From positions 7,728,001-7,792,000 of the forward strand of contig NZ_CP022685.1 of NCBI RefSeq assembly GCF_002556545.1: DNA of 64,000 nt, read 5' to 3'. Origin of the DNA: Streptomyces formicae. Lineage in GTDB: Bacteria > Actinomycetota > Actinomycetes > Streptomycetales > Streptomycetaceae. The translations under genes and the position numbers were made by a program. The notes under the pieces are model-generated. The model was not told the origin of the DNA. It saw nothing but the letters and a program-made list of their open reading frames with translations, and searched no databases. Within the stretch, counting starts at the first letter, position 1, and the number at the start of each line of letters is the position of its first letter. Shown here one piece after another: positions 1 to 64,000 of this stretch.

Positions 1-1
1 C

Positions 2-343
2 CGTCTGTACGACGTGCCGATCCCGCCGTACTCCAAGGAAGTCGCCTACTACGAGACGAACAACTGGCGCACCAGCCGTCTGTACGTCCAGTTCCTGACC
101 AGCAACGAGGGCCTGGAGAAGTTCCTCCAGCGGATCGGCACCTCCACGGACCGCCTGGAGCCCAAGGACATCACGATCAGCAAGCGCGACCAGAAGGTCG
201 TCGGCTGGGAGTTCACGGGTCCCGGCCCGTGGTCGGGCCTCACCCACGACAAGAAGAACCCGGCCCCGACGCAGGACGTCGTCGTGGACCGCTCCAACGC
301 CAAGCACCCCATGGTGTACGTGGTGTCGTCGACGACCCCCTGA
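2..343 (+). CDS. hypothetical protein, 5' end outside window
   Basis: This is the C-terminal part of a protein whose reading frame is open from the first bases of the window. A GTG exists at base 14, but the codons before it read smoothly as coding (RLYD before VPIPPYSKE), so the gene most likely starts upstream. About 113 residues are visible, ending in KHPMVYVVSSTTP and a TGA. I see no signal peptide, membrane segment or catalytic motif in this part, and I do not recognise the family. It is hydrophilic with a mix of charged and aromatic residues. Coding is supported by strong G/C third positions and a normal stop before the next gene. Confidence 0.6.
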   Translation, partial: RLYDVPIPPYSKEVAYYETNNWRTSRLYVQFLTSNEGLEKFLQRIGTSTDRLEPKDITISKRDQKVVGWEFTGPGPWSGLTHDKKNPAPTQDVVVDRSNAKHPMVYVVSSTTP

Positions 344-433
344 GGGCCCCGCCGCGCCGGGCATTGTTGCCGGTCCGTGAAGCGGCGCCGGATCGCGGGG
401 CGGCGGGCGCCGCGGCCTCCTAGCGTGGCGCCC

Positions 434-1750
434 ATGGATCCCTCGCGCATGTATCCCTCGCGCCGCAAGGCGCACCCCGCCGTGGGCGGCGCCCCGTCCG
501 AAGCGTCGTACGACCGCCGCAGGCTCCGTGAGTGGCTGGCGGGGGAGGCGCGGGCCGACGGCGTCGCGCGCAGGGACGTCCTGCGGCTCGTCGCCGCGGC
601 GGGCCTCGCGTCCGCGGTCCCGGTGGGTCTCGCCCCGTCCCCGGCCTCGGCGGCCCCGTCGGAGGCCGCGCCGGGCATCGTCAAACCGCTGCCTCCGGAG
701 CGCTTCACGATCCGGGGCACGAACGCCGAGACGCGCTTCGAGTCCCTCGCGGCCACCGGCCACACCACTCCCGTCTCCCACTTCTTCGTACGCAACCACA
801 CGGCGACGCCGCGGATCGACGCGGACACCTGGTCCCTGCGGATCTGGGGCGACGGACTGACCGGCGGTGCGAGGGAGTTCACGCTCGCCGACCTCAAGCG
901 GCTGCCCGCCGTGTCCCGCACGGCGTTCGTCGAGTGCGCGGGCAACGGCAGGAGCCTGTTCGCCACGCAGCAGGGCCAAGAGGTCTCCGGCACCGCCTGG
1001 ACGCTGGGCGCGGTCGGCGTGGCGCGCTGGCGCGGCGCACGGCTCTCCGACGTCCTGCGCCTCGCGGGCCTCTCGCGCCGCGCGGTGGACGTGCTGCCGC
1101 GCGGCCTCGACGCGGACTACGTGACGGCGGACGGCACGAACCTCGGCCGGGTCCGCCGCCCCCTCCCACTCGCCAAGGCCCTGGACGACGTGATCCTCGC
1201 GTACGAGATGAACGGCGCGCCCCTGCCCCCGGACCACGGCCACCCGGTCCGCCTGCTCGCGCCGTCCTGGGTCGGCATCGCCTCGATCAAGTGGCTCGGC
1301 GACATCGAGGTCTCCTCGGCCCCGCTCTACTCGCCCTGGAACACGGACTTCTACCGCCTGTACGGCGACGGCTACCCACCACAAGGCAGCGCCCCGCTCA
1401 CCCGCCAGACCCTCAAGTCGGCCTTCGAACTCCCGTGGAACGCCCGGCTTCCCACCGGCACCCGGCACCGTCTGACCGGCCGCGCCTGGTCGGGCGCGGC
1501 CGCGATCGCCCGGGTCGACGTCAGCACGGACGCGGGCACGACCTGGCACCGCGCCCACCTCCACGACACCCCCCACCGCGCCACCTGGACCCGCTGGTCC
1601 CTCCCGTGGCACCCGACGCACCCCGGCCCCACGACGCTCCTGTCCCGCGCCACGGACACGACGGGCCGCGTCCAGCCGCGCACGACGACGCACAACACGC
1701 AGGGGTATCTGTTCGACGCGGTGGTGCGGCATGCGGTGACGGTCGTCTGA
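434..1750 (+). CDS. Tat-exported sulfite-oxidase-like molybdopterin oxidoreductase
   Basis: A 438-residue protein of the sulfite oxidase family, probably acting outside the membrane on a small sulfur or other oxidisable substrate; the substrate cannot be told from sequence. Near residue 50 a twin-arginine-type motif (ARRDVLRL) precedes a hydrophobic stretch ending near ASA, which fits Tat export of a folded cofactor enzyme. The molybdenum-ligand cysteine lies in VECAGNGRS, the family signature, followed by HGHPVRLLAPSWVG and IKWLGDIEV. The last ~110 residues fit the Mo-co dimerisation domain. I chose ATG 434 because the upstream in-frame residues are arginine/proline-rich filler; ATG 449 is also possible. 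No haem or membrane partner gene is adjacent. Confidence 0.88.
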   Translation: MDPSRMYPSRRKAHPAVGGAPSEASYDRRRLREWLAGEARADGVARRDVLRLVAAAGLASAVPVGLAPSPASAAPSEAAPGIVKPLPPERFTIRGTNAETRFESLAATGHTTPVSHFFVRNHTATPRIDADTWSLRIWGDGLTGGAREFTLADLKRLPAVSRTAFVECAGNGRSLFATQQGQEVSGTAWTLGAVGVARWRGARLSDVLRLAGLSRRAVDVLPRGLDADYVTADGTNLGRVRRPLPLAKALDDVILAYEMNGAPLPPDHGHPVRLLAPSWVGIASIKWLGDIEVSSAPLYSPWNTDFYRLYGDGYPPQGSAPLTRQTLKSAFELPWNARLPTGTRHRLTGRAWSGAAAIARVDVSTDAGTTWHRAHLHDTPHRATWTRWSLPWHPTHPGPTTLLSRATDTTGRVQPRTTTHNTQGYLFDAVVRHAVTVV

Positions 1751-1946
1751 ACGGGGCTCGAGCTTGCCGCTTGGTGACTTCCGGCTGCCGGTGGTCCGTT
1801 GTCAGTGGTCCTTGCGATGATCGAGACGTTCAGCGTTCAGCGAGTGACGTTTACGTCCGCGCCACCGCAGAGACCGAGAGGACCGCACCGCCATCGAAAC
1901 CATCGGGGTCACCGACTTCAACCGTCGGGTCCGCCTGCTCGTCGAA

Positions 1947-3485
1947 GTGACCGACCATCCGGACGAGTTGGCGCTCGCGGAGGAGCTGCTCGTCGCGGAG
2001 GGCTGCGTGGTCAGGGCGGCAACCGCCCCCGAGGCCGCGCGCGTCGGGCCCCGCCGTGCGGGTCTCGTCGTCGAGGTACGGCTGCGGGGTGCGAGGCGCG
2101 GTGCGCGCAAGGCCGCGGTGCACCGGGTGGAGCGCCTCGCCGCGCGGCGCTCACTCGCCTTGTGGGTACGGGAATCGACGCTGTGCACCCCGCCCCGCGA
2201 GCGCCGCACGCCCTACCACGTCCGGCTCGCCCCGCCCGCGGACGGCAGCACGGCCGCCCGACACGTGCTGCGCCTCGCCCGGCACGTGACGGGCGCCCAC
2301 GACCGGCGGGCGGTCTCCCTGCCGGGACCGCCGGACCGCGCGGCGGCCGTCGCCGAACTGACCGCGAGCCGCTTCGGCGACCGCCTCTTCGACCCCTCGG
2401 CCGAGGAGGTGCACGGACCACCGGACCCGCCGGCGCAGCCCGGCGCCGCACCGCGGATCCTCGATCCCACGACGGCGAGCGGCCTGCTCTCGCTCTGCCT
2501 CAGCGTGGCCGCGCTCTGCGCGGGCGGTCTGGTCTGTCTCACCCTCGGCGGCGCGCTGCAACGCCTCGACACCCCCTGGCGGTGGACGGCACTGCTCCCC
2601 GCACTCGCACTCGGCGACGCGCTCGGCTGGTTCCTCGCGGAGCGCCATCTCTCCCGCCCGCGACGGTTCGCCCTGGGCACGGCGATGGCGGCGATGTTCC
2701 TCTTCCTCGGCTACCAACTGATGCTCGCGCTGCCCGTGGCGGGCGGTGACGTGCTGTGGGCGACGTCGCTGACGGTGCTGGGCGTCGTGGGCGCTGCCCC
2801 GGTGGGGGCAGGGGTCTGGTGGGCCCTCGTCCCCTCCTGGCTGAGCAGGAACGCGCACTGGTTCGTGCCCGTGGTCGCCGCACCCCTCTTCTTCGTCGTG
2901 CCGTGGTTCGGACGGCTCCTGTACACCCTCTACTTGACGGTGGGTTTCGGCGTGCCCGTCGATGCGGTGCCGGTCACGACGTACTCCATGACGTACGCGG
3001 CCCTGAAGCCGATCGGCCTCGCCGCGGCCTTCGCGCTCGTCTTCGTGGCCGCCGCGGGGTGGGCGCGGCACACCTACTGGGGACGTGTTCCCGGCGACGG
3101 CATACCCGGGTTCGTCCTGCCCGTCGTCGCGGCGCTGTACATCGTGACGACGCTGCTCGTCGGCCTGATCACGGCCGCTGCCGCCACGGACGACGCGGCG
3201 GCCGCCGTCAAGGAGGGCCGCAATCCGCCGGGTTACTACGGCCTGCACGGAACGCTCATGTGCGCGAAGCCGTTGAGCAAGGACATCGCGGTCTACAACG
3301 GCCCGCTGGTCACGGACCGCCCCGTCCTGACCTTCGGCAGTACGGGGGAACGGATCTGGCTCTGGGGCTTCCAGGACGCCGAGGGCGGCAAGCGCGGTGA
3401 GGGCGACTGGACGGCGATGAGCGTCAGACTCGAGGACGTCGCGCTGACCGCACCGCCGAAGAGCGGCGCGACGCGCTGCGCCTGA
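1947..3485 (+). CDS. multi-pass membrane protein of unknown function
   Basis: The first ~165 residues are soluble and arginine-rich. About seven hydrophobic helices follow (for example SGLLSLCLSVAALCAGG, LLPALALGDALGWF, FVPVVAAPLFFVVPWF, FVLPVVAALYIVTTLL), and the ~110-residue tail after them probably faces outside the membrane. No transporter or enzyme motif is visible, and I do not recognise the family. GTG 1947 is the first canonical start, but it has no ribosome site. The open frame runs on upstream to 1848 and reads like real protein (IETIGVTDFNRRVRLLVEV), with a good AGAGGA site at 1877-1882 placed before an ATC at 1893. The true start may therefore be upstream. It is followed by the convergent ornithine cyclodeaminase gene. 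Confidence 0.7.
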   Translation: MTDHPDELALAEELLVAEGCVVRAATAPEAARVGPRRAGLVVEVRLRGARRGARKAAVHRVERLAARRSLALWVRESTLCTPPRERRTPYHVRLAPPADGSTAARHVLRLARHVTGAHDRRAVSLPGPPDRAAAVAELTASRFGDRLFDPSAEEVHGPPDPPAQPGAAPRILDPTTASGLLSLCLSVAALCAGGLVCLTLGGALQRLDTPWRWTALLPALALGDALGWFLAERHLSRPRRFALGTAMAAMFLFLGYQLMLALPVAGGDVLWATSLTVLGVVGAAPVGAGVWWALVPSWLSRNAHWFVPVVAAPLFFVVPWFGRLLYTLYLTVGFGVPVDAVPVTTYSMTYAALKPIGLAAAFALVFVAAAGWARHTYWGRVPGDGIPGFVLPVVAALYIVTTLLVGLITAAAATDDAAAAVKEGRNPPGYYGLHGTLMCAKPLSKDIAVYNGPLVTDRPVLTFGSTGERIWLWGFQDAEGGKRGEGDWTAMSVRLEDVALTAPPKSGATRCA

Positions 3486-3522
3486 CCGACGCTCACCCAC
3501 CCGCCTACCGTGCGCTGACGGC

Positions 3523-4497
3523 TCAGCCGACGGCGTCCCGTGCCACGTACGCGGCCGCCGCGACCGCCAGGTCCTCCCAGGCCATCCCGGCCGACTTGAA
3601 CAGCCGGGGCCGTCCCGCGTCGACCTTCACCTCACCCCGCACGAGGGCGTCCAACGTATGCAACCGGGCCATGTCGAAGGCGCCTTCGTCGACCGCCAGC
3701 ACCAGGTCGCCGCACTCGCGTCCGGCGACTTCTCGGGACTCCGCGACCACGGTGGCGCGGCCCACGAGAGCGGCGTCGACCTCGCGGGCGTCCGGTTCGT
3801 GGGAGCCGACGGCGGCGACCGTCGCGTGGTCGGGCAGCAGGGAGCTGTCGAAGAGGGGTTCGCGTGCGGTGGTGCAGCAGCAGACGATGTCCGCGTGGGC
3901 GACGTCCTCCGGTGTGGCGGCCAAGGCGCTGAGGCCGTCGTCGCGGCAGCGGTCGACGAAGGCGGCGACCCGCTCGGCGTCGCGCGCGACCACGTCGACG
4001 TGCCGCAGCCCGGGACGCACCGCCCGCACCGCCTCGACGTGCCCCCACGCCTGCGGCCCCGTCCCGAACACGAGCAGCCGCTCGGCCTCGGCCACCGCGA
4101 GGTGCCGGATGGCCACGCCGGACACGGCGGGCGTACGCAGCGACGTCAGCGCGATGCCGTCGAGCAGAGCCAACGGCGTGTGCGTCACCCCGTCCAGGAG
4201 GAGATAGAGGCCCTGGACGCGGGGGAGCCCGCGATCCGCGTTGGCGGGCGTGACGGTGGCGACCTTCACCCCGGCGTACGACGCCGTGGCCGACGGCATC
4301 AGAAGCAACTGCCCACCGGCCACCTCCACGACCCCGCGCGGCGGTTCCGCCTCCGGATCGAGCCCGGAGACGAGCACGGCTTCCAGCGCGTCGACAGCAT
4401 CGGCCATGGGAACGAGACGGGCCAGCGTCCCGGCGTCGACATGAACCGCCGCACCGGGGAGCGAGCCGCCCTCGTGCTGCGAGGAGTGGGCCTTCAT
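3523..4497 (-). CDS. ornithine cyclodeaminase / mu-crystallin family protein
   Basis: A 324-residue protein of the ornithine cyclodeaminase/mu-crystallin family, which are NAD(P)-dependent enzymes that either deaminate ornithine to proline or reduce cyclic imines and keto acids. The N-terminal half has the family pattern (SYAGVKVATVTPAN, LPRVQGLYLLLD, ALTSLRTPAVSGVA). A Rossmann region follows with LLVFGTGPQAWGH, where the glycine-rich loop is GTGPQA. The length is normal for the family. Start ATG 4497 is preceded by a GGAGAG ribosome site. It stands alone, convergent with the membrane protein gene, so the physiological substrate is uncertain; proline formation and imine reduction are both possible. 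Confidence 0.88.
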   Translation of the reverse strand: MKAHSSQHEGGSLPGAAVHVDAGTLARLVPMADAVDALEAVLVSGLDPEAEPPRGVVEVAGGQLLLMPSATASYAGVKVATVTPANADRGLPRVQGLYLLLDGVTHTPLALLDGIALTSLRTPAVSGVAIRHLAVAEAERLLVFGTGPQAWGHVEAVRAVRPGLRHVDVVARDAERVAAFVDRCRDDGLSALAATPEDVAHADIVCCCTTAREPLFDSSLLPDHATVAAVGSHEPDAREVDAALVGRATVVAESREVAGRECGDLVLAVDEGAFDMARLHTLDALVRGEVKVDAGRPRLFKSAGMAWEDLAVAAAAYVARDAVG

Positions 4498-4567
4498 GGT
4501 GATTCTCTCCGTCCTCTCATCCGCGTCCGCGAGCCCACGCCGTCGCCTGCTCTTCGGGCTCCGTGCG

Positions 4568-6592
4568 TCAGCTCACGTTGGTGATCACTCCTCTATGGAA
4601 CACGTCGATCGCCGAGTCGACGCTCCGGATGAACCCGGACGCCGCGTTTCCGCGCGTACTGCCCAGTGTCCGGGAGAGCGAGAGCCGAAAGCCGGTGATC
4701 TCACCGGAGAAGCCCCTGCCGGAGCCCGGAAGGAGGTCGGCCGGCTCCGGGCGGAGCTTGTCCAACGTGCCTCGTGGGCCCGGCACTTCTCCGCGCATCA
4801 GCGTCTCGACGTGCAGATCGGCAGGGGCCGCGGCCAACTGCTTCATGAGGCGCTTCACCCAGGTCAGCGGGTATCCCTGGTCGGCCGCCCGCACCTCGAT
4901 CGACATGCGCAACCGGCTCAGTCGCAGATCGGCGGTGAGGTGCAGCGGGCCGGGCGCGCCGTCGATCTTGATCTCGGCGTGCAGTCGGCCGTCCTCGCAC
5001 AGCGACTTGGCGAGCGCCGTACGGCGCGACTGCGGATCCGTGCCGCGCTTGGCGCGTTGGACGGGGACGACCTTCTCGCCGAGTTCGCCCCCGAGGCGCA
5101 GGCAGACTTGACGGATGAGACGCTCCCAGCTCTCCACCACCCGCACCGCACGCGGATCACCCGGTACGAGGGTCTCGTCGTCGATCCCGTTGCGGACCGA
5201 GACCCAGTCGGCGCCCATGTTCTGGAAGCCGTGGCAGCCCGAGTTCTCGTGCTGGAGATAGTGGAGGAGTTCCTGGAGCAGCCAGGCGTGCGGCTCCTGG
5301 CGGACTCCTTCGTGGTGGATCAGCATCTGCGCCTGGTGCGTGACATCGGCCCAGGACAGATGCCAGAGCGCGACCTTGTTCTTGCGCCGGGCATCGGGGT
5401 TGACCTCCACGAGCGGGCTGCCGTCGAGCGCCACGTCGTTGGAGAGGGTGATGACGGCTTCGTATCCCCGGCGCACGGCGATGTCGAGGTAGTCACGGAC
5501 CTGTTCGGCCCTGAGGGGATTGCCGTTGGTCTTCGTCTCCACGAGGGCGGTCCAGAGCCTGCCCGCGCGTTCGACGCGGATGATGCCGTCGGGGCGCCGG
5601 GGGCGGTCCGAGTTCGGCAGCACGACTTCGGTGAACGTCTCCATGCGGCCCGCGGGCGCGCCGAAGGCAGCGGTCAGCCTGCGGCCGAACTCCGGCACCT
5701 GCGCCATGACCGACAGCAGGATGGAGGTCGCCCGCACCTCCCGGTCCTTGTCGCTCTTCAGCGAGGAGAGCGGGAAGAGCCGCGCGGGACGCCACTCGTC
5801 GTTCTCCGCCAGGGACGGTTTGGCAGGCGCCTTCGGCAGCTTGGTCTTCTTCTTCGCCGTGCGAAGCCGACGAGGCTGAGGGGCGGGTGGTGAAGGGGAG
5901 GGGGTGGGGAGCGCCAGGACCGGTGCGGCAGGGGCCGAAAGCTCCTGGGGAGCGTCCGTGCTGGCGGTCTCTGCGACCTCTGCTGCCTCTCCGGGTTCTG
6001 CTGCCTCGGCGGCCGACGCGGACTGCGGCGGTACGTCCTGGTCGTCGTCCTCGTCGATCTCGATGCCGTAGTCCGTGGCGAGGCCCGCGAGGCCCGTCTC
6101 GTACCCCTGTCCGATCGCGCGGAACTTCCACTCGCCCGCGCGGCGGTAGATCTCGGCGAAGACGACGGCACTCTCGACGGTCGCCCCCACGAGGGCGAAG
6201 CCGACGAGGTCCTCGCCGGACGCACCGGTGAGGGTGAGTCGGAGGTCCTGCAACTCGCCGAAACCGGCGCGCCGGTACCGGCTGGCCGCGATGACCACGC
6301 GCTCCACCGCGGCGGGCAGCGCCGACAGGTCGAGCCTGATTCTGTCCTCGCTGCCGTTGTCGGTCGGTGTCTGACCGAGTACCTGGACGGATCCGTCCGC
6401 CGCGACCGGATGGTTGTAGAAGTAGAAGTCGTCGTTTCCGCCGACCTTCCCGTTCTCGCGGAGCAACAGGACCGACACGTCGCAGTCGCCCTCACCGCTC
6501 GCGCTGCTCCAGCCGAGCCGCGCCACGAAGGAACCGCCCCCGTCGCCGAGTGGAGGAAGAGCCGTGTTGGCACCTTTGGTCAGTTCGCGCAC
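4568..6592 (-). CDS. TerD domain fused to PD-(D/E)XK nuclease-like domain
   Basis: A 674-residue fusion. Residues 1 to ~180 are a TerD (tellurite/stress response) domain: it begins ELTKGANTALP and carries the Ca2+-binding-type stretch with NDDFYFYN plus GYETGLAGLATDYGIE. An acidic and Pro/Ala-rich linker with a lysine-rich patch follows (~190-280). The C-terminal part has DGIIRVE near residue 336 and LVETKTN near residue 352, which match the D...ExK core of the PD-(D/E)XK nuclease fold. Later residues include paired His and Trp but no recognised domain. I chose GTG 6592 because TerD proteins begin at this sequence; the 64 in-frame residues before it do not look conserved. Role inferred: stress or phage-related DNA processing. 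Confidence 0.75.
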   Translation of the reverse strand: MRELTKGANTALPPLGDGGGSFVARLGWSSASGEGDCDVSVLLLRENGKVGGNDDFYFYNHPVAADGSVQVLGQTPTDNGSEDRIRLDLSALPAAVERVVIAASRYRRAGFGELQDLRLTLTGASGEDLVGFALVGATVESAVVFAEIYRRAGEWKFRAIGQGYETGLAGLATDYGIEIDEDDDQDVPPQSASAAEAAEPGEAAEVAETASTDAPQELSAPAAPVLALPTPSPSPPAPQPRRLRTAKKKTKLPKAPAKPSLAENDEWRPARLFPLSSLKSDKDREVRATSILLSVMAQVPEFGRRLTAAFGAPAGRMETFTEVVLPNSDRPRRPDGIIRVERAGRLWTALVETKTNGNPLRAEQVRDYLDIAVRRGYEAVITLSNDVALDGSPLVEVNPDARRKNKVALWHLSWADVTHQAQMLIHHEGVRQEPHAWLLQELLHYLQHENSGCHGFQNMGADWVSVRNGIDDETLVPGDPRAVRVVESWERLIRQVCLRLGGELGEKVVPVQRAKRGTDPQSRRTALAKSLCEDGRLHAEIKIDGAPGPLHLTADLRLSRLRMSIEVRAADQGYPLTWVKRLMKQLAAAPADLHVETLMRGEVPGPRGTLDKLRPEPADLLPGSGRGFSGEITGFRLSLSRTLGSTRGNAASGFIRSVDSAIDVFHRGVITNVS

Positions 6593-6917
6593 GCGAGCCC
6601 CCCCGAGGCAGGGAAGGGCGGCACGGTCGAAGGCCGAACGGCCCTCCTGGTGGTGGAAGTTGAATGCTTCTCCGTCATAGGAGCTTGCGACGCGAGTTGT
6701 CGTCCTGACAAGGCTTCGGCCCAGCAGGCCGGATATCGCCGGAACATCCCAAAGCCCGCATCCGGCCCCCGGGTTGTGACACACGATGTGTGGAGATCAT
6801 GAAGATTCCGTGCGTGATTCTTGGGGATCGGTCGCAGGAGCGGAAAACTCAGAGGGCTCACTCGGCGCTTTCGAAACAGGTCGGGCGCCGACCCATGCGA
6901 TGGGAGACCGATCAACG
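6593..6917. other. divergent intergenic region upstream of EndoH
   Basis: This 325-bp region separates the divergent TerD-fusion and EndoH genes. It is lower in G+C than its surroundings and contains a small palindrome, CACAC-GAT-GTGTG, at 6780-6792. I see no convincing protein-coding potential in any frame. No canonical DasR-type site was seen near the EndoH start. Confidence 0.4.
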
Positions 6918-7841
6918 ATGTTCACTCTGGTACGGGGCAGAACGCGGAAGGCCGCGCTCGCGCTCTCGGCCGTCGCGGCCCTCGCCTTCGGTACGACCGC
7001 CACGGCCGGCGCGGCGGCGGCCCCCGCTCCCGCCCCCAAGAAACAGGGACCGACCTCGGTGGCGTACGTCGAGGTGAACAACAACAGCATGCTGAACGTC
7101 GGCAAGTACAGCCTGGCCAACGGCGGCGGCAACGTCTTCGACGTCGCGGTGATCTTCGCGGCGAACATCAATTACGACACGACCAAGAAGGCGGCGTACC
7201 TGCACTTCAACGAGAACGTGCAGCGCGTTCTCGACAACGCCGCCACGCAGATACGCCCGTTGCAGCAGAAGGGGATCAAGGTCGTCCTCTCGGTGCTCGG
7301 CAACCACCAGGGCGCCGGGTTCGCCAACTTCCCGTCCCAGCAGGCGGCTTCGGCGTTCGCGAAGCAGATGTCGGACACCGTCACCAAGTACGGCCTCGAC
7401 GGCATCGACTTCGACGACGAGTACGCCGAGTACGGCAACAACGGCACGGGGCAGCCGAACGCCAGCTCGTTCGTGCACCTGGTGACGGCACTGCGCGCGA
7501 ACATGCCGAACAAGATCATCAGCCTCTACAACATCGGCCCGGCCGCGTCGCGCCTCTCCTACGGCGGCGTCGACGTCTCGTCCAAGTTCGACTACGCCTG
7601 GAACCCGTACTACGGCAGCTGGCAGGTCCCCGGCATCGCGCTGCCCAAGTCGAAGCTGTCGCCCGCGGCCGTCGAGATCGGCGGGACCTCGCGGAGCACG
7701 TCCGCCAGTCTCGCCCGGCGCACCGTCAGCGAGGGCTACGGCGTCTACCTGACGTACAACCTCGACGGCACCGACCGCAGCGCCGATGTCTCCGCGTTCA
7801 CGAGGGAGTTGTACGGCAGTGACGCCGTCTACAAGCCGTAG
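6918..7841 (+). CDS. secreted endo-beta-N-acetylglucosaminidase H (GH18)
   Basis: A 307-residue secreted GH18 enzyme very close to endoglycosidase H of Streptomyces plicatus as I remember that sequence. It cleaves the chitobiose core of high-mannose N-glycans, leaving one GlcNAc on the protein. Residues 1 to ~35 form a signal peptide (RTRKAALALSAVAALAFG, then TAGAAAAPAP). The mature domain starts near GPTSVAYVEVNNNSMLNVGKY. The catalytic motif DGIDFDDE is at about residues 160-168, its last Glu being the expected proton donor and the preceding Asp the assisting residue. ATG 6918 is chosen because MFTLVRGRTRK matches the known start and a GGGAGA ribosome site lies at 6902-6907. It is monocistronic, with a hairpin behind it. 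Confidence 0.95.
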   Translation: MFTLVRGRTRKAALALSAVAALAFGTTATAGAAAAPAPAPKKQGPTSVAYVEVNNNSMLNVGKYSLANGGGNVFDVAVIFAANINYDTTKKAAYLHFNENVQRVLDNAATQIRPLQQKGIKVVLSVLGNHQGAGFANFPSQQAASAFAKQMSDTVTKYGLDGIDFDDEYAEYGNNGTGQPNASSFVHLVTALRANMPNKIISLYNIGPAASRLSYGGVDVSSKFDYAWNPYYGSWQVPGIALPKSKLSPAAVEIGGTSRSTSASLARRTVSEGYGVYLTYNLDGTDRSADVSAFTRELYGSDAVYKP

Positions 7842-7869
7842 GGCCACCTCGCGCCCCTGAGAACCGTAC

Positions 7870-7906
7870 GAGCCGCGCTTCTGACAACGATGTCGGAGCG
7901 CGGTTC
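7870..7906 (+). terminator. hairpin terminator after EndoH
   Basis: An imperfect inverted repeat of about 16 bp (GAGCCGCGCT with a short bulge, pairing with AGCGCGGTTC) around an ACGA loop lies 29 bases after the EndoH stop. There is no T tract, as is common in Streptomyces terminators. Confidence 0.6.
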
Positions 7907-8114
7907 GTGCGTCGCGGCCCGACCGGTCCCGGCGTCGTGCCCTGGTAGTACGCGGCGGGATCCGGTGGGCCTGTGGTCCCGTTCGTGCCGCGTCGCGTAG
8001 TACCGCGGTGCCGTCCTTGGGTTCATCGTCAACCGCGCGGCCCGCGGTCGACGTCACACGCAACACAGGGGGCACACCAGGCCCCCCGGAGACGATGACC
8101 TGGAGGCAACACCC

Positions 8115-9323
8115 ATGAAGCGGTGGGCTGCACGTACGACTTCCCTCGCGATGGTGACATCCGCGCTGATCGGGGCGGCCGCTGTCGCCCCCTCGGCACA
8201 CGCGGCGGACCGGCCGGACCGGGGGCGCGAGGCGAGCGGGGCGGACCGGGGGCACGAGGCGACCCGGGCCGCGCTGCGTGCGTTGGTCGAGAAGGGGGAG
8301 CTGCCCGGGGTCGCCGCCAAGGTCCGTGACGGCAAGGGGAGTTGGTTCGGTACGGCCGGGTACGCCGACACCGGAACGGGGCGCAAGCGCACGGCCGCCG
8401 ATCACTTCCGCGGGGCCAGCATCACCAAGACCTTCGTCGCGACCGTCCTGCTCCAGTTGGAGGCGGAGGGAAGGCTGAGCCTGGACGACACCGTCGAGGC
8501 GTGGCTGCCGGGCCTGGTCAGAGGCAACGGGTACGACGGCAACAAGATCACCCTGCGGCAGCTGCTCAACCACACGAGCGGCATCGCCAATTACACCGAA
8601 GACCCCGTCATCTCCCACAACTCCGCGGGACTCGGCTTCCTGGAGCACCGGTACGACACCTACGCGCCCGAGGAGCTCGTGGCGGCCGCGCTGAAGCAGC
8701 CCCCGCACCCCGCCCCCGAGAAGTCGCCGCTGTACTCGAACACCAACTTCGTGATCGCCGGGATGGTCATCGAGAAGGCGACGGGCCGCGGGTACGCGCA
8801 GGAGGCCACCCGGCGGATCATCAAGCCGCTGAAGCTGCGCCGGACGTCGTTCCCGGGCACGGCGCCGCACCTGCCGAAGCCGCACCCCGTCGGGTACTCC
8901 CGACTCCACGAGAAGGCCCCCGACGCCGCGATCGTCGACGCCACCGAGCAGAACATGACGTGGCTGGGCGCGGCGGGCGACGTCATCTCCACCACCGACG
9001 ACCTCAACCGCTTCCAACGCGCCTTGATACGCGGTGAGTTGCTCCCGAAGGCGCAGATGAAGGAGATGCTCCACGAAGTGCCGGACGGAAAGTTCAACGG
9101 GTACGGGCTCGGCGTCGAGTTCGCCGAACTGTCCTGCGGAGTGAAGGTGGTGGGCAAGAGCGGCCGCGCCAACGGCTCGCTGTCGGCCATGGTCGGCACG
9201 CCGGACGGCAAGCACCAACTGACGTTCAACATCAACGGCGACTGGCTGCGGGACGGCGACATGTACACCGACGTGGTCGAGGCCGAGTTCTGCGGCAAGT
9301 ACCCGCCGTCCGCCGCGCGTTAG
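8115..9323 (+). CDS. secreted serine hydrolase, beta-lactamase / D-Ala-D-Ala carboxypeptidase family
   Basis: A 402-residue secreted protein of the serine beta-lactamase-like (class C / DD-peptidase / esterase) superfamily. Residues 1-31 are a signal peptide ending SAHA-A. The catalytic set is present: SxxK as SITK, YxN as YSNTN, and KSG near the C terminus (VGKSGRANG), matching the DD-peptidase KTG/HxG position. It most likely trims D-Ala from peptidoglycan peptides or acts as an esterase; true beta-lactamase activity is less likely. Start ATG 8115 has a clear GGAGG ribosome site at 8102-8106. It appears to be its own transcription unit, ending at a strong hairpin. Confidence 0.88.
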   Translation: MKRWAARTTSLAMVTSALIGAAAVAPSAHAADRPDRGREASGADRGHEATRAALRALVEKGELPGVAAKVRDGKGSWFGTAGYADTGTGRKRTAADHFRGASITKTFVATVLLQLEAEGRLSLDDTVEAWLPGLVRGNGYDGNKITLRQLLNHTSGIANYTEDPVISHNSAGLGFLEHRYDTYAPEELVAAALKQPPHPAPEKSPLYSNTNFVIAGMVIEKATGRGYAQEATRRIIKPLKLRRTSFPGTAPHLPKPHPVGYSRLHEKAPDAAIVDATEQNMTWLGAAGDVISTTDDLNRFQRALIRGELLPKAQMKEMLHEVPDGKFNGYGLGVEFAELSCGVKVVGKSGRANGSLSAMVGTPDGKHQLTFNINGDWLRDGDMYTDVVEAEFCGKYPPSAAR

Positions 9324-9338
9324 CGGCCTCGCGACTGA

Positions 9339-9375
9339 CCGGCCCCGTTCCGTCATCACGGAACGGGCGGGGCCG
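9339..9375 (+). terminator. hairpin terminator after serine hydrolase gene
   Basis: A long G/C hairpin (CCGGCCCCGTTCCGT pairing with ACGGAACGGG-CGGGGCCGG around CATC, with a small bulge) lies 16 bases after the stop. It can serve the rightward gene and also sits between it and the convergent beta-propeller gene. Confidence 0.7.
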
Positions 9376-9472
9376 GACCGCAAGGGGCCGCACGGGTGCG
9401 GACGTCCGGTCTGCTCGGACGAATTCCGTGACCGCTACCGAAAACCCCTAGTGGTCCGGCCTGTTACGGCGA

Positions 9473-10600
9473 TCAGTAGAGGTGGCGGGCGAAGACGTCC
9501 GACTTGCCGTTGGTGTCGCCGGGCACGATGTCGTCGGCCGCGGACTGGAAGACCACGTCGCGCCCACCGGCGCTGACGGCGTCGGTCCCGGCCGAGGCGG
9601 GCTGGGCGGAGACGACCTCGTCGGTGCCCGTCCGCAGGTCGCGCAGCACGAGTGACGGTGCGCTCGTGTCGCGCGGGGCGTACAGCAGATAGCGGCCGGT
9701 GGGGTCGATGGCCAAGCCCTTGACATTCGGCACCAGTTGGTTGGTGCCCGTGCGGATGTCGTGGACGTAGGTGTCGGAGCCCGAGAGGTAGACGACCTTG
9801 CCGCCGTCGTCGCTGAGCTGGACGAGGGACGCCGCCTTGTCCGGGCCCTCGATCGGCCCCGAGGTGGTGGCGCCGGTCCTGTCCCACACGAAGACGTCCT
9901 CCGTCTGGCCGTCCTGGTAGGCGACGTAGCGGCCGTCACCGCTGATGGACGGCTTGGAGGGCTTGGTGTGGGCGAAGGTGGCGACGTTCTGGTTGGCGCC
10001 GCCGTTGTTCCAGTCCTGCACCTCGATGCGCTGGCCGAACGTGGGTTGCCTGGGATAACGGAGGACGTGGGCGGTGTAGCGGCCGTCCGTGTTCAGCGAC
10101 GCCTGGTCGCAGGTGTAGGCCGAGCAGTTGAGCGAAGCCGTCCGTCCCGTGCTCGTCTGGTACTGGCGGATCCGCACGTTGGTGATCCACTCATGCGCGT
10201 AGCCGATGTACTCCCCGTCGCCGCTGATCACCGGGGGCCCGATGGGGGAGAGGTCCCCCATCCGCTGGTTCTGTCCCGTCCGCTGGTCCCGGAGGAACAC
10301 CTTGCTGCCTCCCGACGCGGTGTCGGACGTCAGGTTCGTCGCGGACGACGAGAAGATGACGCGACGGCCGTCGTGGCTGATCGAGGCGTCGGCGGAGTCA
10401 CCGTCGGCCTGCGTGCCGTCGGCCGCGACGCTGATCCTCTCGACACCGGCCGCACCGGCCGCACCGGCGCCCGAGGGCTCGGCCGAGGCGACTCCGGGCA
10501 GCGCCACCGTGACCGCGCAGACCGCGACAGCCGCGCCTAAGACGCCCCGCACACGTCTGGTGACACGTCTGCCGGTCCCCCGATTCACGTTTCCACTCAT
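9473..10600 (-). CDS. secreted TolB/WD40-like beta-propeller protein
   Basis: A 375-residue exported protein made mostly of short repeats of the TolB/PD40 type: SHDGRRVIFSS, SGDGEYIGYA, SGDGRYVAYQ, SDDGGKVVYLSG and similar, each giving one propeller blade of four strands. The N terminus is a signal peptide (RRVRGVLGAAVAVCAVTVALPGVASA, cleavage near residue 40). No catalytic motif was seen, so it is likely a binding or scaffold protein at or outside the cell surface. ATG 10600 is chosen because a G-rich ribosome site (GGGGGGGAAC) sits directly before it and the signal peptide begins there; the in-frame residues further upstream are not export-like. It stands alone and converges on the serine hydrolase gene. 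Confidence 0.8.
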   Translation of the reverse strand: MSGNVNRGTGRRVTRRVRGVLGAAVAVCAVTVALPGVASAEPSGAGAAGAAGVERISVAADGTQADGDSADASISHDGRRVIFSSSATNLTSDTASGGSKVFLRDQRTGQNQRMGDLSPIGPPVISGDGEYIGYAHEWITNVRIRQYQTSTGRTASLNCSAYTCDQASLNTDGRYTAHVLRYPRQPTFGQRIEVQDWNNGGANQNVATFAHTKPSKPSISGDGRYVAYQDGQTEDVFVWDRTGATTSGPIEGPDKAASLVQLSDDGGKVVYLSGSDTYVHDIRTGTNQLVPNVKGLAIDPTGRYLLYAPRDTSAPSLVLRDLRTGTDEVVSAQPASAGTDAVSAGGRDVVFQSAADDIVPGDTNGKSDVFARHLY

Positions 10601-10978
10601 GTTCCCCCCCCAAATAGGACACGATCGTTCGTGATCTCGCCCTCCAGTTCCCCACGGGAGGGTCACCGAAATGCAACCGTGATCGCACTGTGGGGTCAAT
10701 GCATCACATGACGTATAAAGAGGCGCAGTTACTGTCATGTGCGTAGACGGTCGACCGAGGCGCTACGGACCTCGCTGGCGCGTCTCCGGCCGGTGGGGCC
10801 CGTGGGAACGGTGAAAACCTGGTGTGCGGGGGCGACAGAACGGGGTAACGTCGTGTCCATGTTCTTCCAGACGCCGATTTACGAGTGAGCGTGATGGGCC
10901 CCTGCTGACGTCCCGACGTCGCCGCGCCCGTCCCCACCGATGAATCCGTAGATCACTTCACACCATCCGGGAGAACCC
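10601..10978. other. divergent intergenic region with a possible leader ORF
   Basis: This 378-bp region separates the divergent propeller and DUF6243 genes. It holds a small palindrome (CACGA-TCGT-TCGTG, 10622-10635) near the propeller start. A nine-codon ORF, MFFQTPIYE, runs from ATG 10859 to its TGA and is preceded by GGGGTAACGT, a possible -10 region only ~8 bases from the ATG. The rest has no gene that I can support. Confidence 0.4.
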
Positions 10979-11188
10979 GTGAGCAAGAACATCAACAACC
11001 CTGTCGGCATGGGCGGCGGCCAGCGCAAGAAGCAGTCCCGCGCCGAGCGACAGAACAACGGCCCGCACCGCAACCTCGACCGCAAGGGCGCCGCCGACCA
11101 GAAGGCGGAGCTGCTCCGCAAGATGCGCGAGAAGGTGGGCGGCACCGAGGGCGCCGCGAAGACGGGCGACGACGCCGCCCAGAGCTGA
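10979..11188 (+). CDS. small basic protein, DUF6243-like
   Basis: A 69-residue, strongly charged, Lys/Arg/Gln-rich protein (MSKNINNPVGMGGGQRKKQSR, then AERQNNGPHRNLDRKGAADQ). It matches my memory of a small Streptomyces family labelled DUF6243; no function is known to me. It has no hydrophobic core and may be intrinsically disordered or bind nucleic acid, which is inference from composition only. GTG 10979 is supported by a GGGAGA ribosome site at 10970-10975. It is followed by a perfect 18-bp hairpin, so it looks like a well-defined monocistronic gene. Confidence 0.75.
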   Translation: MSKNINNPVGMGGGQRKKQSRAERQNNGPHRNLDRKGAADQKAELLRKMREKVGGTEGAAKTGDDAAQS

Positions 11189-11207
11189 CACAGGCACGGC
11201 AGTACGC

Positions 11208-11246
11208 AGCAGGGCCCGGACCGCGACGCGCGGTCCGGGCCCTGCT
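11208..11246 (+). terminator. perfect 18-bp hairpin terminator
   Basis: Arms 11208-11225 and 11229-11246 (AGCAGGGCCCGGACCGCG and its exact complement) enclose a 3-base ACG loop, 20 bases after the DUF6243-like gene. It lies between convergent genes and may act on both strands. Confidence 0.85.
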
Positions 11247-11353
11247 GTCCTCAGGGAACAGGCGCGGGCAGACTCCGTGCGACGGATGCCCGCGGCGGCA
11301 GTACGTGTCCAGTGATCGGACGGTCAGTGATCGGACTGTCAGTGGCCGGAACG

Positions 11354-11713
11354 TCAGTGGTCGGAATAGCTGAAGTCGCCCATGGTCCAGGCGCTGACGT
11401 CCCCGATCGCCACCCGGTACATCCCGCCCGTCTCCGGGATGCCCACCGTGCCCTGGAGGATCCGGGCGACGTGGAAGTGCAGGTGGGACGGCGGCCCCTC
11501 GTTCTTCGCGGGTGCGTCGAAGACGCCGGAGAACTCGCCGAGGCGGTCCGAATCCTTGAGGACGTCCGACACCCGTTGCCTCCACACCGCTTCGGGGGCC
11601 AGTCGACCGGTGATGACAGCGCCACCGGCGACCACGGTCAGGGACATCTGGTTGCTCCGCCCGGACTCCACCAGGGCGGCGACGTCAACGAGCAGCTCGT
11701 CAGGCTTCGACAT
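11354..11713 (-). CDS. small protein, possibly gas-vesicle accessory GvpU-like
   Basis: A 119-residue soluble protein. The N-terminal half (LVDVAALVESGRSNQMSLTV, then VAGGAVITGRLAPEAVWRQR) resembles my memory of GvpU-type proteins, which carry a short beta-rich region with the pattern L.V.G..ITG.L. The second half has HLHFHVARIL and GMYRVAIGDVSAW, a predicted beta-sandwich. No gas vesicle gene is nearby, so a role in gas vesicles is unsupported by context. ATG 11713 is chosen over ATG 11725, but neither has a strong ribosome site. Codon use is normal for the genome. Confidence 0.6.
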   Translation of the reverse strand: MSKPDELLVDVAALVESGRSNQMSLTVVAGGAVITGRLAPEAVWRQRVSDVLKDSDRLGEFSGVFDAPAKNEGPPSHLHFHVARILQGTVGIPETGGMYRVAIGDVSAWTMGDFSYSDH

Positions 11714-11836
11714 GAGACCAATCATATGGACCGGCGGGGCCGGTGGGACCGGCGAGCCCCGTGATCCGGGCGCTGAACCAGGAGTACCGCGTACCGCCCT
11801 CCCCGGACGACGACTCCGGCGGAGCCGCGCGGACCG

Positions 11837-12652
11837 TCAGTCCGTCGGCGCGAAAGCCGTGATCGCGTCGACGAGCTCGGCCGGGGCTTCCAGTGGGATC
11901 AGGTGACCCGTCTTCGGTATCACCATGAAGTCGGCCCCGGTGAGGCACGGCATCAGGTTGTCGACGAGTACGTCGACCGGCTCGACCTGGTCGTTCTCTC
12001 CGGCGACGACGAGAGCGGGCACGCTGATCATGCGGGTGTGCTCGCAGATGTCCTCCGCGATGCCGCGCAGCGGCCACTCCGTGCGGGCGGCGTCGGCGCC
12101 GCCGCGTGAATCGGCCACGATCCGCGCCTTGACGGCTTCGGGCAGGTCGGTCGCGGTGAGGATGCGGTCCCGTGCGTCGGCGACGGACTCGGCGGAGTCG
12201 TACGCGTGCGCAAGGGCCTGCCCGTACGCGGGGGTGATCCGCGCCGGGGGCTTCGCCGGGCCAGGGCCGACGAGGACGATCCCGCGCAGGGCCGCGGGCC
12301 GGGTCGCCGCGATGAGCTGCGCGACCTTGCCTCCCAGGGAATGCCCGACGAGCAGGTAGTCGGCGACGCCCGCGTCGGCGAGCACGGCGAGGGTGTCGTC
12401 GGCGAGCTGACGGAGCGTATAGGGACCGGGCAGGCCGCCCGAGCGGCTCCACCCGCGGAAGTCGACGGTGATGATGTCGCGACCCGCGAGGCCCTCGACG
12501 ACGAGGTCCCAGGTACGGGCGGAACCGCCCCAGTAGTGCAGGAACATCAGGGTCGGTCGGGTTCCCGGGCGGTGGTCATAAGCGGGCAGGAAGGGCTGCT
12601 GTGCCACGTGACCCTGATCCGGCAGATGAGCTACGAACCCGTCGGGCGCCAC
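11837..12652 (-). CDS. alpha/beta hydrolase
   Basis: A 271-residue alpha/beta hydrolase with all expected elements: the oxyanion region MFLHYWGGSARTWD, the nucleophile elbow GHSLGG (Ser about residue 100), an acid in AGENDQVEP, and the catalytic His in PKTGHLIPLE. The fold resembles haloperoxidase/esterase-type hydrolases; the substrate is unknown. GTG 12652 is chosen because a perfect GGAGG lies at 12656-12660 and the in-frame stretch upstream (proline/arginine-rich) is not protein-like. It is 23 bases downstream of a 35-codon ORF on the same strand, so the two are probably co-transcribed from a promoter near 12800-12860. Confidence 0.88.
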   Translation of the reverse strand: MAPDGFVAHLPDQGHVAQQPFLPAYDHRPGTRPTLMFLHYWGGSARTWDLVVEGLAGRDIITVDFRGWSRSGGLPGPYTLRQLADDTLAVLADAGVADYLLVGHSLGGKVAQLIAATRPAALRGIVLVGPGPAKPPARITPAYGQALAHAYDSAESVADARDRILTATDLPEAVKARIVADSRGGADAARTEWPLRGIAEDICEHTRMISVPALVVAGENDQVEPVDVLVDNLMPCLTGADFMVIPKTGHLIPLEAPAELVDAITAFAPTD

Positions 12653-12675
12653 GCCGCCTCCGTCGACGATGCGGA

Positions 12676-12783
12676 TCAGCCCTGGAGGAATTCCTCGAGC
12701 CGGTCGGAGTCCAGCAGCAGGGACCGCAACTGGGCCAGGGCGACCTCGCGGATTCCGTCCCCAGGTGGCTGTGGGTGGGCCAT
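12676..12783 (-). CDS. 35-residue ORF, possible truncated regulator N terminus
   Basis: ATG 12783 has a strong ribosome site (AGGGGGAC, five bases away) and opens a 35-codon frame ending LRSLLLDSDRLEEFLQG before a TGA. The sequence reads like the N terminus of a larger regulatory protein in which a helix with DSDRLEEFL precedes a sensor domain, but no further domain follows in any frame; the alpha/beta hydrolase begins 23 bases on. It may be a remnant whose promoter and ribosome site now serve the hydrolase, or a genuine small protein. Call made from the ribosome site and codon use only. Confidence 0.4.
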   Translation of the reverse strand: MAHPQPPGDGIREVALAQLRSLLLDSDRLEEFLQG

Positions 12784-12800
12784 CGGTTGTCCCCCTTTTC

Positions 12801-12857
12801 GCCGGCGGCATACGTGGGGCGGACGGGTATCCCCTGCCCACCGCGTATGCCGTCGGC
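12801..12857. promoter_or_regulatory. 14-bp inverted repeat, candidate operator
   Basis: GCCGGCGGCATACG (12801-12814) is matched by CGTATGCCGTCGGC (12844-12857), a 14-bp inverted repeat with a single mismatch and a 29-bp spacer. It lies just upstream of the leftward 35-codon ORF/hydrolase pair and ~155 bases before the rightward STAS gene. It fits a regulator-binding site for one or both divergent units. Confidence 0.45.
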
Positions 12858-13012
12858 AAGGCCAGGAGGGCGCACGGGGGTACACGGGGGCGCAGAGGGT
12901 GCGAGAGTGGATCCGCCCCCTTCACTCTGTGGGATTGGTCGGCTACATTCCGACGTCGTGGAGTGGTCAGGGAGTCGGCCGCCCCTGAGGTGAAATCTGC
13001 TCAGGAGCCGTG

Positions 13013-13342
13013 ATGCTTTTCCCTTATCAAGTCACCAGTCATCTGGTTGTCCCCGTCGAGGACATCATCGACATCGCCAACGCGCCGGGCCTGCGGGTGG
13101 AGTTCACGCGCCTGGTGGAGCGGACGTCCGCCCGCTCGGTCATCATCGACTTGCGTCCGGCCGTGCTCACCCTCGCCGGCGTCGAGGTCCTGGAGGACAC
13201 CCACGCCGCGGCCGTACATCGCAGCCTGCCCCTGGGGGTCAGCGCGCCGCACCGGCTGGCCCGCAAGGTGCTGCACCTCACCGGCGCCGACCGTCTCTTC
13301 CCCGTCCACCCGGACCTACCCACCGCCCTGCAACCACCCTGA
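13013..13342 (+). CDS. STAS-domain protein (anti-sigma antagonist-like) lacking the phospho-serine
   Basis: A 109-residue single-domain protein with the STAS fold pattern seen in anti-sigma-factor antagonists: SARSVIIDLRPAVLTLAGVE, then VLEDTHAA aligns with the beta-strand/helix that normally reads DL..V.F.DSTGL. At the usual phosphorylated serine position there is leucine (LTLAGV), so it cannot be regulated by the classical kinase route, if functional as an antagonist at all. ATG 13013 follows a CAGGAGCC ribosome site. It is followed by a hairpin terminator, so it is a single-gene unit, divergent from the hydrolase pair. It could be a decoy or a stress-signalling partner. Confidence 0.65.
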   Translation: MLFPYQVTSHLVVPVEDIIDIANAPGLRVEFTRLVERTSARSVIIDLRPAVLTLAGVEVLEDTHAAAVHRSLPLGVSAPHRLARKVLHLTGADRLFPVHPDLPTALQPP

Positions 13343-13353
13343 CCCTCTGGGCG

Positions 13354-13396
13354 GGCCGGGGCCGTGAGCACTTCCGGACGCACCACGGCCCCGGCC
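13354..13396 (+). terminator. hairpin terminator after STAS gene
   Basis: GGCCGGGGCCGTG (13354-13366) pairs perfectly with CACGGCCCCGGCC (13384-13396) across a 17-base loop, 11 bases after the STAS stop. Confidence 0.7.
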
Positions 13397-13523
13397 TGTC
13401 CCCTCCCGGCCGTACGGCGCCTCCCGCACGTCGTGCGGCCAGAGGGGTGACCGCACGAGGAACTGGGAGGGGAGCTCCTTCTCCTCGCGCGGCCGGGCAG
13501 CCGTCATCCATCGCCGACTACAG

Positions 13524-14369
13524 ATGACGGCTGCCCTTACCTTGTGCACACTCACTGTGCCCTGGCTGGGGCGCGACGGCACCTGCGCAGATGACAGCAC
13601 TTCACTGCTCCCGAGTGCCGGGGCGGACTCGCGCGAGCTCGGCTCGGATACCAGCGGGGAGTTTCCCTCCCGCGCTGAGCAACTCCCTGAAAGCCACGGC
13701 CGTGACGCGGGACGTGCACCCCGCTCGTACGACGGCCCCCGGCTGTCCCTGAGCGCCCAGGTCCACACGGTCCTGGAGCCGGTCCACTGGCTGCTCGCCC
13801 GAGTCGGCGACGACTTCGTAGTGCGGCAGATCGGCCGGGAGGCGGGCCGCCAGCTGCGCGAAGGCACGCCTGTGGAACGGTTGACCGTCCGGCTCGCGGG
13901 CACGATGATGGACGAAATCCGCGACCTGGGCCGGTGGATCCTCGGCGCGGCCCTGCCCCGCTGGGGCTGCGGCCTTCAGGACTGCGAGAGCGGCACCCTG
14001 TGGACCATCGGCACACCCTGCGAGGTGTGCGCCGAAGCGGTGCACGGGAAGTCCCTGGCACGCCGCCGCACGATGCGCCTGGAGCGGGGCCTGTACCCCG
14101 AGCACGGCACCCGCCCGGCTGCGCGTTCCGTCACCCGGGCCCACGAGGCACCGCCGAAGGATGCCTGCGGCGCCCTCGACGACGGACTGTGCAAGCCCTG
14201 CCGGGCCCTCTGCCGCCCCACCCCCGAAGTACCTGCTCATGCGGCTGCTGAGCCGGAGCGCTGCCCGGTGACCCAGGGCGGCACCTCGTGTAAGCGCAAT
14301 GCGTTGCCAACTCACGGGGTCTGCCCGTCACCTGGCGCAGCGGCTCGCCGGGACCGGGGTATGACGTAG
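13524..14369 (+). CDS. hypothetical cysteine-rich protein
   Basis: A 281-residue ORF with no family that I recognise. The central part is helical and hydrophilic (SLSAQVHTVLEPVHWLLARV, DEIRDLGRWILGAALPRWGC). From there to the end it has at least twelve cysteines, including WGCGLQDCESG, PCEVCAEAV, LCKPCRALC and CPVTQGGTSCK, a spacing that suggests one or two metal-binding knuckles. The N-terminal ~60 residues look less reliable and the true start may be downstream; no clear ribosome site precedes ATG 13524. Codon use is less biased than in its neighbours, consistent with recent acquisition. Possibly from a mobile element; function unknown. Confidence 0.5.
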   Translation: MTAALTLCTLTVPWLGRDGTCADDSTSLLPSAGADSRELGSDTSGEFPSRAEQLPESHGRDAGRAPRSYDGPRLSLSAQVHTVLEPVHWLLARVGDDFVVRQIGREAGRQLREGTPVERLTVRLAGTMMDEIRDLGRWILGAALPRWGCGLQDCESGTLWTIGTPCEVCAEAVHGKSLARRRTMRLERGLYPEHGTRPAARSVTRAHEAPPKDACGALDDGLCKPCRALCRPTPEVPAHAAAEPERCPVTQGGTSCKRNALPTHGVCPSPGAAARRDRGMT

Positions 14370-14690
14370 AGTCAGGCGGTTGCGGAGCCGTGGCTACGGT
14401 GTGAAGAAGATCATCCTGGCGTTTGACCAAGGGGTATGCATCTCCCTTCAGACGGGCCGCGCCCTGGGAGATGACACCAAGCTGGCGCTGGACGGCTGCC
14501 GCGGCACCACAGCGGCGACGCCGACTACATGCACTGGTACTGGTCCGTCTGACAAACCCAAGTATGGCTGTGGGTGGCCTAAGAGGTGATTGCCGAAGCG
14601 GTCAGGCGAGGTCATTCCCGCTGACGTGGAGCGCGATCTTCCGGGATGTTGATCCGATGGCCATCTGTCACGGGAGGACTGCGTCTCGGC
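14370..14690. other. intergenic region without supported gene
   Basis: This 321-bp region lies between the cysteine-rich ORF and the convergent DJ-1-like gene. One 69-codon frame (14380-14589) is open but has a poor start and composition unlike protein. Nothing else can be supported. Confidence 0.35.
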
Positions 14691-15410
14691 TCAGCCTCGC
14701 TCCTTCGACGCGTTGCCCTCGATGCTCTCGATGGCCTCGACGACCTTCTTCGCTGTGGCCTTGGCCGAGCCCGGGTTCTGGCCGGTGACGAGGTTGCCGT
14801 CGGTCACGACGTAGGAGACGAACGGCAGTGTCGCCTTCTCGTAGCGCGCGCCGCGCTCCTTGGCCTTCTCCTCGGCGTTGTAGGGGACCAGTTTGTCGAC
14901 GCGGGCGAGGACCTCCTCGGTCCAGGCGAAGCCCGTCATCTTGCGGCCGGCGATGAGGTAAGAGCCGTCGGAGAGCCGGGTGTTGAGCAGGCCGCAGTAG
15001 CCATGGCAGACCGAGGAAACGATGCCGCCGCGCTCGTAGATCTCGCGGGTGATGCGCTGCAGGCCCTCGCTGTCGGGGAAGTCGTACATCACCGCGTGAC
15101 CGCCGGTGAAGAAGATCGCGTCGTACCCGGAGGGGGCGATCTGGTCCGGGCTCGCCGTGTTCTCGAGCAGCGCCATCTTCCGGGGGTCGGCACGCCACGC
15201 CTTGGCGGTCTTGTCGTAGTTGGGGAACTTCAGCGCGCGCGGTTCGAGCGGCACCGCGCCGCCGGCCGGGCTGACGAGCGTCTGCTCGTAGCCGTGCTCC
15301 TCGAAGACGTGCCAGGCGTGCGTGAGCTCGGAGAGCCACAGGCCGGTGGTGTGGGACGGGTCGTCGTAGTGGCCGACGTTGGTGACGACGTGGAGGACGC
15401 GCTTGGTCAT
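14691..15410 (-). CDS. DJ-1/PfpI family protein (Hsp31-like)
   Basis: A 239-residue member of the DJ-1/PfpI class I glutamine-amidotransferase-like superfamily, closest in layout to Hsp31/glyoxalase III proteins. The reactive cysteine lies in SSVCHGYCGLL with its neighbouring His, and the upstream GGHAVMYDFP gives the conserved acidic/Gly segment. Such proteins detoxify methylglyoxal or repair glycation; protease activity is less likely. ATG 15410 is preceded by a GAAGGAAG ribosome site. It is the last gene of a probable operon with the aldehyde dehydrogenase and decarboxylase-like genes, which fits handling of reactive carbonyl compounds. Confidence 0.88.
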   Translation of the reverse strand: MTKRVLHVVTNVGHYDDPSHTTGLWLSELTHAWHVFEEHGYEQTLVSPAGGAVPLEPRALKFPNYDKTAKAWRADPRKMALLENTASPDQIAPSGYDAIFFTGGHAVMYDFPDSEGLQRITREIYERGGIVSSVCHGYCGLLNTRLSDGSYLIAGRKMTGFAWTEEVLARVDKLVPYNAEEKAKERGARYEKATLPFVSYVVTDGNLVTGQNPGSAKATAKKVVEAIESIEGNASKERG

Positions 15411-15473
15411 GGCTGATCTTCCTTCATGCGGACCGGGATGGCGAGGTGACGGGCCGTCTGAGCCGGTGGTCGG

Positions 15474-17060
15474 TCAGCGGACGCTCAGGGCGCGCAGCGT
15501 CTTGAACGTTCGGGTCAGGATCCGCGCCCACTGCTCGTGCCCGATCCTGCGGGGCGGGGTGAAGCCCTGGAGGCGCTGGTGGGCGACGGTCTGGGCTTCG
15601 GTGTACTTGAGCAGCCCGTCGGCGCCGTGGCGGCGACCGAGGCCGGAGTCGCCCATGCCGCCCATGGGGGCGTCGACGCTGCCCCAGGCGGCGGCGAACG
15701 CCTCGTTGACGTTGACGGTGCCGGCGTGCAGCCGTCCCGCGACCTTGCGGGCCTCGGCGCCGTTGCGGCCCCAGACGCTCGCGTTGAGGCCGTACGGCGT
15801 GGCGTTGGCCATCGCCACCGCCTCGTCGACCGTCCGACAGCGGTAGATCGACACGACTGGGCCGAAGGTCTCGTGGTCGAACAACGTCATCTCCGGGGTC
15901 ACATCGGCCAGGATCGTCGGCTCGTAGAACAGCGGCCCGAGGTCGGGCCGGGCCTTGCCCCCGGTCAGTACGGTCGCGCTTTTCGACACCGCGTCACCGA
16001 CGTGCGAGCTGACGGTCTCGAGCTGCGAGGGGGTGGTCAGCGAGCCCATGTCCACCGAGTAGTCGTAGGCCGCGCCCAGGCGCATGGCCCGGACGCGTTC
16101 GACGAACGCGGTGACGAACGCGTCGTGGAGCTCATCGGCGACGTAGAGCCGCTCGATGGACACACACAGCTGCCCGGCCGAGGGGAAACAGGCGGCGACC
16201 GCGCCGGCGGCGGCCTTCTCGATGTCGGCGTCGGCGAGGACGACCATGGCGTTCTTGCCGCCGAGCTCCAGGGACGCGCCGATCAGCCGCTCACCCGCGT
16301 CGCGTGCGATCTGGCGCCCGCTGGCGGTGGAGCCGGTGAACATCATGTAGTCCCCGCCGGCCATGAGCGCGTCTCCGATGGAGCTGCCACGGCCGACCAC
16401 CATCTGCCACACGTCGGGCGGCAGGCCGGCCTCGCGCATCAGGGCCAGCGCCCACAGCGCGGTCAGGGCGGTCTGGGTGTCGGGCTTCTGTACGACGGCG
16501 TTGCCGGCCATCAGGGCCGGGAGGGCGTCGCCGGCGGCCATGCTGAGCGGGTAGTTCCAGGGCGAGATGACGGTGACGACGCCCTTGGGGTGGTGCAGCT
16601 CGGTGGTGTGGGTCAGCACCGGGATCGCGCCCTTGCGGCGCTTGGGTGAGAGCAGCCGCCGTGCGCTGCGCGCGTAGTAGCGTGCGGTGATCGCGATGTC
16701 GCTGACCTCGAGGAACGCGTCGCGACGGGTCTTGCCGCTCTCGGCCTGCATCAGGTCGAGTGCCTCCTCCTGCCGCTGCAGGAGGAGGTCGTGGAAACGC
16801 AGCATGATGCGCTTGCGGTCGGCCACCGGGGTGGCTGCCCAGCCGGCCTGGGCGGCGCGTGCCCGGGTGAAGGCGTCCTCGACGTCGCCGGGGGTGGAGA
16901 CCGGCAGGTCCGCGAGGGGTTTGCCGGTGTACGGCGAGGTCGTGGTGACCCGCTGGGCACGAGCACCGGCGGCCACCAGGGTGGCCAGGTGGCCGACCCG
17001 GGTTGGCGTCAGCGATGTGGGGAGGGCGGCCTCGACGGGGCCGGTGTTGGTGGTGGTCAT
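15474..17060 (-). CDS. succinate-semialdehyde dehydrogenase-type aldehyde dehydrogenase
   Basis: A 528-residue NAD(P)-dependent aldehyde dehydrogenase, probably of the succinate-semialdehyde type. It shows the family landmarks in order: VISPWNYPLSM (cofactor pocket), FTGSTASGRQIARDAG, the general base Glu in LELGGKNAM, the catalytic Cys in FPSAGQLCVSIER, and EMTLFDHETFGPV. Length fits the larger GabD2-like subgroup. ATG 17060 is preceded by GAGGACAGG. It lies seven bases after the stop of the upstream decarboxylase-like gene, so the two are co-transcribed. Exact aldehyde substrate is inferred only from similarity; other fatty or aromatic aldehydes are possible. Confidence 0.9.
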   Translation of the reverse strand: MTTTNTGPVEAALPTSLTPTRVGHLATLVAAGARAQRVTTTSPYTGKPLADLPVSTPGDVEDAFTRARAAQAGWAATPVADRKRIMLRFHDLLLQRQEEALDLMQAESGKTRRDAFLEVSDIAITARYYARSARRLLSPKRRKGAIPVLTHTTELHHPKGVVTVISPWNYPLSMAAGDALPALMAGNAVVQKPDTQTALTALWALALMREAGLPPDVWQMVVGRGSSIGDALMAGGDYMMFTGSTASGRQIARDAGERLIGASLELGGKNAMVVLADADIEKAAAGAVAACFPSAGQLCVSIERLYVADELHDAFVTAFVERVRAMRLGAAYDYSVDMGSLTTPSQLETVSSHVGDAVSKSATVLTGGKARPDLGPLFYEPTILADVTPEMTLFDHETFGPVVSIYRCRTVDEAVAMANATPYGLNASVWGRNGAEARKVAGRLHAGTVNVNEAFAAAWGSVDAPMGGMGDSGLGRRHGADGLLKYTEAQTVAHQRLQGFTPPRRIGHEQWARILTRTFKTLRALSVR

Positions 17061-17067
17061 CCTGTCC

Positions 17068-17994
17068 TCAGCTCCGGCCCTGGATGGAGGTGGGTACGGG
17101 CATGTGCAGCGCCAGCTGGCCCTCGGTGGTGACGTCGAGCTGGATCGTCCGGATCGGCTTCAGCGAGCGCAGGTCGTCGCTCATCCGGCCCTCACCGAGC
17201 CGCAGGTCCAGGGCGCGGGGCAGCCGTGTGGTTCCCGAGGCGAGCATGTTGATCTGGCTGGTCGTGGAGTGCCAGGCACCGTCGATCGTGGTGTAGGAGG
17301 TCAGGGTCGAGACGTGTTCGCCGGTGGGCCGGGCGGTCTGCTTCGGGGTGGGCGCCGACAGGGCGAGGTCAAGGCCACCTTGGTCGTTGGTGACCCTGGC
17401 GGAGGTGCGCTCGGTGTCGATGCCGACGTCGAGCCCGGTGACCCACTTGGGGAACCCGTAGCCGTCGTGGCCGCGCACCTGCGCGATCTCGGTGTTGACC
17501 GGGAGGGAGAGGACGTAGGAGTGCAGGGAGTCGTTCTTGAGCCCGGTGGCCAGGTCGAGCAGGCCCAGACCACCGTGCCGCGCCGGTTTCACGGCGATGC
17601 CGACCGCGGCCTCGGTATAGAAGTCGATGTCGCACACGTCGTACCGAAAGGCCATCACGGAGACGATGCCGAGCCCCGGGGCGATCTCGAGCGGGTCCAG
17701 CTCCCGGGGCAGGCGGGCCCGGATCGCCTTGGTCGGCGCGAGCATCGTGAGCCGGGCCGTGGAGATGCGGTAGTAGAAGTTCGGCGTCAGCGTGGGGCCG
17801 ATGCGGGAGTCCACGCGGCTCTTCGGCATCCGGCGGAAGAAGTCGACGCTGCTGACCCGCGGGTCCCGCTCGACCTCGTCGAGGTCGGTGTCCATGCGGA
17901 ACCGGTCGTAGAGGCCGCCTTCAGGGACGGTGACGAGACGCCCTGCGAGATCGACCTCCACGGTCCGGTCGATCAGCTTGCCGGTCGCGGCCAT
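17068..17994 (-). CDS. acetoacetate decarboxylase-family protein
   Basis: A 308-residue protein with the acetoacetate decarboxylase fold: NFYYRISTARLTMLAPTKAI, GIVSVMAFRYDVCDI, and GHDGYGFPKWVTGLDVGI, where the Lys of FPKWV is at the Schiff-base lysine position of the family. It may decarboxylate a beta-keto acid or belong to the ADC-like aldolase/dehydratase group, so the reaction is not settled. ATG 17994 follows a strong GGAGGAG site; upstream in-frame sequence belongs to the intergenic operator region. First gene of the operon decarboxylase-like / aldehyde dehydrogenase / DJ-1, with a 12-bp inverted repeat directly upstream. Confidence 0.82.
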   Translation of the reverse strand: MAATGKLIDRTVEVDLAGRLVTVPEGGLYDRFRMDTDLDEVERDPRVSSVDFFRRMPKSRVDSRIGPTLTPNFYYRISTARLTMLAPTKAIRARLPRELDPLEIAPGLGIVSVMAFRYDVCDIDFYTEAAVGIAVKPARHGGLGLLDLATGLKNDSLHSYVLSLPVNTEIAQVRGHDGYGFPKWVTGLDVGIDTERTSARVTNDQGGLDLALSAPTPKQTARPTGEHVSTLTSYTTIDGAWHSTTSQINMLASGTTRLPRALDLRLGEGRMSDDLRSLKPIRTIQLDVTTEGQLALHMPVPTSIQGRS

Positions 17995-18013
17995 GACTCT
18001 CCTCCGATGTAGG

Positions 18014-18052
18014 CGGTGCTCACATCGAGAATCGCATGGGATGTGAGCACCG
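18014..18052. promoter_or_regulatory. inverted repeat operator upstream of decarboxylase-like operon
   Basis: CGGTGCTCACAT (18014-18025) and its perfect complement ATGTGAGCACCG (18041-18052) are separated by 15 bases, directly upstream of the leftward operon. The arm TGTGAGCACCG recurs upstream of the tetR gene at 18698, so both are likely binding sites for the TetR protein encoded between them. Confidence 0.65.
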
Positions 18053-18097
18053 TCAACAATGGATGAGGTGAGGTGCACGGCGGGCGGACGGCACGCG

Positions 18098-18673
18098 TCA
18101 GGAGCCGACCGACGTGATGGCGAGGAAGGCGCTGCGCACCCGGTCGGCGACCTCCTCGCCCGACGCGGCCTGCAGCTTGCCGTCGAGGTACAGGCAGGCC
18201 AGTCCGTGGGCGAGCCCCCAGCCGGCCGACGCCAGGGCCGAGGCGTCCGCGTCGGGGAAGACGCGATCGAGCGCGTCGGCCAGCAGCTGGTGCAGGGCGT
18301 CGGCGGCCTTGACCCGCTCGTCCTCGGCGTCATCGCAGGGCTTGCCGAACATCACGCGGAACAGGGCCGGGCGCCGCAGCGCGAAGGCGACGTAGGCGAC
18401 GGCGAACTCGGCCAGGTCCGGGAGTGAGGCGGGCAGGTCGCGCCCGTCGCCCAAGTTGCCCAGCAGGTCCCGGAAACCCTCGACGGCCAGCGCGGACTCC
18501 AGGGCGTCGCGGTCCTTGAAGTGGCGATACGGCGCGGTCGGCGACACTCCGGCCCGGCGTGCGACGGCGCGCAGCGAGAAGGGCTCGCCACCCTCCAGCA
18601 TCTCCATCGCGGTCGACAGCAGCGCCGCCCGCAGGTCGCCGTGGTGGTAGCTGCTCTTCTCTGATGTTGACAT
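18098..18673 (-). CDS. TetR/AcrR family transcriptional regulator
   Basis: A 191-residue TetR-type repressor. Residues ~8-55 form the DNA-binding domain (YHHGDLRAALLSTAMEML, then FSLRAVARRAGVSPTAPYRH, recognition helix ending APYRHFKDRDAL). The C-terminal ligand domain has the WHG-type pattern (FAVAYVAFALRRPALFRVMF, AGWGLAHGLACLYLDG). A small hydrophobic ligand or carbonyl compound is likely, by inference from the neighbouring genes. ATG 18673 overlaps the -35 box of the rightward promoter; GGAGG lies 13 bases upstream. It sits between two copies of TGTGAGCACCG, so autoregulation plus control of both flanking units is the simplest reading. Confidence 0.88.
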   Translation of the reverse strand: MSTSEKSSYHHGDLRAALLSTAMEMLEGGEPFSLRAVARRAGVSPTAPYRHFKDRDALESALAVEGFRDLLGNLGDGRDLPASLPDLAEFAVAYVAFALRRPALFRVMFGKPCDDAEDERVKAADALHQLLADALDRVFPDADASALASAGWGLAHGLACLYLDGKLQAASGEEVADRVRSAFLAITSVGS

Positions 18674-18720
18674 TGCTTACTTCGCCCTCCTATGCTGTGT
18701 GAGCACCGTAAACATACGGT
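18667..18720 (+). promoter_or_regulatory. consensus-like promoter with overlapping TetR operator
   Basis: TTGACA (18667-18672) and TATGCT (18691-18696) are spaced by 18 bases, a near-consensus housekeeping promoter reading rightward. Immediately after it lies TGTGAGCACCGT (18698-18709), which extends into the palindrome ACCGTA-AACA-TACGGT (18705-18720). A repressor bound there would cover the start point of transcription. Confidence 0.65.
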
Positions 18721-19028
18721 ACATCCGGAGGGGCCGAGACCCGCAGAGTGCTCACCGGCCCTCGTCATCAGCCTGGGCGACGACACGTTCTCGCCGGCGG
18801 GCCGTCGACGACCTCGCTCATCGCCTCTTCTCGTTCACCTCGGTGACACACCGGCACCACACCAGCGACCAAGCGCCCGAAGGCCCGACCCACAACCACA
18901 TCGGCTGGGTCCGCACCCCGGCCACGGTGGTCGGCCGCCTCGTCACGTGGCGGCACGACGCTGCTCGCAGTTGAGTTGTCGACACCACCCGCACCACCCG
19001 CACCGCCCACCTCAAGGAGAGCAGCCCC
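18721..19028 (+). other. long leader before the NAD(P)-binding gene
   Basis: About 300 bases separate the promoter at 18667 from the next gene. Several frames are open but none has protein-like composition or a ribosome site. A GGAGAGCAGCCCC site at 19016-19028 belongs to the downstream gene. No known riboswitch pattern was recognised. Confidence 0.35.
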
Positions 19029-19949
19029 ATGCAGACCGTTCTCGGCGCCGGCGGACCCATCGCCGACGAGCTCGTGAACGAGCTCCACCGCCACCACACC
19101 AAGGACATTCGCCTCGTCAGCCGCAAGCCGTCGAGGGTGAACGACACCGATGAGCTCGTCGCCGCAGATCTCACCGACGCCGACGCCACCAGCCGTGCCG
19201 TCGCGGGCAGCGACATCGCCTACCTCACCGTCGGCCTGCCCCTGGACTCGGAGCTGTGGGAGCGAAAGTTCCCCCTCATGATGCGCAACGTCATCGACGC
19301 CTGCGCCGAACACGGCACGAAGCTCGTCTTCTTCGACAACACCTACATGTATCCCGGAACATCGACGCCCCAGACCGAGTCGACGGCATTCGCGCCGGGC
19401 GGACGCAAGGGACGGGTCCGCGGACAGATCGCCACCACGCTGCTGGAGGCCATGCGGGCCGGACGGGTCGAGGCACTGATCGGCCGAGCGCCCGAGTTTT
19501 ACGGTCCCGGCCGGACGAAGAGCTACACGAACTCGTTGGTGTTCGAACGGATCAAGACGGGCAAGCGGCCGTTCGTTCCCGTCGACGCCCACGCCAAGCG
19601 CTCCCTGATCTGGACCCCCGACGCGAGCCGCGCCCTCGCTCTGCTCGGCAACACCCCGGACGCCTACGGCCAGACTTGGCACCTGCCCGTCGACCCGGAC
19701 CGCAAGTCCTACGCCCAGCTCATCGAGATCGCCGGCGAGGTCACGGGCCGCAAGATCGGCTACACGGTGCTGCCGATGCTCGCCTTCCGCCTCGGGCGCC
19801 GCTTCGTCAAGCCGCTCGACGAGATGTACGAGCTGCTCGTCCGCTACCGCGACGACAACATCTTCGACAGCTCGACGTTCGCGGCCCGCTTTCCCGACTT
19901 CCCGGTCACCAGCTATCGGGAAGGAGTGGGGCGCATCCTCGCCGGCTGA
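19029..19949 (+). CDS. NAD(P)-binding SDR-type epimerase/reductase
   Basis: A 306-residue atypical or extended short-chain dehydrogenase. The Rossmann start is MQTVLGAGGPIADELV (GxGG-type loop), followed by LVSRKPS, AADLTDADATSRAVAGSDIA and a YxxxK-like region replaced by a less canonical FDNTYMYPG stretch. The later part RRSLIWTPDASRALALLGN-type sequence (here AKRSLIWTPDAS) fits the NAD-dependent epimerase/dehydratase or NmrA-like group. The missing canonical YxxxK means it could be a sensor rather than an oxidoreductase. ATG 19029 has a GGAGAGCAG ribosome site. It is driven by the TetR-covered promoter at 18667 and is probably part of the same carbonyl-response regulon. Confidence 0.8.
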   Translation: MQTVLGAGGPIADELVNELHRHHTKDIRLVSRKPSRVNDTDELVAADLTDADATSRAVAGSDIAYLTVGLPLDSELWERKFPLMMRNVIDACAEHGTKLVFFDNTYMYPGTSTPQTESTAFAPGGRKGRVRGQIATTLLEAMRAGRVEALIGRAPEFYGPGRTKSYTNSLVFERIKTGKRPFVPVDAHAKRSLIWTPDASRALALLGNTPDAYGQTWHLPVDPDRKSYAQLIEIAGEVTGRKIGYTVLPMLAFRLGRRFVKPLDEMYELLVRYRDDNIFDSSTFAARFPDFPVTSYREGVGRILAG

Positions 19950-20039
19950 CCCCTCGACAGGACCTCCTGATGGCCGGCGCGTGCCGCGATGCCAAACCGG
20001 ATCTGGGCGACCGGCTCGTTGGTCAGCTCCAGCAACTCG

Positions 20040-20189
20040 CGTGCCTACGAACGCGGCCTGGCCCGGCTCGTCCACCACGAGGTCGACCACCTCGATGGCC
20101 TTCTCTGCACCGCCCGGGTGCGGGACGGCGTAGATCCCATTCCTGTTGAGGAGCACCGACAGATCGGCCGCGCCCGGGCGTACGAGTAA
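20040..20189 (+). pseudogene. C-terminal remnant of peptide deformylase
   Basis: Only the last ~48 residues of a peptide deformylase remain: AYERGLARLVHHEVDHLDGL holds the metal-binding HEVDH helix, followed by LCTARVRDGVDPIPVEEHRQ, and the frame ends RAYE then TAA. The N-terminal two thirds, with the EGCLS and GxGLAAxQ motifs, are absent. The sequence before it does not restore the domain in any frame. It lies 90 bases downstream of the SDR gene and marks the left edge of a decayed region. Confidence 0.75.
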
Positions 20190-20351
20190 GTCATTCATCC
20201 GCCTAGTCCGTGGGGCGGGACGCACTGGCCGCGACGGTCCTGTCCCGGTCCAACTCCTTCGGCTCCGCTCCCTCTTCGTACGCCCCGACCCGCTGCTCCC
20301 GCCGCTCTGTACGCTGACAGCCGGAACCACGGAACCTGACGGGGCGGATCC

Positions 20352-21362
20352 ATGCAAGGTTTCACTGAGTTGCGTCTCGACCCACTTGACCGGCTACCGA
20401 TCTCACTCGCCGCACACCAGGGCGCTACGCTGCTGTCGCTGCTGGCCGATGCCTTCGGACAGCGCAGCCAAGGAGTGCCGCCGCGGTGGCGTCGCCTGGT
20501 CCGCTCGGCCATCTCGAAGTCCCCGGAGGCGATCCTCGGGCCGCTGTTCGCTCCCGGCTCCTCGGTCATCCCCGATTGCGTCACCCCGACGGCATGCATG
20601 CCGGGCGGCGATGTGGCCACCTTGTGCGCACAGATCGCCGACCTGCCTCCGGACACGCTCCTGGCGGAACTGGGTGCGGAGTTCGGCACGACCGTGCCCG
20701 AGCGGTGGCGACCGGTGGTGGACCGACCGCGGCATTGGCTGCATGCCTATGCCCAGCTGTCCCAGTGCGTCTGGCGGGAGTTCGAACCGGTCTGGAAACA
20801 AGCGAAGCCGCACATCCAACGGGAAGCTGAACGGGTGGGTGCTGCGGTCCTCCAAGGCTGCGCCGATCTGGTGTTCCAGGACCTGAGCCCGCGCTTTCGC
20901 CTGCAAGACGGCAGCCTGCACCTGCCCGATCCGCAGGCCGACACCTTTCGGCTGAACGGACGGCGGCTGGTCCTGGTCCCCATCGTGTCGGGGCCCGGTG
21001 CGTCGATGTTCGCGCTGGATCGCCCGGACCTGGTGTGGATCGGATACCCGCTGCCCGCGATCGGCCGGATGTGGGAAGCGTCCGCGAGTGCCCCTGCCCC
21101 CAAGGCCGACGCGCTGTCGCTGGTGGCCGGCCCGCTGCGGGCGGCAATCCTGCGGGCGGCCGCGCAGTCGTTGACCATGGGCGAAGTGGCCCGCCTGCTC
21201 GGCTGCAGCGCGGCCAACGCCACCCATCACTGCCGACAACTCGCGGACGCCGGACTCATCGACCGTCAGCAGCACGGCCGACACGTGCGGATACGACGCA
21301 CCGAGCGCGGTGACGCCGTGGTCGACCTGCTGTCAGCCGTACCGGCGTCGAACTGCCGCTGA
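20352..21362 (+). CDS. ArsR-type winged-helix transcriptional regulator with N-terminal domain
   Basis: A 336-residue protein. The C-terminal ~80 residues are an ArsR-like winged helix: GPLRAAILRAAAQSLTMGEV, ARLLGCSAANATHHCRQLAD and AGLIDRQQHGRHVRIRRTER. The first ~240 residues form a larger conserved region with several Trp and Pro (RLPISLAAHQGATLLSLLAD; WREFEPVWKQAKPHIQREAE), of the type labelled DUF5937 in Streptomyces regulators as I recall. The signal sensed is unknown. ATG 20352 has only a weak G-rich site upstream. It is flanked by pseudogenes and may be a survivor of an eroded island. Confidence 0.75.
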   Translation: MQGFTELRLDPLDRLPISLAAHQGATLLSLLADAFGQRSQGVPPRWRRLVRSAISKSPEAILGPLFAPGSSVIPDCVTPTACMPGGDVATLCAQIADLPPDTLLAELGAEFGTTVPERWRPVVDRPRHWLHAYAQLSQCVWREFEPVWKQAKPHIQREAERVGAAVLQGCADLVFQDLSPRFRLQDGSLHLPDPQADTFRLNGRRLVLVPIVSGPGASMFALDRPDLVWIGYPLPAIGRMWEASASAPAPKADALSLVAGPLRAAILRAAAQSLTMGEVARLLGCSAANATHHCRQLADAGLIDRQQHGRHVRIRRTERGDAVVDLLSAVPASNCR

Positions 21363-21675
21363 CGCATGCCAAATGCGATGGAAGATATGGAGATTTCGGC
21401 TCGGGCGGAGGTCTACTTTGCCCGTGCAGGCACAGAGGATGTCGTGAGCGCGATCCGGTGGTGAAGCGTCAACGGGTCGCGGATTCGTCTCCCCGGCCCG
21501 GAAGCCTTGGCGACGGCGGATTGCCGCGCCTGCGGGCATCGGCTTTCAAGGGGCATTGTCTTAGGAACGCGCTCGACGGGTAAACGGCGCACAGTGACTG
21601 CCCGGACGGACAGTTTCCGTGCGCCGCTCTGGATGGATCAGCGCTCAGTGTGGGTGCACGCGGGGACGAACTGCC
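21363..21675. other. intergenic region without supported gene
   Basis: This 313-bp stretch is less G+C-rich than its surroundings. All frames are broken by stops or lack codon bias, and no repeat or known element was seen. It probably represents decayed DNA. Confidence 0.35.
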
Positions 21676-21979
21676 TCAGCAATCGACGTACATCCAGTCG
21701 GGAGAGTCGTTCTCTTTCGGGGAGAGGTTGGTCTGCGTCCAGGGGCCCACTTCGGCGACGCTGAACCACGGGTTGTTGTAGTTGTAGAAGGTGACGGCGT
21801 TGCCGTGCGTCTTCACAGACGACACCTTTCCCTGCAGCGGGGTGCCCACGATCTCATTGCGCCCGCACTGGGTGGCCCAACCTATGAGCCCTGTTCCGTC
21901 CCGCGACAATCCCGCCGGCGGCAAGGAGCAGCGCACCCGCACCAGCCGTTAAACGCATCTTGCTCTTGCTGCTGATCAC
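21676..21979 (-). pseudogene. small secreted protein broken by a frameshift
   Basis: From GTG 21979 (ribosome site GGAGAAAGG) a clean signal peptide is read: MISSKSKMRLTAGAGALLLA, then AGGIVAG. The frame then stops after ~20 more unlikely residues. In the adjacent frame, beginning at the same point, a plausible mature protein continues: RDGTGLIGWATQCGRNEIVG, and ends in PWFSVAEVGPWTQ ... SPDWMYVDC. A one-base insertion or two-base deletion near 21897-21903 would join them, giving a ~100-residue exported protein with two cysteines. It also carries a TTA codon. I read this as a recent frameshift, unless the sequence has an error. Confidence 0.65.
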
Positions 21980-22040
21980 ATCGAGCCTTTCTCCTGGTCT
22001 GGAAATTCCGGAGCGAAGCCGGTCTGGCACCGCGGTTCGA

Positions 22041-22267
22041 ACTTTTGAACTGAAGGTCCGCAGCCGCTGGCGGGGCACTGGCCTCGCCCAGCGCATCCAC
22101 GAGGAACTCCTCCGGTCCCGGACGGAAGAGCGCGTCACCCTCCTCGTCGACCCCGATCTCCCCAAGGGCAAGACGCGGTACGAATCCTGGGGTATCGCGA
22201 CATCGGCGGCCAGCAGCCGTTCCCCGACGTCCCGATCTACGCCACCATGGTCCGCCCGCTGGCCTGA
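22041..22267 (+). pseudogene. C-terminal remnant of a GNAT acetyltransferase, frameshifted
   Basis: The frame from 22041 reads FELKVRSRWRGTGLAQRIHE, the acetyl-CoA binding segment (R-x-x-G-x-G/A) of a GNAT fold, and continues ELLRSRTEERVTLLVDPDLP. After RYESWG near 22190 the frame shifts; the next frame gives YRDIGGQQPFPDVPIYATMV and ends RPLA then TGA, the typical GNAT tail. The N-terminal half is missing. One lost base and a truncated start make it non-functional. Confidence 0.65.
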
Positions 22268-22547
22268 TGACCTTGAGACTCCGACCTCCCCGCTCGTCGC
22301 GGACGCAGAGTTCTCCGCCGAGGCTCGGAAGGACAGCCGCGGCCCCTGGAAACCGGGCGCCGCTTCTCCTACGCCGTGAAGTGTGACGCCTAGCCTCCTT
22401 GTGGATCGGTGGGGCGGAGCGAGGGCGAGGTGCCTTCGTGCTGTCGTGGTTCCATCGATGGTTCGGTGAGTGCCGAACCGCCCGGCCGGTAGCGTGCCGA
22501 GTCCTGTGCGGGAGATGCCCACGCTGGTAAACGCCGGAGGCGACCTG

Positions 22548-23147
22548 ATGTCGGAGACAGATCTGGAGCAGCAGCTCGTCGAGCGATTCCGCGAAGTCAA
22601 CGGTGACCATCCGATGACCGATACCGATGACGCATACGTCAGCGCGCAGTTCGTTGCCCTGGAGGAACTGTGCGCAATTCATGGCCGCGATGCCGATGCG
22701 GTACGCCGGCTGATGCTGGGGCAGCATCTGCCGCTTCCGGGATATCTGCGCTCCGACGGTGCCGAGATGGTGCCGGCCGACCTGTTCGCTCTCGCCGACG
22801 AAGCCGGTGGCGTAGAGCTGCTCGAAGCGTGGTTCACCGCTCACTGGGCCGACCCGATCACCGGGAAGGCGGAATGGAATGCGTACCTCAGCGGACAGTA
22901 CGTGTGCCTGCACTCGGTGACCCCAGCCGCCATTCAGCGCAAAGATCACCTGACGACCGCGATCAGCGCCGCAGCGAAGGAGCCGGATTTCGGTTCAGCG
23001 CGGTGGTCTGAGCGGCTGCACGCGCTGGTCGACGAACTCGACACGCTGGAACCGGCGTTCACGGCCTACGACCGTCTTCGGTTCGGCGGACCCACGTCCC
23101 GGGACACCTGCATCGACGCCCCACGCGCCCGCTTCCCGCGCCCGTGA
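22548..23147 (+). CDS. hypothetical protein, DUF6058-like
   Basis: A 199-residue soluble protein resembling the Streptomyces family I remember as DUF6058, sometimes linked by name to natural-product loci. Conserved-looking segments are YVSAQFVALEELCAIHGRDA, LPLPGYLRSDGAEMVPADLF, YLSGQYVCLHSVTPAAIQRK and FTAYDRLRFGGPTSRDTCID. It is mostly helical with no catalytic motif that I can name. ATG 22548 is chosen since GGAGGCGACC lies just upstream; an in-frame ATG at 22470 has no such site. It lies intact between two decayed genes. Confidence 0.65.
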   Translation: MSETDLEQQLVERFREVNGDHPMTDTDDAYVSAQFVALEELCAIHGRDADAVRRLMLGQHLPLPGYLRSDGAEMVPADLFALADEAGGVELLEAWFTAHWADPITGKAEWNAYLSGQYVCLHSVTPAAIQRKDHLTTAISAAAKEPDFGSARWSERLHALVDELDTLEPAFTAYDRLRFGGPTSRDTCIDAPRARFPRP

Positions 23148-23159
23148 CCCGGATCCATG

Positions 23160-23875
23160 GGTGGCGATCTGCGGATCGGTTGCGCTCGCTCATGCCACGC
23201 GGGCTTCGGGACGTTCGACGAGGTGGCCGCGTTCACGGCCCGCCACTGGGCCTGGGCGGACTCAACAAGCTTGAAGACCATCGTCGGGGCTGCAGTGCGG
23301 GAGCCGGCGCCACGGGTGACCTTGGTCCGCAGCCGGACGGTGGCGAACGTGGACTCGATCAGGTTGGTCGTCCGCAGATGGATCCAGTGTTCGGCGGGGA
23401 AGCCATAGAAGGCCAGTAGCTCAGCCTCGTCGTCGGTGATCTTCTTGACGGCGGAGCCGTCGGCGCGCACCCCGATGAGCACCAGGACGAAGGCTTTGGC
23501 CTCCTCCAGGCGGATGTTGAGGTGGATGCCGTCGGCCCACACGTACACGTAGTCGACCTCGGCGAGGTCGCGGTCCATGAAGGCGGTGTGGTCGGCCTGC
23601 CACTGCTGGGTCAGCGGGGGGCGTCGCCGGGGAGAGACCGGCGGAGGAGCCGAGGAACTGCTCGAGTGCGGGCACGAAGTCGCCGGAGGACAGGCCGTGC
23701 AGGTAGAGCAGGGGCAGCACCTCGCTGATCTTCGGGGACTTGCGGCACCACGGCGGCAGGATCGCGGGGGAGAACCGCTTGTGCTCGCCGGTGGCCTGGT
23801 CGACGCGCTTGTCGTTCACCCGCAGCGCCTTCACCTCGACCGCTCCGGCCGTGCGCCTTCCCGGACAATCTCATC
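23160..23875 (-). mobile_element. IS256-type (mutator family) transposase remnant
   Basis: Pieces of a mutator-family transposase are readable in more than one frame. The upstream part gives ALRVNDKRVDQATGEHKRFS and SEVLPLLYLHGLSSGDFVPA, which is the N-terminal region. The second part gives YVYVWADGIHLNIRLEEAKA with the first catalytic Asp, then KITDDEAELLAFYGFPAEHW, then TTNLIESTFATVRLRTKVTR with the terminal Glu region. The central block with the second catalytic Asp is deleted and at least one frameshift splits the rest. No flanking terminal inverted repeats or target duplication could be assigned. The element is dead. Confidence 0.75.
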
Positions 23876-23879
23876 AAGC

Positions 23880-24322
23880 AGCGAACCGCCGCTTGGCGTG
23901 GTGCTGTCCTCGTTGACCACCGTAAGCATGGGCGCGCCTTCCCGACCGACGCGGCAACGTCGGCCTTGCTCGATGACCTATCGGTCGATCCATCGGGAAG
24001 GTACGCCTCCTTCCGTCAGGGCTGATCCACAGGTATTGAGCATTGCTCGGAAGCCGGATCTTGTTCACTGCGTGGTGTTCAAGCCGCTGCGACCGGAACC
24101 ACGTGAAGGCGTGACCAAGGATGAAGATCCTCGTAGGAACTGGGGGAGGGCATGTGCCCGGAGGCTCACTGTGGATACGGTCACGAGTGCACGCTGGAGA
24201 GTACGTACCTGGGCTCATCGAGGGGTTCCGGCGGTGTCGGACCTGCCGTCGCGAGCGGGACACGGCCCGCTGGGTTCACCCCGGCGATGTGACATCTCGT
24301 GACTGATGAGAGGGTCGGGCGG
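23880..24322. other. intergenic region after IS remnant, no supported gene
   Basis: This 443-bp region between the transposase remnant and the pcaDC-type gene has lower G+C and no frame with convincing codon bias. It may contain the original flank of the insertion. A ribosome site GAGAGG at 24308-24313 at its right end belongs to the next gene. Confidence 0.35.
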
Positions 24323-25606
24323 GTGAGTGAGACACCGATGAACACCCTGCAATACCGCTTTGACGGGCCGGAAGACGCCCCTGTCCTGATCTTGGGTGCC
24401 TCACTGGGTACCACCTGGCACATGTGGGATCGGCAGATACCCGAGCTGACCCGGCACTGGCGGGTCTTCCGCTTCGACATGCCCGGGCACGGCGGGGCGC
24501 CCGCCCATCCCTGCGGGTCCGTGGGCGAGCTCGCCGGGCGGCTGCTCGCGACGCTCGACGAGCTCGGGGTGCAGCGCTTCGGGTACGCGGGCTGTGCCTT
24601 CGGCGGGGCCATCGGTGTCGAGCTGGCGCTGCGGCATCCGCAGCGCGTCGCTTCGCTGGCGCTGATCGCCGCCTCGCCGAGGTTCGGCACCGCCGACGAG
24701 TTCCGTCAGCGCGGTGTCATCGTGCGCAGCAACGGGCTCGACCCGATCGCGCGCTCCGCGCCCGACCGCTGGTTCACGCCCGGGTTCGCGGCCGCGCAGC
24801 CCGCGATCACCGACTGGGCCGTACAGATGGTGCGCACCACCGATCCGGGGTGCTACATCGCCGCCTGTGAGGCGCTCGCCGCCTTTGACGTGCGGGCCGA
24901 GCTGGGCAGGGTCGGGGTGCCCACGCTGGTGCTCGTGGGGTCCGAGGACCAGGTCACGGGGCAGGGGGAGGCGCGCACGCTCGTCGCGGGGATCCCCGAC
25001 GCGCGGCTCGCCGTGGTGCCGGGGGCCTCGCACCTCGCGCCCGTGGAGCAGCCCGCCGCCGTGACCGACCTGCTCGTGCGGCACTTCTCGACGGCCTGGC
25101 AGCAGGACACCCAGGCCGCGATCACCGCGCCGCCGGTCAAGCCCGTGCTCGCCCCGCCGCTCGTGCCGCCCATGGCGGAGATCGCGCCCATGGAGCAGCC
25201 CGAGGCCGTGGAGGGGGCGGCGAGACCCGATCCGTACGAGGCGGGGATCAAGGTCCGTCGCGAGGTGCTCGGCGACGCCCACGTCGACCAGGCGCTCGCC
25301 GCCGCCGACGACTTCTCGGGCGACTTCCAGGAGCTGATCACGCGCTACGCGTGGGGCGAGGTCTGGAACCGGCCGGGGCTCGACCGCCGCTCCCGCAGCT
25401 GCGTCACGCTGACCGCGCTCGTCGCCGGTGGGCACCTGGACGAGCTGGCGTTCCACACCAAGGCCGCGCTGCGCAACGGGCTGACCCCCGCCGAGATCAA
25501 GGAAGTGCTGCTTCAGGCCGCCGTCTACTGCGGCGTCCCGGCGGCGAACGCCGCCTTCAAGGTCGCCCAGGGCGTGATCCGCGAGGAAACCACGCCCCAG
25601 GAGTAG
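24323..25606 (+). CDS. pcaL: 3-oxoadipate enol-lactonase / 4-carboxymuconolactone decarboxylase fusion
   Basis: A 427-residue PcaD-PcaC fusion of the protocatechuate branch of the beta-ketoadipate pathway. Residues ~1-260 are an alpha/beta hydrolase (3-oxoadipate enol-lactonase) with LGTTWHMWD and a C-terminal GASHLAPVEQP His. After a Pro/Ala linker, residues ~310-427 are a carboxymuconolactone decarboxylase domain (GIKVRREVLGDAHVDQALAA, RSRSCVTLTALVAGGHLDEL, HTKAALRNGLTPAEIKEVLL). Oddly the nucleophile elbow reads GCAFGG, with Ala where Ser is expected. GTG 24323 follows GAGAGGG; an in-frame GTG at 24299 is less likely. No other pca genes are adjacent. Confidence 0.85.
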   Translation: MSETPMNTLQYRFDGPEDAPVLILGASLGTTWHMWDRQIPELTRHWRVFRFDMPGHGGAPAHPCGSVGELAGRLLATLDELGVQRFGYAGCAFGGAIGVELALRHPQRVASLALIAASPRFGTADEFRQRGVIVRSNGLDPIARSAPDRWFTPGFAAAQPAITDWAVQMVRTTDPGCYIAACEALAAFDVRAELGRVGVPTLVLVGSEDQVTGQGEARTLVAGIPDARLAVVPGASHLAPVEQPAAVTDLLVRHFSTAWQQDTQAAITAPPVKPVLAPPLVPPMAEIAPMEQPEAVEGAARPDPYEAGIKVRREVLGDAHVDQALAAADDFSGDFQELITRYAWGEVWNRPGLDRRSRSCVTLTALVAGGHLDELAFHTKAALRNGLTPAEIKEVLLQAAVYCGVPAANAAFKVAQGVIREETTPQE

Positions 25607-25618
25607 CAGGATGGAGGC

Positions 25619-26272
25619 ATGACGACCTCCACCAAGCGCATCACGTTCACGAAGAAGTCCCACGCGTGCGTGCGTCTCGAAAAGGACGGACGCACGCTCG
25701 TCATCGACCCGGGCGTCTTCAGCGAGGACGACGCGGCCCTGGGCGCCGACGCGATCCTCGTCACCCACGAGCACCCCGACCACTTCAACGAGGAGCGGCT
25801 GAGGGCGGGCATGGCGGCCAACCCGGCCGCCGAGATCTGGACCCTCAAGTCCGTCGCCGACCAGCTCTCGGCCGCCTTTCCCGGGCGGGTGCACACCGTG
25901 GGCGACGGCGACACGTTCACGGCGGCCGGGTTCGACGTCCAGGTGCACGGCGAGCTGCACGCCGTGATCCACCCGGACATCCCGCGGATCACCAACGTCG
26001 GCTATCTGGTGGACGGTTCGGTGTTCCACCCTGGTGACGCGCTGACCGTCCCCGACCAGCCGGTCGAGACGCTGATGCTCCCCGTGATGGCCCCCTGGAA
26101 CAAGATCTCCGAGGTCATCGAGTACGTACGCGAGGTCAAGCCCCGGCGCGCGTACGACATCCACGACGCGCTGCTCACCGATCTGGCCCGGCCGATCTAC
26201 GACAACCAGATCGGCGCCCTGGGCGGCGCCGAGCACCTGCGGCTGACACCCGGGGAGTCGGCCGACCTGTGA
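25619..26272 (+). CDS. MBL-fold metallohydrolase, UlaG-like
   Basis: A 217-residue metallo-beta-lactamase-fold protein. The HxHxDH metal motif is THEHPDHF near residues 50-57, with further ligands in HGELHAVIH and FHPGDAL. It resembles the UlaG/YtkL-like short MBL proteins that hydrolyse lactones or phosphoesters; the substrate is unknown. ATG 25619 starts 13 bases after the stop of the lactonase/decarboxylase gene, and GATGGAGG lies upstream, so the two may share a transcript. It could be linked by chance with the aromatic pathway gene. Confidence 0.85.
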   Translation: MTTSTKRITFTKKSHACVRLEKDGRTLVIDPGVFSEDDAALGADAILVTHEHPDHFNEERLRAGMAANPAAEIWTLKSVADQLSAAFPGRVHTVGDGDTFTAAGFDVQVHGELHAVIHPDIPRITNVGYLVDGSVFHPGDALTVPDQPVETLMLPVMAPWNKISEVIEYVREVKPRRAYDIHDALLTDLARPIYDNQIGALGGAEHLRLTPGESADL

Positions 26273-26302
26273 CTGTCAGTGCCGCCCGGTAGGTTGTGAG
26301 GC

Positions 26303-27082
26303 ATGCGCATTGCGACCTGGAACGTGAACTCGATCACCGCTCGGCTGCCGAGGCTCCTGGCCTGGCTGGAGAACACCGGCACGGACGTGCTGTGCATCCA
26401 GGAGACCAAGACGACGGCCGAGGCGTTCCCCGCCGACGAGCTCCGCGAGCTCGGCTACGAGTCGGCGGTGAACGCGACCGGGCGGTGGAACGGCGTCGCG
26501 CTCGTCTCCAAGGTGGGGCTTGACGACGTCGTCAAGGGACTGCCCGGCGGTCCCGACTACGACGGCGCGGAGGAGCCCCGCGCCATCTCCGCGACCTGCG
26601 GCCCGGTCCGCGTCTGGTCGGTGTACGTGCCGAACGGCCGCGAGGTGGAGCACGCGCACTACGCGTACAAGCTCCAGTGGTTCGAGGCACTGAAGGCGGC
26701 GATCGCGAAGGACGCGGCGGGCCCGCGCCCGTTCGCCGTCCTCGGCGACTTCAACGTGGCACCCACCGACGACGACGTCTGGGACCCGGCGCTCTTCGAG
26801 GGCGCCACGCACGTCACCCCGGCCGAGCGCGCCGCCCTCGCGGCCCTGCGCGAGACGGGCCTGACCGACGTCGTGCCGCGCCCCCTCAAGTACGCGCACC
26901 CGTTCACCTTCTGGGACTACCGGGAGCTCGGCTTCCCCAAGAACAAGGGCATGCGCATCGACCTGGTCTACGGGAACGAGCCCTTCGCGAAGGCCGTCAC
27001 CGACTCGTACGTGGACCGCGAGGAGCGCAAGGGCAAGGGCGCCTCGGACCACGCCCCTGTCGTGGTCGACCTGGAGGTGTAG
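26303..27082 (+). CDS. xthA: exodeoxyribonuclease III (AP endonuclease)
   Basis: A 259-residue ExoIII-type nuclease for base excision repair, cutting 5' of abasic sites and removing 3' blocks with Mg2+. All signature segments are present: MRIATWNVNSITARL, the metal Glu in LCIQETK, VYVPNGR, the catalytic Asp/Asn in VLGDFNVAPTDDDVW, MRIDLVYG and the His of ASDHAPVVVDLEV. Length is standard. ATG 26303 lies 31 bases after the MBL gene. Expected to act in the cytoplasm as a single enzyme. Confidence 0.95.
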   Translation: MRIATWNVNSITARLPRLLAWLENTGTDVLCIQETKTTAEAFPADELRELGYESAVNATGRWNGVALVSKVGLDDVVKGLPGGPDYDGAEEPRAISATCGPVRVWSVYVPNGREVEHAHYAYKLQWFEALKAAIAKDAAGPRPFAVLGDFNVAPTDDDVWDPALFEGATHVTPAERAALAALRETGLTDVVPRPLKYAHPFTFWDYRELGFPKNKGMRIDLVYGNEPFAKAVTDSYVDREERKGKGASDHAPVVVDLEV

Positions 27083-27093
27083 GAGGGGCGCTG

Positions 27094-27130
27094 TTCAGCC
27101 CGTCCGGCGTTTGAGGACGAACGCGGCGAA
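27094..27130. repeat. streptomycete intergenic repeat element
   Basis: The segment containing CAGCCCGTCCGGCGTTTGAG followed by GACGAACGCGGC resembles a short element that, from memory, recurs in many copies between genes of Streptomyces genomes. It sits between the convergent xthA and GDSL-hydrolase genes, the usual setting, and can form a small hairpin that may end transcription. Confidence 0.55.
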
Positions 27131-27138
27131 GCCGGTGA

Positions 27139-28911
27139 TCACCGCGCCAAGAGGCGCAGATCGACCGACTTAGCGAGCGCGGCGAGCCCCGCGTCGCCCG
27201 GATGCAGATGGTCCCCGCTGTCGTAGGCGGGAAGGATCCGCGCCGGACGCGCGGGATCGCGGAGCACCGCGTCGAAGTCGAGCACCGCGTCATAGTCGCT
27301 GTTGTCGCGGAGGTACGCGTTGACGGCCCGGCGCTCGGCGTCGGCCGCGACCGTGCAGAGCGACTCGCCCTCGCAGGGCGCGATCGTCGCGGCGACGGCG
27401 CGGAGCCCGCGCGCGTGGGCGCGGTCCGCGATCTCCCGCAGGCCCGCGATCACCTGGTCCGCCGACGCGCCCCAGCGCACGTCGTTGACCCCCTCGAAGA
27501 CCACGACGGTGCGCGCCGACGTCTGCGCGAGGACGTCGCGGTCCAGGCGGTGCAGCGCGCTCACGCCGCCCGTGTCGGTGGAGACGCCGTCGCCGGAGTA
27601 GCGGTCCGCGACGACGCGGTTCGCCGAGATGCCCTGGTTCAGGACGCCGTAGCGCGGCACCTCCGACTGGTTCAGGAGGCGCGTCGCGAGGACGTTGGGC
27701 CAGCGGTGGTTGGCGTCCTGCGTCGATTTCACGCCGTCGGTGATGGAGTCGCCGAGCAGCACCACGGATCCGGGACCGCCGCTCACGTCGACACCGGTGA
27801 GCAGCGGCCAGTTCGTGATCGTCGAGGTGTACGCCGTGGCGGAGCTCTCCGCGGCGTGGTCGCCCGGCGTGCTCACGTACGAGCGCTGGATGGCCTGGCT
27901 GTGCACGGGTGCCGTGGTCACGGGTCCCGGCAGGTGGAAGCTGACCAGGAGGTTCGCGTCGGCGGGCACGTCGAAGGCGAGCGGATCGCTGAACGCCTGG
28001 GCGCCCGCCGGGATCTCGGTGCCCGCCGAGCCGCGGAAGGTGAGCCGCCGGGGCTCGGACGCGGCCTCCGCCCCCGCGCCCTGCACGGCCACGGTCGCGC
28101 CGCCGATCCGCACCGGGGCGGCCGCGAAGGTGTTGTCGAGCCTGATCCGCACCCGGGGGCCGCCGGTGCTGGTGTGGACGACGAGGCGTACGGTGCGGTC
28201 GGTCCAGGGGCCCACCGTGGTGTATCCGGCGGTCGACGCCGACCAGGTGCCCGTCCAGCCCTTGGTCCGGGCGCGCACCGAGAGGGCGAACACGTGCAGA
28301 TCCGCGGCGCCGGGGTCGCGCGGCAGGTCCACCGACGCGACCTCGCGCCCCCGGACGAGGGGCACTGTCACGACGTACAGCCTCGCCTGCTGGGCGAGTT
28401 GGCCGCCGGGCGTGTTGATGTGCGGCAGGGCGACGGCCTTGGTGGCGGGCGGGCCCGTGCGCCAGTCGGGTGCGGTGAGCCGGTAGGTGCCGCGTGAGCC
28501 GTCCCGGTAGCGCACCGTCCCGGTGCCCGTCGCCCCGCCGCCGGTGCCCGCGACCAGGAAGGCGAGGGCGTCGCCCCGGCCGCGCACCCGCACCGACTGG
28601 CCGTCGGCGCGCACGTTGTCGTCGTCGCCGGGAGCGGTGCGGGGCCAGCTGAGTCGGCTGCCGTCAACGGCCAGGGTGCGGCCGGGAGTCCAGCCCGCGG
28701 CCGTCAGGTCCCGGGCGGAGAGGGAGCCGCCGGAACCGTCGAAGTCGGCGTCGGCTGGGCGGGCGTCGTCGCTGACCGCCCGGTTGTCGAAGAGCCGCTC
28801 CAGGGGGAGCGGCCGGGGTCCGTGTCCGGTGGTGGCCCCGGCGGAGGCCACCGGGGCGATGCCGGTGAGCAGGGCGAGCACGGTGGCCGTTCCCCAGATT
28901 CTTCGGCGCAC
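27139..28911 (-). CDS. secreted SGNH/GDSL hydrolase with N-terminal beta domain
   Basis: A 590-residue secreted esterase/acyl hydrolase. Residues 1-25 are a signal peptide (MRRRIWGTATVLALLTGIAP, VASAG). Residues ~30-370 are rich in beta strands and probably bind carbohydrate or orient the domain at the cell wall. The SGNH domain follows with block I VLLGDSITDG, the Gly block NQGISANR, the Asn block EGVNDVRWG, and the Asp/His pair in SGDHLHPGDAG. A polysaccharide acetyl esterase or rhamnogalacturonan-esterase-like role is plausible. ATG 28911 is chosen with the signal peptide; a GGGAGGGG-like site lies just upstream. It marks the left neighbour of the polyketide cluster and is transcribed away from it. 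Confidence 0.88.
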   Translation of the reverse strand: MRRRIWGTATVLALLTGIAPVASAGATTGHGPRPLPLERLFDNRAVSDDARPADADFDGSGGSLSARDLTAAGWTPGRTLAVDGSRLSWPRTAPGDDDNVRADGQSVRVRGRGDALAFLVAGTGGGATGTGTVRYRDGSRGTYRLTAPDWRTGPPATKAVALPHINTPGGQLAQQARLYVVTVPLVRGREVASVDLPRDPGAADLHVFALSVRARTKGWTGTWSASTAGYTTVGPWTDRTVRLVVHTSTGGPRVRIRLDNTFAAAPVRIGGATVAVQGAGAEAASEPRRLTFRGSAGTEIPAGAQAFSDPLAFDVPADANLLVSFHLPGPVTTAPVHSQAIQRSYVSTPGDHAAESSATAYTSTITNWPLLTGVDVSGGPGSVVLLGDSITDGVKSTQDANHRWPNVLATRLLNQSEVPRYGVLNQGISANRVVADRYSGDGVSTDTGGVSALHRLDRDVLAQTSARTVVVFEGVNDVRWGASADQVIAGLREIADRAHARGLRAVAATIAPCEGESLCTVAADAERRAVNAYLRDNSDYDAVLDFDAVLRDPARPARILPAYDSGDHLHPGDAGLAALAKSVDLRLLAR

Positions 28912-29023
28912 GACAGACCCCTCCCGCGTGATGACAGATGCGCCATGAAGCTAAGGAGGTGGCCGAGGCGCGTCAATGAGCCGCGCGTGAACATGACGCG
29001 AACTCGGCGCGGCGACGGGGCGC

Positions 29024-29089
29024 GGGCCCGGGCCCCTGTGTGGACGGGCCCGGGCCCTTGCGTGGGTGGGCCCGGGCCCTTGCGTGGAT
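29024..29089 (+). repeat. three 22-bp tandem repeats upstream of forM
   Basis: Three direct copies begin at 29024, 29046 and 29068, exactly 22 bp apart. Each starts with the 12-bp palindrome GGGCCCGGGCCC and continues CTTGCGTGG (first copy CCTGTGTGG). The third copy contributes the TTGCGT -35 box of the forM promoter. The two-turn spacing places the copies on one face of the helix, as in activator-binding arrays. Confidence 0.75.
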
Positions 29090-29133
29090 CCGGGTATTTA
29101 GTAGAGTAACTCAAGCAATTACTCAATCAATTA
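29080..29133 (+). promoter_or_regulatory. forM promoter with candidate ForJ operator
   Basis: TTGCGT (29080-29085) and TAGAGT (29103-29108) are 17 bases apart. Directly downstream ACTCAAGCAATT and ACTCAATCAATT form an 11/12 direct repeat (29109-29132). The second half, read on the other strand, is TTGATTGAGTAA, shared with the forT/forU promoter region and similar to a site before forJ. A repressor bound there would block the start of forM transcription. Confidence 0.6.
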
Positions 29134-29157
29134 GCACAGCAACCGATGGGAGCCGGT

Positions 29158-29943
29158 GTGGGCGAGGTGGAGGCGGAGGGCCGGTTATGGGACCAAGGCA
29201 CCCAGGACTGGGCCGAGTTCCAGGAGGCCCAGTTCCAGTCGTCCTTCGAGGACGCGTTGGGGCAGGCAGGAGTCGGCCCCGGCAGCAAGGTGCTCGACGT
29301 GGGCTGCGGATCGGGGCTGCTGCTGCGGCTCGCCGCGGCGCGCGGTGCCACGACGGCGGGGCTCGACGCCTCGCCCGGACTGCTCGGCATCGCCCGCGAG
29401 CGACTGCCCGAAGGGTCCGACCTGCGCGTCGGTGACCTTCAGGAACTTCCCTACGAAGACGGGGAGTTCGACGTCCTGCTCTCGTTCAACGCGCTGCGCT
29501 ACGCGCGCGATCCGGTCGCCGCGGTGCGCGGCTTCGGCCGGGTCGTGCGGTCCGGCGGAGCGGTGGTCCTCGGCGGCTGGGGCGAACCGGTCAAGTGCGA
29601 GACCACCGCGATGCTCTTCGACGTGCTCGCGCTGCTGCCCGAACCCCCGGCGGGATCCGGGACCGACGCGGCCAACACGCCCACGGAGGTGCGGCGCGCG
29701 GTGCGCGGGGCCGGGCTGCCGATCGTCTTCACCAAGGAGCTCTCCTGCCCCTTCGGCTACCCGGACCTGACGACGGCCTGGTCGGCCCTCGGCGCCACCG
29801 GGCTGCTGCGGCACGCGAGTTCGGTGGCGGGCGAGCGTACCGTCCGCGCCGTCTTCGACCGGCACTTCAGGGGCTCCGTGCGCGCCGACGGCACCGTCGT
29901 GCAGCACAACACCTGCGAGTACGCGATCGCCCGAGTTCCATAA
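29158..29943 (+). CDS. forM: SAM-dependent class I methyltransferase (ForM)
   Basis: A 261-residue class I methyltransferase for O-methylation (or possibly C-methylation) of the fasamycin/formicamycin scaffold. Motif I is VLDVGCGSGLLLRLAA, followed by GLDASPGLLGIARERLPEG, DLQELPYEDGEFDVLLSFNA and the post-motif VVRSGGAVVLGGWGEPVK. GTG 29158 is chosen because GGGAG lies five bases upstream; ATG 29146 in the same frame is possible but has no ribosome site. Codon 10 is TTA (29185-29187), so translation should depend on bldA tRNA. First gene of the probable forM-forL-forK unit. The symbol is assigned by order and family from memory of the S. formicae cluster. Confidence 0.85.
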   Translation: MGEVEAEGRLWDQGTQDWAEFQEAQFQSSFEDALGQAGVGPGSKVLDVGCGSGLLLRLAAARGATTAGLDASPGLLGIARERLPEGSDLRVGDLQELPYEDGEFDVLLSFNALRYARDPVAAVRGFGRVVRSGGAVVLGGWGEPVKCETTAMLFDVLALLPEPPAGSGTDAANTPTEVRRAVRGAGLPIVFTKELSCPFGYPDLTTAWSALGATGLLRHASSVAGERTVRAVFDRHFRGSVRADGTVVQHNTCEYAIARVP

Positions 29944-29977
29944 CGCGAGATTCCGCAAGGCGAAAGGGAGTTCGTCC

Positions 29978-30319
29978 ATGCACACCACGTTGATCGTCGC
30001 GCGGCACCTGCCCGGGAGCGAGGCCGAGATCGCCCGCCTCTTCGCCGAGTCGGACGCCAGCGGACTGCCCGAGCAGATCGGTGTCCGCACCCGCAAGCTC
30101 TTCACCTTCCACGACGTGTACATCCACCAGGTCGAGTCCGAGGTCGCGGCGGGACCGAGCATCGAGAGCCACCGCAAGAACCCGCTCTTCCAGCAGATCA
30201 GCAAGGCGCTCGACGAGTACATCCAGCCCTACCAAGGCAGTTGGGGCTCCATCCACGCCGCGTCGGCGACGCAGTTCTACCAGTGGGAGCGGGGCCGCGG
30301 CGTAGTCCCCGTCGAGTAG
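29978..30319 (+). CDS. forL: TcmI-like polyketide cyclase (ForL)
   Basis: A 113-residue small cyclase of the TcmI family (ferredoxin-like fold), which guides late ring closure in aromatic polyketides. Typical features are the start MHTTLIVARHLPGSEAEIAR, the segment LPEQIGVRTRKLFTFHDVYI, and the C-terminal AQPYQGSWGSIH-like stretch (here QPYQGSWGSIHAASATQFYQ). Length is normal for the family. ATG 29978 has a GAAAGGGAG site. It follows forM by 34 bases and precedes the antiporter gene by 7, so all three are one transcription unit. In this pathway it probably closes one of the outer rings of the pentacyclic intermediate. Confidence 0.9.
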   Translation: MHTTLIVARHLPGSEAEIARLFAESDASGLPEQIGVRTRKLFTFHDVYIHQVESEVAAGPSIESHRKNPLFQQISKALDEYIQPYQGSWGSIHAASATQFYQWERGRGVVPVE

Positions 30320-30326
30320 TCCCGCC

Positions 30327-31763
30327 ATGGCGGACCACAAGGGATGCCGGATGCGGACGGAGGGCGCGGGCGGGCGCGGGCTCGCCCTGGCCTGCGTGCT
30401 CGCGGTCCTGCCCCTGGCCGCCGCGGCACTGCTGCTGTGGCAGGGGGTGGGCTCCGCGCCCGCGTCCGGCGCGGGCGCCGCGCGCGAGGGCGCGTCGGCA
30501 GGCTCCGGCGACGGGATGACCGGCTGGCGCCTGCTGCTCGCCCTCGCGGTGATCATCGCCGCCGCACGGGCCGCGGGCGCCCTCTTCAGCCGCTTCCTCG
30601 GCCAGCCCAGAGTGATCGGCGAGATGGTGGCGGGGATCGTGCTCGGCCCCTCGGTCCTCGGCATGCTCACCCCCGGCCTCTACCACACGCTGTTCCCCGG
30701 GCCGCTGCTTCCGCACATCGAGGCGGTCTCCCAGATCGGCCTCGCCCTCTTCATGTTCCTGGTGGGCCTGGAGTTCGGCGCGGCCCGCCACGAGGGGCAG
30801 GGGCGCACCGGCATGGCCGTCGGCTTCGTGGGGGTCGCGCTGCCGTGCGCGCTCGGCATCGGGCTCGGCTGCGCGATGTACCGGACGCTCGCCCCGCACG
30901 GCGTGGAGTTCGTGCCCTTCGCCCTCTTCATCGGCGTCGCCATGAGCGTGACCGCTTTCCCCGTGCTCGCCCGCCTCCTGATGGAGCGCGGCCTGCTGCA
31001 ATCGCGCGCCGGATCACTCGCGGTGCTCGGCGCTGCCGTCGCCGACCTGGTCTGCTGGCTGCTCCTCGCCCTCGTGGTGACCCTGCTGCGCAGCTCGTCG
31101 CCGCTGGGCGTGGTGCGCACGCTCGCGCTGACCGCGCTGTTCCTCGCGGGCATGCTGCTCCTCGTACGACCCTTGCTGCGCAAGGCGCTCGGGCGTCCCG
31201 AGCGGTGGCTGCCCGACGGCGGGCTGCTCGCGCTCGTGCTGGTCGGCGTGCTGCTCTCGGCCGTGGCGACCGAGCGGATCGGGGTGCATCTGATCTTCGG
31301 TGCCTTCCTGTTCGGGGCGGTCTGCCCGGCGGGCGTGCCCGCCCTGGACGCCGTGCAGGACCGGATGCAGGAGTTCACCACGTCGGTGCTGCTCCCGCCG
31401 TTCTTCGCGTACGTCGGCCTCAAGACCGACCTCGGACTGCTCGCCGACGACGCCGGGCTCTGGCTGTGGGCGGGGGCGACCCTGTTCGTCGCGGTGGCGG
31501 GCAAGATCGTGGGCTGTGCCGCCGCGGCCGCGCTGATGGGCGTGGGGCGCGCGGACGCCCTGCGGGTGGGCACGCTGATGAACTGCCGCGGCCTGACCGA
31601 ACTGGTCATCCTCACCATCGGCCGCGAACTCGGCGTGCTCTCGCCTTCCCTGTTCACCGTGCTCGTGCTCGTCGCGCTCGCCGCGACGGTGATGACCGCG
31701 CCGCTCCTGGACGTGCTCGACCGGCGGACGGCCGACGCGGCACTTCTATCCATCCACCACTGA
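30327..31763 (+). CDS. forK: CPA2-type cation/proton antiporter (ForK)
   Basis: A 478-residue membrane protein with about 12-13 hydrophobic helices, of the CPA2 Na+(K+)/H+ exchanger family. Recognisable pieces are RFLGQPRVIGEMVAGIVLGP, ALFMFLVGLEF, GVAMSVTAFPVLARLLMERG, GAAVADLVCWLLLALVV (with the conserved Asp), HLIFGAFLFGAVCP and MNCRGLTELVILTIGREL. Such genes sit in several aromatic polyketide clusters; here it may export the acidic product, or balance pH or ions during its export. Self-resistance is inference. ATG 30327 lies 7 bases after forL. Symbol from gene order, less certain than for the enzymes. Confidence 0.88.
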   Translation: MADHKGCRMRTEGAGGRGLALACVLAVLPLAAAALLLWQGVGSAPASGAGAAREGASAGSGDGMTGWRLLLALAVIIAAARAAGALFSRFLGQPRVIGEMVAGIVLGPSVLGMLTPGLYHTLFPGPLLPHIEAVSQIGLALFMFLVGLEFGAARHEGQGRTGMAVGFVGVALPCALGIGLGCAMYRTLAPHGVEFVPFALFIGVAMSVTAFPVLARLLMERGLLQSRAGSLAVLGAAVADLVCWLLLALVVTLLRSSSPLGVVRTLALTALFLAGMLLLVRPLLRKALGRPERWLPDGGLLALVLVGVLLSAVATERIGVHLIFGAFLFGAVCPAGVPALDAVQDRMQEFTTSVLLPPFFAYVGLKTDLGLLADDAGLWLWAGATLFVAVAGKIVGCAAAAALMGVGRADALRVGTLMNCRGLTELVILTIGRELGVLSPSLFTVLVLVALAATVMTAPLLDVLDRRTADAALLSIHH

Positions 31764-31772
31764 CTTCTGCAA

Positions 31773-31786
31773 TGATTGACCAAGTC
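31773..31786. promoter_or_regulatory. candidate ForJ-type operator upstream of forJ
   Basis: TGATTGACCAAGTC lies between the forK stop and forJ, about 55 bases before the forJ start. It matches TGATTGAGTAAGTC of the forT/forU region at 12 of 14 positions, which suggests autoregulation of forJ. Confidence 0.45.
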
Positions 31787-31840
31787 CGCCGATTCCCCCA
31801 CCGGCGGTCTCGAAGCACGTCACAGCAGAGGTGAGCGAAC

Positions 31841-32290
31841 ATGACCACGACCACGGCGCCGCCCGCGGCCGGCAAGGCGGCGCAGAGCGCGCTGCTCGGC
31901 AGCCTGTTGGACTTCGCGCAGGCGCACCAGGACCAACTGGTGCGCACCGCCGCCGACTTGGGCATCACCGTGCCCCAGGCGCGGGCGCTCTACCACGTCG
32001 TCACGGCACCGACCGTGCGGAAACTCGCTGTGAAGCTGCGTTGCGATGCCTCCTACGTCACGGGTCTCGTGGACCGCCTCGAAGAGCGCAAGCTCATGAA
32101 GCGGCATGTGGATCCGGACGACCGCAGGGTCAAGATGCTCACCCTGACCGCCGCGGGCCGCCGGATGCACACGAAGGTGGCGCGCACCATGGACACGGCG
32201 CCCGCCCTCGAAGCGCTCACCGAAGAGGAGAAGACGCGGCTCGGCGCCCTCATGGAGAAGGTGTCGGCACAGGTGCCCGCGGGGCACTGA
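31841..32290 (+). CDS. forJ: MarR-family repressor (ForJ)
   Basis: A 149-residue MarR-type regulator. Helix-turn-helix and wing are in TVRKLAVKLRCDASYVTGLV and DRLEERKLMKRHVDPDDRRVKM, the last part being the conserved D-x-R wing. In the S. formicae system ForJ is, from memory, the main repressor of the pathway. Here a TGATTGA-type motif before forM, forJ and forT/forU fits that role. ATG 31841 has an AGAGGTGAGC site. Its own promoter probably lies in the 77-bp gap after forK. Convergent with forI. Phenolic pathway products would be natural ligands, by inference from the MarR family. Confidence 0.9.
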   Translation: MTTTTAPPAAGKAAQSALLGSLLDFAQAHQDQLVRTAADLGITVPQARALYHVVTAPTVRKLAVKLRCDASYVTGLVDRLEERKLMKRHVDPDDRRVKMLTLTAAGRRMHTKVARTMDTAPALEALTEEEKTRLGALMEKVSAQVPAGH

Positions 32291-32311
32291 CGCGGTCGTT
32301 CCCGGCGGGGC

Positions 32312-33679
32312 CTAGGCACGGTCCGCCTCCGCCCCCGCCAGGAGTTCGTCCGCGTACGTCGCCCGGTGGCGCCCCGACCTGAAGCGCGGATCCGCGAGGA
32401 CCCGGAGCAGGAACGGACGCGTCGTACGCATCCCGCGGCCCTCGATCCTGAACTCGCCGAGCGCCCGCTCCATGCGGGCGAGCGCGGCCTCCCGGTCGGG
32501 GCCCCAGGTGATCACCTTGGCGAGCAGCGGGTCGTACGCGCCCGAGACGCGCGCGCCCGCGAAGCCGTAGCCGTCGACCCGGACGAAGGGCCCGCCCGGC
32601 GGCTCGTACACGTCGAGGACGCCCGGCGTGGGCGCGAACGCCCGGTCGGGATCCTCGGCGTTGACCCGGCACTCCACGGCCACGCCGCGCGGCCGCACGT
32701 CCTCCTGGCGTACGGACAGGGGCAGCCCGGCCGCCACCCGCAGCTGCTCGGCGACCAGATCGACGCCCGTCACCATCTCGGTGACCGGATGCTCCACCTG
32801 GATACGGCAGTTGACCTCGATGAAGTGGAAGCGGTCGGCGTCGTCCACGACGAACTCGAAGGTGCCCGCGCCCTCGTACCCCGCCTCCCGCGCGCCGCGC
32901 ACGGCGGCCTCCGCCATCTCGCGGGCGACCTCCGGCGCCAGCGTCGGCGCGGGCGACTCCTCGATCAGCTTCTGGCGGCGGCGCTGCACGGTGCAGTCGC
33001 GGACGCCGAGGTGGACGGCGCCGCCGTGCCGGTCGCAGAGCACCTGCACCTCGACGTGGCGGGCGGGGCGCACCAGGCGCTCCAGGTAGACCCGGCCGTC
33101 GCCGAAGAGCTGCTGGGCCTCGGCGCGGGCCTCCCGGAAGGCGTCCCGCAGCCCTGCGGCGTCGTCCGCCGTGCGGATGCCGCGCCCGCCGCCGCCCGCG
33201 GCCGCCTTGACGAGCAGGGGATAGCCGAGGGCCGAGGCGAGCGCGAGGGCGTCGGCCTCGTCGTGCGGGGGCCGCTCGCTGCCGGGCGGCAGCGGCACGT
33301 CGCTGCGGCCCATCAGGGCGCGGCCCGCGGGCTTGCCGCCGAGCGCCTCGATGACGGCCGCGGGCGGGCCCACGAAGGCGAGGCCGTTCTTCGCGCACAC
33401 CTCCGCGAAGTCCCGGTCCTCGGAGAGGAGCCCGTAGCCGGGGTGGACCGCGTCGGCGCCGGTGCGCAGCGCGGCCTCGACGATGTTGTTCATCCGCAGG
33501 TAGCTGTGCCTGGCGGGCGCAGGGCCGATGCACACGGCCTCGTCGGCCATGCGGACGACGGCGCTGTCGGTGTCCTCCGTGGAGTGCACGGCGACCACCG
33601 CGATGCCCAGCTCACGGCAGGTGCGCGCGACGCGCAGCGCGATCTCGCCCCGGTTGGCGATCAGGACCTTGCGGAACAC
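32312..33679 (-). CDS. forI: acetyl-CoA carboxylase biotin carboxylase subunit (ForI)
   Basis: A 455-residue biotin carboxylase (AccC type) that carboxylates biotin on the carrier using ATP and bicarbonate. It begins [20 protein letters not shown] and shows the ATP-grasp glycine loop [14 protein letters not shown], the biotin/bicarbonate region [34 protein letters not shown] and [18 protein letters not shown] 33679 is chosen since GGGGAGG is five bases upstream and the N terminus fits exactly there; it overlaps the end of forH by 19 bases. With forH and forE it gives a pathway-specific malonyl-CoA supply for the long tridecaketide chain. Confidence 0.93.
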
Positions 33680-35484
33680 AGCGCCTCCCCGTGCCGCACG
33701 GAGCCGTCCATGTCCCGGTAGCGTCGGGTGCGCCGGGCGACCAGCTCGTCGGGGGAGAGCGCGAGGGAGTCCCGCAGGGCCCACCAGAGCGCGCCGCGCA
33801 GCCGCTCGGCGGCCAGGCCGGGGTCGGTGTGCGCGCCGCCCTCCGGCTCGCGCACCACGCCGTCCACGATGCCGTGCCGCAGCAACCGCTCGGGTACCAG
33901 GCCGAGTTCGTCGGCGGCCCGGGGCGCGGCCGCGGGGTCCTGCCACAGGATCGCGGCGCAGCCCTCCGGGCTGATCACCGAGTACGTGGCGTTCTCGCAG
34001 ATCAGCACGCGGTCGGCGACGGCAAGCCCCAGCGCGCCGCCACTGCCGCCTTCGCCGATGACGACGGCGACCACCGGGACGGGCAGGGTGCTCATCAGGC
34101 AGAGGCTCTCGGCGATCGCGAAAGCCTGTCCGTTCTCCTCCGCCTCGATGCCCGGATGGGCGCCGGGGGTGTCGATGAGGGTCACCACGGGCAGGCCGAT
34201 GCGGGCGGCCAGGCACATGAGGCGCCCCGCCTTGCGGTACCCGGCAGGGGACGCCATCGCGTAGTTGCGGGCGGCCAGTTCGGCAGGAGTGTGCCCCTTC
34301 TGGTGGCCGATGAGCATGACGGGCACGCCGTCCAGGGTGCCGATCCCGCCGACCATGGCCGCGCAGTCGCCCGAGGCGCGGTCCCCGCGCAACTCCTCGA
34401 AGCCGTCGAGGACGCGGCCCGCGTAGTCGAGCACGGTGGGGCGCTCCAGCTCGCGCGAGCCCTTGACCACCGGCCACGGGGCGCGGTCGGGGAGCAGCGC
34501 CGGGTCGGTCACGACGTACTCGGGCGGCTCGTTCGGCGCGGGGTCGGGCGCGGGCTGGCGCGCCGGTCCCGGCAGGGGCTCACGCGCGGTCCCCGCCGGG
34601 GCGGGGCGGTCGGCGGCCGCGAGCAGCCGCGCGAGCGCGGGGCGCAGCGCGCCGCGCCGGTACACCCCGTCCACCAGGCCGTGTTCGAGCAGGAACTCGG
34701 CGGTCTGGAAGCCCTCGGGCAGCCGCTGGCGGATGGTCTGCTCGATCACGCGCGGCCCCGCGAAGCCGAGCCGGGTGCCGGACTCGGCGACGATCACGTC
34801 GGCGAGCGTGGCGAAGGACGCGGCGACACCGCCGTACGTCGGGTCGGTGATCAGCGAGACGGTGAACACCCCGGCCGCCCGCAGCCGCGCGAACGCGGAG
34901 CCGGTCTTGGCCATCTGCATGAGCGAGTGGGCGCCCTCCTGCATCCGGGCCCCGCCCGACGCGGTGACGACGAGGAACGGCGTGCGGGTGCGCAGCGCCT
35001 CCTCGGCCGCGCGCGTGACGAGTTCGCCGACCGCGCTGCCGAGACTGCCGCCGAGGAACCGGAAGTCCATGACCGCCACGACCACGGGCCGCCCGGCCAG
35101 GGCGCCGCGCGCGCAGAGCACCGCCTCGTCGAGACCGGTGGCGGCGCGGGCGCGGGCGAGGCGCTCGGCGTACGGCTGGGTGTCGGTGAAGTCCAGCGGG
35201 TCCCGCGCGGCGACGGGAAAGTCCAACTGCCGTACGGAGCCCGGGTCCAGGAGCGTGCTCAGCCGCTCGTGGGCGCTCAGCCGGTGGTGGTGGCCGCAGT
35301 CGGGGCAGACCTGGAGGGCGCGCCGCAGCCGCGTGCGGTAGACGACCCCGTGGCAGGCGTCGCAGACGGCCCAGTCGGAGTCGGAGTCGGAGTCGGTTCC
35401 GGTGTTCTGCGCCGGGGACCCGCGCCCCGCCCCGGCCCGGTCGGCCGGGTCGGCATGGTGTGGTCGGGCGCTGCTCACGGTCAT
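33661..35484 (-). CDS. forH: acetyl-CoA carboxylase carboxyltransferase, fused beta-alpha subunits (ForH)
   Basis: A 607-residue AccD-AccA fusion. Residues ~40-62 form the Cys4 zinc ribbon of AccD ([20 protein letters not shown], then PDC). The beta-type carboxyltransferase follows ([51 protein letters not shown]). After a Pro-rich linker at ~310-340 the alpha-type half has [59 protein letters not shown] and [18 protein letters not shown]. It transfers the carboxyl from biotin to acetyl-CoA. ATG 35484 has a GGGGG site. It is transcribed with forI, diverging from forG. Confidence 0.93.
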
Positions 35485-35993
35485 CGTGTACCCCCTGTGC
35501 ACGAAGCCTGCGTGATTCATCGGCTGCGCCCGACCCTAATCGCGGCCGGTGGGGGCGCTCAACGCATCCGGCCCAAGGACAGATCCGGACAGTAGGGGGT
35601 GGCATGGCGGTCTATGGCACACGGGGGAGGGGACATCCCTCCTTCGGCAGAGCCGCCGCGGGTCGGACGGGGGACGGAACCTGTCCCAGTGGGCGGGGCC
35701 GCTGTCCGAATCGGCATATTGCGACATTGACGGCGTGCGGGATGACCGGAGTAACGTCACTCGTAGCGTGGCGGGACCCTCAGGTGACACTTACCTGCCT
35801 GCCGCGGGCCGAAGGCGGAGGGGCAGTGCTGAACGACGATGATCGCGCACTCGACCAGTACGGGGGACCGTGACCGGCACACAGTGGTGGCCTGCCCGTG
35901 GGCCCGCACCCGCCCGGCCGGCGGGAGTCCGCGGCGCGCACCCGCACGCCCCGCCCTCCCGCGAGACCGCGCGACCGAACCGGGGAGGCTGCT
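35485..35993. promoter_or_regulatory. divergent control region between forH and forG
   Basis: This 509-bp region separates the divergent forHI and forGF units. No gene is supported in it. GGACAG occurs twice in direct order 10 bases apart (35579 and 35589), and its complement CTGTCC recurs near 35688 and 35701, a possible binding array for the ForF response regulator. A possible rightward promoter for forG has TTGACG at 35727-35732 with a weak -10 near 35750-35757. Confidence 0.4.
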
Positions 35994-37085
35994 GTGAACG
36001 AGGCTGCCACTGATCACTTAAGCCGCGGACCCGAGATCGCCGAGGCCCTCGGGGCCCGTCTCGAGTCCGTGCTCCACCACTACGAACAGCGCCTGCTCGC
36101 CTCGGGCGTGGGGGTCGACGACCCGCGCGTACTGAGCTTCTGCACCCTTCAGGCCAGGGCCGTGATCGAGGACTCGCTCCAGGCGCTCGGCAGCCGTCGG
36201 CCCCTGGAGCGGATGCGCTCGGTCGATGCCGAACGCGGCACGGGCAACGGCACCGTCTCCTTCCCCTACCAGGCCGACTGGCGCCTGGAGGATCCGCGCA
36301 CCGCCGTGATGCTGCTCTTCGACGTGGTCGTGGAGGCGGTCGCGGCGTCCATGACGCACCATCCCGACACCTCGCGGTGCACCGTGGAGGCGGCCGTCAG
36401 CCTGCACCACAGCATCATGTGGCGGTTCCAGGCCGCACTGGAGACCAAGACCAGGCAGATGCTCCACGAGACGGCCCAGAGCTTCCTGGAGAACCGCCGC
36501 AGCATCTCCCGCGACCTGCACGACCGGGTCGGCTACGCGGTGAGCGTGGCCAAGCAGAACGTCGAACTGGTGCGCCTGTACCGGGCGTTGGACGCCCCCT
36601 CTGCGGACGCCAAGCTGGTGGAGGCGGAGGACTCGCTGCGCACCGCGCTCGAAGAGGTCAGGCAACTCGCCTGCGAGCTGCGGGTGCACGCCCGCATCGA
36701 GGGTCTGGAGAACGCGCTGCGGCACTGCGCGCAGGCGCTGTGCGCACCGGACGCCGCCTTCGACATCGTCGTCACCGGGCACGAGAGCTGGCTCTCCGAC
36801 GACACGATGGACGAGCTCTTCCAGGCGCTGCGCGAGGCCCTGCGCAACGCCTTCGCGCACTCCATGGCGAGCACGGTCACCGTGCGCGTCGACATCGCGC
36901 CGCACGAGACGCGGGCGGTGGTCGAGGACGACGGGGTCGGCTTCGAGGTGGCCAGGCGCCCCGGCGGCGTGGGGCTCACCTCGATGCGCGAGCGCATCGA
37001 GCGCCTCGGCGGCTCGGTCGGCATCTCCAGTCACACGGGCAGGGGCGTCTTCGTCGAGTTCCTGCTGCCCACGAAGAGCGGATGA
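35994..37085 (+). CDS. forG: NarL-type sensor histidine kinase (ForG)
   Basis: A 363-residue sensor kinase of the HisKA_3 class with no clear transmembrane helix, so probably cytoplasmic sensing. The first ~165 residues are an input domain of unknown ligand. The phospho-His is in RRSISRDLHDRVGYAVSVAK (about residue 176). The ATPase domain has LREALRNAFAHSMASTVTV (N box), VVEDDGVGF (G1) and GGVGLTSMRERIERLGG (G2). GTG 35994 has a perfect GGGGAGG site and codon 9 is TTA (36018-36020), so synthesis should need bldA. Paired with forF seven bases downstream. From memory, ForGF activates formicamycin production. Confidence 0.9.
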   Translation: MNEAATDHLSRGPEIAEALGARLESVLHHYEQRLLASGVGVDDPRVLSFCTLQARAVIEDSLQALGSRRPLERMRSVDAERGTGNGTVSFPYQADWRLEDPRTAVMLLFDVVVEAVAASMTHHPDTSRCTVEAAVSLHHSIMWRFQAALETKTRQMLHETAQSFLENRRSISRDLHDRVGYAVSVAKQNVELVRLYRALDAPSADAKLVEAEDSLRTALEEVRQLACELRVHARIEGLENALRHCAQALCAPDAAFDIVVTGHESWLSDDTMDELFQALREALRNAFAHSMASTVTVRVDIAPHETRAVVEDDGVGFEVARRPGGVGLTSMRERIERLGGSVGISSHTGRGVFVEFLLPTKSG

Positions 37086-37092
37086 GGCGCGG

Positions 37093-37752
37093 ATGCAGAC
37101 CGTGGTGACCCGCATCGTGATCGTCGACGACCACACGCTCGTACGCGACGGACTGAGCGAGATGCTCAACGCGGAGCCGGAGTTCCTGGTCGTCGGCGAG
37201 GCGGGGGACGGCCCGGGGGCGGTCGAGGTGATCGCGGCCAAGTCGCCCGACGTGGTGCTGCTCGACGTCGGGCTGCCCGACGGCGACGCCGTGGGGACGC
37301 TGCGGCGCATCCTCGACGCGGTCCCCGCGGTGCGGGTGATCATGGTGAGCGTGTACGACGAGCCGCGCATCGTCCAGGAACTGCTCAGGGGCGGTGCCCG
37401 CGGCTATCTGCTCAAGACCGTGTCCCGGCAGGACCTCGTGGCGGCGGTACGGGCGGTGGTCGCCGACGACGAACGGGTCGTCCTGTCGGTCTCCCGGGCG
37501 AGCATGGCGCAGGTGCACACCCCGGCTCCCTCCGAGCCGGGGCTGCTCTCCGCCCGTGAGCGCGAGGTCATGACCCTGGTCGCCCAGGGCATGACCAACG
37601 GCCAGACGGCGCGTCAGCTCGCGGTGGCCGAGGGCACCGTGAAGCACCATCTGCGCAACATCTTCGCCAAGTTGGGCGCCACCTCGCGGATCGACGCCGT
37701 GAACAAGGCGATCGCGGCCTCACTGATCGCCCCGCAGGGCGACCGGGGCTGA
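37093..37752 (+). CDS. forF: LuxR/NarL-family response regulator (ForF)
   Basis: A 219-residue response regulator. Residues 7-120 are the receiver domain: acidic pocket IVDDHTLV, phospho-Asp58 in DVVLLDVGLPDG, Thr/Ser switch MVSVYDEP, and conserved Lys in GYLLKTVS. Residues ~155-212 are the LuxR-type HTH (LSAREREVMTLVAQGMTNGQ, TARQLAVAEGTVKHHLRNIF, AKLG). ATG 37093 lies 7 bases after forG and the pair is one operon, so bldA control of forG extends to this gene by coupling. Targets are likely in the forG/forH region and possibly the tandem repeats before forM. Convergent with forE. Confidence 0.92.
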   Translation: MQTVVTRIVIVDDHTLVRDGLSEMLNAEPEFLVVGEAGDGPGAVEVIAAKSPDVVLLDVGLPDGDAVGTLRRILDAVPAVRVIMVSVYDEPRIVQELLRGGARGYLLKTVSRQDLVAAVRAVVADDERVVLSVSRASMAQVHTPAPSEPGLLSAREREVMTLVAQGMTNGQTARQLAVAEGTVKHHLRNIFAKLGATSRIDAVNKAIAASLIAPQGDRG

Positions 37753-37755
37753 GGC

Positions 37756-40262
<2,507 letters not shown>

Positions 40263-40266
<4 letters not shown>

Positions 40267-41525
40267 CTCAGCTCCCTCCGGTCGAGGACGACGGCCGACT
40301 GGAAGCCGCCGAACCCGCTGCCCACGGACAGCACGGTGTCCAGGCGCGCCTGACGTGCCGTCACCGGCACGTAGTCCAGGTCGCATTCGGGGTCGGCGTT
40401 CTCCAGGTTCGCGGTCGGCGGGACGAGCGACTCGTCCATCGCCAGGACGCAGGCGGCGAGTTCGATCGCGCCGATCGCGCCGAGCGAGTGCCCGACCATC
40501 GACTTGATGGAGCTGATCGGCACCTCGCGGGCCCGCCCGCCGAGGGCGAGCTTGAAGGCGGCCGTCTCGTGCCGGTCGTTCTGCTTGGTGCCCGAGCCGT
40601 GCGCGTTGACGTAGTCGATCGCGTCGGGCCCCAGGGCCGCCTGCTGCATCGCGCGCTCGATGGATTCGGCCAGCTCGATTCCCTCCCTGGTCAGACCCGT
40701 CATGTGGTACGCGTTGCTGCGGGTCGCGAAGCCGCCGACCAGGCAGTGGACCTCGGCGCCGCGCCGCCGCGCGTGGTCGAGCTCCTCCAGGACGAGGACG
40801 GCGGCGCCCTCGCCGAGGACGAATCCGTCACGGTCCCGGTCGAAGGGGCGCGAGGCCCGCTCCGGAGCGTCGTTGCGCTCGGAGGTGGCCCTGATCGCGT
40901 CGAAGCAGGAGACGGTGATCGGGGAGACGGGTGACTCCGAAGCGCCGGTGATCATGACGTCGGCGCGGCCCTCCGCGATGGCCTGGAAGGCGTAGCCGAC
41001 CGCGTCGAGCCCCGATGTGCAGCCCGTGGAGACGGTGTGCACCACGCCCTGGGCGCCGCTGAGTTCGGCGATCTCACCGGCCAGCGGGGCGGGCGAGAAG
41101 ACGCGGTGCAGGTCGGGCGAGGTGCGCTCGTGGTCGACCTCCCAGCTGCTGCCGCGCGCGGAGGCGCGGATGTAGTCCGACTCCAGGAGCGTGGTGCCGC
41201 CGACCGCGCTGCCCAGTGATACGCCGGTGCGCCAGGGGTCCTCGGCGGCGATGTCGAGACCGGCCCCGTCGAGCGCCTCACGCGCCGCGACCGCGGCGAA
41301 CTGCACGTAGCGGTCCATGCGTTGGGCCTCGTGCGGGCTCAGGCCGTGCTCGGCCGGATCGAAGTCGCACTCGGCCGCCATCCGCGAACGGAAGCCGGTC
41401 GGGTCGAAGAGCGTGATGGCACGGGTGGCGGTGCGTCCGGAGCCGAGCAGTTCGACGAAGGCGTCCGAGCCGATCGCGCCGGGCGCCACGACGCCCACCC
41501 CCGTGACGGCGACCTGCCGGGTCAT
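40263..41525 (-). CDS. forA: type II PKS ketosynthase KS-alpha (ForA)
   Basis: A 420-residue beta-ketoacyl synthase that condenses malonyl units with ForB and ForC. The catalytic triad is visible: nucleophile Cys in [16 protein letters not shown] (about residue 169), His in [16 protein letters not shown] and His in [14 protein letters not shown]. The N terminus [20 protein letters not shown] is canonical. ATG 41525 overlaps the forR stop by four bases. It is part of a long leftward unit forT-S-R-A-B-C-D-E with stop-start overlaps at most junctions, which keeps the PKS subunits in balance. Confidence 0.95.
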
Positions 41526-41917
41526 GTCCCGTACCGCTCTTCGGTGTCGACGTGCCCCAGATCGGGCCGGGGCGCGAGCGGGCCGAGGTGGAAGACGATG
41601 CGTACGTCGACGTTGCCCGCGTTGCGGACCCGGTGGCGCATGCCGATGGGCACCATCAGGGCCTGGTCGGGGCCCAACCGGTGCGGCACGTCGTCGAGTT
41701 CGACGACGACATCGCCCTGCACGACGTAGAGGAACTCCTCGGAGTAGGGGTGGTAGTGCTCGGCGATCCAGTCGCCGGGCTCGATGCGGGCGACGCCCAT
41801 GAAGCCGGACGTGGCCCCCACGGCCGACGGCGTGAGCAGGGTGCGCAGTTCGCCGCCGCGCCGGGTGCCCGGCACGGCATCGCGTGCGTCGACGACGCGC
41901 ACGGTGTGCGTGGTCAT
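41522..41917 (-). CDS. forR: cupin-domain cyclase, TcmJ-like (ForR)
   Basis: A 131-residue single-domain cupin of the TcmJ type, found in most pentangular and tetracenomycin-like clusters, where it acts as a cyclase or helps one. The metal-binding cupin motifs are visible: the first as [20 protein letters not shown], the second as [23 protein letters not shown] 41917 has a clear AAGGAG site. It overlaps forA at its 3' end. Whether it acts alone or with ForS/ForU in ring closure is not known from the sequence. Confidence 0.9.
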
Positions 41918-41944
41918 GGTTCTCCTTGTCCCCGTTGGGTCGGA

Positions 41945-42265
41945 TCAGAGGGGTGCTGCCGTGCGCAGGCGCACCGCGAAGGGTTTGTGGACGTAGGTGA
42001 CGGAAGCCGCCGTGATGGGGGCGGCGAGGTCCGGCTGACCGGGGCTCTCGGCCCAGGCGCGGTAGTGCGCGGCCGAGACCCACTCGCTGGTGATGAGCCA
42101 TTCGTCGGGGTCGGTGAGGGACTGGCAGAGCTCGTCGCCCACGTGCCCCTCCGCCCGGGCGACCTGATGGCGTATGTGCTCGTACGCCGTGACGAACCGG
42201 TCGGCGCCGCCGCTCTCCACGCGGACGAGGAAGAGCACGCGCAGGTGCGGCTCCTCCTGGCTCAT
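41945..42265 (-). CDS. forS: antibiotic biosynthesis monooxygenase-family protein (ForS)
   Basis: A 106-residue ABM-fold protein (dimeric alpha/beta barrel) like TcmH/ActVA-Orf6 types: [40 protein letters not shown] and [17 protein letters not shown] carry the family pattern of a Trp/Tyr/His pocket. In S. formicae, from memory, deletion of forS shifts the pathway to pyridine shunt products, so it may shape cyclisation rather than oxidise. ATG 42265 overlaps the forT stop (ATGA). It is 27 bases from forR, with the two co-transcribed. Confidence 0.88.
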
Positions 42266-43290
42266 ACGGTGCCCTCCACCACGTGCAGGCTGGTGCCGGG
42301 TACGGGGCGGTAGCCGTGGTAGGTGAGGCCCGCCCGGCCGAAGAGGTCGGCGAGGCCCGCCGCGGTGTGCTTCTTGCCGCCGACGTTGAGCAGCAGGAAG
42401 AGGTCCATGGCGGTGGTGACCTTGAGCTCCGTGCTGTCCTCGACGAGGTTCTGCACCAGGGCGACGCGTGATCCGGGCCGACCCGCCGCCGCCATGGCGC
42501 GCAGCGCGGCCAGCGAGCTCTCGTCGTCCCACTCCAGGACGTTCTTGCACAGGTAGAGGTCGCGGTCCTTGGGCACGGACTCGCGGCAGTCGCCGCCGAT
42601 GATCTCGCAGCGCTCGGCCAGCGGGCCCTCGCGCAGCTCGGGCAGCGCGCCCGCGACCACGCCCGGCAGGTCGAACAGCGTGCCGCGCAGGCCCTCGTGG
42701 CGCTCCAGGAGGGTGTGCACGAGGTGGCCCTGGCCGCCGCCGATGTCGACGACGGAGGCCACCCCGGTGAGGTCGAGGGCGTCGGCGACCGGCGCCGACG
42801 TGATGCGGCTCGACTGGGTCATCGCCCGGTCGAAGGTCTCGGCGGCCTCCGGGTCGTCCTCGGCGAGGTGCGCGAAGAACTGCTTGCCGAAGAGGGTGTC
42901 GAAGACCCGCTCGCCGGTGCGCACCGCGTCGGCGAGCAGCGGCCAGGCCTGCCAGGTCCAGGGCGCGGTGGCCCACAGCACGATGAACCGCATGCCGCCG
43001 GGGGCGTCTTCGCGCAGCAGCCGGGAGAGGTCGGTGTGCGCGAAGCGGCGTCCTTCCCGCTCCTCGAAGACGCCGTGCGTGCCGAGGGCGCGCAGCAGGC
43101 GCTCCAACGTCGGTGCGTGAGCGTCGATTTCGGGGGCGAGCTCGGCCGCGGTGCGCGGTTCCTCGTCGAGCGCGTCCGGGACGCCGAGCGTGACGGCGGC
43201 CCGCAGGGCGCCGGCGAAGCCGAGGCTCATGCCCAGCTCGCGGAGTTTCGTGGCGGCTTCGGGCGTGGGGCGCAAGGGAGTTGACGTCAT
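42262..43290 (-). CDS. forT: methyltransferase of the O-MT fold, probable C-methyltransferase (ForT)
   Basis: A 342-residue protein with N-terminal dimerisation helices and a class I methyltransferase domain. SAM motif I is [17 protein letters not shown], followed by [10 protein letters not shown] and a downstream [17 protein letters not shown]. The place where O-methyltransferases keep a catalytic His (HxWxD) reads NVLEWDDES, so the His is absent, in contrast to ForW. This suits C-methylation, such as forming the gem-dimethyl carbon of fasamycins, though that assignment is inference. ATG 43290 has a GGAGGAGC site. First gene of the leftward biosynthetic unit. Confidence 0.9.
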
Positions 43291-43331
43291 GGTGAGGTGC
43301 TCCTCCTGTAAAGCAATTTGGGGACCAATCC

Positions 43332-43379
43332 ATTGACTTACTCAATCAACGACTCTACATAATGGCTCAAGCCGCGCAA
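43332..43379. promoter_or_regulatory. divergent forT/forU promoters with shared operator
   Basis: Rightward (forU): TTGACT at 43333-43338 and TACATA at 43356-43361, 17 bases apart. Leftward (forT): TTGCGC at 43379-43374 and TAGAGT at 43357-43352, 16 bases apart, closely like the forM promoter. ATTGACTTACTCAAT (43332-43346), an imperfect palindrome, with TTACTCAATCAA, lies within both promoters and matches the motif after the forM promoter. One repressor could silence both biosynthetic operons. Confidence 0.6.
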
Positions 43380-43410
43380 GAGGCAACCGAGAGAGTGAGG
43401 GCAGCTCCAC

Positions 43411-43770
43411 ATGGCCGAGATCTCCGCCGACAACGAGTTCGCCACGTTCATCAACCTGTTCCCGACCAAGCCGCGGGACCAGCAGAAGCTGGTCGATCTG
43501 ATCGTCAAGGCGCACGAGGAGCTGATCCGGCACCGGCCCGGCTACATCTCCGGCAACGTGCACCGCAGCGTCGACGGCTACCAGGTCGTCGACTACACGC
43601 AGTGGCGCCGACGCGAGGACTTCGAGGCGATGGTGCGGGACCCCGCGTCCGCCCCGCACTTCATGCCGATCGGCGAACTGACCCAGGGCAAGCAGGGCGC
43701 GTACGACGTCGTCTACACCCACGTAGCTCAAGAGGGCCACGTCACCCAGGAAGGGAACGGCGATGAGTGA
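43411..43770 (+). CDS. forU: antibiotic biosynthesis monooxygenase-family protein (ForU)
   Basis: A 119-residue ABM-domain protein. The pattern NEFATFINLFPTKPRDQQKL, GYISGNVHRSVDGYQVVDYT and QWRRREDFEAMVRDP has the conserved Asn and Trp of the family. Such proteins insert oxygen into anthrone-type rings without cofactor, or assist cyclisation. ATG 43411 has a GAGGG site ten bases upstream. It overlaps the halogenase start by 8 bases (ATGAGTGA). The C-terminal ~15 residues (EGHVTQEGNGDE) are a hydrophilic extension. First gene of the rightward forU-V-W-X-(small ORF)-Y operon. Confidence 0.9.
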   Translation: MAEISADNEFATFINLFPTKPRDQQKLVDLIVKAHEELIRHRPGYISGNVHRSVDGYQVVDYTQWRRREDFEAMVRDPASAPHFMPIGELTQGKQGAYDVVYTHVAQEGHVTQEGNGDE

Positions 43771-45055
43771 CCAGCAGCGCCACTACGACGTCGTGGTGGT
43801 CGGCGGCGGCCCGGCCGGCGCCTCCACCGCCGCACTGCTCGCCACCGAGGGCCGCAGCGTCCTCGTCCTGGAACGCGAGAAGTTCCCCCGCTACCACATC
43901 GGCGAGTCCCTCATCCCCGGCGTGTGGCCGACCCTGGACCGGCTCGGGCTGCGCGAACGCCTGGAGAACATGGGGCTCGTGCGGAAGTACGGCGGCACCC
44001 TGGTGTGGGGCCGCGACCTGCCGCAGTGGACCTTCTCCTTCGCCGACGGCGGCCCCTACCCGTACGCCTACCAGGTGCGCCGCGCCGACTTCGACGCGCT
44101 CCTGCTCACTCGCGCCAGGGAACTCGGCGCCCACGTCGTGGAGGACGCCACCGTCAAGGAACCGCTCTTCGACGGCGAGCGCATGACCGGCGTGCGCTAC
44201 CAGCCGCGCGGCGGCGACCCGGTCGAGGCGCACGCCGACCTGGTCGTCGACGCGTCGGGCCAACAGCGCTGGCTCGGACGCCACTTCGACCTCATCCGGT
44301 GGCACGAGGACCTGCGCAACATCGCCGTCTGGGCGTACTTCCAGGGCTGCCGCAGGTACGAGGGGCAGGAGAGCGGCAACGTCCTGATCGAGTACCGTCC
44401 CGGCGGCTGGCTCTGGTTCATCCCGCTCGGCGACGGCACCACCAGCATCGGCTACGTCACCCCGACCGCCACCCTCGCCGAGTCGGGCCTGACCGCGGAG
44501 AAGCTCTGGGCCGAGCAGACCGCCGAGTCCCGCGAGGTCGCCCGGATGATGGAGCCCGCGACGCGCGTCAGCGGCTTCCGTACCATCAAGGACTGGTCGT
44601 ACAACCTGGAGCGCTTCCACGGACCCGGCTGGCTCGCCGTCGGCGACGCCGCCTGCTTCGTCGACCCGCTGCTCTCCACCGGCGTCACCCTCGCCCTGCG
44701 CGGCGGCGCCACCGCGGCCAGCGCCGCGGGGATGATGCTCGACACCCCCGCCACCGCGCACGAGACGGGCCGGCGCTACGAGGAGAGCTACCGGCGCTTC
44801 CTCACCGGCATCCTCGACTTCGTCCGCGCCTTCTACGACCAGCGCAAGAACCGCGGCGAGTACTACGAGGACGCCAAGAAGATCCTCGACAGGGGCGAAG
44901 GGCTGCCCGCCGACGTCGACTTCGTGACCCTGGTGTCCGGTCTCTCCGACGGCGGCGACTTCTTCGAGAGCCCGCCCGAGGGCGGACTGGAACTCCTGGA
45001 GAAGCTGCGCAGCCGCGTCTCGGCACCGCCGATGACCGTGGAGCGGGGCCGGTGA
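43763..45055 (+). CDS. forV: flavin-dependent halogenase (ForV)
   Basis: A 430-residue FADH2-dependent halogenase acting on phenolic rings of the fasamycin/formicamycin scaffold. It has the nucleotide-binding start YDVVVVGGGPAGASTAALLA, the halogenase segment KFPRYHIGESLIPGVWPTLD, and the WxWxIP motif as GGWLWFIPLGDG near residue 215. GDAACFVDPLLSTGVTLALR closes the FAD site. It has no reductase domain, so it needs a separate flavin reductase. ATG 43763 overlaps forU. It predicts chlorinated (or brominated) products, up to several halogens as known for this group. Confidence 0.93.
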   Translation: MSDQQRHYDVVVVGGGPAGASTAALLATEGRSVLVLEREKFPRYHIGESLIPGVWPTLDRLGLRERLENMGLVRKYGGTLVWGRDLPQWTFSFADGGPYPYAYQVRRADFDALLLTRARELGAHVVEDATVKEPLFDGERMTGVRYQPRGGDPVEAHADLVVDASGQQRWLGRHFDLIRWHEDLRNIAVWAYFQGCRRYEGQESGNVLIEYRPGGWLWFIPLGDGTTSIGYVTPTATLAESGLTAEKLWAEQTAESREVARMMEPATRVSGFRTIKDWSYNLERFHGPGWLAVGDAACFVDPLLSTGVTLALRGGATAASAAGMMLDTPATAHETGRRYEESYRRFLTGILDFVRAFYDQRKNRGEYYEDAKKILDRGEGLPADVDFVTLVSGLSDGGDFFESPPEGGLELLEKLRSRVSAPPMTVERGR

Positions 45056-46077
45056 CGGCACAGGAGCAGAGCGCACTCCTGACGCGGGTCTCCACCGGCA
45101 GCTGGCTGATCCACGCGCTCAACGCCGTGGCGCGGCTCGGCGTCCCCGACGTCCTGGACGAGACGCCGCGCCCCGTCGAGGAGTTCGCACCGGGGCTCGG
45201 CGCGGACGCCGACGCGCTCGGCAGGACCCTGCGGGCCCTCGCGGCCCTCGACTTCTTCACCGAGGGGCCGCGCGGGCACTTCGCCCTGAACGAGTCGGCG
45301 CGGCTGCTGCGCGCCGACGCGCCCGCACCGCTGCGGGCCTTCCTCTCGGTCGGGGTGGAGCGCGTGCTCCCGCTCTTCGGGGAGCTGGAGCACACCCTCA
45401 GGACCGGCAGACCCGCCGCCGAGAAGATCTACGGGATGCCGTACTTCGACTACCTCGACCAACACCCCGACACCGACCGCGAGTTCACCAAGTCCCTCGG
45501 CCGCAGCGGCGCCGCCTTCTTCGACGCCGCCCTCGACCGGATGGAGCTGGACGGCACGGAGCACCTGGTCGACCTCGGCGGCGGCGACGGCGCCTTCGTC
45601 GAACTGGCGCTGCGCAGACACCCCCGGCTCACCGCCACCCTCCTGGACCGGCCCGCGATGCTCGGCGCCGCGCGCGAGCGGATGGGCGAAGCGGGTCTCA
45701 CCGAGCGGTGCGCCCTGGTCGGCGGGAGCTTCTTCGACGACGTGCCCACCGGCGGTGACGTCTACTGCGTCGCCCGCTGTCTGCACAACTGGGACGACGA
45801 CACGGCGCGGACGCTGCTGCGCACGGTGCGCACCGCGATGGGCCCCGGCGCCCGGCTGATGATCGTCGAGGACGTCGTGCCGGAAGGCCCCGCCACCGCG
45901 ACGGCCGGGTACGCGGACCTGGTGATGATGCTCATCGGCGGCAGGGAACGCACCCTCGCTGAGTACGAGGCGCTGCTCGGCGACGCACGCTTCACCCTCA
46001 CCGGGGCGCGGCCCATCGGCACCGTCGCCGCGCCCCGGCTCCACCTCGTCGAAGCCGCCCCCGTCACCCAGGAGTGA
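45052..46077 (+). CDS. forW: O-methyltransferase (ForW)
   Basis: A 341-residue O-methyltransferase with helical dimerisation region (LLTRVSTGSWLIHALNAVAR) and SAM-binding domain (HLVDLGGGDGAFVELALRRH). The catalytic His is present in CLHNWDDDTARTLL (about residue 245), with the following acidic pair and IVEDVVPEG. It should methylate a phenol on the pentacyclic scaffold. GTG 45052 overlaps the forV stop (GTGA). Paralogue of forT by fold but with the full catalytic set, so the two were probably duplicated and then diverged in reaction type. Confidence 0.92.
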   Translation: MTAQEQSALLTRVSTGSWLIHALNAVARLGVPDVLDETPRPVEEFAPGLGADADALGRTLRALAALDFFTEGPRGHFALNESARLLRADAPAPLRAFLSVGVERVLPLFGELEHTLRTGRPAAEKIYGMPYFDYLDQHPDTDREFTKSLGRSGAAFFDAALDRMELDGTEHLVDLGGGDGAFVELALRRHPRLTATLLDRPAMLGAARERMGEAGLTERCALVGGSFFDDVPTGGDVYCVARCLHNWDDDTARTLLRTVRTAMGPGARLMIVEDVVPEGPATATAGYADLVMMLIGGRERTLAEYEALLGDARFTLTGARPIGTVAAPRLHLVEAAPVTQE

Positions 46078-46086
46078 GGAAGCACG

Positions 46087-47802
46087 ATGACCGATCACGT
46101 ATCCGTGCTCGTCGTCGGCGGGGCACTGGGAGGGCTCTCGTCCGCCCTCTTCCTCGCCCGCGCGGGCGTCCCCGTCCTGCTGGCGGAGCGCCACGCCGCC
46201 ACCTCGAACCAGCCGCGTTTCCGCGGTCCCACGATCCGCTCGATGGAAGTGCTGCGCGGCGTCGGCCTGGAGGACCGCGTCCGCGCCGCGGGCACCAGTG
46301 ACCGCGAGATCGGCGGCATCGCCTGGGTCGGTGACAACCTCGCCGACCCGGAGGTCCGCTGGAACGTCGAACCCTGGGAGGAGGACCTCAGCGGCGTCAG
46401 CCCCACCGTGGCCTGCGCCTGCGACCAGGACAAGTTCGAGCCGCTGCTGCTCGACCGGGCGCGTGAGCTGGGCGCGGGCATCCGCTTCGGCAGCGAGCTC
46501 ACCGGCTTCGAGCAGGACGCGGACGGCGTCACCGCCGTCCTGCTCGACCGCGCCACCGGCGCCGAACGCACCGTGCGCGCGGACTACTTGATCGCCGCGG
46601 ACGGCACCCACAGTCCGGTGCGCGAGCGCCTCGGCATCGCCAGGCAGGGGCCGGGGCTGCTCGGCCACCGCATCAGCATCTACTTCGCCGCGGACCTGCG
46701 TCCCGAACTGGACGGCCGCGTCTTCTCCGCCTGCTTCGTCGAGGGCATGGGCGCCAGCCTGCTGCCGCGCGACTCGGGGCTGTGGCAGCTCTCCGTGCCG
46801 TACCGGCCCGAACAGGGCGAGAGCGAGCGGGACTTCACGCCTGAGCGCTGCCGTGGCCTGATCCGCTCCGCGCTCGGCAGGGACGACGTGCACGCCGAGC
46901 TGCGCAGCACGTCCCCGTGGGAGATCGCCATGCTCGTCGCCGAGCGCTTCCAGGAGGGCCGGGTCTTCCTCGTCGGGGACAGCGCCCATGTGATGCCGCC
47001 GACGGGCGGGTTCGGCGGCAACTCCGCGATCCAGGACGCCCACAACCTCGCCTGGAAGATGGCCGCGGTCCTCGCGGGCACGGCGGGCCCCGGACTGCTC
47101 GACACCTACGGCCCCGAGCGGCGCGCGGTCGCCGAGCTCACCGTCGCCGCCACGGCCAGCAGGCTGCCCGCCTCCTGGGTCGGTGAGGGCGCGGACGGCC
47201 AGGCGCACGGCCTCGCGCCCACCGGTGGCCCCACCCCCGTCGGCGGCCTGCCCCCGGCCGCCGACCACAACACGGTCTCCCTCGGCTACCGCTACCGATC
47301 GGCCGCGGTGCTCCTGGACGAGGACGACGGCGACCCCGTCGAGGACCCGCGCAAACCCACCGGACGCCCCGGCACCCGCGCGGCCCACGTCGTCCTCCAA
47401 CGCCCGGACGCCACCCGCCTCTCCACCCTCGACCTGTGGCAGGACACCTACGTCCTGCTGACGGGGGAGCGGGGCGAACGGTGGCTGACCGCCGCCCGCG
47501 AGGCCGCCGCGGAACTGGGCATCACGCTCCCCGCCCACCGCGTCGGCCCACCCGGCACCGACGCGGACCTGTCGGACACCACGGGACAGTGGCCCCGGGC
47601 GTACGGCGTCCCCGCGGACGGCGCGACACTGATCCGCCCGGACGGCTTCGTGGCCTGGCGCGCTCTGTCGCCGCCGGACCACCCGGGAGCGGCCCTCACC
47701 GACGCCTTGCGCAGGCTGCACGACCGGCCGCGCGAGGGCGTGGGGGTGGGCGCGGACGGCTCGGGTGCGGCGCGTCGGGACCGGAACGGGAGGCGGCCGT
47801 GA
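46087..47802 (+). CDS. forX: FAD-dependent group A monooxygenase, Baeyer-Villiger type (ForX)
   Basis: A 571-residue aromatic flavoprotein hydroxylase of the RdmE/TcmG/MtmOIV class. FAD motifs are VSVLVVGGALGGLSSALFLA (first Gly-rich loop, with Ala at one usual Gly), YLIAADGTHSPVRERLGI (DG motif) and FLVGDSAHVMPPTGGFGGNS (GD motif, about residue 298). The C-terminal ~160 residues form the thioredoxin-like extension of this class. In the formicamycin pathway, as I recall, ForX oxidises fasamycin and performs ring expansion, the first of a two-step change of the backbone. ATG 46087 has a GAGGAAGC site, 10 bases after forW. Confidence 0.93.
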   Translation: MTDHVSVLVVGGALGGLSSALFLARAGVPVLLAERHAATSNQPRFRGPTIRSMEVLRGVGLEDRVRAAGTSDREIGGIAWVGDNLADPEVRWNVEPWEEDLSGVSPTVACACDQDKFEPLLLDRARELGAGIRFGSELTGFEQDADGVTAVLLDRATGAERTVRADYLIAADGTHSPVRERLGIARQGPGLLGHRISIYFAADLRPELDGRVFSACFVEGMGASLLPRDSGLWQLSVPYRPEQGESERDFTPERCRGLIRSALGRDDVHAELRSTSPWEIAMLVAERFQEGRVFLVGDSAHVMPPTGGFGGNSAIQDAHNLAWKMAAVLAGTAGPGLLDTYGPERRAVAELTVAATASRLPASWVGEGADGQAHGLAPTGGPTPVGGLPPAADHNTVSLGYRYRSAAVLLDEDDGDPVEDPRKPTGRPGTRAAHVVLQRPDATRLSTLDLWQDTYVLLTGERGERWLTAAREAAAELGITLPAHRVGPPGTDADLSDTTGQWPRAYGVPADGATLIRPDGFVAWRALSPPDHPGAALTDALRRLHDRPREGVGVGADGSGAARRDRNGRRP

Positions 47803-47984
47803 CGAGCCCCTCTGTTCTCGTCGCCCGGTCTCGCCGGACGCCGCAGGACCGGCCTCTCACCGTCCTCGTCGACACTCCGAGCGGCGTGTACGACCGGCCC
47901 GCCGGTCACGGCAGCGGGTGGTCGCGCGATCGGTCCCGTACCGAGGCGGACGGATCGCGTCCGGGCGGGAGGCGGCCGTCATGA
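47799..47984 (+). CDS. 61-residue ORF coupled to forX and forY
   Basis: GTG 47799 overlaps the forX stop (GTGA) and the frame ends with a TGA that overlaps the forY start (ATGA), so a 61-codon ORF exactly fills the gap. GGGAGGCGGCC stands before its GTG and the same sequence recurs before the forY ATG. The peptide (SPSVLVARSRRTPQDRPLTV, LVDTPSGVYDRPAGHGSGWS) is basic and Ser/Arg-rich with no recognised domain. G/C at third positions is a little lower than in neighbours. It could be a translated coupling peptide, a small product or just an open spacer. Confidence 0.4.
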   Translation: MTSPSVLVARSRRTPQDRPLTVLVDTPSGVYDRPAGHGSGWSRDRSRTEADGSRPGGRRPS

Positions 47985-48928
47985 GTCGCGTGGGTGTGCT
48001 CTTTCCCGGGTTCTATCCCGGGAGTTCGCGGCCCCCCGACCCGGCCGTCCTCGGCACCGCCGCGCGGGTCGCCGAGCGCGAGGGGTTCGACGGGTTCTGG
48101 GTGCCCGAGCGCGTCACGGGGCTCGTGAGCGACCCCGTTGTCGCCCTCGCCTACGCGGCCGCCGCCACCAGCCGGATCGGGCTCGGCACTGCCGTGCTCA
48201 CCCTGCCGGGACGGCCGCCCGCGCTGCTCGCCAAGCAGCTCGCGAGCCTGGACAGGCTCAGCGGCGGCAGGCTCACCGTCGCGCTCGGACTCGGGCGCGC
48301 CGATCCGGGCGAGCAGCAGGCGTTCGGGGTGCGGCGGGGTGCCCGCGCGGCCCTGTTCGACGAGGCGCTGCCGCTGTTGCGCAGGCTGTGGCGGGACGAC
48401 CCCGTGAGCCATGACGGCGCCGCCGCGCGCTACGAGGGCCTGGACGTGCTGCCCAAGCCGGCGCGGCCGGGCCCCGCCCTCTGGCTGGGCGGCGCGAGCG
48501 ACGCCCAACTGCGCAGGGCGGGGCGGCTCGCCGACGGCTGGCTCGGCGCGTCCACGACCACGCCGGGCGGCGCCGAGCGGGCCCGCACCGTGATCGCGGA
48601 GGCCGCCGCGCGCGCGGGCCGCGTCATCGGCGACGAGGGCTACGGCTCCGTGGTGCCCTACCGGCGCCGCGAGGAGCCGCTCGGCCCCGTGCAGCAGATG
48701 GTCCTCGACCGGCTGCGCGCCGAGCGACTGGTCGGCGGCGTCGAGGAGTTCGCGCCCACCCTGGACCTGCTGCCCGACAGGCTGCGGTCCCTCGCGTCGG
48801 CCGGTCTCTCCACGTTCGTGCTCGTGCCGTTCGCCGAACCGGCCGACTGGGAGGAGGAGTTGTGCGCCCTCGCCGGGGCCGTGCTCACCGCTCGCACGCC
48901 GCCACGACGAGCTGCCAGGTACGGATGA
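47981..48928 (+). CDS. forY: luciferase-like (LLM class) flavin/F420 reductase (ForY)
   Basis: A 315-residue LLM-class oxidoreductase with an alpha/beta barrel binding FMN or F420. Segments typical of the class are AARVAEREGFDGFWVPERVT, SRIGLGTAVLTLPGRPPALL, SLDRLSGGRLTVALGLGRAD and PALWLGGASDAQLRRAGRLA. In S. formicae, from memory, ForY reduces the lactone intermediate made by ForX and triggers ring contraction to the formicamycin core. ATG 47981 follows GGGAGGCGGCC. It overlaps the convergent forZ by 44 bases. Presence of both forX and forY predicts formicamycins, not just fasamycins, as products. Confidence 0.9.
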   Translation: MSRVGVLFPGFYPGSSRPPDPAVLGTAARVAEREGFDGFWVPERVTGLVSDPVVALAYAAAATSRIGLGTAVLTLPGRPPALLAKQLASLDRLSGGRLTVALGLGRADPGEQQAFGVRRGARAALFDEALPLLRRLWRDDPVSHDGAAARYEGLDVLPKPARPGPALWLGGASDAQLRRAGRLADGWLGASTTTPGGAERARTVIAEAAARAGRVIGDEGYGSVVPYRRREEPLGPVQQMVLDRLRAERLVGGVEEFAPTLDLLPDRLRSLASAGLSTFVLVPFAEPADWEEELCALAGAVLTARTPPRRAARYG

Positions 48929-49403
48929 AGTCCTTGCGGGCCGAGGGCGAGATCCCGGCGAGCGCGTCGTACAGCGGGGCGAGCCTGAGCCGCGCGCACT
49001 GCTCGATCAGCGAGCGGTGCGGTTCGAGGACGCTGACGATCGTGCGCCGCCGGTCGGCGTCGTCCTCGACGCGTGCCACGAGCCCGCCCCTGTGCAGCTC
49101 GTTGACGAGCTGACTGGTGGTCGTCGGGCCGAGCGAGAGCCGCTCGGCCAGCTCGCCCACCGATGCCGGGCCGTCCATCGCCAGTGAGATCAGCGGCTCC
49201 AGATGGCGGTTGGCGAGCCCGGCGTCACCGAGCAGCGCGCGCAGCTCCTCGGGCGCCGCCTCCTGGGAATCCCTGACGCGCCGCGTGAAACGCGTGACGA
49301 GCCGGATGAGGGCCTTCACGTCGTCGGCGAGCTCGGGACTCGCGTCGGCGGTCAACTCGACTGCGGCTGCGTCCGGTTCGGCACCGGCGGGAGGGGAGGC
49401 CAT
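48885..49403 (-). CDS. forZ: MarR-family regulator (ForZ)
   Basis: A 172-residue MarR-type regulator. DNA-binding part is ASVGELAERLSLGPTTTSQL, VNELHRGGLVARVEDDADRR, RTIVSVLEP. The N-terminal ~30 residues are an Ala/Glu-rich extension. It is divergent from the MFS gene forAA, with 88 bases between, and a TCGAA-C-TTCGA palindrome in the gap. This is the classic arrangement for a product-sensing exporter control, and ForZ is remembered as the regulator of forAA. ATG 49403 is chosen over the upstream TTG at 49439. It overlaps the end of forY tail to tail. Confidence 0.9.
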   Translation of the reverse strand: MASPPAGAEPDAAAVELTADASPELADDVKALIRLVTRFTRRVRDSQEAAPEELRALLGDAGLANRHLEPLISLAMDGPASVGELAERLSLGPTTTSQLVNELHRGGLVARVEDDADRRRTIVSVLEPHRSLIEQCARLRLAPLYDALAGISPSARKDFIRTWQLVVAACER

Positions 49404-49445
49404 GGCTTGAAGTCCAGCACGTCCGGTGCTGTACTGCAAGATGCA

Positions 49446-49456
49446 TCGAACTTCGA
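49446..49456. promoter_or_regulatory. palindrome in forZ-forAA gap, candidate ForZ operator
   Basis: TCGAACTTCGA is a perfect palindrome with a single central base, placed about midway between the divergent forZ and forAA starts. It fits a MarR-protein binding site that would control both genes. Confidence 0.5.
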
Positions 49457-49491
49457 GCTAATGTGACTCAGAGGCAATCCGGGAGGCCGTC

Positions 49492-51033
49492 ATGGGTGCC
49501 CAAGGCGTGAACGAGTTACCGGAGCGCGAGGGCCCGCCGGGACCGGAGGAACGCCTGGGGAGGGAGATCTGGGTGACGGCCGGCGTGGTCGTCCTCGGCA
49601 CGATCATGGCGGTGCTCGACACCACCATCGTCAACGTCGCCCTCAACACCCTGAGCAAGGACCTCGACACCGGACTCGCCACGCTCCAATGGGTGGTGAC
49701 CGGCTACTTCCTCGCGATGGCCATGGTGATCCCCCTCGTCGGCTGGGCCGTGGAACGCTTCGGCACCAAGCCCCTGTGGCTGCTCTCCCTCACCTTCTTC
49801 GCCCTCGGCTCCGCGCTCTCCGGCGCCGCCTGGTCCATCGAGAGCCTGATCGCCTTCCGCGTCGTCCAGGGCCTCGGCGGCGGCATGCTGATGCCGCTGG
49901 CGCAGACGATCCTCGCGACCGCGGCGGGACCCCAGCGGATGGGCCGCGTGATGAGCATCATCGGTGTGCCGATGCTCCTCGGCCCGGTCCTCGGGCCCGT
50001 GCTCGGCGGCTGGCTCGTCGGCGTCGACTGGCGGCTGATCTTCTACATCAACGTCCCGCTCGGCGCCCTCGCCGTGGCCGCCGCCGTGAAGTGGCTGCCG
50101 GGCACGCCCCCGAGGGAAGGCGGCGGCGCCGGCCTGGACACCCGGGGCCTCGCCCTGCTCTCCACCGGGCTCGTCGCCCTGCTGTACGGCCTCTCGCGCG
50201 CGGGCACCGAGGGCTTCGGCGACGGCGTCGTGGTCGTCGCCCTCGCGATCGGCGTGCTCCTGCTCGCCGTCTTCGCCGTGGCGGCCGCGCGGCGCGGCGC
50301 CGACGCGCTCATCGACGTACGCCTGTTCCGCAACCGCACCTTCGGCGCGGCCTCGCTCACCACTTTCCTGTTCAGCGTCGGCCTGTTCGGCTCGATGCTG
50401 CTCCTCCCGCTCTTCTACCAGACGGCGAAGGGCGAGAGCGCGCTCACCGCGGGCCTGCTGCTCGCGCCGCAGGGGCTCGGGGCCGCGCTCGCCATGCCCC
50501 TCGCCGGGGTGCTCACCGACCGCCTCGGCGCGGGCCGGGTGGTGCTCGCGGGGGTGACCCTGGCCCTCGCGGGGACCTTCCTCTACACCCAGGTCGACCC
50601 CGACACCTCGTACACCCTGCTCGCCCTGTCCCTCGTGGTCCGCGGATTCGGGCTCGGCGCGACCATGAGCCCGACGCTGTCCGCCGCGTACGCGACGCTC
50701 ACCAAGGACGCCGTGCCCCGGGCGAGCAGTACCCTCACCATCGTCCAGCAGATCGGCGGCTCCTTCGGCAGCGCCGTCCTGAGCGTCGTGCTGAGCAGCC
50801 GCATCAGCGCCAACCTGCCGTCGGGCGCCGGGAGTTCAGGAGGCGGCGGGGCGGGCGAGCTGCCCGACGCCGTCCGGCAGCGGTTCGAGGCACCGCTCGC
50901 CACGGCGTTCGCCGAGACGTTCTGGACGGCGTTCGGACTCGTCGCGCTCATCTACCTGCCCGCGCTCTTCCTGCCCAGGAAGCCGCTGGAGAAGGGAACA
51001 GACGCACCACGTGAACATGCGCAAGGGTGGTGA
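49492..51033 (+). CDS. forAA: MFS drug exporter, DHA2/EmrB type with 14 helices (ForAA)
   Basis: A 513-residue proton-driven exporter with about 14 membrane helices. Family motifs are TIMAVLDTTIVNVALNTLSK (helix 1, motif D1), FGTKPLWLLSLTFFALGSAL (motif A), FRVVQGLGGGMLMPLAQTIL (motif B) and GPVLGPVLGGWLVGVDWRLI (motif C). It should export the halogenated polyketide and confer self-resistance. ATG 49492 has a GGGAGG site. Codon 9 is TTA (49516-49518), so export capacity should also depend on bldA tRNA. It is divergent from forZ, and it is the right edge of the cluster. Confidence 0.93.
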   Translation: MGAQGVNELPEREGPPGPEERLGREIWVTAGVVVLGTIMAVLDTTIVNVALNTLSKDLDTGLATLQWVVTGYFLAMAMVIPLVGWAVERFGTKPLWLLSLTFFALGSALSGAAWSIESLIAFRVVQGLGGGMLMPLAQTILATAAGPQRMGRVMSIIGVPMLLGPVLGPVLGGWLVGVDWRLIFYINVPLGALAVAAAVKWLPGTPPREGGGAGLDTRGLALLSTGLVALLYGLSRAGTEGFGDGVVVVALAIGVLLLAVFAVAAARRGADALIDVRLFRNRTFGAASLTTFLFSVGLFGSMLLLPLFYQTAKGESALTAGLLLAPQGLGAALAMPLAGVLTDRLGAGRVVLAGVTLALAGTFLYTQVDPDTSYTLLALSLVVRGFGLGATMSPTLSAAYATLTKDAVPRASSTLTIVQQIGGSFGSAVLSVVLSSRISANLPSGAGSSGGGGAGELPDAVRQRFEAPLATAFAETFWTAFGLVALIYLPALFLPRKPLEKGTDAPREHAQGW

Positions 51034-51042
51034 CGCCCGGCG

Positions 51043-51705
51043 TCAGCGGTCCGCGGAGACCAGGCCCGAGCGGTAGGCGATGATCACGAGCTGCACCCGG
51101 TCACGGGCGCCGAGCTTGGCGAGCAGCCGCGTCAGGTACGTCTTGGCCGTGGCCACGCTGATGCACAGCCGCTCGGCGATCTCGGTGTTGGACAGGCCGC
51201 CGCCCACCAGCGTGAGCACCTCGCGCTCCCGTTCGGTGATCCCCTCGATCACCACGTCACCGCCCTGCGGGGCGGTCGCGGGCCGTTCGGCGAACTCCTT
51301 GATGAGCCGCCGGGTGACGCTCGGCGCGATCAGCGCGTCCCCCGCGGCGACCACGCGGACGGCGGTGAGGATGTCGTCGAGGGCCATGTCCTTGACGAGG
51401 AACCCGGAGGCACCGGCGCGCAGCGCGGCATAGACGTACTCGTCGTCGTCGAACGTGGTGAGCACGACGACCCGGGTCGGCTCCGTGCCCGAGGTGATCA
51501 GACAGGTCGCCTCGATGCCGTCCATGCCGGGCATGCGGATGTCCATCACCACGACGTCCGGACGGAGTTCGGCCGCCATGCGCACGGCGTCCGCGCCGTT
51601 GTCCGCCTCGCCCACCACCTCGATGTCGGGGACGTCGGTGATGACCATGCTGAGCGCCGTACGGATCAGGGGCTGGTCGTCGACGAGCAGGACGCGCACG
51701 GTCAT
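51043..51705 (-). CDS. NarL/LuxR-type response regulator
   Basis: A 220-residue response regulator with receiver domain (VLLVDDQPLIRTALSMVITD, phospho-Asp in DVVVMDIRMPGMDG, Lys in GFLVKDMALDD) and LuxR-type HTH (ITEREREVLTLVGGGLSNTE, IAERLCISVATAKTYLTRLL, AKLGARDRVQ). ATG 51705 overlaps the stop of the upstream kinase gene (ATGA). The pair lies convergent with forAA, and the ABC transporter diverges from the kinase, a common Streptomyces layout in which the system controls the transporter. It does not look like part of the for cluster. Confidence 0.92.
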   Translation of the reverse strand: MTVRVLLVDDQPLIRTALSMVITDVPDIEVVGEADNGADAVRMAAELRPDVVVMDIRMPGMDGIEATCLITSGTEPTRVVVLTTFDDDEYVYAALRAGASGFLVKDMALDDILTAVRVVAAGDALIAPSVTRRLIKEFAERPATAPQGGDVVIEGITEREREVLTLVGGGLSNTEIAERLCISVATAKTYLTRLLAKLGARDRVQLVIIAYRSGLVSADR

Positions 51706-52997
51706 CCCGCCACCGCCGCTCGCGCGGGTGCGGGCACCGGCAGCCGCGCCGTCACCAGGAAGCCGCCGCCGGGGCGCGGCCCCGCGCTGAACTCCCCGTG
51801 CAGCAGGGCGGCGCGCTCGCGCATCCCGGCCAGGCCGAAGCCGCCGGTCGCGGGGGCCGTGGCGTGGCCGCGGCCGCTGTCGGCTATCTCGATGATGAGC
51901 TCCTCGGCACGGTGGTCGAGGCTCACGCGGCAGGATCGGGCGCCGGAGTGCCGTACCACGTTGGTGATCGACTCCTGGATGATACGGAACGCCGCAAGGT
52001 CGACGTCGGAGGGCAACGGCCGCCGCTCGCCCCGCTGTACGACGTCCACGCGCACCCCGGCCGCGGTGGTCGCGGCGGCGATCCTGTCGAGGTCGGCGAG
52101 GCCCGCCGCGGGCCCGCGCGGTGCCTCCTCGCGCCCGCCGTCCCGCGCCGGAGCCGACGGCGTATCGGCTGACGTCGCGCCGGTCGACGCCGAGTCCGTC
52201 GACGCCGTGTCCGCCTGCCGGAGCGCGCCGAGCATCCGCCGCAGCCCCGAGAGCGTCTCCCTGCCCGCCGTCTCCACGGCCACCATCGCCTCGCGCGCCC
52301 TGGCGGGCTGGGTCTCCACGACGCGTGCGGCCGCGCCCGCCTGGAGGGCGATGATCCCGATGCTGTGCGCGACCGTGTCGTGCATCTCGCGGGCGATGCG
52401 CAGCCGTTCGGCGGTCACGGCCTGCGTCGCCGCCTGTGCGCTCATCCGCCGCGCGTACTCGCGGGACTGCCGCACCGACTTGCCGACCAGCCAGGCGACG
52501 GCGGCGAGCAGCGAGTACGTCTGCCACCCCGTCCAGCTGGTGTCGATGGTGTGCGGGAGCTGGACGGGCAGCCCCGACCACTGCCGGGTGAGCGCGTAAC
52601 CGGGCAGCACGCAGAGCGCGGCGCCGAGGGCGGTCCAGCGGGAGGCGCGCGGCCCGCTCGCCACGATGTGGGCCATGGCGACGTCGATCGCCAGGTAATG
52701 CAGGAAGGTGATGCCGGTCTCGCCGTTCGCCAGCGTCGCGGTGAACGTCGCGGCGACGAGGAGAGCGAGCGCCGGCAGCGGCCTGTGGTCCAGCAGCCGG
52801 GCCGCGCCGCACACGAGGCCGATGCTCGCGGCGACGAGCACCCACTCGCCCACGTTCAGCAGTGCGTCGCCGGTCGGCATCCCTGGAATGCCGAACTGCG
52901 AACGCAGGGCGTTGGCCAGTCCCACGCACCAGGCCACGGCGGCCCACGCGCCCACGGACGGGCGCTCGACACGGGAGAACGGCGAAAGGGCAGGCAT
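51702..52997 (-). CDS. membrane sensor histidine kinase (HisKA_3)
   Basis: A 431-residue sensor kinase with five or six hydrophobic helices in the first ~165 residues (AWAAVAWCVGLANAL, EWVLVAASIGLVCGAA, LPALALLVAATFTATL, TGWQTYSLLAAVAWLVGK). The phospho-His is in RLRIAREMHDTVAHSIGIIA, and the ATPase domain has IIQESITNVVRHSGARSCRV, IIEIADSGRGH and GGFGLAGMRERAALLHGEFS. ATG 52997 is chosen because membrane segments begin soon after; ATG 53033 is possible. It forms an operon with the response regulator and diverges from the ABC transporter pair, which it probably regulates. Confidence 0.9.
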   Translation of the reverse strand: MPALSPFSRVERPSVGAWAAVAWCVGLANALRSQFGIPGMPTGDALLNVGEWVLVAASIGLVCGAARLLDHRPLPALALLVAATFTATLANGETGITFLHYLAIDVAMAHIVASGPRASRWTALGAALCVLPGYALTRQWSGLPVQLPHTIDTSWTGWQTYSLLAAVAWLVGKSVRQSREYARRMSAQAATQAVTAERLRIAREMHDTVAHSIGIIALQAGAAARVVETQPARAREAMVAVETAGRETLSGLRRMLGALRQADTASTDSASTGATSADTPSAPARDGGREEAPRGPAAGLADLDRIAAATTAAGVRVDVVQRGERRPLPSDVDLAAFRIIQESITNVVRHSGARSCRVSLDHRAEELIIEIADSGRGHATAPATGGFGLAGMRERAALLHGEFSAGPRPGGGFLVTARLPVPAPARAAVAG

Positions 52998-53125
52998 GGG
53001 CCGAGCGTAGCCGCGGGCCCCGTCCGCGGGCATCGGACCCGGGCCGTACAACCAGGGTCGACACCCGGGCCCCGGGAATGCCAGTCCTGGTCCGACGACG
53101 CGGCGGGTGCGCCCACGACACCGTG

Positions 53126-54043
53126 GTGAGCGTGATCGAAGTCAATGAACTGACGAAGCGTTACGGGGCCGCAACGGCCGTCGACGGACTGAGCTTCACC
53201 GTGCGCCCGGGGCGGGTGACGGGATTCCTCGGGCCGAACGGCGCGGGCAAGACGACCACGCTGCGCATGCTCCTCGGACTCGTCGCGCCCACCTCGGGCA
53301 CGGCGAGGGTGGACGGCGTCCCCTTCAGGACACGGCCGCGCGGACTGCGGCACGTGGGCGCCCTGCTCGACGCGGGCGACGTGCACGGCGGGCGCGGCGC
53401 ACGCGCCCACCTGGCCGCGCTCGCCCGCACCAACCGGATTCCGCGCGCCAGGGTCGGCGAGGTCCTCGCCGAGGTGGGGCTCGCCGAGGTGGCGGGGCGC
53501 CGCGTGGGCGGCTACTCGCTCGGCATGCGCCAGCGTCTGGGCATCGCCACCGCGCTGCTCGGCGATCCGCCGGTGCTCCTCTTCGACGAGCCGCTCAACG
53601 GCCTCGACCCGGAGGGCGTCAAGTGGGTCCGCGGCCTCTTCAGGCGCCTGGCCGCCGAGGGCCGCACGGTGTTCGTCTCCAGCCACCTCATGTCCGAGAT
53701 GGAGCACACCGCCGACGAACTCGTCGTCATCGGCCGGGGCAGGCTCATCGCCGCCGAGGGCCTGTCCGCGTTCGCGGCCCGCTCGTCGCGCACGGCCGTG
53801 ACCGTGCGGACGCCCGACGAGGCCGCGCTGACCCCGCTGCTCGCCGCCGAGGGCGCCACGGTCGCACCGGACGGCACCGGGCGGCTCGTCGCGCACGGCA
53901 TCGCGGCGCCCCGCATCGCCGAACTCGCCCTGCGCCACCGGGTCCTGCTGCACGAACTGACCCCGCACACCGCGTCATTGGAGGAGGCGTTCATGGAACT
54001 GACCGCCGACAGCGTCGAATACCTCGCGGGAGAGCCCCGATGA
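53126..54043 (+). CDS. ABC transporter ATP-binding protein
   Basis: A 305-residue ATPase subunit of a DrrA/antibiotic-export type ABC system. Walker A is FLGPNGAGKTTTLRML, the signature is GYSLGMRQRLGIATALL, and Walker B is VLLFDEPLNGLDPEG, with the H-loop in VFVSSHLMSEME. The last ~90 residues are the typical C-terminal extension. The start is uncertain: GTGs at 53123, 53126 and 53132 are all in frame and no ribosome site is obvious, so the mRNA may be leaderless. It is coupled to the permease (ATGA overlap). The substrate is unknown. Confidence 0.92.
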   Translation: MSVIEVNELTKRYGAATAVDGLSFTVRPGRVTGFLGPNGAGKTTTLRMLLGLVAPTSGTARVDGVPFRTRPRGLRHVGALLDAGDVHGGRGARAHLAALARTNRIPRARVGEVLAEVGLAEVAGRRVGGYSLGMRQRLGIATALLGDPPVLLFDEPLNGLDPEGVKWVRGLFRRLAAEGRTVFVSSHLMSEMEHTADELVVIGRGRLIAAEGLSAFAARSSRTAVTVRTPDEAALTPLLAAEGATVAPDGTGRLVAHGIAAPRIAELALRHRVLLHELTPHTASLEEAFMELTADSVEYLAGEPR

Positions 54044-54894
54044 CCACCGCCACACCGTCGCCCCCGCTGTCCTCGGCCACCGAGCCGCGCGCCCGCTTCG
54101 TGGACCTCGTCGCCGCCGAGTGGATCAAGATCCGCTCGCTGCGCTCGACCCCCTGGGCGCTCCTGGTCACCGCGCTCGCCGTGCTCGCCTTCAACGTCGG
54201 CGAGGCGTACGACACCTACCGCTACTGGTCGGCGGACGAGGCGGACGAGGCGGGCCGCCGGGCCCGGTTCCTCCGCGACGGCATCCCGCTCCAGGAGGCG
54301 TTCACGCCCAACGCCACCATGGTCCTCCTGCTCGCCGCGGGCGCCTTCGGGGCGCTCGCGATCGTGGGGGAGTACCGCAGCGGCCTGATCCGTACGACGT
54401 TCACCGCGGTGCCCGCGCGCCGTTCGCTGGTGGCGGCCAAGGCGCTGGTCGTCGCGGCGGTCACGGCCGTGCTCGGCGCGCTCGTCGCGGGCGCCTCCTT
54501 CTGGCTCACCCAGGCGATCCTGTCGGGCAGGGACGCCGGGGTCCCGATCGGCCACCCGGGGGCCTGGCGGGTCGTCGTCGCCTCGGCGCTGCTCGCGCCC
54601 GTTGCCGCGCTGGCAGGACTGGCGCTCGGCGCGCTCTTGCGGCACGCGGGCAGCGCGGTCGTCGCCGCCTTCGTCCTCCTGGTCGTCCTGCCCGGCGTGC
54701 TCAGCGACGAACGCCACTGGTCCGCCGTGGCCGGTCACGCGACGCCGTACGGGGCGTGGGCGCGCCTGGTGGAGACCGGTGTGCCGCACTCCCCCTACCC
54801 GTGGACGACGGGCGGGGCCTGGCTCGTCCTCGCGCTCTGGCCGCCGCTCGCGGCCGCCGTCGCCGTCTTCGCCGCGGACCGCCGCGACCTGTGA
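54040..54894 (+). CDS. ABC-2 type transporter permease
   Basis: A 284-residue membrane subunit with about six helices (LRSTPWALLVTALAVLAFNV, ATMVLLLAAGAFGALAIVGE, AAKALVVAAVTAVLGALVAG, VVVASALLAPVAALAGLALG, AAFVLLVVLPGV and AWLVLALWPPLAAAVAVFAA). The segment GEYRSGLIRTTFTAVPARRS is typical of Streptomyces ABC-2 permeases. ATG 54040 overlaps the ATPase stop. With the ATPase it makes a two-component exporter, under likely control of the divergent kinase/regulator pair. It lies next to, but outside, the polyketide cluster. Confidence 0.9.
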   Translation: MTTATPSPPLSSATEPRARFVDLVAAEWIKIRSLRSTPWALLVTALAVLAFNVGEAYDTYRYWSADEADEAGRRARFLRDGIPLQEAFTPNATMVLLLAAGAFGALAIVGEYRSGLIRTTFTAVPARRSLVAAKALVVAAVTAVLGALVAGASFWLTQAILSGRDAGVPIGHPGAWRVVVASALLAPVAALAGLALGALLRHAGSAVVAAFVLLVVLPGVLSDERHWSAVAGHATPYGAWARLVETGVPHSPYPWTTGGAWLVLALWPPLAAAVAVFAADRRDL

Positions 54895-55051
54895 GCGGCG
54901 CGGCGCCGGGTTGGGCCCGTGCGGCGCGGGTACCCGGCGCCCCCTGTCCGCGGGGACCTCGCCCGCGTGGCTCATGCGGGTGGGTCGCGGAGCCGAAGAA
55001 GGGGCAGGGAGTCCATGTCCGCCGCCGGGCGGCGGGGAGTGAGGAGAGAGC

Positions 55052-56641
55052 GTGGTGCGCAGGGGCCTGGTGGCCGTACTGGTGATCGTGGGGCTCGCGG
55101 CGGCTGTCCTCGCCGTGACGGCCGCCCCCTGGTGGTGGGCGGCGGCGGGACCGTTCCTCGCGGCGGGCGCCGTGGGGACGTACGACGTGACGCAGCGCCG
55201 CCACTCCGTCCTGCGCAACTACCCCGTCATCGGGCACCTGCGCTACCTCATGGAGGCCGTGCGCCCGGAGCTGCAGCAGTACTTCATCGAGCGGGACTAC
55301 GACGGCCGTCCCTACGACAAGGACACCCGGTCCACGGTCTACGAGCGGGCCAAGGGCGTCGCCGACCAGGACCCCTTCGGCACCGAACTCTCCGTCTACG
55401 AGCCGGGGTACGAGTTCTTCACCCACTCGATGGCCCCGAGCCCGGTGCCCGAGCACCCGCCGACCGTGCGCGTCGGCGGGCCCGGCTGCGCGAAGCCGTA
55501 CGACATGGCCCTCCTGAACGTCTCCGCGATGAGCTTCGGCTCGCTCTCCGCCCAGGCGATCCTCGCCCTCAACCGGGGCGCGGCCGAGGGCGGCTTCGCC
55601 CACGACACGGGGGAGGGCGGCATCTCCGAGTACCACCTGCGCCACGGCGGCGACCTGGTCTGGGAGATCGGCACCGGCTACTTCGGCTGCCGTACGTCCG
55701 ACGGCGACTTCGATCCGGACGAGTTCGCCCGCAAGGCGGCGGGCGACACCGTGCGCTGCGTCTCCCTGAAGCTGTCCCAGGGCGCGAAGCCGGGGATGGG
55801 CGGGGTGCTGCCCGGGGCCAAGGTCAACGCGGAGATCGCCCGGGTGCGCGAGGTGCCCGAGGGCCGCACGGTGATCTCGCCCAGCTACCACAAGGTGTTC
55901 TCCACGCCCCGTGAACTGGTCCGCTTCCTCGCCAGGATGCGGGACCTCGCCGGTGGCAAGCCGACCGGCTTCAAGCTCTGCGTCGGCAGCCGCAGGGACG
56001 TCCTCGCCCTGTGCAAGGCCATGATCGAGGAGAACATCACCCCCGACTTCATCGTCGTCGACGGCGCCGAGGGCGGTACGGGCGCGGCGCCCATGGAGTT
56101 CGTCGACCACGTCGGCACGCCGCTCACCGAGGGTCTCACCACCCTGCACAACGCGCTGGTCGGCAGCGGCCTGCGCGACCGCGTCCGGATCGGCGCGAGC
56201 GGCAAGGTGGCCACCGGCGCCGACATCGTCAAGCGGATGATCCAGGGGGCGGACTACACCAACGCGGCCCGCGCCATGATGTTCGCGGTCGGCTGCATCC
56301 AGTCGCAGCGCTGCCACACCAACCGCTGTCCGGTGGGCGTGGCCACCCAGGACGCGCGGCGCGGGCGGGCGCTCGACGTCGAGGACAAGTACCGGCGGGT
56401 GGCCAGGTTCCAGCGGGCGACCGTGCACAGCGCGATGGAGATCATGGCGTCCCTCGGCGTGCGCGACCCGGCGTCACTGCGGCCCCACATGCTGCGGAGG
56501 CGCGTCGCGTACGACGCGGTCAGCTCGTACGCGGACCTCTTCACCTGGCTCGAACCGGGGCAGCTCCTGACCGCGAAGTCCCTGCCCGTCGAGTGGCACC
56601 GCGCCTGGGACGGCGCGGACCCGGACACCTTCACTCCGTGA
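55052..56641 (+). CDS. FMN-binding glutamate synthase-like protein, membrane anchored
   Basis: A 529-residue protein of the GltB2-like family: N-terminal hydrophobic helices (GLVAVLVIVGLAAAVLAVTA; PWWWAAAGPFLAAGAVGTY) followed by the FMN-binding TIM barrel of glutamate synthase. Key segments are LLNVSAMSFGSLSAQAILAL, GGISEYHLRHGGDLVWEIGT, VVDGAEGGTGAAPMEFVDHV and the Fe-S cysteines of CIQSQRCHTNRCPVG. The glutaminase domain of GltB is absent, so its role may differ from ammonia assimilation. GTG 55052 has a GAGGAGAGAG site. It overlaps the convergent PRC-barrel gene by 11 bases. Confidence 0.88.
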   Translation: MVRRGLVAVLVIVGLAAAVLAVTAAPWWWAAAGPFLAAGAVGTYDVTQRRHSVLRNYPVIGHLRYLMEAVRPELQQYFIERDYDGRPYDKDTRSTVYERAKGVADQDPFGTELSVYEPGYEFFTHSMAPSPVPEHPPTVRVGGPGCAKPYDMALLNVSAMSFGSLSAQAILALNRGAAEGGFAHDTGEGGISEYHLRHGGDLVWEIGTGYFGCRTSDGDFDPDEFARKAAGDTVRCVSLKLSQGAKPGMGGVLPGAKVNAEIARVREVPEGRTVISPSYHKVFSTPRELVRFLARMRDLAGGKPTGFKLCVGSRRDVLALCKAMIEENITPDFIVVDGAEGGTGAAPMEFVDHVGTPLTEGLTTLHNALVGSGLRDRVRIGASGKVATGADIVKRMIQGADYTNAARAMMFAVGCIQSQRCHTNRCPVGVATQDARRGRALDVEDKYRRVARFQRATVHSAMEIMASLGVRDPASLRPHMLRRRVAYDAVSSYADLFTWLEPGQLLTAKSLPVEWHRAWDGADPDTFTP

Positions 56642-57131
56642 CCTCCGTGACCTCCGTGACCTCCGGGATCTCCGCGAGCCCCGTGATCCCGCGCGCCCCG
56701 CTCCCCGGCGTCACCCGGATCACCACGGCGTACGCGCCGACCCCGAGCAGCCGCTCGCCGGACACCTGTTCGCCTCGCGAGGTGTGCAGCGTGCCGATGC
56801 CGCCCGACTCCGGGTCGAAGGCGATGTCGCCGAGTGTCCCCACCTGGTCGCCCAGCTCGGTCAACAGGCGCTTGCCGAGCGGGTTGTGGACCTCGGGGGA
56901 CGCCGCCGACGTGAAGCGGCCCGAGGCGACCGCCTCGACGACGACCGCGTCGGGGCCGACCGCGTGGACGTCCGTCCAGGGGATGACGTCGCCGCCCGAG
57001 GGGACGTCGGTGAGCCGGAGCGCCGTGATGCTCGCGCGCTCCGGGTCCACGACGAGCCCGGCCACGGTGCCGACGCGCGAGGCGTCGGAGGCACTCAGGA
57101 CGGGGCATCCGAGTGTCCGGCTGAACAGCAT
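56631..57131 (-). CDS. PRC-barrel domain protein
   Basis: A 166-residue protein with two PRC-barrel-like repeats: LFSRTLGCPVLSASDASRVG plus TVAGLVVDPERASITALRLT, and LLTELGDQVGTLGDIAFDPE plus SGGIGTLHTSRGEQVSGERL. Such barrels bind RNA or membrane complexes in other systems; function here is unknown. The C terminus is EVTEVTEVTE, encoded by three perfect copies of a 9-bp unit and running into the convergent gene. ATG 57131 overlaps the preceding stop by one base (TGATG). It is the third gene of a compact operon. Confidence 0.78.
   Translation of the reverse strand: MLFSRTLGCPVLSASDASRVGTVAGLVVDPERASITALRLTDVPSGGDVIPWTDVHAVGPDAVVVEAVASGRFTSAASPEVHNPLGKRLLTELGDQVGTLGDIAFDPESGGIGTLHTSRGEQVSGERLLGVGAYAVVIRVTPGSGARGITGLAEIPEVTEVTEVTE
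56634..56660. repeat. three tandem 9-bp repeats at convergent gene ends
   Basis: CTCCGTGAC occurs three times in direct tandem order across the stop codon of the glutamate-synthase-like gene and within the end of the PRC-barrel gene, where it encodes VTE repeats. Its copy number may vary between strains. Confidence 0.7.
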
Positions 57132-57742
57132 CACGGGGTCCCCTCCGTTCCGGCGGCGTCGTGGCCGCCCTGCTCCATGAGCCGTTTGCGCCCCACCGCG
57201 GCGGGCAGCTCGGCGATGTCTTCGACCACGTATTCGATGTCGGTCGCGGGGACCATCAAGGTGTCGCCGGTCATCGCGGGCCTGGCGCCGAGCGGCAGGA
57301 AGACCTTCCGCTGGTGCCTGCCGAGCGCCTCGGCGGAGTCCACCTCGATGGCCACGGCCCGGCCCTCGCGGCCCGTCTCGACCACCACGTCGAGCACGGT
57401 GCCCACGCGCAGCCCCCGGTCCGTGAGCACCCCGGCCCCGCGCACGGGACCGGCCGCCTTCTCGTCCCAGGAGGCGACCGCGGCGCGGTCCTCGAGCGCG
57501 TCGGCCGAGGGGATCATCACCGCGTCGGCCCCCAGCGAGTGCACCCCCGCCCACGGCAGGCTCTTGCGCAGCGGTCCGGCCAGCAAACCCCGCCCGGCCA
57601 GCGTGAATCCGGCGATCCTGCCGTTGGCCGCGTCGAGCACGACGTCCTTGACCTGGGCGACCGCCTCGCCGCCCAGCGTGACCACCGGGCGCTTGGTGAT
57701 CCGCGCCGCGGGTTCCAGGGGATTCACCGCGTGCGGGGTCAT
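57131..57742 (-). CDS. PRC-barrel domain protein
   Basis: A 203-residue relative of the downstream protein. The first barrel is ARITKRPVVTLGGEAVAQVK with DVVLDAANGRIAGFTLAGRG, and the second is GVLTDRGLRVGTVLDVVVET with GREGRAVAIEVD. The C-terminal helix (DIEYVVEDIAELPAAVGRKR) is absent in its partner. No signal peptide. ATG 57742 overlaps the stop of the 48-residue membrane peptide gene by four bases. Together they may form a membrane-attached complex, by inference from gene coupling only. Confidence 0.78.
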   Translation of the reverse strand: MTPHAVNPLEPAARITKRPVVTLGGEAVAQVKDVVLDAANGRIAGFTLAGRGLLAGPLRKSLPWAGVHSLGADAVMIPSADALEDRAAVASWDEKAAGPVRGAGVLTDRGLRVGTVLDVVVETGREGRAVAIEVDSAEALGRHQRKVFLPLGARPAMTGDTLMVPATDIEYVVEDIAELPAAVGRKRLMEQGGHDAAGTEGTP

Positions 57743-57885
57743 CGCGCCCTCCCGCCCCTCGGCCGCCGTCCGCGCCGCACCACGATCACTCCGCCGCCGC
57801 GCCGCCGCGCCTGCGTCCCGAGGACGCCACCCACCAGTACGCCCGCCACGGCGACCACCGCGACGAGCCAGACCCACCACACCAT
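57739..57885 (-). CDS. 48-residue single-helix membrane peptide
   Basis: ATG 57885 has a strong GGGAGGCGGGCG site and opens a 48-codon frame: MVWWVWLVAVVAVAGVLVGG, then VLGTQARRRGGGVIVVRRGR. It has one membrane helix and a very basic C-terminal tail (positive-inside on the cytoplasmic face). The stop overlaps the next gene's start (ATGA), a strong sign that it is translated. First gene of the operon with the two PRC-barrel proteins, so it may anchor them. Confidence 0.7.
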   Translation of the reverse strand: MVWWVWLVAVVAVAGVLVGGVLGTQARRRGGGVIVVRRGRRPRGGRAR

Positions 57886-58099
57886 CGCCCGCCTCCCGAT
57901 CGAGATCCGGTCCCTCGTGCGGCCCGGGACCACCTCACTGAGGCAGCCACGAGTACCCACTCGGGGCCGCTCAAGACCTGGCGCGGGCGGCGTGATTCGC
58001 CTCATTCCGTGATCAACTGATGCAAGATACATTCGTGGAAATACGGACATGCGCGCCCGGTCGCGCAGCCGGCTGTGCCACCCGATGGAGAGGCCGATC

Positions 58100-58543
58100 A
58101 TGAACATTCCGTTCCTCGACAAGTGGCGCAAGCGGCACTCCGCGGCGGAGCGCGCCGAAGGGCTCGCGGCCGCGTTCGACGAGGACCCCGAAGGCGTCGC
58201 GGAGCTGCTCTCCGAGTGCGAGCTGCTGCGCTCCCAGGCCGGTGCCGCCGGGCTCGAACTCGACGACTCCCCGGCCTCGTTGGCGGCGCTCGACCAGCTC
58301 CTGCCGCTCTGGCGCGACGACCCCGAACTCCTTCCGTGGCTCGGCAACGACGCGGGCCTGTACCTGGGATCCGTCGTCGTGCGCACGGTGCCGGGCGCCT
58401 CCTGGTACGTGTGGCCGGGCGGCAGCCCCGTCGTGCGCCTCGCGTCGGGCCGTGAGATCCCGGTGGTCGAGGCGGGCCTCGACTGGGCGGTGCAGGGCGC
58501 CCCCGAGTTGTCCCAGGTCTACGCCGAGGCTTCGGAGACGTAA
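58100..58543 (+). CDS. hypothetical protein, DUF6278-like
   Basis: A 147-residue soluble protein close to my memory of the Streptomyces family DUF6278: MNIPFLDKWRKRHSAAERAE, FDEDPEGVAELLSECELLRS, QLLPLWRDDPELLPWLGNDA, GLYLGSVVVRTVPGASWYVW and GLDWAVQGAPELSQVYAE. The pattern suggests an SMI1/immunity-like or small scaffold fold, but no function is known to me. ATG 58100 is chosen since GGAGAGG lies at 58087-58093; in-frame residues upstream are basic and not conserved-looking. It is a separate unit before the glutamate transporter. Confidence 0.72.
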   Translation: MNIPFLDKWRKRHSAAERAEGLAAAFDEDPEGVAELLSECELLRSQAGAAGLELDDSPASLAALDQLLPLWRDDPELLPWLGNDAGLYLGSVVVRTVPGASWYVWPGGSPVVRLASGREIPVVEAGLDWAVQGAPELSQVYAEASET

Positions 58544-58657
58544 CCGTAATTGCCTCAAATACGGTTAATGCCCATACGTGCGTGTCGTCCCGTAAGTCCC
58601 GTTTAAGCGTGGATAGTTTGCGCGGACGTACACAGCTGAGAGTGGGCAGGTCTTGCC

Positions 58658-59401
<744 letters not shown>

Positions 59402-59411
59402 CGGGGGTGAC

Positions 59412-60344
59412 GTGCTCTTGAAGCGACACAGCAGCATCACGCGTACGACACGCCTGGCCGCGGCACTCGTCCTGGCCGCCCTCGTCGCCACGGCCTGCGG
59501 CAAGGAGGGCAGCCCGCCGACCAAGGGCCCCGCCGCGGAGGAGCTCCCCACCTACCAGGTGGCGAAGGGCTTCCAGCTGCCCGGCTCCGGGACGTGGAAG
59601 AAGGCCCGCAGCCGGGGCCGCTTCGTCGTCGGGGCCAAGGAGGACCAGCCCTACCTCGGCGAGAAGGACCCGGCCACCGGCAGGTACTCCGGCTTCGACA
59701 TCGAGATCGCCAAGATGGTCTCGGCCTCGCTCGGCCTCGACCCCCACAAGATCGAGTTCAAGACCATCGCGTCGGCGAACCGCGAGACCGCCCTGCAGAA
59801 CGGGCAGATCGACTACTACGTAGGCACCTACACGATCAACGACAACCGCAAGAAGCTCGTCGGCTTCGGCGGCCCGTACTACATGGCGGGCCAGGGACTG
59901 CTCGTGCGGCACGACGAGGAGGACATCAAGGGGCCCGGCGACCTGGCGGGCAAGCGCGTCTGCTCGGCGGCCGGATCCACCCCCTACCAGCGGATCCAGA
60001 AGGACTACCCGAAGGCCACCCTCGTCGCGTACGACACCTACTCGGTCTGCGTCGACAACCTGCTGACCTACCAGGTCGACGCCGTCACCACCGACGACGC
60101 GATCCTGATCGGCTACGCGGCCAAGGTGCCGGACGAACTCAAGGTGGTCGGCAAGCCGTTCTCCGAGGAGCCCTACGGCATCGGCGTCCCCAAGGGCGAC
60201 AACGACCTGCGGTTCGCCGTCGACGACGCGCTCGCGGCCCGCGAGAAGGACGGCGACTGGAAGAAGGCGTACGACGCCACGCTCGGCCTCTCCGGAGTCC
60301 CCGCGCCGAAGCCGCCCGCCATCGACCGCTACCCGGCGAGCTGA
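59412..60344 (+). CDS. gluB: glutamate ABC transporter substrate-binding lipoprotein
   Basis: A 310-residue extracellular solute-binding protein of family 3. The first 29 residues are a lipoprotein signal (RLAAALVLAALVATAC, lipid-modified Cys29). The binding domain has FVVGAKEDQPYLGEKDPATG, GFDIEIAKMVSASLGLDPHK, QNGQIDYYVGTYTINDNRKK and GDLAGKRVCSAAGSTPYQRI. Two later cysteines are likely disulfide-bonded. GTG 59412 lies 10 bases after gluA with a CGGGGG site. It captures glutamate outside the membrane and feeds it to GluC/GluD. Confidence 0.93.
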   Translation: MLLKRHSSITRTTRLAAALVLAALVATACGKEGSPPTKGPAAEELPTYQVAKGFQLPGSGTWKKARSRGRFVVGAKEDQPYLGEKDPATGRYSGFDIEIAKMVSASLGLDPHKIEFKTIASANRETALQNGQIDYYVGTYTINDNRKKLVGFGGPYYMAGQGLLVRHDEEDIKGPGDLAGKRVCSAAGSTPYQRIQKDYPKATLVAYDTYSVCVDNLLTYQVDAVTTDDAILIGYAAKVPDELKVVGKPFSEEPYGIGVPKGDNDLRFAVDDALAAREKDGDWKKAYDATLGLSGVPAPKPPAIDRYPAS

Positions 60345-60353
60345 GGAGGCGTC

Positions 60354-60998
60354 GTGGACGTACTGACAGACAATTTCTCCACGTTCGGCGAAGGCTTCAT
60401 CGGCACCGTCGAACTCACCGTCTACGCCTCGGTCCTCGCGCTCGTGCTCGGCTTCGTCATGGCGTCCTTCCGGGTCGCGCCCGTCGGATCCTTCCGGGCG
60501 TTCGGCACGGTGTGGGTGACGGTCCTGCGCAACACGCCGCTCACCCTGCTCTTCTTCGCGGTGCTGCTCGGCCTGCCGCGCTTCGGACTGGTGCTGCCCT
60601 TCAAGGTGTTCGCGGTGCTCGCGCTCGGCTGCTACACCTCCGCCTTCATCTGCGAGGCGATCCGCTCGGGCATCAACACCGTGCCCAAGGGACAGGGCGA
60701 GGCGGCCCGCAGCCTGGGCATGTCCTTCGGACAGACGCTGTCCATGGTCGTGCTGCCGCAGGCGTTCCGCTCCGTCATCGCGCCGGTCGGCTCCAATCTC
60801 ATCGCGCTCGCCAAGAACTCGGCGATCGCGGGCGCGTTCAGCGTCACCGAGCTGCTCGGCACGTACAAGACGCTCAGCGAGCTGGGCTACAACATCGTCT
60901 GGACCTTCGTCTGGATCGCCCTCGGCTACCTCATCATCACCCTCGCCATCAGCGCGATCTTCCATGTCCTCGAAAAGCGCTGGGGAGTCGCCCGATGA
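60354..60998 (+). CDS. gluC: glutamate ABC transporter permease
   Basis: A 214-residue permease of the HisM/GluC type with about five helices: IGTVELTVYASVLALVLGFV, TVLRNTPLTLLFFAVLLGLP and IVWTFVWIALGYLIITLAIS. The EAA loop that contacts the ATPase is GQGEAARSLGMSFGQTLSMV, followed by VLPQAFRSVIAPVGSNLIAL. GTG 60354 has a GAGGAGG site ten bases after gluB. Its stop overlaps gluD (ATGA). Confidence 0.92.
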   Translation: MDVLTDNFSTFGEGFIGTVELTVYASVLALVLGFVMASFRVAPVGSFRAFGTVWVTVLRNTPLTLLFFAVLLGLPRFGLVLPFKVFAVLALGCYTSAFICEAIRSGINTVPKGQGEAARSLGMSFGQTLSMVVLPQAFRSVIAPVGSNLIALAKNSAIAGAFSVTELLGTYKTLSELGYNIVWTFVWIALGYLIITLAISAIFHVLEKRWGVAR

Positions 60999-61864
60999 AA
61001 GCCCTCTCCCACGATTCGACCGCCCTCTACGACGTCCCCGGGCCCAAGACCGTACGGCGGCACAAGCTCTACGGACTGCTCTCCACCCTGGTCGTCCTCG
61101 GGCTCGTCGCCTGGATCCTGTACCTGCTCTTCGACACCGACCAGTTCACGGCGACGAAGTGGACGCCCTTCGAGTACAAGGGCATCCAGGAACTGCTCCT
61201 GCGCGGCCTCGGCAACACGCTCAAGGCCTTCGCGATCTCCGCGGTCCTCGCCCTCGCCCTCGGCGGACTGCTCGCCATGGGGCGGCTCTCCGACCACAGG
61301 CCCGTGCGCTGGGTGGCCACGCTCCTCGTGGAGTTCTTCCGGGCGATGCCGGTCCTGGTGATGATCTTCTTCGTCTTCGTGGCGCTGAAGGTCCAGCCGC
61401 TGCCCGCACTTGTCGCCGGACTCACGCTCTACAACGGTTCGGTGCTCGCCGAGGTCTTCCGATCCGGCGTCAACTCCGTCGAGAGGGGGCAGCGGGAGGC
61501 GGCCTACGCGCTCGGCATGCGCAAGACACAGGTCATGTCGCACGTCCTGGTGCCGCAGGCCGTGCGCGCGATGTTGCCCGCCATCATCAGTCAGTTGGTG
61601 GTGGCCCTGAAGGACACGTCGCTCGGTTATCTGATCACCTATGAGGAGTTCCTCCATGCCGGGAAGCTCATCGCGTCGAATCTCGACTACGATTTGCCGT
61701 TCATCCCCGTAGTCATGGTGATCTCACCGATCTACATCGGGATGTGCATGTTGCTGTCGTGGTTCGCCCAGTGGGTGTCCAGGCGTCAGCAGCGCAATCC
61801 CAAGACCGAGGCCGCGGACGTCGCCCCGGCCGAACCAGGGACGCTGCTGCCGGGTACGCAGTAG
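60995..61864 (+). CDS. gluD: glutamate ABC transporter permease
   Basis: A 289-residue second permease of the system. After a ~40-residue cytoplasmic start come a membrane helix (LYGLLSTLVVLGLVAWILYL), an outside loop, and the core with NTLKAFAISAVLALALGGLL, VEFFRAMPVLVMIFFVFVAL and the EAA loop ERGQREAAYALGMRKTQVMS plus VLVPQAVRAMLPAIISQLVV. The C-terminal tail after RRQQRNPKT is Ala/Pro-rich and cytoplasmic. It completes the gluABCD operon. A large inverted repeat begins within its last codons and may end transcription. Confidence 0.92.
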   Translation: MKALSHDSTALYDVPGPKTVRRHKLYGLLSTLVVLGLVAWILYLLFDTDQFTATKWTPFEYKGIQELLLRGLGNTLKAFAISAVLALALGGLLAMGRLSDHRPVRWVATLLVEFFRAMPVLVMIFFVFVALKVQPLPALVAGLTLYNGSVLAEVFRSGVNSVERGQREAAYALGMRKTQVMSHVLVPQAVRAMLPAIISQLVVALKDTSLGYLITYEEFLHAGKLIASNLDYDLPFIPVVMVISPIYIGMCMLLSWFAQWVSRRQQRNPKTEAADVAPAEPGTLLPGTQ

Positions 61865-61893
61865 CCAGCAGGGCCATGCCCACCCGGCAGCAG
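61844..61893 (+). terminator. inverted repeat at end of gluABCD
   Basis: CTGCTGCCGGGT (61844-61855) and ACCCGGCAGCAG (61882-61893) are perfect 12-bp arms with a 26-base loop, spanning the gluD stop and ending just before the convergent hydrolase gene. It may terminate both transcripts. Confidence 0.55.
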
Positions 61894-61900
61894 CCGGTGA

Positions 61901-63508
61901 TCACTGCTCGCGCAGCGGGACGGACAGGTACGACGGGTCCGCCTCGGGCGAGGAGAAGGTCAGCTGCGCGCCGGACGGGTTGTGCTCGATGTAGAGCGGG
62001 TCGACCGTGTCGACGACCAGGGCGAGCCTGTGCCCAGCCGGTACGTCGTAGGCCGTGGAGAACAACTCCAGGTCCACGCCGAACGGCTTGCCGGGTGTCT
62101 TGCCGTGGAAGGTGTACGGCGCGTTGCTGACCAGCTTGCCGAGGCCGAGCGGGCCCACGTCGTAGAGGTACGCGACGAGGGTGCCGCTCTCCTTGGTGCT
62201 GGAGAGCGTCGTGTGCAGCTTCGCCGTCCCGCGGACCCGCTGGGCCGACGCGTACCTCTCCGACTGCCAGACGCCCGTGTAGCGGCGCGGGAGCAGCGGT
62301 ACCGAGGCCATCGGCGGGAGCTTGAAGAACTGGTCCAGGGCGTTGGACAGGATGGCGATGCCGCCGTTGGCGCCCGAGTCGACGTTCGTGCGGATGGTGG
62401 TGGCGCCCGCCATCTCGATCTTCTTGCGGGTCGGGCCGACCGACTTCCAGTCCGGGTAGCCCTCGTAGCCGCCCGTCGAGCGGGACTTGAGCTGGACCGG
62501 CTGTTCCTTGTCGATGCCGTTGTCCTCGCCCTTGAGGTAGTGGTCGAACCACCGCTGGGTGCTGGTCCAGGTGTCGTTGGGCAGGCCGAGCAGCCCCGTC
62601 GCCTCGGCCGTCGCGTGGTCGCCGGGGCGGAACTCCAGGCGCTTGGGGCCCGTGAGGCGCTCGTAGAACTTCGCGTACTGGTTGGGCGGGAAGAGCGTGT
62701 CGCCCCAGGCGTTGCCGAGCATGACGGCCGCGCCGTTCTCGTTGATCTGGTCGAGGTAGGTCGCGGGGGAGCGCTTCCTGCCCCACGCGATCATCTCGTC
62801 CTCCTTGTCCAGGTGGGACCCGAGGAAGTCCTTCAGGGTCTGCTGGAGTTCGGGGCCAGGGCGTCCCGTGAGGGCGCCCGCGCCGCCGAGCAGGGCCGCC
62901 GCCTGGACGTGCTGGGTGCGGCCGCTGTAGATCGAGTCGATGAGGTCGCCCCAGCCGCTCATCGCGGCGACGGCCTTGATCCGCTTGTCGTGCCCCGCCG
63001 CCAGCAGGCTGATGCCCGCGCCGTACGAGACGCCCGCCATGCCGACCTTCGACGGGTCGGCGGGGGTGTTCTTCAGGGTCCAGTCGATGACCTTGGAGGC
63101 GTCGGCGATGTCCTTGGGGCCCGCGGTCTCGATCTCGCCGCCGGACTGCCAGAAGCCGCGGGAGTTGTAACTGACCACGACGTAGCCGGAGTTCGCGAGC
63201 TTCTGGGCCTGTGCGACGTATTCGATCTGGGGCATGGCCCAGCTGGTGGGCAGCACGATCGAGGGGAACCTCGCGCCGGGCTCCGCGCCCTTCGGGGTGA
63301 AGACGTTGGCCTTGAGGACCGTGCCGCCGTCGCCGGGGATGTCGACGAAGCGGACGTCGGAACCTGCGGCGCTCGCGGCCCGCGGCGCTGCGGCGGGGGC
63401 CGCCTGGGCCGCCGGGGCCAGGCCGAAGGCGGCGCCCGCGACGAGGGACGCGGAGACCGCGCCCACGGTGGTCGTGCGCAGGACGCGGTGCGGGTGCGGA
63501 TGGCTCAC
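61901..63508 (-). CDS. secreted CocE/NonD-type alpha/beta hydrolase
   Basis: A 535-residue exported hydrolase of the X-Pro dipeptidyl peptidase/CocE group. Residues 1-36 are a signal peptide (VGAVSASLVAGAAFGLAPAA, QA-AP). The catalytic domain has VVVSYNSRGFWQSGGEIETA (oxyanion region), the nucleophile in GMAGVSYGAGISLLAAG, and a GDHATAE His segment. The last ~200 residues are a beta-rich C-terminal domain of the family (SAQRVRGTAKLHTTLSSTKE; GHRLALVVDTVDPLYIEHNP). It is probably an acylhydrolase or peptidase at the cell surface. ATG 63508 is chosen by the signal peptide; a GGAAGTG-type site precedes it. Confidence 0.87.
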   Translation of the reverse strand: MSHPHPHRVLRTTTVGAVSASLVAGAAFGLAPAAQAAPAAAPRAASAAGSDVRFVDIPGDGGTVLKANVFTPKGAEPGARFPSIVLPTSWAMPQIEYVAQAQKLANSGYVVVSYNSRGFWQSGGEIETAGPKDIADASKVIDWTLKNTPADPSKVGMAGVSYGAGISLLAAGHDKRIKAVAAMSGWGDLIDSIYSGRTQHVQAAALLGGAGALTGRPGPELQQTLKDFLGSHLDKEDEMIAWGRKRSPATYLDQINENGAAVMLGNAWGDTLFPPNQYAKFYERLTGPKRLEFRPGDHATAEATGLLGLPNDTWTSTQRWFDHYLKGEDNGIDKEQPVQLKSRSTGGYEGYPDWKSVGPTRKKIEMAGATTIRTNVDSGANGGIAILSNALDQFFKLPPMASVPLLPRRYTGVWQSERYASAQRVRGTAKLHTTLSSTKESGTLVAYLYDVGPLGLGKLVSNAPYTFHGKTPGKPFGVDLELFSTAYDVPAGHRLALVVDTVDPLYIEHNPSGAQLTFSSPEADPSYLSVPLREQ

Positions 63509-63624
63509 GGGTCACTTCCTCACTCGTTGAAAGTGCAAAGTGACCCGACGGTAACCGCGATCCTTTACCGGGGGTAACCCGTCGGTAAGTTACGCCCCGG
63601 TAACGATCTTTGGGGCTCGGGCGC

Positions 63625-64000
63625 CTACTTCAGCGCGCTCTTCGCCTGCCAGTCCGACCAGGAGATGTTCCACTCGCCGTAGCCGTTGCCCGGGTCCGGG
63701 ACGCCCTTCGAGCCACTGCCCGTGACCTCGAAGGGGTCGCCTATCTGGGCCTGGCCGTAGAGCCAGCCCGCGTCGCCGTCGCTCATGCCCACGCAGCCGG
63801 AGCTGTGGTTGGTGTTGCCGAAGTATGAGGCGTTCCACGGGGCCGCGTGCGCGTACATGCCCGACCAGGTCAGGCGCATCGAGTAGTCGACCATCTTGTC
63901 GTAGGCGTCGCCGAGGCCCACGGTCTCGGAGCGCATGTTGATCGTGCCCTCCTTCGACATCAGGACCGAGGTGCCGCCCCAGGACGCCTTGTCGCCGCCC
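63625..64000 (-). CDS. L,D-transpeptidase (YkuD), N terminus outside window
   Basis: The last ~124 residues of an L,D-transpeptidase that makes 3-3 peptidoglycan crosslinks outside the membrane. The frame is open to the window edge (DKASWGGTSVLMSKEG) and contains TINMRSETVGLGDAYDKMVD, the HAAPWNASYFGNTNHSSGCV region with catalytic Cys and His (YkuD motif, here HSSGCVGMSDGDAGWLY) and a C-terminal segment ending NISWSDWQAKSALK. The layout fits the larger Ig-like/YkuD proteins of actinobacteria. The N-terminal signal and Ig-like domains should lie beyond base 64000. Confidence 0.88.
   Translation of the reverse strand, partial: GGDKASWGGTSVLMSKEGTINMRSETVGLGDAYDKMVDYSMRLTWSGMYAHAAPWNASYFGNTNHSSGCVGMSDGDAGWLYGQAQIGDPFEVTGSGSKGVPDPGNGYGEWNISWSDWQAKSALK

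Follow-up and report, generated by a model that had tools for sequence, protein, structure and literature searches.

The bldA gene of Streptomyces specifies the leucyl tRNA that reads UUA and is part of developmental control. In the act cluster of S. coelicolor, regulatory and export genes are reportedly targets of bldA, in work ascribed to Fernandez-Moreno et al. in 1991; the regulator of this actinorhodin cluster is a SARP-type activator. The moenomycin cluster of S. ghanaensis has more than one TTA gene and its biosynthetic genes are direct bldA targets: the tRNA is needed for the UUA codons in moeO5 and moeE5, and MoeE5 is missing from a bldA mutant by Western blot (PMC3814723). In S. coelicolor, loss of bldA apparently makes polycistronic mRNA bearing UUA less stable, and in the SCO6638-SCO6637 pair a TTA codon in the upstream gene goes with less of the downstream product when bldA is mutated (PMC2000904).

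The window analysed is the whole stretch of 64,000 nucleotides at bases 7,728,001-7,792,000 of the 9,611,874-base single-contig genome of Streptomyces formicae; the chromosome of strain KY5 is described as single and linear, with 9.6 Mb (PMC12551763). The for cluster was counted as 24 genes, with the gene letters set from gene order together with the descriptions in PMC12421854 and PMC5414599. A literature search for formicamycin together with bldA or TTA codon, which left most subscription journals outside, gave no paper with these terms in the title or abstract, and the word bldA is absent from the main text of PMC10391614, PMC5414599 and PMC12421854.

Three for genes carry a TTA codon close to the start, all on the plus strand. 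forM (29158..29943) encodes a SAM-dependent methyltransferase (Pfam Methyltransf_11), putatively an O-methyltransferase, a role in O-methylation having been proposed for ForM or ForW (PMC5414599). Its TTA, at 29185..29187, is codon 10 counted from GTG 29158, a start preceded at a distance of five bases by GGGAG, or codon 14 if translation starts at ATG 29146 as in the database protein P0001. forG (35994..37085) encodes a cytoplasmic sensor histidine kinase with HisKA_3 and HATPase_c domains (Pfam; PMC12421854), and its TTA at 36018..36020 is codon 9 from GTG 35994, which is preceded by GGGGAGG. For ForG, the phosphorylated histidine published as H175 becomes His176 when counted from GTG 35994, a match to within one residue, and this start is further backed by a His-tagged ForG sequence found as a database match (P0087), which continues from MNEAATDHLSRG. 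forAA (49492..51033) encodes an MFS exporter, by Pfam and PMC12421854, and is divergent from forZ. The TTA at 49516..49518 is codon 9 from ATG 49492, with GGGAGG upstream, and lies in a variable N-terminal tail with the motif NELP. The purine-rich stretches before the three starts are ribosome-binding sites.

These calls agree with the original prediction on the three in-frame codons and their positions in the genes. The accompanying claim that each gene is first or alone in its transcription unit is borne out as well: forGF is an operon, forM and forAA have separate promoters (excerpts of PMC12421854), and the next gene 3' of forAA is on the opposite strand. Transcription of forM starts within ForJ sites located in the promoter that it shares divergently with forN (PMC12421854). 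The ForZ operator overlaps the forAA transcription start, and the published probe that contains it matches 49433..49462 on the minus strand exactly, 5' of the forAA start codon (PMC12421854). Since both transcription starts are upstream of the start codons, the TTA codons of forM and forAA are inside the mRNA by published data. In forM and forG no convincing in-frame start was found 3' of the TTA among the first 50 codons. The same check in forAA gave a weak alternative, GTG 49573, which is preceded by a purine-rich run; ForAA made from it would lose the 27 residues that directly precede the first membrane helix. A start there would bypass the TTA, and this possibility counts against a bldA requirement for ForAA.

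Downstream of forM lie forL (29978-30319) and forK (30351-31763, Na+/H+ exchanger family by Pfam), on the same strand and with short gaps; both could be co-transcribed with forM in a forM-forL-forK run and so be open to polarity. forF (37093..37752, plus strand) encodes a response regulator (Pfam; PMC12421854), starts 7 bases 3' of forG and is in the same operon; deletion of forGF abolishes production (PMC12421854). The MarR-family regulators carry no TTA, neither forJ (31841..32290, plus strand; Pfam), the redox-sensitive main repressor (PMC12421854), nor forZ (48885..49403, minus strand; Pfam), the regulator of forAA.

It had also been claimed that the other intact genes of the window lack TTA. 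This does not hold, as 4 of the 64 window genes have one, including an intact gene at 9473-10600 on the minus strand, outside the for cluster. Here the TTA at 10540 is codon 21 from ATG 10600 and falls in the apparent signal peptide of a secreted protein. The protein is full-length, with relatives of 52-62% identity over nearly the whole length in three of 60 other genomes, of 39-41% in a fourth, and a 60% paralogue within its own genome. Four relatives were read at the matching codon, which is TTA in one, TTG in the paralogue and CTG in two.

The frequency of TTA was compared with a background of 952 called genes, taken from 1.14 Mb of the same genome in 57 stretches of 20 kb each. TTA occurs in 21 of the 952 genes, and within the first 20 codons in five; it makes up 22 of 33,452 leucine codons, compared with 3 of 838 in the 24 for genes (Fisher P=0.022). 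Three TTA genes out of 24 have a probability of 0.015 in a single cluster, and of 0.50 in some cluster among the approximately 45 that S. formicae has according to excerpts of PMC12551763. Three early TTA genes out of 24 are less expected, with P=2.7e-4 for a single cluster and 0.012 over 45 clusters, figures that are post hoc in that the 20-codon limit for early was picked after the data had been seen. The single-cluster value rises to 0.003 if the early rate is set at its upper 95% limit.

A further comparison was made with 22 other PKS/NRPS neighbourhoods, which are stretches of 8-80 kb, mostly 20-kb blocks, at ketosynthase or condensation-domain genes rather than whole clusters, and some of which may represent fatty-acid rather than antibiotic genes. 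Two of these stretches are also in the background and some others overlap it by 2-18 kb. TTA was found in 19 of their 750 genes, three of them early, and at most one early TTA gene per neighbourhood. The proportion is not clearly different from the 21 of 952 in the background, and the idea that such neighbourhoods are generally rich in TTA was rejected. One of the 22 has three TTA genes, of which one is early, and one background stretch holds four, none early; both lower the weight of the number of TTA genes as evidence for bldA dependence. None of the 26 genes in the 28 kb that flank the window has a TTA codon. The three early TTA codons are a real set and a modestly improbable one.

The position close to the start was the next property considered, and it bears on the view that the codons are neutral leftovers, brought in by mutation or by horizontal transfer at 5' ends that tolerate or favour A/T-ending codons, with little regulatory effect and enough bldA tRNA whenever the cluster is transcribed. 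Among 892 of the 952 background genes (coding score at least 30; 60 low-score genes dropped), codons ending in A or T make up 13.6% of codons 2-20 and 6.4% of the rest, a 2.1-fold enrichment that wrong starts from the simple gene caller of our own would inflate. Among the 34 rarest codons listed, the enrichment in codons 2-20 is 6.3-fold for TTA, 7.1 for AGA, 6.4 for ACT and 4.2 for both CTA and AAA, and genome-wide the 5' bias of TTA does not significantly exceed that of the remaining all-A/T codons (P=0.17). As this enrichment is shared by A/T-ending codons at large, 5' position by itself was rejected as a sign of bldA regulation; early TTA is weak evidence and not diagnostic, which lowers its weight for the reading preferred below. 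The expectation that some cluster in the genome would have three TTA genes points in the same direction, towards a neutral origin.

The composition of the three genes argues against neutrality. Each of forM, forG and forAA has TTA as its sole all-A/T codon. In the cluster, early TTA stands to the other early all-A/T codons as 3:4, against 5:211 in the background (Fisher P=0.001, post hoc), and TTA stands to CTA as 3:1, against 19:89 (P=0.023, post hoc).

In the alignment for ForM, leucine is found at the TTA position in 14 of 15 sequences (the best 14 of 86 matches and the window sequence), and for ForG in seven of nine (eight of 34 matches and the window sequence, the tagged P0087 and P0095 having been dropped from the best ten), the remaining two having valine and aspartate. 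With leucine near invariant in ForM and prevalent in ForG, the use of TTA is a choice between synonymous codons at sites that are mostly constrained, and the conservation counts against neutral leftovers. For ForAA, leucine is found in 4 of 12 sequences, the window's own and those closest to it (11 of the 120 matches listed and the window sequence), and the tail is otherwise variable. This poor conservation is in favour of a neutral origin in forAA, and so is the description of forX-forAA as apparently a separate insertion, with a syntenic cluster without forX-forAA in S. kanamyceticus (excerpts of PMC5414599). Taken together, a neutral origin of the whole set is a possibility of some substance, though we hold it to be clearly below even.

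Among the matches, Streptomyces sp. NPDC059002 is the nearest strain to have the full set of three, with 90% identity in ForM, 94% in ForG and 85% in ForAA. Its proteins (P0002, P0089 and P0122) have leucine at all three TTA positions, a comparison made at the protein level. The one for-like cluster compared as DNA is the divergent cluster of genome G219, with 79% identity in KSalpha and 55% in ForG. It has 15 genes with a for gene as best match, none of them matching forM or forAA, and no called gene across 55 kb carries TTA; the codon at the forG TTA position is GTG, encoding valine. The lack of TTA in G219 weighs against bldA dependence.

In searches with ForG against 392, 296, 394 and 393 genomes of the genus or family (overlapping draws), G219 gave the one close homologue outside the own genome; further matches in the search of 392 genomes had 28-42% identity. 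A ForG scan of genome contigs gave distant kinases of 24-37% identity as the best 80 of 241 loci. DNA of S. kanamyceticus or of the NPDC strains was not among the matches of these ForG searches. With KSalpha against 395 genomes, G219 was nearest at 79%, followed by G392 at 73%. Searches for DNA of relatives gave no matches among plasmids and no confirmed ones in a viral scan. Across the genus, TTA codons are mostly poorly conserved (excerpts of PMC10327506).

Among three tRNA matches, one is a tRNA-Leu gene with anticodon TAA (G000:C1:3870501-3870584); the other two have anticodon GAG. The original prediction thus stands in so far as three full-length proteins need a UUA-reading tRNA and a gene for such a tRNA exists. 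From the codons and the published precedents, we consider it rather probable that full-length ForM, ForG and ForAA depend on bldA, as an added AND requirement that is probably permissive, with the main switch elsewhere. What tempers this reading, besides the points already given, is that UUA may be mistranslated in the absence of bldA, as AdpA in S. ghanaensis is still weakly made without it, which was ascribed to such mistranslation (excerpts of PMC3814723).

Another reading is that bldA acts on the cluster only indirectly, via AdpA. AdpA consensus matches number three in the window against 8.2 in shuffled sequence, and none is upstream of forM, forG or forAA. AdpA could act outside the window, but as the sole route it appears improbable, the most so of the readings considered.

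The part of the original prediction that finds no support is the developmental lock, or checkpoint. According to excerpts of PMC12421854, wild-type S. formicae makes no formicamycin in liquid culture, and deletion of forJ or the ForJ C68S substitution results in formicamycins in liquid; S. formicae does not sporulate in liquid (excerpts of PMC12551763). In the heterologous host S. coelicolor M1146, activity of the cluster on agar requires deletion of forJ and reaches approximately half the wild-type formicamycin level. Production by forJ mutants in non-sporulating liquid culture indicates that ForJ, rather than UUA decoding, holds the pathway off there; ForJ is the main switch under those conditions, and UUA decoding is sufficient. 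Such liquid production speaks against a strict developmental lock and is compatible with bldA being required, although it takes some weight from the preferred reading too.

A checkpoint adds both selection and timing to bldA dependence. It would be a selected three-node translational AND gate, in which codon 9-10 stops translation of the forG operon, the forM-led operon and forAA for as long as bldA tRNA is lacking; maturation of this tRNA would then time synthesis, activation and self-protection by export together to late growth, over redox control by ForJ and product control by ForZ. The three units that carry early TTA codons have complementary functions, which agrees with it, as do the excess of early TTA over background and the leucines of NPDC059002. 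In addition, two heterologous hosts with forJ deleted gave no product in liquid as far as the published passage shows, and a further requirement for solid culture is conceivable. The liquid production of the S. formicae forJ mutants, the TTA-free G219 cluster, the comparison of close relatives by amino acid rather than codon and the mostly poor conservation in the genus count against it, and such a selected and timed gate is unlikely, whether for the set as a whole or for its three nodes acting in concert.

The dependence on bldA itself likely acts mainly through ForG. Without bldA the ForG kinase would be below normal amounts, and ForF would also be reduced via polarity in the short forGF operon; as no formicamycin is made without forGF, the effect on ForG should by itself be enough to end production when bldA is lost. 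The forM codon would lower the step of ForM itself and perhaps ForL and ForK, and the forAA codon would lower export. The bldA requirement would be stacked on ForJ repression, on the control of forAA by ForZ and formicamycin and on activation by ForGF. Dependence in vivo, polarity and timing are what we infer from this arrangement.

Formicamycins are active against MRSA and VRE. Should ForG, ForM and ForAA need the bldA tRNA, a tRNA of developmental control determines how much formicamycin is formed, and it may also limit titres in heterologous hosts. In S. formicae, a harmless bacterium of the soil, recoding of the three TTA codons would perhaps aid production.

Dependence of for genes on bldA would be a known kind of mechanism. 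Like the moenomycin cluster, the for cluster has more than one TTA gene; the moenomycin cluster is without a cluster-situated regulator, whereas the for cluster has three regulatory systems, one of them, ForGF, headed by a TTA gene. The SCO6638-SCO6637 pair is a model for the effect of forG on forF and of forM on forLK, but SCO6638 is of unknown function and not an antibiotic activator (PMC2000904). The closest precedent is the actinorhodin cluster, likewise for an aromatic polyketide, in which the bldA tRNA reportedly acts on the activator as well as on the exporter; here both have TTA. The difference is that the activator there is of the SARP type, while here it is a sensor kinase and a third TTA is found in a methyltransferase gene. 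If bldA dependence is true, the actinorhodin pattern of activator and exporter would be extended to a kinase-controlled cluster.

The codon TTA was absent from all called genes of the divergent for-like cluster of another genome (G219:C216:37290-49654), in which the KSalpha is 79% and the ForG 55% identical to those of the for cluster. None of the genes of this cluster had forE, forH, forI, forM, forN, forX-Z or forAA as best match; the for genes that were best matches are forA-D, forF, forG, forJ-L and forR-W. Another ForG match, the database protein P0087, is a His-tagged ForG. The contig that encodes it comes from a public assembly set and is 6,427 bases long; the protein looks like the product of a ForG expression plasmid rather than of a natural gene.

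Within the S. formicae genome, three TTA genes in one neighbourhood were found in only one of the 22 PKS/NRPS neighbourhoods (L177, genome 1300001-1320000, at a PKS gene), where one of the three has TTA at codon 5. A background stretch on the chromosome arm (L148, genome 700001-720000) contains four TTA genes within 20 kb, none with the codon among the first 20.

Outside the for cluster, an intact secreted-protein gene on the minus strand (window 9473-10600), with a weak, sub-threshold match to PD40, has TTA as codon 21 (10540), inside the likely signal peptide. The equivalent codon is TTG or CTG in three further homologues, and likewise TTA in the 62% homologue of another Streptomyces genome (L255).
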